The position numbers were made by a program, and so were the translations under genes. Under the pieces are notes generated by a model that saw only the letters and a program-made list of their open reading frames with translations, was not told the origin of the DNA and did not search any database. This document shows, piece after piece, positions 1-64,000 of a stretch of 64,000 bases of DNA (positions within the stretch are counted from its first letter, which is position 1; each line of letters begins with the position of its first letter). Source of the stretch: Owenia fusiformis (Eukaryota > Annelida > Polychaeta > Sabellida > Oweniidae); NCBI GenBank assembly GCA_903813345.2, contig CAIIXF020000002.1:28591223-28655222 (forward strand), in the 5' to 3' direction.

Positions 1-1874
1 CCGAAGATATGTTTTGCGTAGTTCTTCGACGTTTTATGACTTATCTTTAAAAGGCCCTGTATTATTAAATGCATATTCAAATCAAAATGATGGCTGATGT
101 AACATCAGATTCGAACGAAACATTATGATGCAATAATACTTTTATTGTAAAATGGTTGATTTTCACTCATTTTGATATGGAAATATTGCCATACAAGAAT
201 TTGAAAGAGTAAACTATAAGTTGCACATCGATGTTAATACATAATAATTTATCTATATTACAATAGAAGATGAGCATATGTTCAACATGAAGCAGAAGCA
301 ATAAAATGAATCAACACTTTTCTACAGGGTGGGCCAAAAAAGGCCTATTTTATAATGCATGGATTTCAATAATATTTTCAAGTTTTGAATCAGATCTCCC
401 GCTTTCAATTGGTAATATCCAACGTTACAGTTTTACACAAGTACGTGTACTCAATATAACTTTTTGGTGGCGTCTGTAACAAATTCTTAAAACTTCCAAT
501 AACTTAACAAATAATGTTTAGACTGGCTTCAATTTTTCAAAATCATCTACAAGTTTTCAGAAGTTCAAATTAACTTTTAAGATTTGACCTTAAATGACTT
601 TTGTAGGTCAAAAAGTTATTTTTTCAACTTGCTTCAAATTGACCATTTTTTCAAAATCATCTACAAGTTATCAGAAGTTCAAATCTGACTTTAGATTTGA
701 GATGTTACCTTCAATGACCTTCTCAAGGTCACAAAAAGGTCAAAAGGGTATTTTTAACCTGCTTCAAATTGACCAATTTTTGCAAAATCATCTACAAGTT
801 CTCAAAAGTTCAAGTCTGACTATAGATTTGACATTCACTGACATTCCGAAGGTAAAAAAGGATTTAACCTTCATGGGATTTAACCTTCATTTTGATAACT
901 AAAGATGACTTAGTGAAACGGTAAAGCAGTAAGAAGTATTTGTGTTTTTGGGAGTAACTGAATGAATGGATTATTTTGGAACAAACCTTGTTAAGTTTGG
1001 AATTCCCTTCATTCATTTGTAAAAATAATCTGATGAAATCTGTACAATTTCATCTAATAGAATACTAATAAACAACAAGACGTTAATGTGTAACCACAAT
1101 AAGGTTAATTTAAGGGTCAATTTTAAGATTTTCGATAAGGAGATAAAAATGTTTAAATCGTTTTAATTCTGGCATATTAGTAAAAAGGTAACAAACACCT
1201 GTATGACTAGTCTGGAATAAATCAATAATTTGAATTGAAAATTGATAATGTACATAACACTTTATAGGCCTTATTAACAATATACAGTACTGTACATTGT
1301 ACCCCTCCTCCCCCGGGACATTGTATCACATTTGTTTTTACTAAGAGTTGCGCATTTTATGGGAAGTGATTTTAGATCAATTTCCACCAGACAATATATT
1401 TTCCCCCGGGCAAGTCCATCTGGACACAAAAGCTATAAATCAGGTCCTCCGATCATCCTCGACAAAACGTTTTCTAAAATAATATTTTTCATTTTATTGC
1501 ATAAATAGAGATAACTACAATATGTCTTAAATGTGTTCATGTAGAATCATTAATAAAAAGTTCAAAGTTTGAATTTATCAAATTTAGTTGACCAAATGAA
1601 AACCTAAAACAATAGATACCATGAATTATAAACGGTAGAAAGAAGAAGTAATATTATGTTGTTTCTCTGTTTATATTTTAAGTTTTTTGTTCATTTTTAA
1701 TGAGTTTTTAAAACAGCCAATGTTTATACTAATTTAGAATTGTACTCGTTTAGTAAACAATAATTTTTCTCAGTTCTTTCAGTATTTAAATAAATATTTG
1801 GTACTAAAATGACTTAATTTGGATTAAAACCCCAAAAAATGTCGCAATGTCTCATGATGATAAAAATATCATAT
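1..1874. other. Gene-free flank with one dispersed repeat
   Basis: No supportable exon is seen on either strand. Positions 305-345 hold an end-like motif (acagggtgggccaaaaaagg) that resembles, in inverse orientation, a motif near 28,655-28,675. Positions 480-900 carry the dispersed TGACCT repeat listed separately. The rest is AT-rich unique-looking sequence. Confidence 0.6.
475..900 (-). repeat. Dispersed TGACCT-rich tandem repeat, short copy
   Basis: About three diverged units run here in the opposite orientation to the long array at 49.9-51.3 kb. The shared landmarks are a lead-in matching gtctgtaacaaattctta, then repeated caaaatcatctacaagtt, agaagttcaaa, and gaccttctcaaggtca. The 102-codon open frame over 594-902 comes from this repeat and is not a gene. 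Confidence 0.75.
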
Positions 1875-4800
1875 TCATGAGCAAATGTGTGTGATTTTAT
1901 GATTAATGATACACCCTACAAGATAGTCTCTCACATCCACTCTATTAATGTCATTAATGTGTTCAAGGAGCTCCAACACACCAACATTTTTCTCGTCTAT
2001 GAGACGGACGAAAAGATCCTCGCACTTATTGGGCATATTTGTATCATCCATCTTGTAGTAAATGTGATTGTCTTTAGGAAAGAATGACCAACCAAGGTTT
2101 TTGTAAGAATATTCTACATTCAGCATTTGACATAAGTTGGATCGTATATCACGGTTTATCTGACTGAGTAGCAAGCGTGGCGACAATTCTACAAAAAATT
2201 GTATAGTCCATTATATTTGCGAATTCAGCATTATTTGACACTAGTTATACCTGTAATTTTCGGAATTCGCAAAATAAATATTTTGTTCCCAATCCATATG
2301 TCTGCGACACCAATAAAGATAAAGAAAATACGATTTTAAACGATTCTATGACATATTTGGGATATTCTAGTACCTTTCAAAATGTTGACTGCTGTATTGA
2401 ACTGCTCGTCTGAAATATGAACCTTGTCTGAACCAAGATCGGTAATATCCGTTGTCATAGATGTATTCGAACCTCCACTGTTTGAAGCAGACTCTATTGC
2501 ACAATTGTTGTTTGTCATTGCTGTTTGCACCGCCCTGGTACCATCTGTTAAAGCTGCGACATTGAGGTGTAATGAGTGGTCCTTACCAACTTCTTGCAAA
2601 AAGTGATGGGTATGTTCCACTGCAACAGGTGAAATATATTTAGCTTTAAACGTTAAAGTATCGTGTGTACAGGGTGATCAATAAATAAGGTAAAAGTATC
2701 TGGCATTTCTTCGGATTTTACCCAATCCTCATAAAATTTGCACAGAATAATGTTCAAACATTATTGAATTGATATATTAAGTTACAGATCAAAGTGATGT
2801 GATTGGTTGAAGTTATAGTTGCCATAGCAACAGAAAGCATGAAGACCCGGGGCAACTATCAAAAAACTAAATTTTCAGTCGAAACACTTTTGATAATATA
2901 TTTCAAATCACAATTAAAGTGGCATATCATATTCTTATTTCATACTTCATAACTGCTACTTAATGTCCTTTGTTTTTAACATATAGTTCATGTCTTCTAC
3001 TCCAGGCTTTGAACACCTTTAAACCCTTTTTCCCATAGCCTGCACATTTTCAAGACAGCTGGCTTCAAGTCATCCCATGAGAAGCTCTCTCTGCTCAAAC
3101 TCCCTCTTCAGCTCACCATGACGGTAAAATCGTAAGGGGACAATTCAGGAGAGTATAGTGCATGACCTAACTGTGCAAAACCCAGTGCTTCAATGGTTTG
3201 TACCGTGAGAATAGCATTGTGAGACATTGTGAGTGCAATGTGAAACGTTTAGTTTTGCAGGCCTCTTAGTCTAAGCTTCTTCCTCTTTCTCTTATCAAAT
3301 CTCTTCTGTGGATATTGTTTTTCATCATTGACCTGTGTCATAGACTTTCTATGACCACATCAGTTTTCATTATATATTAATCTTTTCCGTGACATCAAAC
3401 ATCAAATTTGCAAGAAAATATGTAACAATGTCAACAAAGTATTAAAACAATGAATGCTGGCATCCACGTTTATTTCTTTTCAGTTTGAAAAATATTTTTA
3501 TCATTTTTTGGTTCAAATTGGACGCAATGAAATTGCCCCGGGTACCCCCAACTCCAGTTGCCATAGTAACTATGATATTAACACATCAGATGGGAGAAGT
3601 TATATATTTATATGGTTTAATTTAGAAATGTACAAGGTATATTCTGACCAAATTTCAGGATGTTTGGACCAATATTTACAAAATGCCAGATACTTTTACC
3701 TTATTTATTGATCACCCTGTACATACTGTGTATAGCATTATTGTCCATTTTGTAATGTTAAAGAAAAAAATAGATAATACTTGACATGTCGTAAAAATTG
3801 ACTAGTGTATTTAACTAGATTGAGATACAATCGATACCTGACCATGTATCATCGTGTGACTGTTGCCTTACGTCATGAACACATCCACTAGTATTAGCAT
3901 GTAGGATCTGGTCACGGTCTGCATGGTTGTTGAAGCCCACATTCCAGTCTCTTTCTTTACTGGATTCAGGCTTGTTTGGGAATTGTTCGATTTCAATTGT
4001 AGTAATATTTCCTATTTGGAGGTTATTATTGTGCAGATCTTTCGATGGCACAACTTCATATAGAGTATCATTTGATCGATAGGTCTTACACGATGGTCGA
4101 TTTCTTACGTACCAAAACACAGTGGCGATTGCAATAGCAATAACGAAAACGGCTCCAACACTTATAAAAACTTCGAAAAACCTGGTTTTGTCATCAGATG
4201 TTGTCTCCGCCGATTCATCCACTTTCGTTGATAAGCCACATACCTTCATATCTTCCCTTGACCTTGCCAGTGCACATTCATCGCATGGTCTGAGTTTGCC
4301 AGGAAGAAAGTTCATAAATGATGGGATGAAAAATCTGGAAAATAGAAGATGTTCATAAAAAGGGAATGTCTGTAACTTGCTGTTTATCAAAACAGATACT
4401 TAAAGCTAATATAGCGTTTATAGAATGAAAGAAGCAGGTCAACGAGAGAAGACAGTAGTTTATATCGATAATTTTGACATAAATTACTGGTATGATAAAT
4501 AGGAGATATGCGTATTCAATATCATCTGGGTATATATAAGAAACGAATTCAGGTTTAGTAAGTCATCGATAGGTGGCGTTAAAATGGCATCTATCAATAT
4601 AAAATGCAATAGAGGGCTTACTGCAGTCTTTGAGCTTGAGAGATGTTTTTTGTGTCTGTGTGTCCTGGTGACCATGATCAGATGGACAAATTTAATAATA
4701 TCATTTCGCACGCAGTGCTACTAAGTGCATACTAAGTTTTTAAGGTAAATGGTGGGCCATAAAGAGTGGGAACTGCATAATTCTTAGATACACTAGTATA

Positions 4801-6999
4801 GGAGTACAAAGATGAACCACGTGAAGCATACCAAAAGAAATAGTTATTTGACTTATAATTTACCCATCCACCAATAAAAAAAACATTATACCTATCATTA
4901 GTTTTCATGACATCTGGTTCAAACACACCATTTTGACTAAAAGGGATAAGTGTAAAAAGATGGCATTTCAAAAAAGAGTTTCACAAATCCGTAAAGTCGC
5001 GTTATTAAATGGAGATGACCATACACGTACACTGTAGTTAATTAATGGCAGTTATGTTCTGCTCCCCTTTGTACTATACCAAAGTGAACTCAAATATTAC
5101 AAACCCCTTCAAACAACCTCCACATATGGCACTTGATGTCGGTGTTGCAGTTTTATTGTAGACACGGTTGAAAGTATGACATTGTGGGCTCTTCTTACAT
5201 TGGTTCGAATCAAGTGCGTCACTATACCAATGGTTGGTATGGTTACAAGGGATACAGCTTATCAGTATGTCGTTACCTTCACCATTTCCACATGCCTGAA
5301 AAATGCAGTTGTTGTTATGAGGGTGCATTATTCTTTGTGCAGTTCACGCTACTTGTTCAAAGCGCAGTCCTTTTTATTTTGAATGCAATAATAGATTGAT
5401 TAAGAATATTCAAAATTGGAGTAGAATCGGGGAATCCCCTTGTTCTCAGATCAGTCGAGGATACAGTCAGATGTTTTGATAATGTCTCAAGTACCTTGCT
5501 AAACAGGTGACATTTCCGGTGTCCTGATCATGATCTGTGTCTCCAATGGCATATTGGATGATTACGTATACACATTTGCCTCTTTGACACACCTCTAAGA
5601 CTTTGCACCTTTTCAAAATACCAATTTTGCATATGAAAAGCAAGGGGAGGGGCGAAAAGAACTTTAAGAGGCAAATTGTCGATGAGCACGACAAAGGGAA
5701 AAGTTTTGATTTGTTGATTTTACGACAATAGAAAAGTATAGCTATTCGGTTAGACATTTTTATTTATTTCGCGCAGATTTCGCGCTGAATTTTGGGTTGA
5801 AATACACCATATTGTTGACTGATGCCATTGCAACCTAACTGAAATATTCCTATTGTATATATTCATTCAGAAATGTATCAGGAAAGCTATTGAATCATGG
5901 GCGGCAGAATGGAGATGTGAATGCACTCTTCTCTGAAACTGTGCAGACAATGTTTTGATGAGATTCCCGTGAAACTTAAAAATGCTGTTTTTATCAGAAA
6001 ATAACAATTTATAGTCCTTTAAAACGTTCAGATTGCACTCGATGACAAAAATGTTCCGGGGTACAATGCCCCCGGACCTCCAAAGATGCCCGGACTTCGG
6101 CCACGCAATCATTTAACCGCGCAAAATATGTTTTGGGGAAAACGCATCCCAGTTTTCAAATATTGTTCGATGCCTCTGTGAATCTATCCAATTGATTCCC
6201 TTTAGGCTTGATATCATATCAACCAAGTCCATAATTAATGATCAACACAACCAGAGGCCATTTTATTAGAATCATCTGTATTTTTATGTTACGCACCAGC
6301 CCTATAATCGGCCAGCGCTGGTTAACGGGCGGAACAACCAAGCACCTAACCTACCTGTGATAATCCATCACCCGGATGACACTCTGTACATTTTTGACAG
6401 GAGCTTTTGGAAGATATCCACCTGCGGTTATCACACTGTCTGCACTGTTCCTTTGTCAATGTGCGGTCATTGAAGTCGCCCTCACAGGTCTTTGCATCAC
6501 AGGTCTTGACGTTAAGGATGGGAACGAGCAGGGCCCCTAGCATACACTGTTAACATAATGCGCAACTAATGGATACATGTGAACAACTGCAGAATGAGCT
6601 GCACTACACACTTAATTACTTGAAATATGATGAGGCTATCTTATTTAAATTACGAGGATGCGCAAAATATCATTTTTCTGATCAAGTTCATCAGATATGT
6701 CATCAGAATGCAAAAATATAAGAATCTTATGTAAGGGTAATACTAATTGGTGTGTATACACACTTGTACGACTTTGACGTATCTTCAAACTAGAACGGCC
6801 ATTTGAAAAACTGACTATGGAAAGAAGAAATGTTCAGATATTCCAAACTCTGAATAACTTGTCGAGACTGAGTTACACAAATAAATAAGATGCACTGTTA
6901 TGTGTCAACTGTATCATGATCATCTTTGGAAAACCAAAATTAGAAAAATGTATTTACATAGCGAGGAGCTAAGTTACTTACCAGTTTGAGCATCTCCAT
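1875..6999 (-). CDS. EDAR/TROY-like TNF-receptor family death-domain receptor (copy A), 6 coding exons
   Basis: Exons in transcript order are 6982-6999, 6355-6546, 5105-5295, 3838-4334, 2374-2619 and 1875-2188. Phases match at every junction and give 485 aa. The start exon encodes MEMLKL and splices into a hydrophobic signal peptide. Residues about 25-166 form a Cys-rich ectodomain whose spacing (CGNG, C-x2-C, C-x5-C, CGGC, CDEC) fits the EDAR/XEDAR/TROY branch of TNF receptors. A transmembrane helix lies at about 187-210, followed by a cytoplasmic linker. Residues about 383-475 are a death domain ending with the typical LLEHI..I.RVDVR signature. Known family members bind TNF-like ligands at the cell surface and recruit death-domain adaptors; that role is inferred here. 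Its paralogue lies upstream at 9.3-13.1 kb. Ectodomain and TM share one exon here, unlike copy B. Confidence 0.82.
2670..3719. mobile_element. Decayed mariner-type transposon with near-perfect 40-bp inverted ends
   Basis: The element is 1,050 bp and flanked by TA on both sides, as in the Tc1/mariner superfamily. The left end begins cagggtgatcaataaataag and its complement closes the element over about 40 bp. On the minus strand around 3,040-3,240 a broken reading frame retains the mariner transposase pattern: an HNA..TVQTIEALGF stretch, then YSPELSPYDF, which is the region of the last catalytic Asp. Stops and frameshifts show it is dead. It lies in an intron of receptor copy A. Confidence 0.85.
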
Positions 7000-7851
7000 T
7001 ACCTGTTCGAACTACAATCAACATATAAAAGAAATGAGAAGTCAAATTAACAAGTTTTACGTTTAAACTTGCAATCGAGCAATCATACACTCATTTAGTC
7101 TCAATTTTCAGCATCTATTTGATTTGAGTTGTTTCTGTAATTTTGAAAAAGTATGCATTCGAGAGTGGGGTGATCCATAACCTCATGTGATTGTTTTTTC
7201 ATTGGATATTTCTATCAACATGATATCATAACAAAATAGTTCTGTACAGAAGTACCCTATCACCTGATCACCTGTTTGATTACTGATAAGAGATCAAGAG
7301 TTGAGACCACACTTACAATAAAACGATAAAGATCCATTTCAATTTCTTCACTGATATACGATACCAAATCCACTCTTGGAGAATATAATAATAAAATTTC
7401 ATAATATTTTACTTCAAAAGTCATTTATGTCACGAGAGTGAACTTAACGCTGGTCAGGCACATACACAGGCTTACAAAGTGTCAATTTTGAAAATTATTT
7501 TCGATTGGTAAATGTTATGATCAGATTCATAATTTGACTACGTGCAAAATATTCTGATAATGTGGACAAAAATACTTACCATAGATTACTAAATCCTTAC
7601 ATGGCTGTGTGTGGAACCAGCAAAAGTGATCTTGATAATAAACTTATATTATAAATTTAAATTTTAGCTGAACGCAAGATAAGAGGATTAAGTCAACTTG
7701 ACCCAAAAAAACAAGTATCGGTGATTGTCAAGGTTTTTGTAAATTGTAATTTCTCGTAGTTAAATATTGATACAAATAAAATCGAACGATATATCTCATG
7801 ATCTTTTTTTACATGGTTGATTGTCTAACTCGTAAACACGCATTTGAATTT
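7000..7851. other. Intergenic stretch between receptor A and the long inverted-repeat element
   Basis: This would hold the promoter and 5' UTR of receptor copy A, which reads leftward from 6999. I see no clear TATA box or other element. No reading frame is supported. Confidence 0.4.
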
Positions 7852-8689
7852 ACACTCCCCCTCCATAAGTTTGGCAACCTTAGCTCTCCCATTGAACTAC
7901 AAGTTAAAGCCTCTTTACCTTGGAATTTTTATTTACTTAACCTGCAATGAAAATACTAATACTATTGATGGAAACGTATTTGACTTTATTTCCAATACCT
8001 CCTAATTTTCTCAATTTTTTCCTCAAGTATTCAATAGGTCAAAAATTGATGATAAATGTGATGAATTTTTGAAAATCGACATTCCCATGTTTACCAATGG
8101 GAAATGGTAGGTTTGCCGCAAGTCATATCACAGAATATCCATCCACCCGAGTCATTGCAAAAAATACAAATTAGGTAGGCAATTGAATTTGCTAACCTTA
8201 TTTAACAAAAAATTGACAGGTTTCTTCAGGTTCAACAAAGTTTTAGGCCTTTGAAGTCAAAATTGTTTTTCAAAAAAAACTCTCCCATTGAAATAATACA
8301 GGAGGCGAAAAGTGATTTTCAAAAATGACTTTGAAGCTCTGTAACTTTAGTATTCATCAAGTAAACTGAAAACTTAGTGTACAAAATTCAATTTTCTATA
8401 TAAAATATTTTACTGAATCTTTTACTGAATAAATATCCTGATTTCTGACAGGGAATGACGATTTTTAAAAATTGACGATTTTTTAAAAAGTTCATCAAAT
8501 TCATCATCAATTTTCGACCTATTGTAATTGAGGGAAAAAATTGGGAAAATTTGGAAGTATTGGAATTAAAGTCAAGTTACGTTTTCATTATTATTTTATC
8601 GCAAAGTAAATAAAAATTCAAACGTAAAGAGGCTTTAACACGTAGTGCAATGGGGGAGCTAAGGTTGCCAAACTTATGGAGGGGAGTGT
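7852..8689. mobile_element. Non-autonomous element with about 240-bp terminal inverted repeats
   Basis: The left arm starts acactccccctccataagt and runs to about 8,100. The right arm, from about 8,450, is its imperfect complement and ends ggaggggagtgt. The arms match through the gctctcccattg/caatgggggagc block, the aggtcaaaaattgatgat block and beyond. The centre has no coding sequence. It could be a foldback or Mutator-like derivative; target duplications are not clear. Confidence 0.75.
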
Positions 8690-9084
8690 TCATTGGATAC
8701 CATATTTAAGCTTGTAAATGTCTGTACATTAATTTTAATCCTTAATAACAATCATTTGGGAATATTTATAACTGGAAATTGATGCAAATCGGACTTCCTG
8801 TCGTCAAACCTATGGAGGGTATCAAATAAGAACAAAATCGGTACACTACTTTTCAAGTTACAGCAAAAATTGTAAAACAGCGTGTAAAGGCCGCCAATTT
8901 TTCAATACGGCTGTCATGTGCTGCTTTTATATGTACATTTCTAGCTTTATTAATGTCCTATATACCTTTTTTACATTTGAAACATATTACTATTACAGTT
9001 TTACATATTGAACTCAATTATTGTAAAATCGACAGTAAAATGGCCACCATTTTTAAACGAGCGGCCACTTTGAAAATCGGAATT

Positions 9085-9215
9085 ACAACATATACAAAAT
9101 ATAGACCAATTGAGCCAACAGTATTTGAGTTATCGCCCGGATGGACATACGGACGGATGGAGGCGTTACCTATATCCCTCCGAACTTCGTTCGATGGGAT
9201 AATTAATAAAAGTAA
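9085..9215. repeat. Dispersed repeat with acggacggatgg core
   Basis: The segment contains atggacatacggacggatgg followed by atatccctccgaacttcgtt and gatgggataatta. The same ordered blocks occur at 48,060-48,200, so this is an interspersed repeat, probably a SINE or short DNA element fragment. Confidence 0.6.
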
Positions 9216-9261
9216 AGGAGAAAATCGTTCGATTATTCCATGTTTTATTCGTTTTTGAATA

Positions 9262-12200
9262 TTATACATTGGTGCCCACTTTATCGGTCGATTCGTTTGC
9301 AAGTGTCTTCAATTTCTCAAAGTTGTCTATTATATACTTTGCCAGATAGTTCCTCACATCGACTCTTCCTATTTTATCAATATGCTCAAGCAGATCCAAG
9401 ACGTTCAAATCTTTTGCATGGATGCATTTTTCAAAAACAGATTCACACTTATCGAGCAGGATCTCCTTGTCGAAGTTGTAAAAGTTATCCTGGTTATCTT
9501 CGAAGACAGAGTATGCTAGTTTGATGTAAGAACCCCCTGTATTTAATCTTGTGCATATGCTGCTTCTAACATCTAAGTGTAGTTCTCTTAGTAATAACAT
9601 AATAGGAAAGCCTGTAAAAAGAATGCATGTGTGTTAAAGTTTGGGGTTGCATATGCTGCTTCTAACATCTAAACGTAGTTCTCTTAGTCATGTTAGTAAC
9701 AACATAATAGGAAAGCCTGTAAAAGGAATGCATGTATTTTAAAGTTTGGGGTCTGTATTATTTTGGTTATAGGATTTTAAACAAAAACATACTTTGAATA
9801 ACTATTTTAAGAAATATAAGGTTGTACCTTTGAGTAATTCACAGGCTTTCTCAAACTGTTCTTGACCTGGAGTCTTCGGACTATTTCCGTCTTCGCACTG
9901 AATTATGCAATTACTTTCAGTCCTCATTGCACTTTGCACTCTACTTGTACCTTCAGTGGGTGCAGCTATATTACACGGGGGCGGATTATTTAATAATGAA
10001 TGGTCACACATGTTGTCCTTAGCATTGACCATCAACTCCCTTGTATGTCCTGCAATGGAAGTATTCTAGTCAGTTCTGAAAGGAACTTTGGGCACAATGA
10101 GTACAAATAATCAATTCACTAATGGTATTGATATCGTTTAAATCATTATGCAATGTTAACAAGTTATTACCTGTTTTGTGCAGTTCATCACGTATTACCC
10201 CAGTCCGTACTTCATTTGCTTTTTGAATCAGTCCGTTACGTTCCCCGATACTTTCAAATTGTTTCAGTTTCTGAATGTCAACGCTGCTACTTTCATCTAA
10301 TATATTCACATGAATGAATGGTTTGTTGGAATTTTCTACACCATTTTCATCATCTTCTTTGCTCTCGAGGAATCTGAGTTCAACATCATCTGTATTTGAT
10401 AATAATAGTACAATGTTTATTATAGTTATTACCAATTCGTTATATTACCATAATAATCCATTGACCTCTAACCATATCAGTTTGGTTTGGATTGTCTAAA
10501 TATTTCTAACACTTTAAATTGCTAAGATCTTACCGCTTTGACTTGAGGAGGTACTGCGGACACCCCCGCTTTCTTCTAGACATAGTATTCCACGTATCTT
10601 CAACACAACGGTAACAAGTAAAACAAGGAAGAGTACAAAAACGGCCGAGCCGATAACTGCAGGGAGTATGCCAGCTTTTGCCTCCGTCGACAAAAGAAAC
10701 GATTTCGGAGGGTCTTTTGCTGTAAAGTAAAGTATATGTTTGAAAAACATCGTACAGGTTTGGCCCTATACGAGAAACCGATGCCTCATCATGAAAATCG
10801 TACATCGTACCTCGCATACGTTGAAAACAATACTATGGTATCAAGGGCACGTCGTTTTTTGCACTTTAGGTTATTCCATGATTCCAGAAAATGTACTGCC
10901 CGAAAACTTCACAAGGCCCTTACCAGTGAAATATATAGATGACATAAAAATTCAAAAATGAGATACGTTGACGTCAAGTGTAACACAGATTCTATTCCAT
11001 CGAGAATACATAATTTTTCTACGTCACATGACACTATTAGATTGCTAGTTGCTAACAGTTTCATCATCATTCAGTAATAAAGGTTCTTACAAGAATATGG
11101 TTGATCAGTTGACGTCTCATTTCTAGTTCCCCTTGTATTGCTAAAACTGGTGTTGGCACGTTCCTCTTCATATTCTACGGTAGTAACACCTTCACTGCAT
11201 ACACGCAAATCCTCATCTGAAGTTGCTAGACTACACGGATCGCATTCAGTGATCCGATCCGGGTGAAAGTCCATATAGGATGGGATGAAGTACCTAAAAC
11301 ATATATTTATGAATATTAGATCACAACACAAATGTATATTAATCTCAAGTAAATGCCTTTATATTTTAGAGCAACATGTTCATTTACATTTTTCAAATAA
11401 AAACTACAAATGCATGTACCCATTCAAACAGTCCCCGCATATGGCTGGCGATTCAGAGGTGGCGACTTTAATGTAGGCACGGTAGAATTCATGACATTTC
11501 GGGCTGCTCTTGCACTGTTTGTCATCGTATTTGTCGCTATAGAGATGTTTGTCATGGTCACAGGGAATGCAGCCGATGAATAAATCATTCCCTTTTCCAT
11601 TCCCACATGACTATAAAAAAACAATACAATAGTAACTTACTTTCCGTATTCAAGAAAAGTAACGTTTACACGTCGCACGAGCGACAAAACAATGACCAGT
11701 ATAGGGCGCAAATAGCCTTATGACCTCATAAACGACGAGCGTTACATTTTTTCAAGTTTAGTCAAACTAAAAATAAAATACTTTATTCTTATTTAATCAT
11801 GATAAAATTCACAGGGTAACAAGATCTCGAGGAAAATATTTCTAAAATGTTTTTGAATTTTGAAAAACGTTCAGAAAATCCACTTGAGGCGTTAGTAAAA
11901 ACTGATATGTGTGGAATTTGTGGTAAAAAATCGATGCGTTTCATTTTTTCAAGTCTCGAAAGTCAGCTCTTATTTTAATATTATTTGTAAAATCAACAAA
12001 CCGGTTATTGGTGCAAAAATGCCTTGCTCCCGATCCAAAAATTCTAATTACAAAACTTTTATAAAGTAACGATTAGATGGTCTCGGCAAACTGTGGTTCA
12101 ATGTAAAACAGTCTTCAGACAGTCAAAGTAGAGCTAAGCTTAAGAACAATTCAAGTCATTTGAATTGTCGGTGTCCTAACTTGTTACCAACAACCAATTA

Positions 12201-13138
12201 ATGACATATCAATCCATCAATCTAGCCCTGGTCTCTTTGACTTACCAAAGAGGCAGGTGTTATTGGAAAGGTCTATTATATCTAAAAGTGATTCCAATTG
12301 CAGTTTTGGTAATTTAAAACATCTGGCAGGATTTTATTGCTACCCTCATGATCACAATGTGTTAACAAAGGAGGTATCGGAAGTAATATCATTATTTTCT
12401 TCAACAAGAGTCTCGTACAATCTTTGATTGTAAATATGTGAAGGACATGCGAAAACATTATTTGCGCTTTTTAAATATTCGATTGAGTGCGTATGTTTGA
12501 CAATCATTAACCATTTAAGTTGTAGACTAAACACAAAGTTCATTTCAACTCAAAAATAATTCTTTTATAAGACATCCAATCTACTTGTTAAGCGTTAGAT
12601 CATAAGATACTCATATAATTACAGAGCGTCGACATTATAAACACATGGAGTGACACACACCTGCTCTAGACCCCAGCCAGCATCGCATTTGGGACATTTC
12701 ATGCAGTTGGCGTCACTGGAGAACCAGTGTCTGTCGTCGCACTTGCCACAATCTTCCTTCGTCATTGAGCAATCGTGGTGGTTTCCATCGCATTGGTCTG
12801 TCGAGGCCAGAAAGACAAGGTCTAGCCATATGGCTAGAAGGACTAACGCTCTTCTTGAAAACTAATAAATTCAAAAATTGTCAAAATGATAATATTGTCT
12901 TGTCTATCTTGAGTCATAACGGTATGCAAATGGTATCCTATGATGACCAGAGAAAGCTGAGGATAGTTAAATTCTGAAGTCGGCAATATCTAAACTGACT
13001 GGATAGAAGTGATGATAACGAATTCAGGGATCACCAAAATCGATAGGATTGGATTGAGATTTCAAATCCATTAATTATACTAATACCGGAAATGGGTTCA
13101 TGGGAGGCATCGAGATGACTTACCATTGTAGTCTCCAT
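9262..13138 (-). CDS. EDAR/TROY-like TNF-receptor family death-domain receptor (copy B), 8 coding exons
   Basis: Exons in transcript order are 13124-13138, 12661-12861, 11420-11610, 11091-11293, 10534-10719, 10171-10389, 9828-10049 and 9262-9611. All phases agree and give 528 aa. METTM is followed by a strong signal peptide. Residues about 27-180 are Cys-rich and align cysteine by cysteine with copy A; exon 3 is exactly 191 nt in both genes. The TM helix is at about 220-243. A long acidic cytoplasmic region (exons 6-7) precedes the death domain at about 414-505, with LLEHIDKIGRVDVR near its end. Family knowledge suggests a TNF-like ligand receptor signalling through death-domain adaptors. The TM is encoded by its own exon here, whereas copy A has fused exons. 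I chose this start because only this ATG gives phase 0 into the signal-peptide exon. Confidence 0.85.
9551..9752 (-). repeat. Direct duplication of the 5' end of the death-domain exon and its acceptor
   Basis: Positions 9551-9648 and 9649-9752 are direct copies of about 100 bp. Both contain the exon start, the acceptor ctgtaaaa (complement ttttacag) and flanking intron. The downstream-transcript copy is the one joined to the full death domain. The upstream copy would be spliced at 9716 and carries a small insertion that puts a TGA about ten codons in. It would make a receptor lacking the death domain if used. Confidence 0.8.
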
Positions 13139-14464
13139 GATCCATTATTGTTGTAACGTGAGTAGGAATGTTAACGAAAATTGAATAGGGCTCAGCCTTT
13201 TTGCAGATATAATATACGTTCTTCCTTCAAAGACGAGAGTCCAAATCTTGGGAAGAATTTCTGAAAGAACATGAGACAAAACACAAGAAATATTATTAAA
13301 AAGTACACGTCGTAAGTCATCATTATGTCCATCTCCGAATTCTGTCCTAAAATGTGTTAAAAAATTTTGTGACGAACACGAGAACAGTTACGACATGTAC
13401 GAACGAGAATAGGTAGTTACTTTTTGTAATTATCCGGTATTCTTAGCTTTGTGAATTAATAAAGGTATGCGAGGTAGAGCTATACTATAAGAATATATAT
13501 ATAGATATTGCTGATGCAACTTCTGTTGCATCATGTTGCATCAGCAAGGTCAGGGTTGAAGTAGTTTGTGACGTTCGAGAAAAATGTTAATCAAATATAA
13601 AGTGGTCACGCTGACACGCGAATGATTCAAGCGAAGGTGACATCATTTTCTGAATCATAGAATTGACATTAATGTTTTGAGGTATATTTTGATCTACTGT
13701 GGATGTCAGAAAGATTTCTCTGTGTGTTTATACTGGTAGCAAGAGATACTTTTGAAGTGCTGTTCTCTTCTGCTTCATCGGTGTGGTAATTGGTAGTAGT
13801 TTTTAGTCACCCTATATTCTGAATGATTGTTTGTTATTCTGAACTATGTTTGATTTTTCCACCAATGGAAGAAACCCACGAGAACGCCACTAATACCGCC
13901 TTCGCACTTTCCGCTCCCTAATTTTCTGTTTTTGTTGAGACCTCAGTCAACAGCTGGTAACTTCTCATCCTCTTTCACATGTTATCTCTAACATTCCATC
14001 CCCTTGTTATTCCGAGTCTAATTAGTAATTTCGTTCGGTTCCGTCATTCTCCTTTCTCTCGCCCTTGCTCCCACTTCTTTCCCATGAGTCGCCTCATTTG
14101 AATCCCCTCCCACTAACTTCAAACATAGCTACCGTTTTATCTGGTTCCTTAGCAGTTACCATTCTTGTCTATACCACCGAAAATCTTTCCCATACCCTGC
14201 GTAATCTTCCCATTTTCTCTTTTAAGAGCGTATTTCCATTATGAATTCTTTCCTCCGCGTCAGTCTAATTTCCAACCACTTCCCCTCATAAGATTTAGAA
14301 CTTATTTTGATTAAATTCTGACAGACTGAGTGAGTGTCTTCCGTGCTAATTAAACTCATTAAGAATATCATTAGTGACTTTTACTTACATTGTGTTTTTC
14401 AAAATATCTAAGAGAATAATGTTGCTGTGTGTGAAATCACCAGATGATATACACTATACACGGT
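13139..14464. other. Upstream flank of receptor B, no gene seen
   Basis: Immediate upstream region of receptor copy B. Positions about 13,508-13,548 contain an imperfect palindrome built from gctgatgcaac/gttgcatcagc, related to short motifs near 14,750-14,780. The 13,850-14,300 segment is pyrimidine-rich. No reading frame is supported. Confidence 0.4.
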
Positions 14465-14610
14465 CAGGCCCGTAGCCAGGCCAAAATTTCTTTCAAAATC
14501 ATGCAGTTTTTCACCATTCTGTCTATTTTTTGAGTGATTTTTGGTCAAATTTGCCAAAGTGAACCCCCCCCTAGAATTTTTTTGAAGTGAAAATTCTGGC
14601 TACGTGCCTG
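14465..14610. mobile_element. MITE, CAGGCCCGTAGCCAG family, copy 1
   Basis: The ends caggcccgtagccagg and ctggctacgtgcctg are inverted copies, flanked by cacggt on both sides. Internal landmarks (aaaatcatgcagttttt, agtgattttt, ggtcaaat) recur in copies at 58,601 and 63,438, the latter in inverse orientation. Confidence 0.75.
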
Positions 14611-14800
14611 CACGGTTGTGAAATGTTCAGTATTAGGAGACAACCGATGCAGTGCAACCGATGAAGTTTATATCACGGAGATTGCCGAAGTTGCTTTAAG
14701 GAACCAATCAAATTCCTTCAAGGATACATGTAGAACTTCGGCAATCTTCGGATGCAATCGTTATTGCATCAGCATGATATCAATGCAATAGAACTTCCAA

Positions 14801-14946
14801 GTTGTACCAAGGGCGTTACAATACCCGGGAATTTATCGGTTCGTGCAGTACTTGTTTGTGATAGCGCCCTCTGTAGGTCACTGTGCTGAACGAAACGCCA
14901 CTTCCCGCTGAAATCACCGGGTATTGATCTTTCCCTTGGTTGTACC
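14801..14946. mobile_element. Short inverted-repeat element (about 145 bp)
   Basis: The left end gttgtaccaaggg with acaatacccggg mirrors the right end ccgggtattgat and cccttggttgtac. No coding capacity. Confidence 0.6.
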
Positions 14947-15751
14947 GAGTGTTGTTGTTCTTTGTATGTAGTCTAGATTCTAGAATGATGTACTGTAAGT
15001 ACCACGAATGAGCATGTAAGATTTGCTGATAAAACAATCATGTCAACGTGTTCTCTACATTTTTGTAAATCTCTACTTCTAAAAAAGATTGCATATTTTG
15101 AATGGTAAAATTCCAGTACCATTCCATTTTTTCATTTTATAAATAGGGGGTTTCAGCTTGCATAAAAATCAAAACGCCAACCTATAAGTATGACCAATCG
15201 CCCATACAAATGCATCGCTTCAATATTTTCCGTTCACGTTTTGGTTGTGAAAAACATTGCAAGCTTAAACTCCCTAATATCGCGAGGACATATGAACCTA
15301 TCCGATTATTCAACAATTGTGATACACTATTTTGAATATAGAAAGAACTTTTGTTAACAGGGCTTAAGACAGTCATTTTGAAAGACTTGATCGAATATTA
15401 GCTCCCTACGTCATGAGATAATCCCCGGTACTCTCAGGGCCAGCTAAAAATATCAAGAAATGCACTTGAATCTTTTAACTATTTCACTTTATTTTGATTT
15501 CTCATTGAAAAAATACAAACTACATCAGGACGTTTAACAAGAAATACACTGAATATTTGAACTCGTTCTCATTTTTTCATATTTGTAACATCTCATGGAA
15601 ATTATTTGAACTTTATTTTGCTATATTTTATTTAATACTACGAACTACATTTAATTAGCGTTTAACAAACTTGAAGATACCTGTCAAGACATGCACTTGA
15701 ATATCTTAACTCTTTTCATTTTTACTTTTCTACATCTTATAGAAATATAGA

Positions 15752-15846
15752 CTTGCCCCAGTCGGTCTCTTTTACCTATCTTGATTTCTATTATTGTAAT
15801 AATTCAAGATCAGGATAAGTAAAAAAATAACGATTTTGCCAAGGCT
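15752..15846. mobile_element. Minimal end-to-end copy of the MITE found in the 55-bp satellite
   Basis: The left half (cttgccccagtcggtctctt, then tcttgatttctattatt) matches one end of the element at 37,795-38,616. The right half (aattcaagatcaggataag, then ttttgccaaggct) is the complement of its other end. Essentially two terminal repeats are joined with almost no interior. Confidence 0.7.
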
Positions 15847-16410
15847 TATTGAAATACTACAAACTACTATACCCAGTATAACGTTTAACAAGAAATATAC
15901 TTGGATATTTGAACTACATTTTATACAAGCTACATTTATAGAGGATAAAATACATGGAGATTTCTGAAGATTGTCAGGTAATGCAGATATAGGCACCCTG
16001 CATTGCTAATACTTTTTATTTTTGACTAGCCCTAATCCTTTAACACTGATTTAATTGCCCTGTCACCTATTGGTAAAGCTAGGTTAAATCTTTTTGTTTG
16101 CTTAAATCATATAGTAAAGGGGGTCCGAAAAAGACATCGTAATAAATTCGAACTTATGATTTACCAAATTAAAGATAATTAAATTCCCTTAAATGAAATG
16201 TTTTCATCAAGATAATCAATGTTCATTTTTGAAATATGAGTGTCAATTTGTTGACGAACCAGCCTGTAAAGCACATTAAAAATTGTTGATCAACACAGGA
16301 AAATATATGGGATATTAGGTATCGATTGAAGCAAGATGTATGACTAGCTTACTGATTGTCTGGTAGAATGACTAAACTTGGTCTAATACAATTATAATAC
16401 TTTTAATATG

Positions 16411-16917
16411 TATTAGAGAATTTTCGTTATAAGTTTTTTAAAAACTTATACGTATACTTATACTTATAAACCCAATAAACAAGGTGTTTCATAATTTCCT
16501 AATTCGTCGGGAAATATTTCCTAGGACGGTAATAAAAAGGGCCAATGGCATACCATCCGTACCCCCTTGATGTAAAGCATTAAAAATTAAAAATTGACCT
16601 TATAATTTCATGAGAACTTTGAAATGATCGACTCGTTCGTGTAGTGATTAACTTTAAAGGGTCTTGTTTATCGTACACTACAAGGACCCGTCAACTAGCG
16701 TTTAGTTTATCATGTTCATAATTGACACTAGCAAAGGACATTGTATTCGCAGTCCCTAGTTGATGATGGAGCTTGACTATATCGGGAATAGTTATGCCCC
16801 ACTTGGTACAGATTATGAAAATCAATTTGAATTGGTTTTAGTTCGACAAGACCCTTTAAACTATAAGTATACGTATAAGCTTTTGAAACAACTTAAAACG
16901 AAAATTCTCTATTATTA
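16411..16917. mobile_element. MITE with about 50-bp inverted ends
   Basis: The left end tagagaattttcgttataag plus acttatacgtatacttat is mirrored by ataagtatacgtataagc and aacgaaaattctcta at the right. A second nested inverted pair, tttaaagggtcttgt and acaagaccctttaaa, lies inside. A TA-containing flank is present on both sides. Confidence 0.75.
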
Positions 16918-17158
16918 GGCACTAACATATTTACAAATTAACGACACTAAGGTCATACTGTACATAACAAATAGTAAATAAACAAAATAGTTATAGCATG
17001 CTCTTATTACATTCCTACATGTATATTGCTTACAAAACCATTCAAATTGCAAATAATAACTCCACAAGTGCTAAGTACATTTTCACTCTTGCAAAATATC
17101 ACTTACATATTGTGATAATGCAAAGCTAAGAAACTCTTCAAATACTAAATATAATTAG

Positions 17159-17248
17159 CACTGGTGATCCGCTCAATTACTCCGACATTTTGTTACTGAA
17201 AAGAACGAACCGTTTCGGTAACCAGCGTAATCGAGTGGATCACCAGTG
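17159..17248. mobile_element. 90-bp palindromic MITE
   Basis: The ends cactggtgatccgctcaatt and gtaatcgagtggatcaccag are inverted repeats with a short loop. The flanks share attag. Confidence 0.7.
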
Positions 17249-17699
17249 ATTAGGCCTACTGATTAATATATTGCTTACATGTTGTATGATGCTAACCTCA
17301 CTTGAAATCAAAATCTATGTATATACACTGCTTTAACTTAACACATGGTATATTGATTTGAGCTAAATATGTACAAGATTGGTATAATTTCTCACTCAAC
17401 AGTTAAAGCTCATGTTGCATTACATGTTATACAATGTTATGGTTTTTTCAATAATGTGAAGCACTAAATCTGATTAGTTTTTTCTTCGTGCAGAACTGTT
17501 TCTTTAAGTACATGTACAGGTGTATGTGTTTTGTTCCTGTTTTGCAATATCATTATTGCAACAAATGCTATATTTTCTGCTATATTTTTCACCAATATGT
17601 CAAATTTGGTGAAACTTCATGGAAGTAATGCTATTTATCCCATACTTGGACGTGTTACAGGTACATAAAGCCAGTTTGTAAAAACTTATATTTTCATCA

Positions 17700-17766
17700 G
17701 CGGGCAGATATTGCTTTACGTCCCGCTCTGAGCGGGCAGATATAGTATATCTGCCCGCTACGTCAT
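17700..17766. repeat. Perfect-arm hairpin agcgggcagatat
   Basis: The arm agcgggcagatata and its complement are separated by only a few bases at 17,733-17,761. A further partial copy of the left arm lies at 17,699-17,712. Confidence 0.55.
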
Positions 17767-18062
17767 AATCGCCGCTCGCATATTTGTTCATAATTTGTAA
17801 CGTTCGCGTAATGACTGTAAACGACAATGGAGAAAACACAGATAATCGGGATTTGTTTGATGGTTTAAAAAAGAGAAGGAGCATCCACTTAATCAATCAG
17901 AAATTTGAGAAAATAAATGTGGGAATATTTGAGAGAACAGGAAAATCCACTCACGGCCAAGAAAACAAAACTGGACATGACTATTCTAAAATATTTCCAC
18001 GATTGAACAATGTGAACCAGATGACCAAGATTGGTATGGGATAAACATATTATCTTATAGTC

Positions 18063-18176
18063 GGTTCAGGATATTGGGATTATCCCTTGGCCAATATAAT
18101 ATATTGTCCCTTGGGACCTGCGGCCCTCGGGCAAATATATTATATTTGCCTCGGGATAATACCAATATCCTGAACC
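18063..18176. mobile_element. 114-bp hairpin element
   Basis: The arms ggttcaggatattgg and ccaatatcctgaacc enclose further inner inverted repeats (aatataatatatt, aatatattatattt and gggataat). Similar compact hairpins are seen at 27,265 and 52,853. Confidence 0.65.
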
Positions 18177-18392
18177 TCATATAGGATAATCTATATATAT
18201 TCCATATTGGTATTGTGTTTTTTATTGTGAATTTTAAGTCATGTGATATTCTAAGCTACTCGATGGGCTTTCAAGAGAGCCCATGGCTATTCTAAGATTA
18301 CATTTTCCACCTACATACTTTCCATAATGACCACTTAGTGCAACTAAGAGATAGCTTCTAACCAGAGGTAAAGTAGAGGTTTTAGTGAATTT

Positions 18393-20140
18393 CTAGTTTA
18401 ATACATTAAGTTGACCATGCTGCATAGACATGTGATTTAATAGCATATCGGATGATTGAAATTCTTTCAGACAGAGTTCACAATAAAATACCACGCCACT
18501 TTCACGTTTGCCTTCAAATCTCACTGTTTCTTTATCAGATGCAACCCCCTGTTTAACTTTGACAGATTTTCTCAATTGTTGTTCAGGAGAGCTTCCTCCA
18601 GATTTGTTATTACATGAATTGCCAGCACCATCGCCTTTATGTTGAGTAATACTATGCTTATTCAAGGCAGCCTTTTGAGAAAATTCTTTGTGGCAAATTG
18701 TACATTTGTACAGCTTCTCATGAGTGTGTCTAGTATTAAAATGATAGTTTAGAGCAGCCTTTTGAGTAAATCTTCGTGAACATATACTACATTTATAAGG
18801 TTTTTCACCTGTATGAATTCTTAAATGGTTAATAAGTATCTGTTTTTGTGTAAATCTACGCATGCAAATGCTACATTCATGAGGTTTTTCACCTGTATGA
18901 GTTCTTAAATGGTACACAAGTGCCTGTTTTTGTGTAAATCTACGCATGCAAATGCTACATTCATAAGGTTTTTCTCCTGTATGAGTTAGCAAATGAACTT
19001 TTAATGATTGTTTGTTACGCAACTTCTTTTTGCAGATAGTGCATGTTGTATTTTGTCCAGCAAATGTTTTAAAGTGTTTCTTTTTGCCAGCTCTATTTTC
19101 ATTACTTTCAGGCTCCTCTCGAAAATTACTCATTTTTACATTTTCCTGACTAAAAGTGTGCCCATCAGTCTGTCTAAATTTTTCAGAATATTTTTCACCT
19201 TCATAGTTTCTTTCATTAGATTTGTTTATCAAATTGGCATGATGTGTTCTCATGTGAAGCGGAAGAACATTTTTATATTTGAATTTCTTTTCACAAATCT
19301 CACATTGGTATTTCATTTTTGTATTTGGTACAACTGGTGCTTTGCTACTGGATTTAACTCCCATGGATTTAGTGGTGTGAACTCGCATATGGAGAAGTAA
19401 ATGGTTACTATATTTGAATGTTTTTGAACATATTTCACATTTAGAGTTCAATTCATTTCCAGCAATTGGCCCAGAAGTTTTGTGAATGAGCATCATATGT
19501 TGCTTGAGAACTTGCTTAATCCTAAAGCGCTTGGAGCATATTTCACAGCTAAAAGGCTTTTCACCTGTATGTGTTCGCAAATGATGTCCAAGTGATTGTT
19601 TAGAGCATAACACCTTGTAACAAATCTCACATCTAAAATCTTTCTTTGTAGTTATTGTCACTGTATCATTACTACATTCATCCTTGGCTTGACTTTCAAT
19701 TCTGATTGAATCATTGCTTGTTTCAATATCACTGTTATCTATATAACCTAATGGGGTGTCACATCTGTCAACTTCAGCCACAGACTCACAGGACACTATC
19801 TTTATACCTAATTTATTATCACTGTTATCTTTCCAATGCTCTTCAATAATTGAATCACCACCACCTTCACCATTGGGTTCAGTGTCCAACACTTTCTCTG
19901 TGCTTTTGAGGGAGTTAATGAGTGAATGTGTCTTCATATGGTCAACCAATGCATCATTGTTTTTGAAATAACATGCACATATACCGCATTCATATGTAGT
20001 CTCATTGGCCATGGTTTCACCTGGTTTGAAGGGTTGATTGGTGGTCTTTGATGCTTTGGCTGCAGCTGCTTCACTCTCAAGGTAGGCAGCATATTCATCA
20101 TCACAGAATGGTATTCTACCAGGATATGTTGGAAAACTTC
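18393..20140 (-). CDS. C2H2 zinc-finger terminal exon ZF1 (11 fingers)
   Basis: A single open exon of 582 codons begins right after an acceptor (tatattgcag) in phase 1, so its first codon is completed by a G from an upstream exon. The start GSFPTYPGRIPFCDDEYAAY matches the other three finger exons, and there is no upstream ATG in the homologous part. Eleven C2H2 fingers follow: an isolated atypical first finger (ECGICACYF), linked pairs with TGEKP linkers, a five-finger block, and a last finger QSSDMLLNHMSMQH. The exon ends soon after that finger, whereas ZF2 and ZF3 continue with six more. Function is inferred to be sequence-specific DNA binding in the nucleus. It probably belongs to the locus whose 5' exons lie at 44.3-46.4 kb; an independent gene with an unseen 5' exon is the alternative. 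Confidence 0.9.
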
Positions 20141-20182
20141 CTGCAATATATAAAATACTACAATACAAAACTATAATTTATT

Positions 20183-20354
20183 GAATGATTTGAAGTGCAA
20201 TACAGGATATATTGTGCTTGAGAAATTCTGTTCTGGCTTTTACTATTGAGAGCACAATATATCCTGTATTGTACTTCAAATCATTCTATGTTATCGTGTG
20301 ATCTCTGTATTGCTACTGAGATGATAAATGGGGACAATCTCAGTAGCAATACAG
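20183..20354. repeat. Two adjacent hairpins just upstream of the ZF1 acceptor
   Basis: Hairpin 1 (20,183-20,286) has about 36-bp arms starting gaatgatttgaagtgcaata. Hairpin 2 (20,304-20,354) has arms ctgtattgctactgagat and atctcagtagcaatacag. Both lie in the intron 43-214 nt before the ZF1 splice acceptor. Confidence 0.75.
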
Positions 20355-21634
20355 ATTGGTACAGCACAAGAACTGACCAAATAGATGGCTTCATTTTACG
20401 GAACAGACGACAAAAAGATTTACAGATTGAAAAGTACTGTAACATCAACATTAAAGAAACATGATCTTAGGCATTATTTATATTATTATTTATTTTTCTC
20501 AACTTTTTAATGTTACAATCTATAAGTGTATGATTGTTTTCTATGATCTTCTTAAGTTAGTAAAAGTAATTTCAAAATATTCCGTAAAAGACCAGACATT
20601 ATATGGGAAAGTATTGTAGACAGTCATAAATGTGATAAAAATGAAAACAGCAAATACCATGTTATTTTAATAAATCCATTTTGCCGATTAGTTTCAACCT
20701 AATTTTGATCATCATTCTACCTTTGAAAAAATTACAAATCTCTTGATGCAATAAAGATGAGAAAACAAGATCATCTTTGAAGAAATCATGACATATTGAA
20801 AATATGTTGAGGTAAGGTCCTAAGCTATAGAGCCAGATTAATGACTCAATACTACTGCTTGTCGAGTTTCTAAAGCTTTTGAAAAATTGAATCATTTTTA
20901 CAATGATGTTTTTAGAAACTGGATCAAGATTACATGGCATTCTACACAGATGTATCCTTAATCCTCTATAATTCATTATAGATGTGAATGGTATATTCTT
21001 GTCTTAAAGCAATACAAGTCTGTAAGCAGTACACCAATATAGACTTTTTATTCCCTTTGTAACCACAAACATGGTATTTAACAAACAAAATGTCACCAAC
21101 CACCATTTTTTATAGATGCCAAATGCCTGACAGCATGTGACAAATGTAGTTACAAAAAAGGAGAACATAACAACAAAACAAAGTAATATAATATTCTAAA
21201 CTGAAGTAATTTTTATTTTCCTTTTAAAACAATAGGTAATATCTTATACATTGTCTGCTGAGCATAATACTTTATTTTTCAACTACAGTTTTGTAAAATA
21301 ATTTACTTCATACATTGTTATAATACATGATTGTACATTGCTTTATAAATGAAGATACCCTTGTATATTATAATCTTCATAAATGAGGGTGATAATTGTA
21401 TATTGCCTTATAAATTAAGACAACCTCTCAAAACAGAAATGACATTAGTTGTTAAAATGTGTTTTATTATATGTGTAGACACAGTTAGGTATCTTGACAA
21501 TATATGGTTTTATTATGCACCTCATTAAAATATTCAAATCTAATTGGTTAAGAGCTGCAGGGTCTATTGCCATACGTGGCAGCAAGATCTCGTTCTATCC
21601 AGTATTGAAGCAACGAGATCTCCAACCATCCCGT
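20355..21634. other. Intronic spacer, part of the ZF duplicon
   Basis: No exon is supported. Positions about 20,690-20,830 are homologous to 27,005-27,140 upstream of ZF2 (shared cattctacctttgaaaaa and aaatatgttg..gta), showing that the tandem duplication unit included upstream intron. Confidence 0.5.
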
Positions 21635-22033
21635 ATGCCAGAATACCTATCCTCGAAAAAAATACTTTCGGCGAGTCTATTTGTCGATGACGTCATTTTC
21701 TTAGAATCTCCTCCATGTTGAATTTGAGATGAATGCGAGGGAGAAATGATTTGCGTGATATGAGAGAATGAGATTTTTGTTCAATTTCCTGTGATTAACT
21801 GACAAAAGGTAGGTGGCGCTAGATAAGGCATCGGCCAAACTTATTATATATGGAGGGAATACTTAAAATATAAGGCCAAATGAGAGAATAAATGGAATTT
21901 TTGATTGTCACCAGGGTTTTTAGAGTATAGACTCGGCTTCTGTTTAAGTAGACCCATTCATTCTCTCGAAAAGAAATACTAGGCTCGGCTTCGCCTCGCC
22001 TAGTATTTTTTCCTCGGATAGGTATTCTGGCAT
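21635..22033. mobile_element. MITE of about 400 bp, atgccagaatacctatcc family
   Basis: The left end atgccagaatacctatcctc and the right end gaggaaaaaatac...ggcat in reverse are inverted copies of about 31 bp. The interior has a GC-rich hairpin (ctaggctcggcttcgcctcg). No coding. Confidence 0.75.
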
Positions 22034-22079
22034 ATTCACCTCATGGTCATCCAGTATTTGTTTAGTATATTGCTTTCTA

Positions 22080-23450
22080 AATCAAGCCAACACATACTTG
22101 TTTTCTAAAACAAGATTAAAACATTGATATACATTTGTACAGTTAGGCACTCTTTCAATATGATTGTAGATTATTTTATAAATCAAGGCAATGCCTTTGG
22201 ATATAAAACAACATATGTTTTGCTAAAACTTAGATTATATGTGTGTATTTATACATGTGTATTGCTAAAATCAAGGCAACATGTCCTTGTTTTCAAAAAC
22301 AAGATTAAATATTGATATATGTACAGTAAGGCTCTCATCCAATATATTATTGTATATTGTTTACAAATTCGGATTGCATTTGTTATTGAAGCTTGTTTCC
22401 AAAACTAAGATTACAGTTTGGCAATCTTGCAATATATGTGATTGTAGATCCCTTAAACTAAGGCACTGCTCTTGTTTACAACACTGCGATTACATGTTTC
22501 GCTAAAGCTAAGATCACATGTGTAGATACAGTTAAGTACTCCTGCTATATTTGATTGTATTGTATTGCTAAAATCGATGCAAAGTGTCGTTGTTTTCAAA
22601 AACAAGATTAAATATTATTATACACAGTTAGGGGCTTGGTCAATGTTTCAATGTCCATCAAAAACATAATTTATTTAATTAGGTCTTTAACCTCCCCCCC
22701 CCCCATCCTCCTCCTAACGAAAGTCAAATTGATTCACCCACAGTATAAACAAGTCAAAATGTTGATTTGCATACAGCATACAAGTACAAGCCCAGCATAC
22801 AATATCTACTTCTGCTTTAAACAACACATCAAATTCTCTAGCTGTTGCATATTTAACGATTATACCATTGCAGAAGATTAATATCTGGGAAACTAAAAAA
22901 CAATGTCCGTCACCCAATTAAATGGGGCTTTACCCCCTCCCTAAAGTTATTTATTACGTTTTTTGAGGGACATTGAAATATTGACCCAGCCCCTTAGGTA
23001 CTCTGACAATATATGATTGTATATTTCTTTTAAAATCAAGGCAACATGTAAGATTTCAAAAATAAGATTAAATATTGATATATACACAGATACTCTTGCA
23101 ATATATGATTGTATTCTTTCATTAAATAAAGTGGATGCCCTTGTTTACAAAACTGGGATTGCATGTGTTGTTAAAGTTTGTTTCCAAAACTAGATTGCAG
23201 TCAGGCAATCTTGCAATATATGTGATTGTAGATTCTATAAATTAAGGCATTGCCCTTGTTAACAAAATTGAGATTACATTTTTACTAAAACTAAAACTAA
23301 GACCACATGTGTAGAAACAGTTAGGTGCTCTTGCTATATTTGATTGTACATGTGTATTGCTAAAATCAAAGCAATATGTCCTTGTTCTCAAAAATAAGAA
23401 AATATTGATCATACACTGTTATGCTCTCTTGCAATATACGTATGTTTGTA
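22080..23450. repeat. Degenerate tandem repeat, roughly 95-100 bp unit
   Basis: The recurring order is acagttaggcactcttgcaa, tatatgattgtata, ttgctaaaatcaaggcaa, then catgtccttgttttcaaaa and acaagatta. About ten diverged units are visible, interrupted by the MITE at 22,629. A related single motif occurs at 21,480-21,520. Confidence 0.6.
22629..22997. mobile_element. MITE, taggggcttggtcaat family, copy 1
   Basis: The ends taggggcttggtcaatgttt and atattgacccagcccctta are inverted repeats extending about 50 bp with mismatches. A poly-C run is internal. It is inserted in the 97-bp tandem repeat. A related copy is at 62,123. Confidence 0.65.
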
Positions 23451-24400
23451 AATGGTTTCTCTGGAATTTGGACAAGATTCATGGAAAAATTCAAAATGGC
23501 CACCAAGCAATTTACCGAGCATGCCCTGTACCTAATCTTATCTTGACACTCAGAGTTTGCTCTTACATGTGTAAAAAATTCAATTTGGATGGATGAGTTG
23601 CTTTCTTGGAATTTTTATGACAAGATCTATGAAGAAATTAAAAATGGCCACTAAGTAATTTACACAGCATGCCCTAAATGTTATTAGATCTTGATACTAG
23701 TCTGCCCTTGCATCAAGTTGAACAGGTAACCAGTTATTGATTTAAGTGAGGCAAACGCACTCATCCATCCGCACGTACATCAGCTCAAGATGTCGACAAT
23801 AAAGCACTTTTTTAAAGTGTGATAAAAATCATAGGTCATCAACTTCATTTTTCATAATTGCTCTTTAGAAAATATGCTTTTTGTCTAATATATTTAAGAA
23901 ACAAAGACAGATTTTATGATTTATGGCGTAATATATGACCGAAAATTTTATTCTGTTCATTGTCTTTGGCAATTGCCAGAATAAAATTTGACATACATCA
24001 TAAACTTGAGGTCATTGTTACGATTCTAATATGATAATAAACAGACAAGAAACACAACTATTTACATTCATGAATTTTAGCGGTCAAACATACTCCAATA
24101 TAGAGCAACAAATCAATTGTTCTAGTTCTAGTTATTGTGATGTCACATATCATACGAGCTCGTATTAGAATGTCTTTTATATGCAAGTGCAACTTAAATA
24201 TATTAAAATGCCATTACTATGCATAATTCATTAAATCCATCAAAATCATACATCAATATAAAAGTAAAAACTCACTTTCCAAAATCTCAAAATGTAAATG
24301 TCCTGATTATATTAACTTTCCACTTTTTCAACATATTAAGACCATTCTTATAGTGGTGCCATAATAACAAAACCATAGTGAATGATGATGATAATTCAGC
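23451..24400. repeat. 3' flank of ZF2, duplicated as the 3' flank of ZF3
   Basis: This segment aligns in blocks with 28,675-29,178, for example aaattcaaaatggccaccaa, cattaaaatgccatta and caatgtcctgattata. The duplication unit that created ZF2 and ZF3 therefore carried several hundred bases of 3' sequence. No gene is seen in it. Confidence 0.7.
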
Positions 24401-26487
24401 TTATTCATAAGGGTGATGCTTTCTTCTATGATACCACACACTGCTCTTATGAGCAAACTTCATATGACAAATTGTACAACTGTAAGGTTTCTCTCCAGAG
24501 TGAATCACCAAATGTGATTGCATATTTTCCTTAGTGTAGAACAATTTGCTGCAAACTTCACATGGAAACCTCTTACCTTCTCTATTATGAGTTTGTAAGT
24601 GATTGTCCAAAAGAGTTTTTGTAATGCTACTATAGGCGCAAATGCTACATTTAAATGGTTTCTCACCAGTATGGCGTCTATAGTGAATTTTGAGTGAAGT
24701 AGAAGAGCTCAAATATTTACCACATACGTCACATTTGTATGATGTATGTTTATTTGAGTTGCTCATATTTACAGAGCTGGGTCCATGATTGAAATCCATG
24801 TGATATCTCATGTTTTGTTTAGTGTAGAAATGTTTCTGGCAAATATTACAAGTGAATGGTTTTTCACCTGTATGTCTTCTCATATGATAAGTAAATGACA
24901 ATTTTGTCGAGCACACTTTTTTACATATTTCGCACGTGTGAGATACTGGTTTTCTTTTTCTTCTGTTTTTGGAAGTTCTAGCAGTTTCAGGTATTTTATT
25001 CAGAAACAAAGGCTCAAAATGATGAAGATTGTGTTTGTGAGATTGTGACTTTATGTTATGTTCTGAGTGCTGCATTGATATGTGTTTTAAAAGCATATCA
25101 GAAGATTGGAATTCTTCATGACATCGATCACAATAAAGTTCTTGGCTTCTTTCACTTTTGGGTTCAAATGTTATAGCATTTTCACCTGTTGCTATTTGAC
25201 ATGCTGAATTGTCAGGTTCTCTCAAATAGTTCTTCGGGGATTTATCACCTTTATGTTTAACAATATCACATTTAAGTGAATGTGCAATTAAAGACTTCTT
25301 ACGAGCAAACTTACTTGAACAAACAGTACATTCATAAGGTTTTTCACCTGTATGAATTCTTAAATGATTAATAAGAATATGCTTGTATGCAAACCTATGT
25401 AAACAAACACTACACTCATAAGGTTTTTCACCTGTATGGACTCGCATGTGATATTTTAGTGACTGTTTGCTACTTAATGTCTTCTTGCAGACTTCACATG
25501 TTGTATTGAGTCCAATTGGGGTTTTCTGGATGTTTTTCTTGCTAGTTTTGATATTTGAAGGATTACCTGTGTTTTTAACACTTACAGGGACATCACAGTT
25601 ACTCAAAGTAAGACTGAAATTTTCACTGACCTGACTTTTGTTGTGCTCGTTGATCTCACTTTGCGAATATTTTGCATTTGCACCTTTTTTATCTGATTTA
25701 TTTGTGAGTGTATTATGACGTGTTTTCATGTGAAGTGGCAGCACATTTTTGTATTTAAACCTTTTGTGACAAATCTTACATTCATATGGCTTCATTTTTG
25801 TGTCAGATTCACATTCACTGCTAAATTCACTCCCACTATTATGTTGTTCAGAAATTTTGTGTATGTGGAACATATGATATTTCAGACTTTGTTTTGCTGT
25901 AAAACACTTATAACAAATCTCACATTTAAATTCTTTTCTTGCAGTAATTGTCACTTCATCATTTTTATATTTGTCCTTGGCTTGATGATCAATTCCGTTT
26001 AAAACATTGCTTGTTTCACTATCACTGTTTTCTAAACAACCTAATGGGGTGTCACATCTGTCAACCTCAGCCATAGACTTACAGGACACTATCTTTATAT
26101 CTAAACTATTTTCACTGTCATCTCTTTTATGCTCTTTCATGATTAAACATTCTTCATCATCAGGTTTGGTGTTCAACACTTTCTCTGTGCTTTTGTAGGA
26201 CTTAATGAGTGGTGCTGTTAAATGTTTTTTGTGTATCTTCATATGGTCTACCAATGTATCATTGCTCCTAAAATAAGTGGTACAAACACCACACTCAAAT
26301 GCAGTTTCAATTGTCCCAGTATAAACTGTTTCAATTGTCCCAGTATGACCTGTTTCAATATGACCAGTTTTAGTGTGCTGATTTTTGGTGTTGGTTGCTT
26401 TGGCTGCAGCTGCGGCCGCTTTACTCTCTATGTAGGCAGCAAAGTCATCATCACTGAATGGTATCTTAGAATGTGTTGGGAAAGTCC
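24401..26487 (-). CDS. C2H2 zinc-finger terminal exon ZF2 (13 fingers)
   Basis: One open exon of 695 codons follows a phase-1 acceptor (tctttcag). It starts GTFPTHSKIPFSDDDFAAY and an Ala-rich stretch (SKAAAAAAKATNTKNQ), as in ZF1, ZF3 and ZF4. Thirteen fingers follow: an atypical first finger (ECGVCTTYF), six in the middle (one ending HSLKC, so C2HC), then a C-terminal block of six (CEICKKVC to HRRKHHPYE). Apart from finger 1, the fingers up to QSSDMLLKHISMQH correspond to those of ZF1, while the last six are shared only with ZF3 and a decayed fragment at 34.3 kb. It is probably a DNA-binding isoform end of the locus starting at 46.4 kb. The first Met in frame is too deep, inside finger 1, for an independent start. 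Confidence 0.9.
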
Positions 26488-27264
26488 CTGAAAGACATAA
26501 GTGATATAATGATTGCTGTATCAATTGAGATATGAGTGCAAGACAAAAAAAACAAATAGGCATTGATATGACAAGGTGTGAAGACCATGAAAGGGTGACC
26601 ATTGTTATGTGTCTGCATATGCAAGGAGGCATACTTTTTGAGAACTTCTTCGAGTCAAATAATGTAAACACTGCATTTGCACATCAGAAGACATTACATA
26701 ACAGTTTTCATACTGAGGAAGCAAAAAGGACTGGAAGATATTCTGCAAGTGTTTGCTAGTTAACTTTAATTTTAAAGTACACAAAGGGTTAAGCAGTCTG
26801 CCGATCTTTTCCAAGACACTTTATCTGCTCACCAAATTTCAGGTTTGGATGCAACAACAATGATATTTTGATTATTTCTTGTGAACACAAGTCTAGCAAT
26901 ATGTAAGCGCAAGTGGCAATGGGAAAATACCAAAAATGGTTACAGAACACAGCAAGAAAAAGAAAATATCCAAGAGTATGCCAGTCATGGAAAATATACC
27001 CCAACTCCATTCTACCTTTGAAAAAGTTATACATGTCTTGTCAAATAATCTGTTTCAGAAATAAAGACAAAAACGATATCCTTTTTAAAGAAGATAAGTC
27101 TGATATTTTGAAAAATATGTTGGGGTAGGAATAGGATCCTAACCCATGGTTTTTAGGAGGCCCCAATGGTTGGTCTCGTATCAATTTTATAGATATTGTT
27201 CTTTATCTATTCTTTATTAGGAGGCCCAACATTGGCCTCCTATTAATTTTATAGATATTTAGAG
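26488..27264. other. Intronic spacer upstream of ZF2
   Basis: Homologous in part to the sequence upstream of ZF1. Positions 27,155-27,180 and 27,220-27,240 carry a short direct repeat around aggaggccc. No exon is supported. Confidence 0.45.
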
Positions 27265-27380
27265 GTTATGTCACTATCGTGGCATATATGCCCGAGGTCT
27301 CAGTGATATATGGCCCGACCTTGGGAGGGACATTGATCTCTGAGAACCGAGGGCAAATGTGCCACGATAGTGACATAAAC
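27265..27380. mobile_element. 116-bp hairpin element with gttatgtcactatcgtggca arms
   Basis: The ends gttatgtcactatcgtggca and tgccacgatagtgacataaa are near-perfect inverted repeats. The interior holds gcatatatgcccgaggtctc. The 52,853-52,969 hairpin has the same layout. Confidence 0.75.
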
Positions 27381-27385
27381 GATTT

Positions 27386-27633
27386 ATAACATACCTATGA
27401 TGATGTAGACTGGTCAGAGAGTACCGTTTTCTTATAGAATTGACAAACAAATGGTTTGAAAATGATTGAAATGAGTTTAGAAAAATCGCTCGCGCAGTTT
27501 TATCTTCGATTGATTGGTTATGACGTCAATGCCTTGACCAATCAGAAAGTTAGCGGGCGCGGGCTTTTCAAAACTTATATTGGCCCGCTGTCTTGTGTAC
27601 ACTTTGCACTATACATCGTCATAGGTATGTTAT
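27386..27633. mobile_element. MITE of about 250 bp with ataacatacctatga ends
   Basis: The left end ataacatacctatgatgatg is mirrored by catcgtcataggtatgttat. It abuts the preceding hairpin, suggesting that one inserted beside or into the other. Confidence 0.75.
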
Positions 27634-27754
27634 AATATTCTTTATTTAGTTAGTTTATTCTTTATTTATTCTTCTTAACACCTTTCTCCTACTTCCAACT
27701 AACTTTTTACTATCTCCTAAATGCACCTTCCAGGGACCTTGGTTAAACTTGGCA

Positions 27755-28200
27755 GGAAAGAAATTTTTATCTAGGTCAAGGTCAAAATCTAGGTCAAATC
27801 AAAGTTTTTTTAAGTTTCACAAATCCTGACACTATACTTCAATATTTTGCCTGAATTTTTGCATACTGATAGATATTAGTGTTCTATTTGTGTTAGCCTT
27901 TTTGCCATCTAGACATATTTTGTCCAGATTTTGAGATATTGAAGGTCAAAAAAGGTATTTTTCAACTTGCTCCAAATTGACAATTTTTTTTGAAAATCAT
28001 CTGCAAGTTCTCAGGAACTCAAAACTGACATTACTTTTGACCTTTGACATAAGGATGACCTTCAGTGACCTTCAAAAGTCAAAAGTTGATTTTTCAAATT
28101 GATTTTCTGGATTCACATTTAGGTATAGTTAATCACAAAAGACCTACTGAGATCTAAAAAAGTAAATTCGCAAGGTCAAAGGTTAAGGACATCAAACTAA
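27755..28200. repeat. Degenerate TGACCT repeat fragment
   Basis: Contains ttttgaaaatcatctgcaag, tcaggaactcaaaactgaca and gaccttcagtgaccttca, the same order as the arrays at 0.5 and 50 kb. Roughly two diverged units. Confidence 0.6.
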
Positions 28201-28674
28201 ATCACAAACTGTTTTTTCTAAGTTTCTCAAAATTGATCACTACAAATCAATATTTTTGTATCAAAGTCGAGATATATGTTCCTCTGATGGTTCTACACAT
28301 ATTTGCAATTGCAATTTGCAATTCAACGTTACAGGATTTCCTTTAGAATCTTTGAATCAGAATGGTATAGCACACCATACTGTTACTTTCTCAAGCCTTG
28401 TGTTTGTGAAGGGTTATGAGCAGCCAAGAATATCATGTTCTGGTTATTGACAGGTCAAGATAGGTGAAAGTGAGCTTTTTCATACACATCATTCACGAAA
28501 ATGGACATGATGATTTGATTGGCAGCCATCAAAAATGTCATACATAAAAATGTTAATGCGGAACAAAACTGACATCAATTCTTAGTCATCTCAGAAAGTT
28601 TGAGACCATTCATGCCAATAATGATTAAGTAAATATATTTAAAAATCAGTAACATTTTTGGCCCATCCTGTATG

Positions 28675-29178
28675 ATTGTAAATGGTTTTCCTTAAATTTT
28701 GATGACATGATTTATGGAAAAATTCAAAATGGCCACCAAGTAATTTACCCAGCAAGCCCTGAACCTAATCATATCTTGGCACTTAGAGTGTTCTCTTACA
28801 TGTGTAAAAAATTCAATTTGAACGGATGAGTTGCTATCCTGGAATTTTTCACTTTTTTAAAATGTTATGAAAATCATAGGTCATTGATTTCGTTTTTATA
28901 GTTACTCTTCAGAAAATATGTTTTTTTTGTATTTTTTGTCTCATGTATTGTCTATCATATGCAAGTGCAACTAAAATACATTAAAATGCCATTAATGTGT
29001 ATAATTAATTAAATCCATCAAATCATATAACAAGATAAAGTGAAAAACTCATTTTTCAAAAATCTCGAAATGTATTGTCCTGATTATAAACTTCCCACTA
29101 CTTTAACATATTAAGACCATTCTTATTGTGATGCCATTACAAACAAAACCACAATGAATGATGATATACTTTGGCTTA
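28675..29178. repeat. 3' flank of ZF3, homologous to 23.45-24.4 kb
   Basis: Block-by-block similarity with the ZF2 3' flank up to the stop codon (aagaccattcttat..tg and atgatgata just before the stop) marks the duplicon. No separate gene is seen. Confidence 0.7.
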
Positions 29179-32162
29179 TTAATTAGGGTGATGCTTTCTT
29201 CTATGATACCACACACTGCTCTTACGAGCAAACTTCATATTACAAATTGTACAGCTGTGGGGTTTCTCCCCAGAGTGAATCACCAAATGTGATTGCATAT
29301 TTTCCTTAGTGTAGAACAATTTGCTGCACACTTCACATGGAAACCTCCTACCTTCTGTATAATGAGTTTGTAAGTGATTGTCCAAAAGCAGTTTATTAAT
29401 GCTACTATAGGCACAAATGCTACATTTAAATGGTTTCTCACCAGTATGACGTCTATAGTGAATTTTGAGTGAAGTAGAAGAGCTCAAATATTTACCACAT
29501 ATGTCACATTGGTATGGTGTATGTTTATTTGAGTTGCTCACCAAACTATTTACAGAGCTGGGTCCATGATTGAAATCCATGTGATATCTCATGTTTTGTT
29601 TAGAGTAGAAACGTTTCTGGCAAATATAACAAGTGAATGGTTTTTCACCTGTATGTCTTCTCATATGATATTTAAGTGACAATTTTGTTGCGCACACTTT
29701 TTTACATATTCCACATGGTTGAGATACTGGTTTTCTTTTTCTTCCTTTTTTTAAAGTTTTAGCAGTTATAGGTATTTTGTTCAGAAACAAAGACTCAAAA
29801 TGATGAAGATTGTGTTTGTGAGATTGTGACTTTGTCTTATTTTCTGAGTGCTGCATTGATACGTGACTTAAAAGCCTATCAGAAGATTGGAATTCTTCAT
29901 GACATAGATCACAATAAAGTTCTGGGCTTATTTCACTTTTTGGTTTAAATGTTTTTGCATTTTCACCTGATGTCACGTGACATGCCGTATTGTCAGCTTC
30001 TCTCAAATATTTCTCCATAGATTTCCCACCTTTATTTTTAACAATATCGCATTTAAGTGCATGTGCAATTAAGGACTTCTTGTAAGCAAATCTTCCAAAA
30101 CAAATAGTACATTCATAAGGTTTTTCACCTGTATGGGTTCTGGTATGAGTGCGAAGTGTTGTATTTTTTCTAAATCTTCGTAAACAAATAGTACATTCAT
30201 TAGGTTTTTCACTTGTATGGGTTCTGGTATGATCCCGAAGTGTGGTTTTTTTTCTAAATCTTCGTAAACAAATAGTACATTCATAAGGTTTTTCACCTGT
30301 ATGAGTTCTTATGTGATCCTGAAGAGTATTCTTTTTTCTAAATCTTCGTAAACAAATAGTACATTCATAAGGTTTTTCACCTGTATGAGTTCTTATGTGA
30401 TACTGAAGAGTATTCTTTTTTCTAAATCTTCGTAAACAAATAGTACATTCATAAGGTTTTTCACCTGTATGAGTTCTTATGTGATCCTGAAGAGTATTCT
30501 TTTTTGTAAATCTTCGTAAACAAATAGTACATTCATAAGGTTTTTCACCTGTATGAGTTTTTATGTGATACTGAAGAGTATTCTTTTGTCTAAATCTTCG
30601 TAAACAAATAGTACATTCATAAGGTTTTTCACCTGTATGAGTTCTTATGTGATCCTGAAGAGTATTCTTTTCTCTAAATCTTTGTAAACAAATAGTACAT
30701 TCATAGGGTTTTTCACCTGTGTGAGTTTTTGAATGCTGGAGTAGATTGTATTTGCGTGCAAATTTACGTAAACAAATAGTACATTCATAAGGTTTTTCAC
30801 CTGTGTGAGTTTTTGAATGCTGGAGTAGAATGTGCTTCTGTGCAAACTTACGTAAACAAACAGCACATTCATAAGGCTTTTCACCTGTATGAGTTTTTGA
30901 ATGCTGGATGAGAATGTTCTTCTGTGCAAACTTATGTGAGGTAGTACATTCATAAGGTTTTTCACCTGTGTGAGTTTTTAAATGGTTGAGTAGACTAGTC
31001 TTCTGTGAAAACTTACGCAAACAAACAGTACATTCATAAGGTTTTTCACCTGTGTGAGTTCGTGAATGCTGGATTAAAACTTGCTTGTGTGCAAACTTAT
31101 GTGAACAAACACTGCACTCATAAGGTTTTTCACCTGTATGGACTCGCATGTGACATTTTAGTGAATATTTGCTACTTAGTGTCTTATTGCAGACTTCACA
31201 GGTTGTATTTAGTCCGTCCAGAGTTTTCTTGCTAGCTTTAACATTTGGAGAATAATCTGTATTTTTAACACTAACAGGGACATCACAATTACTCACAGTG
31301 AGATTGGGATTTCCACAGACCTGACTTTTATTGTGCTCATTGATCTTACTTTGTGAATCTTTTGCACTTGCACCTTTTTTATCAGATTTATTTGTGAGTG
31401 TATTATGACGTGTTTTCATGTGAAGTGGCAGCACATTTTTGTATTTAAACCTTTTGTGACAAATCTTACATTCATATGGCTTCATTTTTGTGTCAGGTTC
31501 ACATTTACTGCTGAATTCACTCCCACTAATATGTTGTTCAGAAATTTTGTGTATATGTAACATATGATATTTCAGGCTTTGTTTTACTGAAAAACACTTG
31601 TAACAAATCTCACATTTAAATTCTTTCCTTGAAGTAACTGTCACTTCATTGTTTTTACATTCATCTTTGGCTCGACTATCAATTCTGTTTGAATCGTTAT
31701 TTGCTTCACTATCAGTGTTATCTATATAATATAATGGGGTGTCACATCTGTCAACTTTAGCCATAGACTCACAGGACACTACCTCTATATCTAAATTAAC
31801 ATCTCTGCCATATATTCTATGCTCGTCCATAATTAAACATTCACCATCATTTCCATCAGGTTTGGTGTTCAACCCTTTCTCTGTTCTTTTGTGAGAGTTT
31901 ATCAGTGGTGCTGTTAAACATTTCTTATGTATCTTCATATGGTCTACCAATGTATCATTGCTCCTAAAATAAGTGGTACAAATACCACACTCAAATGTAG
32001 TTTCAATTGTCCCAGTATGATCTGTTGCAATATGACCAGTTTTGACTTGCTGATTTTTGGTGTTGGTTGCTTTGGCTGCAGCTGCAGCTGCTTTACTGTC
32101 AAGGTAGGCTGCATAGTCATCATCACAGAATGGTATCTTACTAGGATAAGTTGGAAAAGTCT
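29179..32162 (-). CDS. C2H2 zinc-finger terminal exon ZF3 (24 finger units)
   Basis: One open exon of 994 codons follows a phase-1 acceptor (tatttcag). It starts ETFPTYPSKIPFCDDDYAAY followed by the Ala-rich stretch. Twenty-four finger units are visible: four leader fingers, a long central array with TGEKPYEC linkers, and the C-terminal six shared with ZF2. One unit (YECTTSHKFAQKN) has lost a codon and its second zinc Cys and is probably non-functional. Seven consecutive units (about 30,110-30,700) are nearly identical 84-bp repeats that differ mainly at predicted base-contact positions -1 and 6 (K/E/Q and D/Y). The exon is the expanded sister of ZF2. With the common 5' exons the isoform would be about 1,280 aa. 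Nuclear DNA binding is inferred. Confidence 0.9.
30105..30700 (-). repeat. 84-bp zinc-finger unit array inside ZF3
   Basis: The period is exactly 84 bp, one finger plus linker. Adjacent units share long identical runs such as acattcataaggtttttcac and aaatcttcgtaaacaaatag. This is recent homogenisation or duplication within coding sequence. Confidence 0.85.
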
Positions 32163-34282
32163 CTGAAATACATAAGTGATATGATGATGCCTCCGTCAGT
32201 TGTATTTGAGAGCATAATAACAAGATAAGACATTGATATGACAAGTGTCAAAGCGTAAAGCGTAACAATACTGCTATTTAAAGTGATACAAGGATGAGGT
32301 AAAAATGAAGCATGCGGTTGGTACACTGCAAATAGCACAGACAACATGCTATTAAAAGGGTAAGGAAGGATTGACTTGGGTTGAGGTAAACTTTTTGATT
32401 GAAGAGCTGTGGCAAATTCAAATACTTTTTGGTCTTGATGGTGATGATTGTATCATAAGGCGAGCTCACTGGTGAAAAAAAAATTAAAAACAAGTTGCAA
32501 AATAGATCAAATTGTAGAAGTATGTTAAGTAAATAAATCATGGATAAGTATAACCCATGTGATTTTAATTGGATATGATCAAAAGAATTAGCTCATGATA
32601 AAACCATGATCTGAGTCGTATTGCAAAAAACTGGAAGTTAAAACACATGCTGTTCCTTAACAACATGAATCTGAAGAGAAATTTACAAGAAAAGTTCATT
32701 CAGAATGCCCACTACTTGAATTGAAATTGATGGCAGTGAGCAAATTAGGTGCCCGACACCAGGCATTTACAGCACTGTGCTTGGGTCAAGTCACATATGA
32801 AAATCTATCAGTTGCTATAAAAATTGATTTAGTTAGAGTACAATAACTATATGATGAAATACCATAGCTGGCTTTCAAGCCTACCTGCATGTCCTGTGTA
32901 GTTTAATTCAGGCCCGGGAATTCAGCTATGCATATATTGCATATTTTTCTAGGAAGTCTGTCTGTGTTTTCCCTTTTGGTTTAACTAAGGAATGCTAAAA
33001 GTGCTTGTGGTCCCAAACATATCACATGTCCCAAACATTTTTCTATGTCTGGTACTTACACGACTGTAATTGAATCAATCATTGTGTTCAAAATTTTCAA
33101 AACCTTTTTCATTTATACTCTATTCTGAATGCAAAAGTTGTTTGCTTTTTAAAATTATCAATGGACAAACATTTTGAAATCATAATCTGTTGGATTAACA
33201 CCCAAACAATATATTTAATCGTATTCAATTTGTCAAAAAAAGTGTATTGATTTAGAGCTAGAAGACACAAGTAATTTGCTCGCACTTTGACTCAGATCTA
33301 GAATGCATTCTGTTCACTTTTGAGGCGCATCATGTCAAGTGAGCAACCAAACTAAAACTATGTGGAAGTATTTTCTAAAAAAGTCAAACATTCAGAAGAT
33401 TTCAGGAAAATATTATGTTTTTTCAGGAATGTTAACAATATTTTTGGTGTATCAATATTTGAGACTGCATCGATACACTTATTGTCACCAAAGGAGCAGA
33501 GGGTATCAATATATCGATCAATCATGGGACTCCTATATTACACTAACATTTCCCTTGTTGATCACCAACAAAAAAAGTAAATATACTTTGCATTTTATTA
33601 CATTTTACTTTATTTTCACCTTATACATATGCTTTATTTTTCAACCTCAATTTTCTGCACTGCCTTATAAAGGCACTAATATTTGTTATTATATTAGTGG
33701 GATAGCAATGTTTATACATGCATTTACATTATAAAATCTCTGCATGCATGCACTAACCATTTAAAAGCATTGGCTAATAGTATTCTTAACATAACATTAC
33801 ACGAGCCATGGTAAAATTACATTTGTATTATAAGCGCAGCCTTGAACAATTGCCATGAGACACATACAGTGCATCTTTAGTGAATTAGCTCTGTTTAGGT
33901 AATTAAAAAAAACAATGTGATTTTTATGCAAATTTCCAACAAGTGAGTTGAACAGAAGAGCTCCATTCTGATATTCTGATATTCTGATCCTCATAGCATC
34001 TTTCTATTTCACCCCAAGAGTTATAACTGTCAATAAGTGTACTTGTTATCATGTAATCATTTACCTTAATGTCAATACATTATATTATAGGCATTGTATT
34101 TAATAGCAGATATAAGAACAGGCACAGGTACACAAGTTTTACGACCCCAATTAGATGAAATATGAGCTTGGATGAAATATCTCAAAATTCTCAACTTTGA
34201 GCTCTCCTAGATCGCCAAATCAAGCTCATTATATCATGGCATCTCAGGGCTGAGAAGAAATGAGATTTCAATTCGGTTTATT
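32163..34282. other. Intronic spacer upstream of ZF3
   Basis: No exon with matching splice sites is seen. The 131-codon plus-strand frame at 33,339 has no coding character and no homologue in the window. The first 80 bases resemble the corresponding region upstream of ZF2. Confidence 0.4.
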
Positions 34283-34612
34283 ATGATGGAAGAGCTCAAA
34301 TATTTACCACATTGGTCTCATCAGTATGATGAGATTTTTATTTGAGCTGCTCACCAAACAATGTACAGAGTTCGGTCCATGGTTGAAATGCATGAAGTAT
34401 CTGACACTTCTGGTAAATGAAACAACTGAATGGTCTTTCACTAGTCTGTCTTTTCAAAAGATATCGAAGCAACGTCATTGTGGTGTACATTTTTTTGACA
34501 TATTTCACATGGGTGAGAGATTCTTTTCTTTTCTTTTGGAGGTTTCAGCAGTTATAGGTATTTTGAAATAGGCTCAAGATGGTTGAGATTGTGTCTTTGA
34601 GATTCTGATAGC
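34283..34612 (-). pseudogene. Decayed fragment of a ZF2/ZF3-type C-terminal finger block
   Basis: Aligns with about 29,483-29,830 of ZF3: gaagagctcaaatatttacc, a damaged version of ttacagagctgggtccatgg, the mangled tgtcttctcatatgat region, agcagttataggtatttt and aagattgtgtttgtgaga. Several indels and stops break it. It corresponds to the linker and fingers 19-21 of ZF3. It lies directly 3' of the 55-bp satellite, on the opposite side from ZF4, so it may be the severed tail of ZF4 or the remains of another copy. Confidence 0.8.
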
Positions 34613-36933
34613 CTAGCTAAAGCCCATGTGAGACCCCCCCCCCCCCTACAGATCTCCCCAAAAGCACATGAACATTCTAAAGGTCTATCACTGGTATTCA
34701 TTATTCATAAGAGATACATGTCTATACAAATAGTATTCTGTGATAACTATTTCAATATATAAAACCCTTCACAATATGTGATTTTGCTACTGTTAGCTTT
34801 CATAAGCAGCTGACATAAACTTCAAACTCCCATGTAAGATCAAGGCAACTTCTTCTAGGATCATTTTGATCTTGTCTCTGAGAGTCAAACTATTTCCACT
34901 TCCTATGATCCCAGATCTAGCACCTGTACATAGCCAATGCACACAAGCCTCTGGTGTTAATCATCCCAGACCTAGCATCTGTACCTAGCCAATGCACACA
35001 AGCTTCTTGTGTTAATGATGCCAGATCTAGCATCTGTACATAGCCAATGCACACAAGCCTCTTGTGTTAATGATGCCAGATCTAGCACCTGTACATAGCC
35101 AATGCACACAAGCTTCTTGTGTTAATGATGCCAGATCTAGCATCTGTACATAGCCAATGCACACACGCCTCTTGTGTTAATGATCCAAGACCTAGCATCT
35201 GTACCTAGCCAATGCACACAAGCTTCTTGTGTTAATGATGCCAGATCTAGCATCTGTACATAGCCAATGCACACAAGCCTCTGGTGTTAATGATCCCAGA
35301 TCTAGCACCTGTACATAGCCAATGCACACAAGCCTCTTGTGTTAATCATCCCAGATCTAGCACCTGTACATAGCCAATGCACACAAGCCTCTGGTGTTAA
35401 TCATCCCAGACCTAGCATCTGTACATAGCCAATGCACACAAGCCTCTGGTGTTAATGATCCTAGATCTAGCACCTGTACATAGCCAATGCACACAAGCCT
35501 CTGGTGTTAATGATCCCAGATCTAGCACCTGTACATAGCCAATGCACACAAGCCTCTGGTGTTAATGATCCCAGATCTAACTCCTGTACATAGCCAATGC
35601 ACACAAGCCTCTGGTGTTAATCATTCCAGATCTAGCACCTGTACATAGCCAATGCACACAAGCTTCTGGTGTTAATGATGCCAGATCTAGCATCTGTACA
35701 TAGCCAATGCACACAAGCTTCTTGTGTAAATGATGCCAGATCTAGCATCTGTACATAGCCAATGCACACAAGCCTCTTGTGTTAATCATCTCAGATCTTA
35801 CACCTGAACATAGCCAATGCACACAAGCCTCTGGTGTTAATGATCCCAGATCTAGCACCTGTACATAGCCAATGCACACAAGCCTCTGGTGTTAATGATC
35901 CCAGATCTAACTCCTGTACATAGCCAATGCACACAAGCCTCTGGTGTTAATCATTCCAGATCTAGCACCTGTACATAGCCAATGCACACAAGCTTCTGGT
36001 GTTAATGATGCCAGATCTAGCATCTGTACATAGCCAATGCACACAAGCTTCTTGTGTTAATGATGCCAGATCTAGCATCTGTACATAGCCAATGCACACA
36101 AGCCTCTTGTGTTAATCATCTCAGATCTTACACCTGAACATAGCCAATGCACACAAGCCTCTGGTGTTAATGATCCCAGATCTAGCACCTGTACATAGCC
36201 AATGCACACAAGCCTCTGGTGTTAATGATCCCAGATCTAGCACCTGTACATAGCCAATGCACACAAGCCTCTAGTGTTAATGATCCCAGATCTAGCACCA
36301 GTACGTAGCAAATGCACACAAGCCTCTGGTTTTAATGATCCCAGACCTAGCATCTGTACATAGCCAATGCACACAAGCCTCTGGTGTTAATCATCCCTGA
36401 TCTAGCACCTGTACATAGCCAATGCCCACAAGCCTCTGGTGTTAATGATCCCAGATCTAGCACCAGTACGTAGCCAATGCACACAAGCCTCTGGTTTTAA
36501 TGATCCCAGACCTAGCATCTGTACATTGCCAATGCACACAAGCCTCTTGTGTTAATCATCTAAGATCTTACACCTGAACATAGCCAATGCACACAAACCT
36601 CTGGTGTTAATGATCCCAGACCTAGCATCTGTACATAGCCAATGCACACAAGCTTCTTGTGTTAATGATGCCAGATCTAGCATCTGTACATAGCCAATGC
36701 ACACAAGCCTCTTGTGTTAATCATCTCAGATCTTACACCTGAACATAGCCAATGCACACAAGCCTCTGGTGTTAATGATCCCAGATCTAGCATCTGTACA
36801 TAGTCAATGCACACAAGCCTCTTGTGTTAATCATCTCAGATCTTACACCTGAACATAGCCAATGCACACAAGCCTCTGGTGTTAATGATCCCAGATCTAG
36901 CATCTGTACATAGCCAATGCACACAAGCCTCTA

Positions 36934-37389
36934 GCCTTGCCCAAGTCGGTATTTTTTTACTTATCTGATCTTGAATTATTACCGCCTTGTACAATCCAAT
37001 ACACCTGCGCTGATATTATGCAGAGTTATTCAACGGTTTCGAGATTTCCATAATACCTACGCTATCGGGGGTATTGCGAAACCTTATTAATTAACAGATA
37101 TACGCGCGGACAGTCTGTACACGACGTGTGACTTCAGGCTGATTGACCAATCAAAAACGTTATCAGGTTGACCTGCATAAGCAAAGCAATCTTCCCGATT
37201 TGAAATTCAATGCCGATGATCTGATCGATCGTTTCTTTAGAGTTACAATATATAATGTAATTAAATGTACATAGGGAATGTAAGAGTCATTAATATAAAT
37301 TAAATCATGCAATAGATTTAAAACTGATTTCGCGATGAAAATGCAAGACCGAGTCCAATGTAGCGGGTCATGTAGACGATCAGTGATTG
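36934..37389. mobile_element. MITE inside satellite, truncated copy
   Basis: Matches the first 456 bp of the complete copy at 37,795 with only about four substitutions, then stops abruptly at cagtgattg where satellite resumes. The right terminal repeat is missing. Confidence 0.85.
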
Positions 37390-37794
37390 CCAATGCACAC
37401 AAGCCTCTGGATTTAATGATCCCAGACCTAGCATCTGTACATTGCCAATGCACACAAGCCTCTTGTGTTAATCATCTCAGATCTTACACCTGAACATAGC
37501 CAATGCACACAAACCTCTGGTGTTAATGATCCCAGACCTAGCATCTGTACATAGCCAATGCACACAAGCTTCTTGTGTTAATGATGCCAGATCTAGCATC
37601 TGTACATAGCCAATGCACACAAGCCTCTTGTGTTAATCATCTCAGATCTTACACCTGAACATAGCCAATGCACACAAGCCTCTGGTGTTAATGATCCCAG
37701 ATCTAGCATCTGTACATAGTCAATGCACACAAGCTTCTTGTGTTAATGATGCCAGATCTAGCATCTGTACATAGCCAATGCACACAAGCCTCTA

Positions 37795-38616
37795 GCCTTG
37801 CCCAAGTCGGTATTTTTTTACTTATCTGATCTTGAATTATTTCCGCCTTGTACAATCCAATACACCTGCGCTGATATTATGCAGAGTTATTCAACGGTTT
37901 CGAGATTTCCATAATACCTACGCTATCGGGGGTATTGCGAAACCTTATTAATTAACAGATATACGCGTGGACAGTCTGTACACGACGTGTGACTTCAGGC
38001 TGATTGACCAATCAAAAACGTTATCAGGTTGACCTGCAAAAGCAAAGCAATCTTCCCGATTTGAAATTCAATGCCGATGATCTGATCGATCGTTTCTTTA
38101 GAGTTACAATATATTATGTAATTAAATGTACATAGGGAATGTAAGAGTCATTAATATAAATTAAATCATGCAATAGATTTAAAACTGATTTCGCGATGAA
38201 AATGCAAGACCGAGTCCAATGTAGCGGGTCATGTAGACGATCAGTGATTGAATCTCAGCCTACATGTTCATTTGAATACAGCGATCGTTTCAACGTTTAT
38301 TGTTGAAATCTTCTCACCTCCAGTTACCGATCGATGCTCCGGCACCCACTAAACTCTGATTGATATTTATCTGATAAAATATTTGTATTTTCATGAAGAA
38401 TTCATGCAAGTTTGTTCGTGAAAAGTCCCGGCAAAAAGTAAAAAGTGTACTTGTTTTTGACCGTGCATAATAATGAGCTAACGCTGCAGGGCCGTCGTTG
38501 ATTGGTCAAATTTTACCGACATAAACATTGAGTCGGTAAAGCACGTGGCTTTCTCTTTGGTACAAGGCGGTCATAATAGAAATCAAGATAATAAAAGAGA
38601 CCGACTTGGGCAAGGC
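37795..38616. mobile_element. MITE inside satellite, complete 822-bp copy
   Basis: The ends gccttgcccaagtcggtatt and accgacttgggcaaggc are inverted, and the inner parts (cttgaattatt..ccgccttgtac against gtacaaggcggtcataatag) extend the match to about 58 bp. TA flanks both ends. There is no transposase. A solo end-to-end derivative lies at 15,752. Confidence 0.85.
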
Positions 38617-39051
38617 TAACAAGCCTCTTGTGTTAATCATCCCAGATCTAGCACCTGTACATAGCCAATGCACAAAAGCCTCTTGTGTTAATCATCCTAG
38701 ATCTAGCACCTGTACATAGCCAATGCACACAAGCCTCTGGTGTTAATGATCCCAGACCTAGCATCTGTACATAGCCAATGCACACAAGCTTCTTGTGTTA
38801 ATGATGCCAGATCTAGCATCTGTACATAGCCAATGCACACAAGCCTCTTGTGTTAATCATCTCAGATCTTACACCTGAACATAGCCAATGCACACAAGCC
38901 TCTTGTGTAAATGATCCCAGATCTAGCACCTGTACATAGCCAATGCACACAAGCCTCTTGTGTTAATCATCCCAGACCTAGCACCTGTACATAGCCAATG
39001 CACACAAGCCTCTTGTGTTAATCATCCCAGATCTAGCACCTGTACATAGCC

Positions 39052-39165
39052 AATGCACACAAGTGGCTTATAATGCTTCATTGCAAAGCCGCAACATGTG
39101 TATGTAATAATTCTATTTTACTATGAAATAAATCATAAAAAAAAAAAAAAAAAAATGCACACAAG
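39052..39165 (+). mobile_element. Poly-A retroinsertion in the satellite
   Basis: About 70 bp of non-satellite sequence (39,064 on) contains aataaa about 10 bases before a run of about 20 A. It is bounded by the direct repeat aatgcacacaag on both sides (39,052-39,063 and 39,154-39,165). These are the marks of LINE-type target-primed insertion of a truncated polyadenylated transcript. Confidence 0.85.
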
Positions 39166-39780
39166 CCTCTGGTGTTAATGATGCCAGATCTAGCATCTGT
39201 ACATAGCCAATGCACACAAGCCTCTGGTGTTAATGATCCCAGATCTAGCATCTGTACATAGCCAATCCACATAAGCCTCTTGTGTTAATCATCCCAGATC
39301 TAGCACCTGTACATAGCCAATGCACACAAACCTCTGGTGTTAATGATCCCAGATCTAGCACCTGTACATAGCCAATGCACACAAGCCTCTGGTGTTAATA
39401 ATCCCAGATCTAGCATCTGTACATAGCTAATGCACACAAGCCTCTTGTGTTAAATCATTCCAGATCTAACACCTGTACATAGCCAATGCACAAAAGCCTC
39501 TTGTGTAAATGATCCCAGATCTAGCACCTGTACATAACCAATGCACACAAGCCTCTTGTGTTAATCATTCCAGATCTAACACCTGTACATAGCCAATGCA
39601 CAAAAGCCTCTTGTGTAAATGATCCCAGATCTAGCACCTACACATAGCCAATGCACACAAGCCTCTTGTGTTAATGATGCCAGATCTAGCACATGTACAT
39701 AGCCAATGCCCACAAGCCTCTTGTGTTAATCATCCCAGATGTAACACCTGTACATAGTCAATGCACACAAGCCTCTGGTG

Positions 39781-42282
39781 TTAAAGTGGATAAGATGGAA
39801 GGGACAAGAGACTTGAGGCAAGACTAGAATATGGGTTTGTGTTAAGATCTGAGTGCTGCATAGACATGTGATTTAATAGCATATCAGAGGATGTGAATTC
39901 TTCGCGACATAAATCGCAACGAATCGATGTGTCACTTCTATGTTGAGGTTCAAATGTTTTAGCATTTTCACCTGATGCCCTTTGACTTGCTAAAGTACCA
40001 TATTCTCGAAAATAGTTCTTCATAGGTTTACCAACTCTACGTTTAAAAGTACCACATTTATATGCATGTACAATCAGAGACTGTTTCTGCGCAAACTCTC
40101 TGTAACAAAACAAACATTTGTAGCGATCTTCAGCTGCTGTATGAATTCTGATGTGATTATCCAGTGCAAACTTTCTACCAAATCTTTGTAAACATAAATT
40201 ACACTCAAAGGGTTTTTCACCAGTGTGAGTTCTTAAATGATGGATAAGAACTTGCTTGAATGTAAACTTCCGTAAACAAATGCTACACTCATAAGGTTTT
40301 TCACCTGTATGGACTCGCATGTGACACTTTAGTACACTTTTGTTACTTAATGTCTTCTTGCACACTGGACATGTTGTAATTTGCATACAGGGTGGTATTT
40401 GGAGGTTTATCTTATCAGCCATAATGTCTAAAGCACCATATGTATTTTCAACATTTAGAGGGAGATTACAACTATTTTCAATTTTCTGATGTTTATAAGT
40501 CTCACTTTGTGAAGTGTAATCATCTCCACTTTTTGTATCTTTAAGTGTATCATGTGTTCTACCAGACTTATCTGTGAGTGTTCCGCTTTTTCTGTCATAA
40601 TTATCTGTGAGTGTTTCATGTGTTCTATCAGATTTATCTGTGAGTGTATCATGTGTTCTACCAGATTTATCTGTGAGTGTATCATCTGTTCTACCAGATT
40701 TATCTGTGAGTGTATTGTGTGTTCTACAAGATTTATCTGTGAGTGTATCATGTGTTCTATCAGATTTATCTGTGAGTGTATCATGTGTTCTACCAGATTT
40801 ATCTGTGAGTGTATCGTGTGTTCTACAAGATTTATCTGTGAGTGTTCCACTTTTTCTGTCATATTTATCTGTGAGTGTATCATGTGTTCTATCAGATTTA
40901 TCTGTGAGTGTATCATGTGTTCTACCAGATTTATCTGTGAGTGTATCGTGTGTTCTACAAGATTTATCTGTGAGTGTTCCACTTTTTCTGTCATATTTAT
41001 CATTGAGTGTATCATGTGATCTTACAGATTTATCTGTGAGTGTATCATGTGTTCTATCAAATTCATCTGTTGGTGTATGGTGTGTTCTTTCAGACTCATC
41101 TGTGAGGGTATTATGATGTCTTCTCATGTGAAGTGGCAGCACATTTTCGTATTTAAACCTTTTATGACAAATCTTACATTGATATGGCTTTATTTTTGTT
41201 TCAGATGCCTTGGCTGAATATATTGGACTTATTTCTTCATTTTCTTTCATATTCCTAGCTTGTTTGTCATTTGTATTTCTTTTGATTCCATGTCCTTTCA
41301 ATCTACCTGTGTGCAATTTCATGTGATTTAATAAGTGACTTCTGAATTTGTATGATTTGGGACATAAATCACATTTATTGCGTTCATTCCTATTATTATA
41401 TTTTAGAGAAATCTTATGTACATGTAACATATGGTAACTCAGGCTTTGCTTTACTGTGAAACACTTTGAGCATATTTCACATTGATTGCTGAATTCACTC
41501 CCACCATAATGTTGCTCAGAAATCTTATGCACATGTACCATATGATATTTCAGTCTTTGTTTTGATGTAAAACACTTTGAGCATATTTCACATTTATTGC
41601 TGGATTTACTCCCATTATTATGTTGTTCATAATTGTTGTGTATATGGGACATATGATATTTCAGACTTTGCTTTACTGTAAAAAATTTGGAGCATATTTT
41701 ACATTCAAAAGGTTTTTCTCCAGAGTGATTCTTGACATGATAATCCAATCCTTGTTTAGAGCCAAACATCCTGTGACAAATCTCACATTTAAGATCTTTC
41801 TTTGTAGTTATTGTCACTTCATCTATTTTACATTCATCCTTGGCTTGACTATCCATTCTATTTGAAACATTTCTTGTTTTCCTATCAATGTTATCTATAA
41901 TTATGACCTAATGGGGTGTCACATCTTTCAACTTCAGCCATAGACTTCCAGGACAGTATATTAATATTCACATTATTGTCACTGTTATCTCTCCTATTCT
42001 CTTCAACAATTAAATCATTACCACTTTCAAAATCAGTTCCAGCATTCAACACTTTTTCTGTGCTTTTGTGAGACTTAATGAGTGGTGCTGTTAAAATTTT
42101 AATTGTCCCAGTATAATCTGTTTTGATTGTCCTCCTATGACCTGTTTCAATATGGCCTGTTTTGAAGTGGTGATTTTTGGTGTTGATTGCTTTGGATGCT
42201 GCTGCAGCTGCTTTACTCTCAGGGGAGGCAGCATAGTTATCATAACACAATGGTATTTTACCGGAATATGTTGGAAAAGTTC
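39781..42282 (-). CDS. C2H2 zinc-finger terminal exon ZF4, frameshifted (probable pseudo-exon)
   Basis: The exon begins after a phase-1 acceptor (tctgtttcag) with GTFPTYSGKIPLCYDNYAAS and the Ala-rich stretch. The first frame (42,282-41,891) stops after CDTPLGHNYR. A 4-bp insertion near 41,900, compared with ZF1, shifts it, and the paralogous sequence continues in another frame (41,856-39,781, up to 691 codons). Finger 1 of the paralogues is cleanly missing. Eleven other fingers remain intact: six leader fingers, then 17 tandem 11-residue repeats, four fingers and the QSSDM-type finger (here TSSDMLLNHMSMQH). The TAA stop lies exactly at the satellite junction. It may still be expressed as a truncated isoform; the long preserved second frame argues that inactivation is recent. 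Confidence 0.75.
40548..41108 (-). repeat. 33-bp coding minisatellite in ZF4 (17 units of 11 residues)
   Basis: The protein unit is RTHDTLTDKSG with variants DRKSGTLTDKS and CRTHDTLTDKS. A four-unit (132-bp) higher-order block is repeated. Because 33 is divisible by three, several frames on both strands stay open across it; those antisense frames are artefacts. ZF2 and ZF3 have a single NTLTNKSDKK at the same position. Confidence 0.9.
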
Positions 42283-42922
42283 CTGAAACAGAATAATCCA
42301 TCTGAGGCTTGTGTATTGTAATTACCAAAGGGCCACTAATGATCTTATATCTACCAAACGTCCGAAGATGATATTAAAAATGTTATTGTTTTATTGGATA
42401 AATAAAATATTCTGAAATTACAATATTATAAATTTATCTTTATTTGTTTATTTATTTACATAAACATTTCCTTAAGGTGACACTGATAATAGGGTGCATA
42501 AATGGTTACTTACATGTGATGTGTAGGCTAAAACGCTGCATTTCTGTCAATTTAAAACTAAAATAAGTCTAAAAGCATTAACATATAGGCCTAAAAGATA
42601 AGCATAGCATGGAGTTTATATAATCTTATAAATACCATAGTTATGCCCCCCCCCCGCCACATTCAGAAATTGTGTATTGTACCACAATAACCTATTAAAT
42701 TTTGCAATATTTAGGGAGCTGGTGAATACTTCAGTTATGGGAGTGGGGAATTTATCCTCAGGTGTTGTAGAATATGTAGATCTCTCTTCTGCAAACTTGA
42801 CTCTTTATCGCAAGTTTTCTGAATGATAGATTTCTTTATTCGAGTGCCCTTTAAGACTTGATTCCCAATTCAGATCTCACTTTATAATCTGGAGCCTGTT
42901 CTTGTTTTGTTTTTAGTAAGAT

Positions 42923-45900
42923 TCATAAAGATATTAACGATTCAAAAAGGTTTGCTTTCCTCGTGACTGGTTTACTCTTCGATGTTTTCTTTTTCTTGCT
43001 GTGTTCGAGTGTAACAACTTTTGGTCCTTCCTCTTCGACATTTGTGCATACATATTCATATGTTATGTACGACTTGGATTTGATTTCTGATTTAGTTTTG
43101 TTTCTTGCACGTTTGGTCCAGAAAGCTGTGAAATATGACGTCATCCGATTCGTAAGTCTGGCTGAACCATTGTGGACTGATGATCGATTTTCGAATATTG
43201 TACAGAAATGGTCAATTCGCAATTCGTAACTCTTTCACAACATTTATTACATTACAAAAGTCTAAATGTAAAGTGTGTTCATGGGATAAAATAGATAAAG
43301 CTTCAAATGTTAAGTGTATCTGATCAAGCATGAAAAAAGCTACCATACTTCAATTGTTAAGTGTATCTGATCAAGCAAAAAATAAGTATCATACTTCAAT
43401 TGTTAAGTGTATCTGATCAAGCAAAAAATAACTACCATACTTCAAATGTTATGTGTATCTGATCAAGCAAAAAATAACTACCATACTTCAAATGTTATGT
43501 GTATCTGATCAAGCATGAAGATAGCTACCAATTTACTTCAAATGTTATGTGTATCTGATCAAGTATGAAGATAGCTCCCATACTTCAAATGTTAAGTGTA
43601 TCTGATCAAGCATGAAAATAGCTACCATACTTCAAATGTTAAGTGTATCTGAGCAAGCATGAGAAAAGCTTCCATACTTCAAATGTTAAGTGTATGTGAT
43701 CAAGCACAAAATAACTACCATACTTCAAATGTTATGTGTATCTGATCAAGCATGAGAAAAGCTTCCATACTTCAAATGTTAAGTGTATGTGATCAAGCAC
43801 AAAATAACTACCATACTTCAAATGTTATGTGTATCTGATCAAGCATGAAAATAACTACCATACTTCAAATGTTAAGTGTATTCGATCACGCATGAAAATA
43901 ACTACCATACTTCAAATGTTATGTGTATCTGATCAAGCATGACAATAGCTACAATACTTCAAATGTAAGTGTATCTGATCAAGCATGAAAATCAAGCAAC
44001 CATACTTCAAATGTTAAGTGTATGTGATCAAGCAAAAATATCTACCATATTTCAAATGTTAAGTGTAAATTGATCAAGCGAGAGGTAATGAGAGGTAAAC
44101 TATCAATAACAAGAGGTAGAAATAAACTACCATAACTAATAACTTCAAATGTTGTGAAGAGGTAAAAAACTATAATGTTTCAAATATTATGTATTTAAGC
44201 AATCAAACATTAAAATGCCATCATGTTAAGTTTAGTTTTCAAGATGAGAAATCTTAGTGAAATTCCTGTAGTATGGAAATTAAGTTTTGCAAAACTATGA
44301 TGAATGGACTTACCTGTCCCTCTCAGTGGTCCACTAAAGGAAGGAAATGCAGATGTGGCACTATCAACTTCACAAGCTGTATCATCATCTTCATCATCAT
44401 CGTCAAGTTTTATCACAACGGGTTCCTGTCTGGTGCCACTTTCTGTAGAAGTATGTGGTTTATCGCTTGGTTCATCAGCTTTGGCATTATGAACGGGTGC
44501 AGCAAAATTGTTGAGATTATTGATCAAGAAGTTAGGTTTACTGAAGTCTGGTGGATTGTGAAGATTATTTGATGGCATATTTTGGTTCACTCCACTAGAA
44601 TTATTGAAACTGTTGGTTTTACATTGAAGTTTACTGGTAATGTCTTGTCTTATGTGTCCACTTCCTTGGATTGAATCTGAAAAGTTAGAAACTAACTATA
44701 GAAATGTTCATGAGGATTAAAGGCAAAATCAGATCTATAGGGAGTGACAAAATGACAAGAAACATGTACAGTTTACATACCGATACTAAAGTTTGTATTC
44801 CTTACGATCTCTAATATAATATACAAAAAGATTTGTTATCAATTGGTGAAGTTGTTAAAGTTTCAAAGTGCAAAAATGGGGAAAATTTGGGGAATTTTCC
44901 CATAATAAAATAATGTGATAACCTGGTGATATTTATAGAAAAAATGAATTATAGAATTATAGAAGAAGAAATAAAGTATAATTGGGGAGTTTTAGAAAAA
45001 AGACTTGACAAGGAATGATATGAGCCAAAAATTTCTAAAATTGAAACAATTTTTGTCACGTCTACTCCTGTACTTAGGGCCTTGAATCATGCTAGATCTG
45101 ATACTACCTTTAAGTTAAGACTTTTTGTCAATTTTTTGCGTAATATGTAGATAAAGAGAAAGAAAACATTCTGTGGAGTGAATGCAAGTTGTCCTTGGTA
45201 AATCCACTACTTTTAACTGACAATCCTGGTTGTTATTCTTTGTTCAAAGCTGAAACGTCGGATAGGAAACTAAACTGGCATTTGGCCCCCATCCCGAAAC
45301 TAGATTTATTCAGCTTCCCATCAGAAAGCCTCCCCTTATTGCACTTACCTTGCTGAGCTATGTTGCTATCCGTCTTTGGCTTTACAGGTGAATCTTTCTC
45401 AAGGTCAATTACAACAGTTGGCTCGTGCTTGATGCAAGTGAGATCTTCATCAACTGTGCTGCTTGATGGCACTGAATGATCTCGATTTGAATCCAGCGAT
45501 TGTGCTGATGTGATTTCACTGTAAAGACCCTGATTGAGCTGCTTCTGCCCTGAAAATAAAAAACGAAAAAAGTTAAAACATAGTTTGGTCTCAGTTTAAA
45601 GCGGTTATATAACTGAAGATCTCAAAATAACTTTACAACAATGTGTGTATGTAAAATGACCATGACAGAATAATGTGTCCTCATTGAGTCAAAAAGTTGC
45701 TGTTACCAACTTGTTTTTACTTGTAGCTAAAAAGCATTTTGCTCATTGATATTGGGGAATAGGTTTGGTTTTCTGAAGAACTGAACTAAAGGGTATTATT
45801 ATGTACCAAAGTGTAACAAAAAAATGTATTAATGAAAATACCAATACTCGAAATGCCATTATACAAAATATGTGTCCATATTCATAATAATCTAAATAAA

Positions 45901-46382
45901 TAATAAAGAGTATGATATCACATAAAACTGAAACAATGTCAAAGTATTGCTCGTAGACGTTTATGCATTGAGCCACCTTTTGCCAGTGACAGAGTTGGCA
46001 GTCACAAAGTTACGAAAAGAATTTAAAGATTAAAATCAATTTACAAATAATATAAGTGTAGTAGTATTCTACAAATAGAATAGTATTACGTACCTGCTTC
46101 TCTTGTTTTTTCTGATACAGCTTTGTATCCATTAAGACTACTAGGAGAAAGCTGATGCTCAGATTTCTTGTTATCTCTTCCAGACAAAGTGTGGTGAATC
46201 TTCACAACTATATCATGTCTTGTCTGTACAGACATACATATAATGCCATCTATCTGCAACTGTCCCTGGGTAAGATCATCAAATAGGCTGCTCTGGCGAC
46301 AAAGCTTCACAACACTGTCCTGAATTCCTTTCGACAATACACTGATTGGTCCTTGCATGGCGGCTGGTATAATATCCATCAT
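42923..46382 (-). CDS. Common 5' exons of the zinc-finger locus, with a short basic terminal exon
   Basis: Exons are 46094-46382 (from ATG), 45349-45549, 44314-44676 and 42923-43125. All internal junctions are phase 1, giving 351 aa. Residues 17-66 form a domain shared with the plus-strand gene at 56.1 kb (IQDSVVKLC, then QIDGIICMS, then HDIVVKIHHTL); I do not recognise it as a named family. Residues 136-139 (IKHE) fit a SUMO-acceptor motif. VVIDLE (142-147) and VVIKL followed by eight Asp/Glu (250-262) look like SUMO-interacting motifs. The last exon ends in a Lys-rich, NLS-like segment and a stop. The donors of exons 1-3 could equally join the four zinc-finger exons downstream. Exon 1 begins at an acceptor (46,407), so more 5' sequence exists. 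Which ATG is used is uncertain. Confidence 0.75.
43290..44090. repeat. Tandem repeat, about 47-bp unit, about 16 copies
   Basis: The unit is ccatacttcaaatgttaagt, gtatctgatcaagcatgaaa, ataacta. It lies in the intron between the 44,314 donor and the short terminal exon at 43,125. Confidence 0.9.
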
Positions 46383-46504
46383 TTGTGTTGAGAAGCCAAA
46401 ACAACTCCTAAAAATAAACAAAGTACACAATATGAATAATATAATACCATCAAGTAAAGTAGGGAGTTATATACCCTTTAGAAAGCTATTATGTGTTTTT
46501 TATG

Positions 46505-46677
46505 CAGGGGTTTCATTAGCAGCAGGCAACAGGCGATTTTCACTGTTGTTTTCAGAAAATCGCCTGTTGTTTTTAGAGACTTTTCAAATTTTCCATGTTA
46601 AATTTATGTTTTCCATTAATTTTGCCTGTTGTTTTCACTTATTTAGCCTGTTATGAGAAATTGTAGTAAAACCCCTG
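46505..46677. mobile_element. Short inverted-repeat element with caggggttt ends
   Basis: The left end caggggtttcattagca and right end tagtaaaacccctg are inverted. The interior repeats a gcctgttgttttc motif three times and an aggcgattttc/gaaaatcgcct hairpin. Confidence 0.6.
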
Positions 46678-46904
46678 TTGATGCGTCAAGAGAATTGATT
46701 TAAAGCAAGTGGCCCATTACTTTACAATACTCTTTCACTTGATCTCAAAAAGTCTAAACATATCAAATCATTTGAAATTTAGTTAAAGTTTGATTTGCCA
46801 AGTCATTATTAGATCTACTTTGAAAAATGCTTTCTTCTCATTACTTGTATTTCATTATGATGCATTTAATGCTTTGTCATTTTTTGTTTCCATATAACCT
46901 GACT

Positions 46905-47025
46905 GTTAATATATTGTATGTTAAACATGGATCTTATACACCCCACTGGGTGTCTTTTCATGTCAATGTGAAATACTGTATCTGAAATATTTGAAATAAA
47001 TTTTAATTGAATTGAATTGAAAGCA
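46905..47025 (+). mobile_element. Possible LINE 3' end with ttgaa microsatellite tail
   Basis: The segment caccccactgggtgtctttt contains a small hairpin, followed by gaaataaatttt and a short tandem (attga)n tail. This is the usual look of CR1/L2-like 3' ends. No reverse transcriptase remains. Confidence 0.4.
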
Positions 47026-48059
47026 AATTGTTTGAATTAAAATACCATAGAGGTTACAAATGTTTAATTAAGTTGTTAAATAAAACATAATGGACATCTT
47101 GCTATTTCATTTTGGTCTTTGGACATGTTAACTTATATTAAATCAAATATTTGATTAAATATTTGTCATTTATGTGGCATTCATGTTACTATTGATCAGT
47201 CAATTTTATACCACACAAAAAAACATGTTCTACTGTGCATCATAAAAAATGTTATTTTTTCAAAATATTTGTTCAAATGAAATACACACCCATTGCCAAT
47301 TCAAGTTGGTGAGACCTGTCAAATTAACCTCAAGTCAATGCCACCTAATAAAGTTCAAACCTCAGCAAAACTATTTATTTATTCCAAAATATAATTTCTA
47401 ACAAATAAATGTTATATCTGATAGATGATTTTGTAAATTTGTGATTTTCTTTAAACCTGAATTTATAATTAATCCTCTCATATGTGAAGTCTGGCATTTT
47501 ACAACTAGTTTCTACAATAATGTTTAGAAAGTGTTCATTTTCCCTCTACATGTAGGTCTCAACTATGCCAAAATAATTCAAATTTTCCAATTCATTAAAC
47601 TTCATATTTGGATATTTTTTGCCTCGTCGAATATTTTTCTCAAAAATGCCAATGGTATTACGTCTCTTAAAGACTAAATATTTAACCAATACTGTATTGT
47701 AAAATTGTTAAATGTAGGTTTACCATGTATCTGTACTGTAATTGTTTTTTGCAATTGCTTTAACATGCTTATTCTTTGAAATAAAAAAAATTATAAAAAA
47801 AAAATATATATATATTTTTCTCCCTGTCACTTTTTTCTTCCTGGTTACGCCACTGAATGGAATTGCATATGGATGAATTGAACACACTGTTTCAACAACA
47901 ATACACCCATCAAAACAAGTTAAACAAAACAAAAATCAGGAAATAAAAAAAGGCATCGGTTAATCTTTTTTATCTTTGTTTCTAGTATTGTTAAGTAAGA
48001 TGAATTCTGACTGATGTGCTCTATGAATAAAACTAGAAAATGGCAACTGATGAAAACTA
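47026..48059. other. Gene-free AT-rich stretch
   Basis: No exon or structured repeat is seen apart from an (at)n run near 47,800-47,816. Confidence 0.4.
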
Positions 48060-48200
48060 TTCACCAATATACCTCTTTCCACCAAATATGAAGAAAATCT
48101 GTTGACTAGTATTCAAGTTATATTCCGGACTGACGGACGGATGGAGATTGGAGGGCTTCACTATATCCCTACAGAACTTCCTTCGTTGGGATAATTAGAG
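48060..48200. repeat. Dispersed repeat with acggacggatgg core, second copy
   Basis: Shares ggactgacggacggatgga, then actatatccctacagaactt and cgttgggataatta with the segment at 9,085-9,215. Confidence 0.6.
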
Positions 48201-48438
48201 GTATGTACTGAGTCAATGGTCAATATATTAAAAAAACAAGTACAAATAAGTACAAATAATAGTAAAATATTTTGCCATTCAAATATTTTGTTTCAAACCT
48301 TTATGTTCCACTTCAAAGTATTCAACAATTTGTTTCACCCTTTGGCCTAGGACTACATTCTGCAACTCATGAAGAATTTTTGAATATCAAAATCTGAAGA
48401 ATGTTTGTTTGTATCCTTTATATTGTTATTATATCGCT

Positions 48439-48854
48439 TAAGGTGTGTATGTTGGGAATTTTTATGCAATCCTCATTTGAGTCAATGTCATTTATCAGGA
48501 TAACTTAATTAATGCATACCAAGTCTACATCTGGCACAAAAGGTGCACTAAGGAACCTAGAAATGAACGTAGACAATAAATTAATAAGATGTATAAAAAA
48601 TGAAAAAATTCTGTGCCTTACTTTAATATTTTGTACTTTTAAAGTAGGTCACTGAATTTCTCATTGTTTAAACATTCTATAAAAATATTTTTCTTAAATC
48701 TTTTCTCAGTACATAAGTATGTGAACTATTTGTGCAAAACTGAAAGATGTAGGCTTATGGAATAATGCAAGTATTCCTAAAAATAACATGCGACTCCTGA
48801 ATGATCGCGAGGATTGCAAAAAAATTCCAAAGCATCAATGGCGGTACACACCTT
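48439..48854. mobile_element. MITE of about 416 bp with taaggtgtgt ends
   Basis: The left end taaggtgtgtatgttgggaa plus tttttatgcaatcctca mirrors cgaggattgcaaaaaaattc and cggtacacacctta at the right. No coding. Confidence 0.75.
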
Positions 48855-49925
48855 ATATTTGATCACGTGTTGCTACTGTAGTAATGTCCACTTGCTCTTT
48901 GCCAATTCACTTGTCCATGAAGTCTTTGAATTCCTATACTATTATTTTCAGTTTTTATATGTGCTCGTTCTGTCATTTAGAACCTCCTGGCTTGCTTCAT
49001 GAAGTCTAGAAAGGCATTCCCAGAAAGAAAGGCATTTTACCATTTGATGGTTGTGACACTGTGACAGGTTTTCGCTTTGTTCACTTAGAATCTAGCGATC
49101 AAGGGGTGGATTTATGTTTTCCCCGAGGAGCATGTACTGTCTACAGTCAAAGAATATTAAGTGAGAAATTAAGAGAGGACTATTACTATTTTACTTATTA
49201 TAGCAATCGCTTTCAAATCTACCCTTTGAGTTTCTCAAAAAATTATAGCTTATTGTGTTTCTTATTGTCTTATACAAGAAAATGAAATTTAGAGTCCTCT
49301 TGGGGAACTCTTATGTGGATAATGTGTTTTTTACTGAGATGGCATTCATGATTTTCCCTGAGTATAGGCGGGAGGATGCAAGTTATACCAAAAGAGAACT
49401 GTGGCAAGGAAATGAGAATTGTCTATGTTATTATATTCATGGCTGTAGTCAGGCCAGCAAGAGGTAGAAGAGGCAACCTCCTCACCAAAATTCAACAGAA
49501 AATTTCAGATCATGGCTTCACCCTGTGTAACATTACATTTTGGCATTTTTTATATGTCACCATTGTGTCTCTCAATCATTCGATGAATACACACAAAAAA
49601 TAATCATTAACTGACAAGTAAGTTGAACCGTGAGAAAAAATCTGTATTTGTTTAATATTTGGTCAAACGTAAAACATTCCATACTTGCTTTTTCAATCAT
49701 TGTGTATGGCTTTTGCATGTCAATAAATCAATTCAGATTTTAAGGAAGGGCATCAGAAAAAGGGTCACCTTCATGCACTTATTTTATAGAGAATTAAAGT
49801 ACAGAATTATCACAAACGTTCTTAATTCAGATTTAAAGGAAGGCAATTACAATAAGGGTCACCTTCATGCACTTATTCTATAGGGAACTAAAGTACAGAA
49901 CTAGACAAGGCATTAACATGACAAA

Positions 49926-51350
49926 ATGTCACCACCTAAAACAATTTGGTCAATTTAAAGCAAGTTGGAAAATACCTTTTGACCTTAAGAAGGTTTGATT
50001 TGAACTTCTTAGAACATGTAGATGATTTTGAAAAAAAAAATCGTCAATTTGAAGCAAGTTGAAAAAATACCTCTTTGACTTTTTTTGACCTTGAGAAGGT
50101 CATTGAAGGTCAAAGGTCAAATCTAAAGTCAGATTTGAACTTCTGAGAACTTGTAAAGTCAAATTTGAACTTCTGAAAAGATGTAGATGATTTTGAAAAA
50201 AAATTTGGTCAATTTGAAGCAAGTTGAAAACAGACCTTTTTGACCTTTTTTGACCTTGAGAAGGTCATTAAAGGTCAAATGTCAAATCTAAAGTCAGATT
50301 TGAATTTCTGAGAACATGTAGATGATTTTGAAAAAAAAAATTAGTCAAGTTGAAGCAAGTTGAAAAAAGACCTTTTTGACCTTTTTTGACCTTGATAAGG
50401 TCATTGAAGGTCAAATGTCAAATCTTAAGTCATATTTGAATTTCTGAGAACATGTAGATGATTTTGAAAAAAAATTTTTGTCAATTTGAAGCAAGATGAA
50501 AAAATACCTTTTTGACCTTTTTTGACATTGAGAAGGTCATTGAAGGTCAAATGTCAAATCTAAAGTCAGATTTGAATTTCTGAGAACATGTAGATGATTT
50601 TGAAAAAAAAATTTAGTCAATTTGAAGCAAGTTGAAAAAAGACCTTTTTGACCTTTTTTGACTTTGAGAAGGTCATTGAAGGTCAAATGTCAAATCTTAA
50701 GTCAAATCTAAAGTCAGATTTGAATTCCTGAGAACATGTAGATGATTGAAAATTTTTTTTAGTTAATTTGAAGCAAGTTGAAAACAGACCTTTTTGACCT
50801 TTTTTGACCTTGAGAAGGTCATTGAAGGTCAAATGTCAAATCTTAAGTCAAATCTTAAGTCAGATTTGAATTTCTGAGAACACGTAGATGATTTTGAAAA
50901 AAAAATTTAGTCAATTTGAAGCAAGTTGAAAACAGACCTTTTTGACCTTTTTTGACCTTGAGAAGGTCATTGAAGGTCAAATGTCAAATCTTAAGTCAGA
51001 TTTGAAGGTCAAATGTCAAATCTAAAGTTAGATTTGAATTTCTGAGAACATGTAGATGATTTTGAAAAAAAATTTAGTCAATGTGAAGCAAGTTGAAAAA
51101 AGACCTTTTTGACCTTGAGAAGGTCATTGAAGGTCAAATGTCAAATCTAAAGTCAGATTTGAACTTCTGACAACATGTAGATGATTTAGAAAAAAATTGA
51201 AGTCAGTCTAAACAGTATTTGTTAAGTTATAGGAAGTTGTAAGAAATTGTTACAGACGCCGGACGCCAACCACCAACCACCAACCGCCGGACGCCGTCGC
51301 AAAAAAACGGAGACCATAACAATATGTCACCACTTTTGGTGGTGACATAA
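49926..51350 (+). repeat. Element carrying about nine 136-bp TGACCT-rich tandem units
   Basis: The unit order is gtagatgattttgaaaaaaa, gtcaatttgaagcaagttga, gacctttttgacc, ttgaccttgagaaggtcatt, gaaggtcaaatgtcaaatct, aaagtcagatttgaa. It begins near atgtcaccacctaaaac and closes with a gtcaccac tttt ggtggtgac hairpin after a gacgccgg-rich segment. The same family occurs at 475-900 (inverted) and 27,755-28,200. It resembles minisatellite-bearing non-autonomous elements, but no diagnostic ends fix the class. Confidence 0.8.
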
Positions 51351-51380
51351 CAAGAGCAACACCAAATGTAGCAAATCCCG

Positions 51381-51590
51381 TTTTTTCAGGAAAGTATCAT
51401 TACACTGTCTACTTTTAGTAAACCTGTAACCTAGTAAACAGGTCAATGGTAGCCCCTGTGTTGTCTGGAAACTTTGAAAGAAAATTTGGAAAAATAGAAA
51501 GTATGAAATATCGGAATTTCCTGGAGTTCCCATTGAACTCCTACCAGATATTCTAAAAGAAGACAATGTAATCATACTTTCCTGAAAAAA
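51381..51590. mobile_element. MITE of about 210 bp with ttttttcaggaaagtat ends
   Basis: The ends ttttttcaggaaagtatcat and atcatactttcctgaaaaaa are inverted, and the match continues through tacactgtct/agacaatgta. Confidence 0.8.
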
Positions 51591-51899
51591 GCAAGGAAAT
51601 TGACACATGCCTTCATACTTTATTTTGTACCAGAAAATAACATGTGCAGGTATAGCAATTTTTTACCAAAATGTTATTTTCCAGCTGTACCTTAAGTGGA
51701 GAGGTGTTTCATGATTTCAGTGTACATTATAAAATGAGTTGTAAACCATAGATCTATTTTTTTTAAATGTTAAGGTTCAAATTGTATTCTATTCAAATTA
51801 TATCACTGTTAAATTATATATCTGCTTTAAATGGGCTTATTAGCCTTTTGTGGATTATTGATGTAGATGTATAAAATGGTTGATTGCATATGCTATACT

Positions 51900-53088
51900 T
51901 ATGCCTGGCACAACCGTCACCATGTTATTAGGTTTTTTAAGTTTCGCAATAATCCTGCCATGACCGTGGTATTGTTATCGTGAAAGCCTGGTATAACCGT
52001 GACAGTGCTATACTATATTGCAAGGCGTGTCATGACTGTGGTAATGTTAAAGCCTGATATGACCGTGACGATGCTATATTATATTGTAAGGCCTGTCATG
52101 ACTGTGGTAATGTTAAAGCCTGAAATGACTGTGGCAATGGTTGTAAAGCCTGTCATGACCGTGGTAATGTTAGAGCCTGATATGACCGTGACAATGCTAT
52201 ATTATATTGTAAGGCCTGTCATGACCTTGGTAATGTTAAAGCCTTAAATGACTGTGGCGATGGTTGTAAGGCCTATCATGACCGTGGTAATGTTAAAGCC
52301 TGATATGACTCTTGAATGAGATTAGAATTATAGTTTGTGGAAATGAATTATGAGTTAAAGAAGTAGTTGTATAAAGTAGTCTAGATTTACATATTTAAGG
52401 TAGATAAACGATGAAATTTTTTATTACAGTATTCTCAAGCTACTAATGTCATTTAATATAACCATTGTCACAGTCATATTGTGCTTTAACAATACCACAG
52501 TCATGGCAGGCCTTGCAACCATTGTCACGGTCATATCAGCCTTTAACATTACCACGGTCATGACAGGTCTTGCAATATAGTTTAGCATTGTCAAGGTCAT
52601 ATCAGGCTTTAACATTACCACGGTCATGACAGGCCATGCAATATAGTATTACATACCCAGCGAAGCATTTGTATTGAAGTCAATGGAGCTGAAGGTCGGC
52701 TATATATTCCTGTATAGCCGCCAAACCTTTTACCATGACAATCTAATGACGTCATCGGGACGTCATGTTTCCTTTCTTCCTAATTTCACTCGCACACAGA
52801 CACGTGGCATCATTGATATAACGTAGCCATGATATAAAAGTATGTAATACAACAGTTATGTCCGTATCATTGAATATATGCCTTCGGTCTGTCGTAATAT
52901 AACCCTCGCAAGCTCGGGCTATATTGGTGACAGACCTTAGGCATATATTCAATGATAGGGACATAACTGCTAAATATAGCATTGTCACGGTTATACCAGG
53001 CTATCACGATAACACTACAACGGTCATGGCAGGATTCTTGCGAAACTTAAAAACACTTAATAACATGGTGATGGTTGTGCCAGGCATA
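51900..53088. mobile_element. Foldback-like element, about 1.19 kb
   Basis: The terminal arms of about 105 bp (tatgcctggcacaaccgtca outward) are inverted. Inside each arm are tandem units of about 50 bp (aaggcctgtcatgactgtgg, taatgttaaagcctgatat) running in opposite directions: left 51,995-52,310 and right 52,430-52,650. A second insertion occupies about 52,650-52,970. Apparent ORFs at 51,999 and 52,424 are repeat artefacts. Confidence 0.8.
52853..52969. mobile_element. 117-bp hairpin element with cagttatgtcc arms
   Basis: The arms cagttatgtccgtatcattg and caatgatagggacataactg enclose atatatgcc and ggtctgtc inverted pairs. It has the same design as the hairpin at 27,265 and is nested within the foldback element. 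Confidence 0.75.
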
Positions 53089-53599
53089 TGTCTTGCAACA
53101 GATAGGGTCTCGTTGATTGGGTCAAATTAGTTTGCACATTTGTTACCTCAAAAAAATTAATTTGCTTAAAATCACCCTTTCTTATCTTATTTTAACGCAA
53201 ATCGCTTACCTTTCTCATGTCTTATTTCATTTTCCAATGTTTTCTGATATTCTTTCGCTTTAAAACTGTTTTAGCTATTCGAAATGAACCATTAATCTAA
53301 AAAATTACTTTACTTTCATTTCACCCTTACTAGAAGTTCCCGGATGTACCGGATGTTCGGTATTTTAGTGCATTAGCATTCAGTATTTCAGTTCACTTTT
53401 CTCAGACTCTTTCTCGATGTACATCGCGATATGCATCGATGTATACTACTGAAAATTGCCGATGCATCGATGTACGATTATGGCACATCGCGACAACACT
53501 AACTTCAACCATGGGCTCTATCAGGTGGTAGAGCCCATGCTTCCACTTGCTTTATTTCCACTTGACAATAAACTGTGTTACTTTTTATTGCATTTAATT

Positions 53600-53710
53600 G
53601 TTCCTTACTACTTAATTGAATTTTTGTAATGTTTATTTTATTGAAGAAATGGTTCCTCTAACTGATAAGAGGCGACGAAAATAAAACATCTGAATTTGAA
53701 TCAGAAAAAA
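53600..53710 (+). mobile_element. Possible retroelement 3' end
   Basis: A small hairpin (ttcctctaactgataagaggc) precedes aaaataaaacatctgaattt and an A-rich tail at 53,705. This is typical of a truncated LINE 3' end; the class is unsure. Confidence 0.35.
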
Positions 53711-53833
53711 AAAATTGTTTTTTATCAAGGAATTTGAGACGAGCTCTATGTAGACTACATGCAGAACCCTCGAACTAGGAAAAGATATACTCACTAATTA
53801 ATTCCCTTCTTTAAAGCACACTTGACGCTGTAG

Positions 53834-54025
53834 CTTGGGGTACTGTTTGTAGTCTGAATCCAGATATTGAAGATTTGGATCTCTGTACAAACGTCGCACC
53901 TGAGGTTTTTAGCGCCATTCAAAGAGCTCTTCAAAAGGAAGTAGATCTTCAAAATAGAAGGGGACAATTTACCGCACTTTATGCGAGACAAAGGTGTGCA
54001 GTTTATTGGCGTTTCACAACCGATC
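53834..54025 (+). CDS. Candidate internal coding exon upstream of the plus-strand zinc-finger gene
   Basis: There are 192 nt between a possible acceptor (gacgctgtag) and a good donor (cgatc|gtaagt). It is open in the frame WGTVCSLNPDIEDLDLC, then NVAPEVFSAIQRALQKEVDL, to CAVYWRFTTD. Both borders are phase 1, so it would splice in frame to the exon at 56,091 (first codon C|TC). It has a protein-like amphipathic composition, and I recognise no family. No ATG lies in frame, so a further 5' exon would be needed. The weak pyrimidine tract keeps this tentative. Confidence 0.4.
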
Positions 54026-54523
54026 GTAAGTATAGATGCATTCATTTTATGTGTAATTATTGAATTGAAATATTGCCCAAATTAGAAATAGAAAAATTAA
54101 TCTATACAATATATAGTTTCTCCAGAAATTAACGGCAAATTTATGGTGGTTTTGATTTGGAAATCAAAATGTGAGAAATTGGGTCATGACAAACCACATA
54201 GTAAATTAGTGTGAATCACTGAAGGGGTCAAGTGAACTAGTCTACAAGATAACGATATGTGTTAAGTATATATTATTGTGAGTTTTATATATGTAAACAG
54301 TACTATAGATACAGATGATTAGTGGTTTCTAAAGTTATGGTCTATATTTACAAAGAGGAGAGACAAAAGTTACCAAGTTTTTTATTTGAACCAATTTCGA
54401 TTTTGAAGATGTCAGAGGTTTCTAAAATTTAGATACATAATAGATGAGCTGTAGGTTTTTGAACAGTAGAGTGTTCCTTCTGAGATTGATTTGCCTATAG
54501 ATGCCTAAAACTCTTATCTCAAG

Positions 54524-55017
54524 CACGGACGTCAAGTACGTTTCTGGCGAAAGCTGGAGCATAGATTATTTAGAGGACTGGAAACAAGATGGCAGTCTAT
54601 TTCAATTCTGGCAGTTCATTTTGGCCTATTTCTCACTATTGACTCAGTTGTTCATCTAGTTTTACTTACCTTAGATGCTTAGTAATCTATTTAGTGTAAT
54701 TTTGTTTCCTAAATTATTGTCATTTGCAATAATTAGAGGTACTAAAAGTACTTTGAACAAATCAGCTGCCATTTGCTTGGCTTAATCGTACCAGTCCACA
54801 AAAACAGTGAAATCATATTAAAGATACTAATTAAACTTTAAAATTGAGGCAGATGCGATACAAAAAGACTCTATTAATACAGATATACAGGTTACAGTCA
54901 CCAAGATGAGCTAATTTCAGGCGAGATTCGGGAAATAAAAAGGTAGGTCATTCTGGTTTCCAGTCCTCTAAATAATCTATGCTCCGGCTTTCGCCAGAAA
55001 CTTACTTGACGTCCGTG
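54524..55017. mobile_element. hAT-like MITE, 494 bp, 8-bp target duplication
   Basis: The ends cacggacgtcaagtacgttt and aaacttacttgacgtccgtg are about 60-bp inverted repeats that continue through ggcgaaagc..ggagcatagat. The direct repeat atctcaag flanks it on both sides (54,516-54,523 and 55,018-55,025), the 8-bp duplication typical of hAT. Confidence 0.9.
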
Positions 55018-56098
55018 ATCTCAAGGATAGCATTGCACAATTGAAGCAAAAGTTGCTGTCGCCGGGATAAATCTCAAAGTGATTCTACCTGTTAGTCTGC
55101 ATTTGATCTGCCATTTTTTATTGGTACTATTTAATGGGAACACAAATTCTACCAAATGTAAATAAGAACTAAAAAAACAATCAGATTATTTTATATTTTG
55201 CGCACATGAATTATTCATTCCTAAGCTCTTACCATGAATAATCAAACCAAACATACAAACCTGACAGAGATTGCCCTTACTTCATTTATCGAAATCTGAA
55301 CTGAACTCAAACTCATAAGAAATGCACCATGTATACTTTGGTATAGAGCCTTGGAGACATTCATTTTGGTATATATAATTTATGGGCATACTTTTCAGCA
55401 ATTTTTCTTCCAAGGTCTCCTTTATTTTCTTATCGAGTCGCCATGAAACCTTATTTGTATTAGTTTTTGTCAATTAGTGGTGCCATGTTATATGTATACA
55501 GTGGTCTATTTCCGTAGTTCGGGTCAAATAACTTGGCAGATAAAGGAAAAGGTTATAAACTTCACTATTCAAAAGATCAATTTTCATAACACCTTTTTAT
55601 TTTGATAATTATGCAATTGAAAATATGTCTGGGTAAAAGATAATGTTATCAGTCAGTCAGTCAGGAAATTTTTTACTTGGATTTCAAACATGATACCACT
55701 TTGACTAAATCTTGAACTATAGTTTAATGACATAAAGTAAGAATTGTTTCTCCTTGTATCTTACCTTTAATTTAGATTTTACACCAACCAAACCAAAAAA
55801 TAGCAATTTAACGACCACAGTATAGTATACGAAAAATACATTTATATTTTAGAAATATAAACCTATGGCCTTTTGTAATTGACAGATTTCAGCATCAAAA
55901 TACAAAAGAGGCCACATATTTGGAAGCGAAACAACAAGCAATCCTAAAATAATAGAATTAAATGATATTCTGTTTATGAACTTCAAAGTGCTGAGATTTT
56001 GTACCATTTGTTGTGATGGTTTATTGTGATTACTGAAATCTAAATTTATGTACAAATACTAAAGATTTCAGTTGAGGTTTCCACTTTCAGTCCAGACG

Positions 56099-59000
56099 AT
56101 GGCCTCTAGGGCGAAAGAAGTGACAAAGTTGATACAGGACGCTATCCTGAAGATTTGTTCACAATATGTAGAATTCCAAAAATCATTGGAGATCGATGGA
56201 ATTATTTGTCTCTCACCTGGGGAGTTCCACCCGGATATTGTTGTCAAAATGCACCGGACTGTTCTACAGCCAAAATTCAAGGAACTTGCCAGTGACTGGC
56301 ATGCTGATGTCAGCACTGTTTCCCCAATTGAATCACCTGACCCTCCCGCCCCTATGACATACAACTATGAGCTTTATAATCCACATCCGAGACTCCACAC
56401 ATCTGGGAGTAAATCTGAGCTTCCTAGTCAAACATTTCAAGATGGAGGATCGCAGTCATCATATACAACTGAAGAAGGACAAGTGCAATCTACTAATGGT
56501 GAGTACTGTTAATTATCACATGGTTTGGAATTTCTAAGCATTTTGATTGGTCAATTGTTATGTAGCATATTATATATCACATGGCTCATTTTCATGTGAT
56601 ATGATGGACTGTACAAGCAAAATGTGATACAGATATAGAATCAAAATTACCAAGTACAGAGTATTGAACATACTATATCACAAATGACCAAATCAAAATG
56701 CTTAAAACTCCTAGACATGTGATAAAATCGCATGGAGTCTTTTTGCAGGAAATATGGGCTAATTATTAAAGCATCGTTTTCTTTCAAAATATTATGATGT
56801 TGTCTATTTGTTGACTATATAGGGACAGTGCTTTGCTCATTACCATGCCACTCTACTACATATATTTTCAAAGAACGTGAGACACCATCACAATCATGGT
56901 TCTAATTTCTAGACCCTCACTTTACCAAGTATTGACATTTCTTGACTAACACTTTTAGCCACCCCTTTAAGTGTTCAGTTAAATCAGGTTAACTCTACCA
57001 TGTATATTTCTTTAATTCAAATAATTTAAATTGTAGAAATCCGCAATGTAAAACGCAAGATGATCATGGACTACAATACCCCTACACCGACCCCTGAAAA
57101 GCACGCCAAGATGGATCATATTGAACAAATCACTATCGAACAAGATAACTATGAAGATAACGAATACACAGATGATGTGAATCTCGATGACTCACAATCT
57201 GGAATCGCGTCCAATATTGGAGATATCGCGAGAGAATACCAAACAGCTGACTTAGAATCGAAGGAAGGTATGTATATTTTTGTTTGTATTTTCTATACCC
57301 AGTGTAGTCATTAAAGGGAAAATACAAGCTGGTCAAACAGGCCCGTTGAGCAGTCAACTCAGTCTGTCTCTTATTGCTGGTTGTCAGAATGAATAATATC
57401 ACAGTCATCATTTCCGAAGATATTAGAAGATGAAACAAAAACACTGGTTAAAATGACCAGTAATAATTTACAGCTTCTAGACCAATTTGGTGCTAATTCT
57501 ACTGGTTCCTGACATCCGGAAAGGCTGTTAATGACTACACTGGTTATACAAAGATTCCATGTTTGCAATTGTTTGTATTCGGGATGCAAACATTTGTGCC
57601 ATTAGAATGGAATTTTTTAAAGTGTTAGTATGCCATACAAATTCTGCATATGATGTCATTTTCACCAACTTTTATTTGATCATATTATTTCATTCTATAA
57701 AACTGTTTTAGTGGAATGTGATCACAAATGTAAATTATATCATTAGAAGGATTGGGAGTTCTTTTAAAACAACAATAACTCAGGTTTGGCATACTGGCAC
57801 TTTAAGGGTTGCATTTTGAGAAGAATTTCCAGTATCCATTTTGAGTATTTGCCAGCTGTGTATTCTTTAAAAACAAGTACATTTTAGATATACTTATTAC
57901 CTTAGCTTGTGGGGCACATTTGGTAATTTCTGTTAAAATAATAGACGAAAGTAGGCCTAAAAGTCGGCATTTTCATATTATCCTGCACATTTAACTCTCT
58001 GTTTGAAAGATCTTCATATAGTTTAGTTTACCTCCATGAAACACATTATGTTTAATTGGGTTACATTGAAGCTACGACTCTATGATATTGTACCATTTTA
58101 TTGGAAATTGAATTATCCATCAATTTTTATCTACCAACTTTTTATCAAATAATTCATTCTGGAAATTAAATACAAAAAATATCAAAAAACATTGAATGTG
58201 CACTTGGTGTATTAATACCACTGACCCAACCTGTACTTCAGACAAATTGAACATCTTTTTTAAAGTAAAATCATCATTGATGGAAATACCTGGACATTCT
58301 TCTCAATATTTCATTAGCTGCACCAGTTTTTTGATCAGCTATAAAGCCTCTTCCTAGAATAGTATGTTGGTTTTCAGAGTATTTTTTTATTACTTTTATA
58401 GTATTTTACATTCTACATGTAGAATCAATCTTAACCATACAATGTGCTGAATTTCTTAAGAACATGTTTAAACATGAGCTTATAACAAGTCAGACATCGT
58501 TTTACTAAAATTAGGAATTTATCTTTACTTATTATTAATTTACTAACCAATGCAGTCATGATTTTCTTTGATCCTCTAAAATAAGAATGACTCGAGAGAT
58601 CAGGCCCATAACCAGGGGAGGGGAGGGGGTCTAGGGGTTTAAGTAAAAACTCCATCAAAATCATGCAGTTTTCACCATGCCAAGCACTTTTCAAGTGATT
58701 TTGGCCATTTTTGGTCAAAAATTGTGAATTGTGAACCTCCTCTGGTATTTTTTAAAAAGTGAACCCCCATGGCAAAAGCTGGTTATGGGCCTGGAGAATA
58801 TAAGGCACATCTACTGAAGTGTAGGACTATACTTATATGAATTGAATATGTTGATATCATTATTAATTTTTTTTCCATAAAACTTATTAATAAAGGAATG
58901 AAAGTCATATTCACTGAAGGGAGTTGCTCTGAATATCTGGCATGAAAAATTAGTATATACATATAGCTTAATTGCGTAAATTGTGAAAATGAGAACTTCA

Positions 59001-60944
59001 CTCCTACTACAGAAAAATACCTTTGGAGAACACTGAACCAATTACCTTTGGTCTACTTTACAAATATTGTCACTTACAGATGTTTAAATTAGATAGAAGT
59101 TTCAGATGATTCACATGTTTACTTATCAAGGATTGATGTAATCTCTTGGTATTATTATTAAGTGTGTTGTCATGGTATTTGAAACTGGTGTGATGTCACA
59201 CTGGTAATGTATTATGTTGTTGGGCAAGGTTTAGGTGTCGTATCATTTTCATGGTATCAGATATGATTTTATATTATGATATTAGGGTAGGTTTAGGTGT
59301 CATTTCATTTTCATGGTATCAGATATGATATTATGACATTAGGCTAGGTTTAGGTGTCATTTGTCATTTCATTTTCATGTTATCAGATATGATATTAGGC
59401 TAGGTTTAGGTGTCATTTCATTTTCATGGTATCAGATATGATATTATGATATTAGGTTAGGTTAAAGTGTCCTTTCATTTTAATGGTATCAGATATGATA
59501 TTAGGCTTGGATTATGTGTCATTTCATTTTCATGGTTTCAGATATGATATTAGGCTAGGTTCAGGTGTCATTTCATTTTCATGGTATCAGCTATGATAAT
59601 ATGATATTAGGCTAGGTGTAATTTCATATTCATGGTATTAGATGACGACATTATAGTATTAGGTTATGTCATTATGGTATTAAGTATGATATGGTGTTAG
59701 ATATCAAGAGATAAGTTGTGATATCAGTGTATTAATATTTAAGTGTCATCGTATACGGTTAGATTTATGTGTCTTTTAATGGTATTAAATGATGTGACAT
59801 AATCATGTTGTTAGACATCAAATGATAACTTTTGATGTTAAATATCAAGAATTGATATCATGATATTTTATGAAGATGCCATGGTGTTCAGTGTGATATT
59901 ATTAAGATGTCACGATACTAGGTGATTTAAGGATTTAAGCCCTGAATCGGTGCATTGTGGACTGATTTATTATTCCTCCAAGGCATTGTTTCAAACTTTC
60001 TCCAAGATTGGCAGAATTGAGTGCCTAGAATGCATCAGCCACAATGCATTGAGTCTTGGGCTTCAATTCTTTTGAAATATTTTGTCCGACATCACCTAAA
60101 TGATATAAAATCACTAAAAGAATATATTTTTAATGAAACTTTTTGCAAGATTGAAGTTGGTTACAGTCTGTTGTCAAGTCAAGTTGTCTCTTTTACAACC
60201 ATTCAACAAATGACCTTGGGTGGATTATCGGTAATATACTGGTATTATATAATGCAGTTCTGGAAAATAGCGTGTTTGAATTGTAGAATTTGACACACAT
60301 TGCGCCTAGCTATGTGTCGAACCACCATTATATAAGATGTTGATGTATAGGTTGTGATATCATTATATTACCTAACAATTATGTACCTAACACATTGTTT
60401 TTTCAAACGCACAGATTTACAAGATTTCTTAATTAAGAAGTATCCCTAATCTCACTGAAAATTAATTCCACATTATTTTATATTTTCAGTGAGATTTGGG
60501 AATATTTCGAATCCAGGGGAAAAACATACACTTGGAACAGGAAAAGAGGCGAAAATAGAGGAGTATGCAGTAGAAATGGATTCAAACATATACGATATGA
60601 AACACACATCATATTCAGATTCAATAACACCATATAGGAAGGATGGATCACCACAAAGCCACAGTGATTTAACTCACAATACTATTGGAAATTCAACAAA
60701 ATCCTATACTGGCGCCACCTATCAATGTGAATTATGTCATAAGATATTCAACAAAAGCTCTGTATATAAGCGCCATCTAAAGGTTCACTCTGGTTTAAAG
60801 CCATATGTATGTGAGATCTGCAGTAAGGGATTCAACAGAAAGGATGTATTGCAAAGACATATTAAGCTCTGTCATTCCACGCAGATTAGCACAAATGTAC
60901 CGAATATTGTTCCAAAGATTGAAATCATTGAGGACCATGACTGA
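56099..60944 (+). CDS. Two-finger C2H2 protein with the IDGIIC-type N-terminal domain, isoform 1
   Basis: Exons are 56099-56498 (exon body from 56091), 57037-57267 and 60490-60944. Both introns are phase 1 and the predicted protein has 361 aa. Residues 11-54 (LIQDAILKIC, then EIDGIICLS, then PDIVVKMHRTV) match the N-terminal domain of the minus-strand locus at 46.2 kb. A Ser/Pro-rich region follows, then an acidic exon (NYEDNEYTDDVNLDD). The last exon carries two fingers at 290-310 and 318-339 (YQCELCHKIF, YVCEICSKGF) with an SGLKP linker. It is likely a nuclear DNA-binding regulator. The frame stays open upstream of the ATG to the acceptor, so the true start may lie in an earlier exon such as 53,834. 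Confidence 0.85.
57268..58600. other. Intron sequence, no element recognised
   Basis: Part of the 3.2-kb intron between 57,267 and 60,490. No exon with phase-1 borders is seen. Confidence 0.4.
58601..58793. mobile_element. MITE, CAGGCCCGTAGCCAG family, copy 2
   Basis: The ends caggcccataaccagg and ctggttatgggcctg are inverted. The interior shares aaaatcatgcagtttt and gtgattttggcc with the copy at 14,465. Confidence 0.75.
59215..59700. repeat. Imperfect tandem repeat, about 57-bp unit
   Basis: The unit is ttaggctaggtttaggtgtc, atttcattttcatggtatca, gatatgatattatgata. About eight diverging units fade to the right into ga/tatc-rich sequence up to about 59,900. It is intronic. Confidence 0.75.
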
Positions 60945-61009
60945 GAAACTAAGATGCCTGGATATAACCCTAAGGTTATCTAAGCTGGAGAGATTACCAC
61001 AAGAAGTTA

Positions 61010-61418
61010 GAAGATTGGAAAAGTTTTGATAATCCCATCAATCAAAGTTCAGAGGAATATAGAGAATGCATTCATCTGCCATCGAACAAAGTTCAGAGAA
61101 ATATAGAGAATGCATTCATCTTCATCTGATGGCTCACCATTTTTTTCTCCAAAACCAAATTTTCAAAATGGAAATTTAGTGTTGTTTTAAAGTATTTTCA
61201 TAAATCAAATGCTCTATTTTAGATAAGGATTGCGCTATAACTCGAAAGTGAAAGATTGATAATATTGTTTATTTTTCATGTATATCATAAATACATGGAA
61301 GCATGACTTTAACTTATTAACTGCAGTGATAAAATATCCAAGTTCTCTTATGACTGTCATGTAGATGTCTGCCACTTGACAAGAGGGTCAATAGGATTTG
61401 CTCTGGAATTGACTTGTA
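61010..61418. other. 3' region after isoform 1 terminal exon
   Basis: Contains a short direct repeat (tcaaagttcagaggaatata and tagagaatgcattcatct, 61,035-61,130). Probable 3' UTR of isoform 1 followed by intron to the second terminal exon. Confidence 0.4.
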
Positions 61419-61618
61419 CAGGGTGTCTCAAAAGAAGGAAATTGAGATTAAATTGCTAATTTTTAAAGATGAATTATGTTAAGGAAAATTCGCAGGTACC
61501 ATCATTTGCATCATCATCTCTTCCACCTATCAGATGGGAGCTGTGAAATTTTCCTAATTGTTATTCATATTTTAGAAATATGCAATGAAATCCAGTTTCC
61601 TTTTTTTGATACGCCCTG
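61419..61618. mobile_element. 200-bp TA-flanked MITE with cagggtgtctcaaaa ends
   Basis: The ends cagggtgtctcaaaagaagg and tccttttttttgat..cgccctg in inverse are bounded by TA. Tc1/mariner-like by its target duplication. Confidence 0.7.
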
Positions 61619-62122
61619 TAGTGCAATAACTTTGTGCAGTAAATATATATATTAGTGGAGTGGAGCAGTTAGGCTCAAGAGATTCATTCAAGAAATCAGT
61701 TATTAAAGGCACTCATCTCTTGAGATTAAACATTCCAATTAATTCAATGTATTTCATAATTGTACAGTTATTTTACCATTAAGGATGCTTGTTGAACAAC
61801 TTTTTTCATTTGATGTCTAAATGATTGTGTCTTTAAAGAAACTACTGTATTTAAAAAGATCCAATGAACTTTTAAGCCACTTTGGTTGTACTAATAAATT
61901 TACCAACTTAAAGGAATATGCTTTGAATCTGTTAGAAGTTGCGTTCACTATCTTCGGGGCAAACAGTCTATTCAGTATTCAGAATGATATGTGGTTTGTC
62001 ATGGATTATGTGGTTTGTCATGTTAACCAATCATTCATCTTTAACTGATTCCAGTTTTTAACAAACAAAAACCATTTACAAATTAATTACATCGGTAAAA
62101 AGCATAAAAGGCATATCATAAT

Positions 62123-62499
62123 AAGGGGCTTGGTCAAAATACCAATGCTTTTTTGGAAGTAATGTAACAGTAGTAACTCTCTCTCTCCCTCTTCATAAGA
62201 GCCATGTACATTCATTACTTGAGAATAACATGAAATACTATTGTTTTTCACTGCATATAAGATTAACAAAATTAATTGATCTCCCCAGCATTAAAGTGGG
62301 TGCTGCACCTACTTGAGATGTTAATTATAGGCATGCACCCACCTAAGAATCTATTTGCACCTACTTGAAAGTAAGGAAAATCAGGAATATTTTGAACAAA
62401 TTTTGGTCCAAATTGTAAAATTCTGAATTTTGCGCCCACTTGAGATAAAATCTGAGGGAGAATACTGAGTAAGACATTGACGTTTGACCTGGCCCCTTA
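62123..62499. mobile_element. MITE, aaggggcttggtcaa family, copy 2
   Basis: The ends aaggggcttggtcaaa and tttgacctggcccctta are inverted, related to the element at 22,629. It lies just upstream of the second terminal exon. Confidence 0.6.
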
Positions 62500-62550
62500 A
62501 AAACTGGAGAAAATAAAATGAAGAGTAAATTTAGATGTTTCTTTTTGCAG

Positions 62551-63158
62551 TGATGAGTATAGGAACTAGGAGCAAATCAGCCTACATGAAGGCATTAAAG
62601 GAAGAGAACAAGCCTGACACCCAGGAGATTGCTGACTCGAAGGTATTAAAGCAACAAGAAAAGCTTGATAAAAGGGAGAATCCTGACTCCCCGGTTAAAA
62701 AGACAAACATGGTGGTTACTGATTCACCTGATAAAAAGACAAACGATAGCACAGATATGCCAAGCCCTAAAGCAACTCCACAAATGAAAATTAAACGGGA
62801 ATATAAACGGTCTTCACCTAAATCATTTGAATGCCCGACATGCTCGAAAGTGTTCGGTGATGCTTGGAAATTTGAACGTCATTTACGTGTCCACACGGGC
62901 GAGAAACCTTTCCAGTGTGATATATGTTCTAGAACATTTGCCGATAAGTCTACATTGAGGGCGCATACATTGAAGGTCAATTGTTCCCGTAAAAGGAAAT
63001 CAGAAAGTACTGGAGAAGAAACTGTTGAGAAAAAACCAACGGAAGCTGGTGACGCTGAGGATGATGTAGAAAATACAGAAGAGGCTGTAAAAAGTATAGA
63101 TGAATCCAAAGAAGAAGCAAAGGTAGATGAAGAAGTGAATGCAGCTGAAGATGAGTGA
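62551..63158 (+). CDS. Alternative terminal exon with two C2H2 fingers and acidic tail, isoform 2
   Basis: The acceptor ctttttgcag is followed by tg, giving phase 1 and a first codon completed as GTG, exactly as in the 60,490 exon. The exon adds 201 residues: a Lys-rich segment, IKRE (a SUMO-acceptor-type motif), two fingers (FECPTCSKVF, TGEKP linker, FQCDICSRTF; the second ends H..NC, so C2HC), an NLS-like SRKRKSE and a Glu-rich tail. Joined to 57,267 the protein would be 412 aa. It has an ATG two codons in, so a separate gene is possible. The identical phase and the shared upstream gene make an alternative last exon more likely. Confidence 0.8.
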
Positions 63159-63437
63159 ATTGGAACAATCAGTATTCAGTATGAAGAATATAATCAACAG
63201 TGTACAAAACTATGGATATGCTTTCAAATGTATATTGACTCAATTCTACATAAACTTTGTATAATATCAACAAAGATGTTGACAGGCAAGTACTGAAGTG
63301 GCATTAGCGAGGAATTATTTCATTTATGAATGCTGTTTGTTGGAACTATGAATTTTTGGATTGCAACACATTTCTTCAGAGGCTCCTCAATTAGAAATAC
63401 ATTTGAGGCATAACGTTGAAACATCATGTATAATGCA

Positions 63438-63612
63438 CAGGCCTGTAGCCAGCTTTTCCCAAGAGGGGTTCAGTCTTTTCAAATATCTCTAGGGGGGTTC
63501 ACAATACATTTGACAACTTTGGCCCAAAATCACCTGAAAAGTGCTTTGAATGGTTAAAACTGCTTGATTATGAAAGAAGGAACCCCCCAACCCCTTCCCC
63601 TGGCTATTGGCG
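63438..63612. mobile_element. MITE, CAGGCCCGTAGCCAG family, copy 3 (inverse)
   Basis: The left end caggcctgtagccagctttt and the right end cctggctattggcg are diverged inverted ends, flanked by taatgca on both sides. The interior (aatcacctgaaaagtgcttt) is the complement of copy 2 landmarks. Confidence 0.65.
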
Positions 63613-64000
63613 TAATGCATCAAATTACATCTGTCATGCTAAATGTACTTTCACATAATTTCTTTCATGTTTACAAGTGGATGAGTTAATGTCTATTTTA
63701 TAATATAACTTGGAGACTTTTGCAATCTACTCGAACCCAAGACTGCTACTTTTTATAATTGACAAATACAATCTTCTACCAAGTATTTCTACTGAACAAG
63801 GTGCAAGGTAATTTTCAGAATTTATTTTAACTCACTACATGTATGTATTTTCACTCTCTAAATTAGAACACAATATAGCCATGCTATAACAAGACTGTTA
63901 GGATTTTTCATAGAAAATAATGATAAGGGAAAACATGATCCTGTACAAATATTAATAAATACTGTATTATGAAAGATTAGCCAATCGGTGCTTGTGCTAT
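63613..64000. other. Right window edge, no feature seen
   Basis: AT-rich sequence downstream of the second terminal exon. No further finger exon lies before the window ends. Confidence 0.4.

Follow-up and report, generated by a model that had tools for sequence, protein, structure and literature searches.

Within a 64,000-nt stretch of the Owenia fusiformis genome (the window; contig C2, 28,591,223-28,655,222, of a searched genome of 498 Mb), three leader exons, E1-E3, stand upstream on one strand of four exons that code for C2H2 zinc fingers, ZF1-ZF4. The locus is very probably one transcription unit, in which the leader is spliced to alternative zinc-finger terminal exons. Drosophila lola has this layout, with constant exons ahead of alternative C2H2 terminal exons, and a sequence-only reading of the window had proposed that the same logic arose here with an unrelated N-terminal domain. 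A lola-like arrangement of this kind appears well supported by the anatomy of the locus and, more strongly, by its relatives in the same genome. Phase, position and relatives all favor the proposal, of which two of the five supposed ends have to be given up. The arrangement is also wider than a single locus: 45 loci with the leader domain lie on C2, and the window locus is a many-fingered member of this chromosome family.

Leader and Finger Exons of the Window Locus

The leader and finger exons all lie on the minus strand:

46,094-46,407, minus strand: E1, leader exon; ATG at 46,382; codes for an N-terminal domain of about 60 aa; phase-1 donor
45,349-45,549, minus strand: E2, linker exon; 201 nt, 67 codons, symmetrical phase 1-1
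44,314-44,676, minus strand: E3, linker exon; 363 nt, 121 codons, symmetrical phase 1-1, acidic end
39,781-42,282, minus strand: ZF1, terminal exon; acceptor intact; frameshift near 41,900; finger 1 missing
29,179-32,162, minus strand: ZF2, terminal exon; about 993 codons; 23 C2H2 motifs; phase-1 acceptor
24,401-26,487, minus strand: ZF3, terminal exon; about 694 codons; 13 C2H2 motifs; phase-1 acceptor
18,393-20,140, minus strand: ZF4, terminal exon; about 581 codons; 11 C2H2 motifs; phase-1 acceptor

The sequence-only reading had described three common exons with phase-1 donors ending in G, and the donors after 46,094, 45,349 and 44,314 do each leave a single G. Because the lengths of E2 and E3 are multiples of three, the frame would be kept if either were skipped, and a finger exon could follow any of the three leader exons in frame. 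At the upstream edge of E1, a site at 46,407 that resembles an acceptor suggests an additional 5′ UTR exon. The E1-E3 frames have no match in Pfam, and genome searches with E2 and E3 gave no further match at E up to 0.1.

The finger exons begin at phase-1 acceptors, as had been claimed: the sites at 42,282, 32,162, 26,487 and 20,140 are intact CAG acceptors, and all four are in phase 1. ZF2, ZF3, ZF4 and the second of two ZF1 frames carry C2H2 arrays that place them among C2H2 zinc-finger proteins, with Pfam zf-C2H2 scores of 98-219 bits (cut-off 25.2); the first ZF1 frame has no zf-C2H2 match. The two ZF1 frames, 42,373-41,891 and 41,907-39,781, are what locates the frameshift, and comparison with the other copies reveals the loss of the finger-1 stretch. 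A tiny intron was considered as the cause of the frame change and rejected, because an intron bounded by the nearest GT...AG pairs would be about 13-26 nt long, which is too short. Broken into two frames, ZF1 was rejected as an intact terminal exon and has probably decayed.

The remaining end proposed in the sequence-only reading was a short basic exon between the leader and ZF1:

42,923-43,234, minus strand: frame of the supposed short basic exon; rejected, as it resembles a dispersed repeat

With the 67 aa that follow its phase-1 AG as query, at least 77 other matches were found at E up to 0.1, and 17 of these also pass an E of 0.001. They are spread over C1-C12 and C124, and 27 among the matches listed have internal stops. 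A frame with so many genome matches looks repeat-derived, and we rejected it as a terminal exon. Three of the five proposed ends, ZF2, ZF3 and ZF4, are thus retained, and the frame-shifted ZF1 and the basic exon are not.

The finger exons are copies of one another. Homology had been said to start exactly at the acceptor, which is roughly the case in five of six pairs, where it begins 6-13 nt ahead of the exon; the exception is ZF2-ZF3, in which it reaches 83-88 nt into the intron. These two exons also have pieces of 3′ flank in common and, with a Ks of 0.17, are fairly recent copies, and ZF3 and ZF4 have in common one separate 33-nt patch further upstream. The linker of the finger ends has five matches in the genome, all within the four copies of the window locus. 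A first search with a pattern from the beginning of the linker was uninformative, as it matched 74 times and its reversed control 182 times.

Such copies could be mostly dead, with one end (say ZF2) working and the rest relics. ZF1, frame-shifted and without finger 1, would suit this explanation, as would the recent ZF2-ZF3 duplication and some frames in the largest array of the family (described below), which contain just one finger or lack an acceptor that reaches the threshold. We nevertheless regard it as very unlikely. The reading frames of ZF2, ZF3 and ZF4 stay open for 581-993 codons, and their acceptors remain intact in introns whose sequence has mostly diverged. The copies are also under constraint, with Ka/Ks of 0.60 for ZF2-ZF3 (interval 0.46-0.82; at or above 1 in 1 of 500 bootstrap replicates), 0.36 for ZF2-ZF4 (0.27-0.46; 0 of 500) and 0.50 for ZF3-ZF4 (0.38-0.64; 0 of 500). 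These values, like the start-codon and poly(A) counts below, come from a set of 63 terminal frames of at least 75 aa with a phase-1 AG, taken at no score threshold; ZF1 has the wrong acceptor in this set (41,894), and its Ka/Ks rows were ignored. At other loci, 10 pairs had an identity above 60%. Six of them were bootstrapped, with intervals below 1 in five and including 1 in the sixth (0.60, 0.25-1.64); the four pairs without bootstrap gave Ka/Ks of 0.78, 0.25, 0.48 and 0.33.

The Leader Domain Defines a Family Concentrated on One Chromosome

A genome search with the E1 protein gave 39 other matches at E up to 0.001. A more typical member of the leader family, used as query, gave 52 matches; 46 lie on C2, a contig that makes up 7% of the genome, and two of the matches share a frame, leaving 45 loci on C2 and 51 in the genome. 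The domain is about 60 aa long, and M, C, D, C, H and T are invariant in an alignment that comprises 30 of the 40 sequences, ten others, mostly close copies, having been left out. The HMM used for profile searches was built from all 40.

This domain is not one that we could place in a catalogued family. Pfam searches with 30 members at E up to 1 returned no convincing family, the best match being a restriction-enzyme family at E 0.023, and BTB was absent from their matches. Pfam includes the KRAB and ZAD families, and neither a KRAB box nor a ZAD domain matched the E1-E3 frames or the 30 members. A profile search of PDB sequences returned nothing credible (best E 1.2). An AlphaFold2 model of the domain, made from the two copies in the window, shows a helix followed by two strands at a mean pLDDT of 62, and a Foldseek search of PDB with this model gave no match at E up to 0.001 (best E 3); we draw no conclusion from the model. 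In the part of the literature that we covered, we found no description of a family of this sort.

Leaders on C2 tend to be paired. Eight pairs are closer than 12 kb, and all eight are divergent; in 10,000 random placements of the leaders, divergent pairs averaged 0.17 and never exceeded 3. E1 belongs to such a head-to-head arrangement, as the window contains a second leader exon, E1′, on the opposite strand, with finger ends of its own:

56,099-56,498, plus strand: E1′, second leader exon of the E1 family, given from its ATG; phase-1 donor
57,037-57,267, plus strand: E2′, candidate linker exon of the neighbor; symmetrical phase 1-1; splice sites read from sequence
60,490-60,944, plus strand: two-finger terminal exon of the neighbor; phase-1 acceptor
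62,551-63,158, plus strand: second two-finger terminal exon of the neighbor; phase-1 acceptor

Besides these two finger ends inside the window, the neighbor has two more beyond it.

Half of the Sampled Relatives Carry One Leader and Several Finger Frames

We sampled 14 leaders from the 51 loci, taking 10 kb from each and extending three of the stretches. At least two C2H2 frames follow on the strand of the leader in seven of the 14 (L040, L041, L043, L044, L046, L047 and L051). Two have a single finger frame within 10 kb (L045, with nine fingers, and L049, with six or seven), and the other five have none within that distance (L039, L042, L048, L050 and L052); five, one and one short-frame matches lie beyond 10 kb downstream of L042, L048 and L050, respectively. 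The terminal frames of the sampled relatives are mostly short, with two to four fingers.

The largest array follows a leader at C2:34,398,347 (minus strand), behind which 35 finger frames lie within 70 kb. They run for 58-232 codons from a phase-1 AG and hold one to seven C2H2 motifs each; 32 have a scored phase-1 acceptor, and three have no acceptor above threshold. The gaps from a stop codon to the next acceptor range from 194 to 4,770 nt, several of them being of 194-500 nt, and gaps as short as 194 nt offer little space for a separate promoter and first exon. The 88 fingers of the array present 72 distinct contact quadruplets, and the finger-contact signatures of all 35 frames differ from one another. 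Zinc-finger terminal frames on C2 as a whole number more than 100, which is a lower bound, and nearly all of those scored have a phase-1 join; a genome search with the zf-C2H2 family scored 150 of 5,955 candidates.

In the regions examined, leader domains are not multiplied along with the finger frames. A profile search over frames of at least 20 aa found exactly one leader domain in each of 16 regions examined, and none between the finger exons of the window locus or inside the 70-kb array; in the window, it found only the two in E1 and E1′.

Phase, Position and Start Codons Favor a Common Leader

Phase was assessed from the best-scoring acceptor ahead of finger 1, chosen by a generic model that ignores frame, in frames of at least 55 aa from the 16 regions. 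Of 65 zinc-finger frames, 54 had an acceptor of phase 1 and three of phase 0, and eight had no site above threshold. Phase 1 thus accounts for 54 of the 57 scored frames, or 51 of 54 when the window locus is left out, whereas non-finger control frames in the same DNA were divided 56/56/52 among the phases. One of the phase-0 acceptors is in L043, where a phase-1 AG lies 4 nt further, and two are in L040. At the leader donors, for which there was no control set, the best candidate was of phase 1 in 13 of 16 and none exceeded the threshold in three, the 34.398-Mb leader among them. The set of 63 frames described above was chosen by its phase-1 AG and is therefore unusable as a test of phase.

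Position was assessed with a two-finger query, which was taken from a C2 exon and so favors ends of that type; 150 of 3,313 candidates were scored, giving 156 genome matches. Among the matches listed, 94 in frames of up to 250 aa are on C2 and one is elsewhere. The strand comparison covers these C2 open frames of up to 250 aa, longer frames, including three C2 rows, having been left out. In 91 of the 94, which are not independent because 29 belong to one array, the nearest leader is upstream on the same strand, and 18 leaders are represented. The three exceptions form one plus-strand array at C2:32.266-32.271 Mb. No leader for it was found in the 10 kb to the right of 32,208,900. The stretch of 10.1 kb that directly precedes the readable DNA of this array (L064) consists of N, and a leader may lie hidden there.

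These results bear on the view that each end is a gene of one exon, its mRNA capped by trans-splicing of a spliced leader, and that the family leader serves only the first of them. Terminal frames that have an acceptor and no further leader-domain exon upstream are what that view would predict. Spliced-leader addition imposes no phase constraint, however, and yet phase 1 is nearly universal among the scored frames. The short-frame matches also lie, with the three exceptions above, downstream of a nearest leader on their own strand. In addition, 19 of the 63 terminal frames lack any Met ahead of finger 1 throughout their open frame and could not start there. We consider this the least likely of all the explanations weighed here.

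Start codons are also relevant to a further alternative, in which the zinc-finger exons are independent genes in tandem that each have a promoter and an unrecognized first exon of their own, E1 belonging to the nearest finger exon only. Tandem clusters are a usual layout in C2H2 families, and an in-frame Met lies between the acceptor and finger 1 in 35 of the 63 terminal exons. The sequence-only reading had held that ZF2 and ZF3 both need an upstream exon. ZF2 has no Met in the open frame ahead of finger 1, and ZF3 has none from its acceptor to finger 1, although its open frame extends 65 codons further upstream and includes Mets there, so that the need is strict for ZF2 only. Together with the Mets in the 35 exons, those of ZF3 make independent starts possible for single exons. 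Moreover, our search for first exons covered leader-domain exons, and first exons of another kind would have passed through it. Against a set of independent genes stand the phase-1 acceptors, several large-array gaps of 194-500 nt, the absence of extra leader domains between exons and the 19 frames that lack a Met before finger 1, and we judge such a cluster improbable. Each rival covers some of the observations, but none accounts jointly for the common phase, the absence of further leader domains, the short gaps and the constraint on the copies, all of which are consistent with a common leader joined to alternative ends.

Discussion

In the model that we favor, RNA from the leader promoter would be spliced from E3 (or from E1 or E2) to a single finger end, behind which it would be cleaved, so that E1-E3 would be joined in frame, in phase 1, to ZF2, ZF3 or ZF4 and formerly to ZF1. 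Each terminal exon would then supply its own stop codon and 3′ end. In 23 of 60 frames, an AATAAA occurs no more than 200 nt past the stop codon, compared with 21.5% of random windows (p 0.002). The proportions are 29 of 59 against 39.5% at 400 nt and 37 of 59 against 52.1% at 600 nt, and the excess is thus modest and fades in the wider windows. The products would combine one effector or oligomerizing N-terminus with different DNA-binding arrays. From its conservation, and by comparison with BTB, the N-terminal domain is probably the common effector or oligomerizing part. Terminal exons may multiply within the locus by tandem duplication. A common phase-1 join would make a new terminal copy usable at once, without breaking the protein, and tandem copies such as ZF2-ZF3 may reflect local duplication made tolerable by that phase.

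The common phase also raises the question of how far joining might extend. The expected joins would occur in cis, between a leader and the ends that follow it, and they might in principle occur in trans. In the broadest scheme, any leader could be joined to any end, whether within a locus, between head-to-head pairs or, in the manner of lola and mod(mdg4), in trans between loci, which would yield many hundreds of DNA-binding isoforms. We think this unlikely, if less so than any of the rival explanations considered above. A leader joined to the ends of its own locus is the reading that we prefer.

The best-known cases of a constant N-terminus with alternative zinc-finger ends are a few insect BTB loci. 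In PMC11426971, lola is described as having 20 isoforms, 17 of them with different C-terminal C2H2 fingers, and mod(mdg4) as having at least 30 isoforms on a constant N-terminus that is a BTB domain, with ends that are mostly FLYWCH; isoforms of both are formed by trans-splicing. The window locus resembles lola in its constant N-terminus and its many alternative C2H2 ends, read here from the anatomy of the sequence, and mod(mdg4) in its constant N-terminus and multiple ends. It differs from lola in that the constant part is a domain of about 60 aa without a Pfam match rather than a BTB, and in that lola is one locus, whereas 45 related leader loci lie here on one chromosome. From mod(mdg4) it differs in having C2H2 rather than FLYWCH ends, as well as in the N-terminus. 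In its anatomy, the locus has a constant leader followed by several terminal exons of the same strand and phase, as both of those loci do, and Pfam found no BTB in the E1-E3 frames or the 30 family members. It is therefore not a member of the lola/mod(mdg4) class, though it would be lola-like in its working.

Other known systems offer partial likenesses. Broad-Complex and fruitless, both of arthropods, combine a BTB core with alternative zinc-finger pairs. Those pairs are about as large as the two-finger ends found in the relatives, but the alternatives are few and the N-terminus is a BTB. The KRAB and ZAD families are expanded and have a lineage-specific N-terminal domain on its own exon, followed by a zinc-finger exon. 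The present family is like them in the separate exon for the N-terminal domain and in its expanded number, and unlike them in that their classic layout has one finger exon per gene and their N-terminal domains are others.

The same logic thus appears to be used here with an unrelated and uncatalogued domain, in a gene family concentrated on one chromosome, and one of its loci has 35 C2H2 end frames, about twice the 17 C2H2 isoforms of lola. If transcripts confirm the arrangement, the strategy would have evolved independently and on a larger scale. The counting of such transcription factors would then change, because annotated gene models may separate or omit the ends. The family would also provide a natural library for studying how the choice of terminal exon is controlled and how DNA-binding modules swapped under one effector diversify regulation. 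The linker exons have a further feature: the hydrophobic-acidic stretches of E2 and E3 (VVIDLEKDS and VVIKLDDDDEDDD), together with an IKHE, bear a likeness to SUMO-binding and SUMO-acceptor motifs.

Leader-domain family

A genome search placed 46 of the 52 matches to the leader domain, the ~60-aa N-terminal domain encoded by the leader exons, on the chromosome that carries the window (contig C2), where they represent 45 loci and include eight head-to-head leader pairs less than 12 kb apart. Two members of the family lie inside the window:

46,094-46,407, minus strand: leader exon E1
56,099-56,498, plus strand: leader exon E1'

Elsewhere on C2, two-finger ends occur in an array on the plus strand (32.257-32.271 Mb). 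Directly upstream of this array are 10.1 kb of N, so that any leader it has would be out of sight.

Repeats and other features

The basic frame at 42,923-43,234, read as a short basic exon from the sequence alone, has 77 other matches listed and looks like a portion of a dispersed repeat, perhaps originating as the remnant of a mobile element. Other repeats lie around and within the zinc-finger terminal exon ZF1:

34,905-39,784: three arrays of a 55-bp tandem satellite, located between ZF1 and the finger exon ZF2
40,536-41,115: 33/132-bp coding repeat, in ZF1
43,301-44,079: 47/93-bp tandem repeat, its unit of 47 present ~16 times, in the intron that separates leader exon E3 from ZF1

The stretch holding the satellite has raised G+C and a skewed composition. 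The coding repeat encodes an 11-residue THDTLTDKSDR-like unit, placed between finger groups.

The window also holds two mutually similar frames:

1,875-2,210, minus strand: first frame
9,262-9,633, minus strand: second frame

Judged by eye, both frames resemble death-like domains. The DNA around them looks duplicated (compare 3,815-4,399 with 11,071-11,358).

On another contig (C1), homeodomain matches form a same-strand run at 17.97-18.96 Mb, which is likely a Hox cluster in which one member stands away from the rest.
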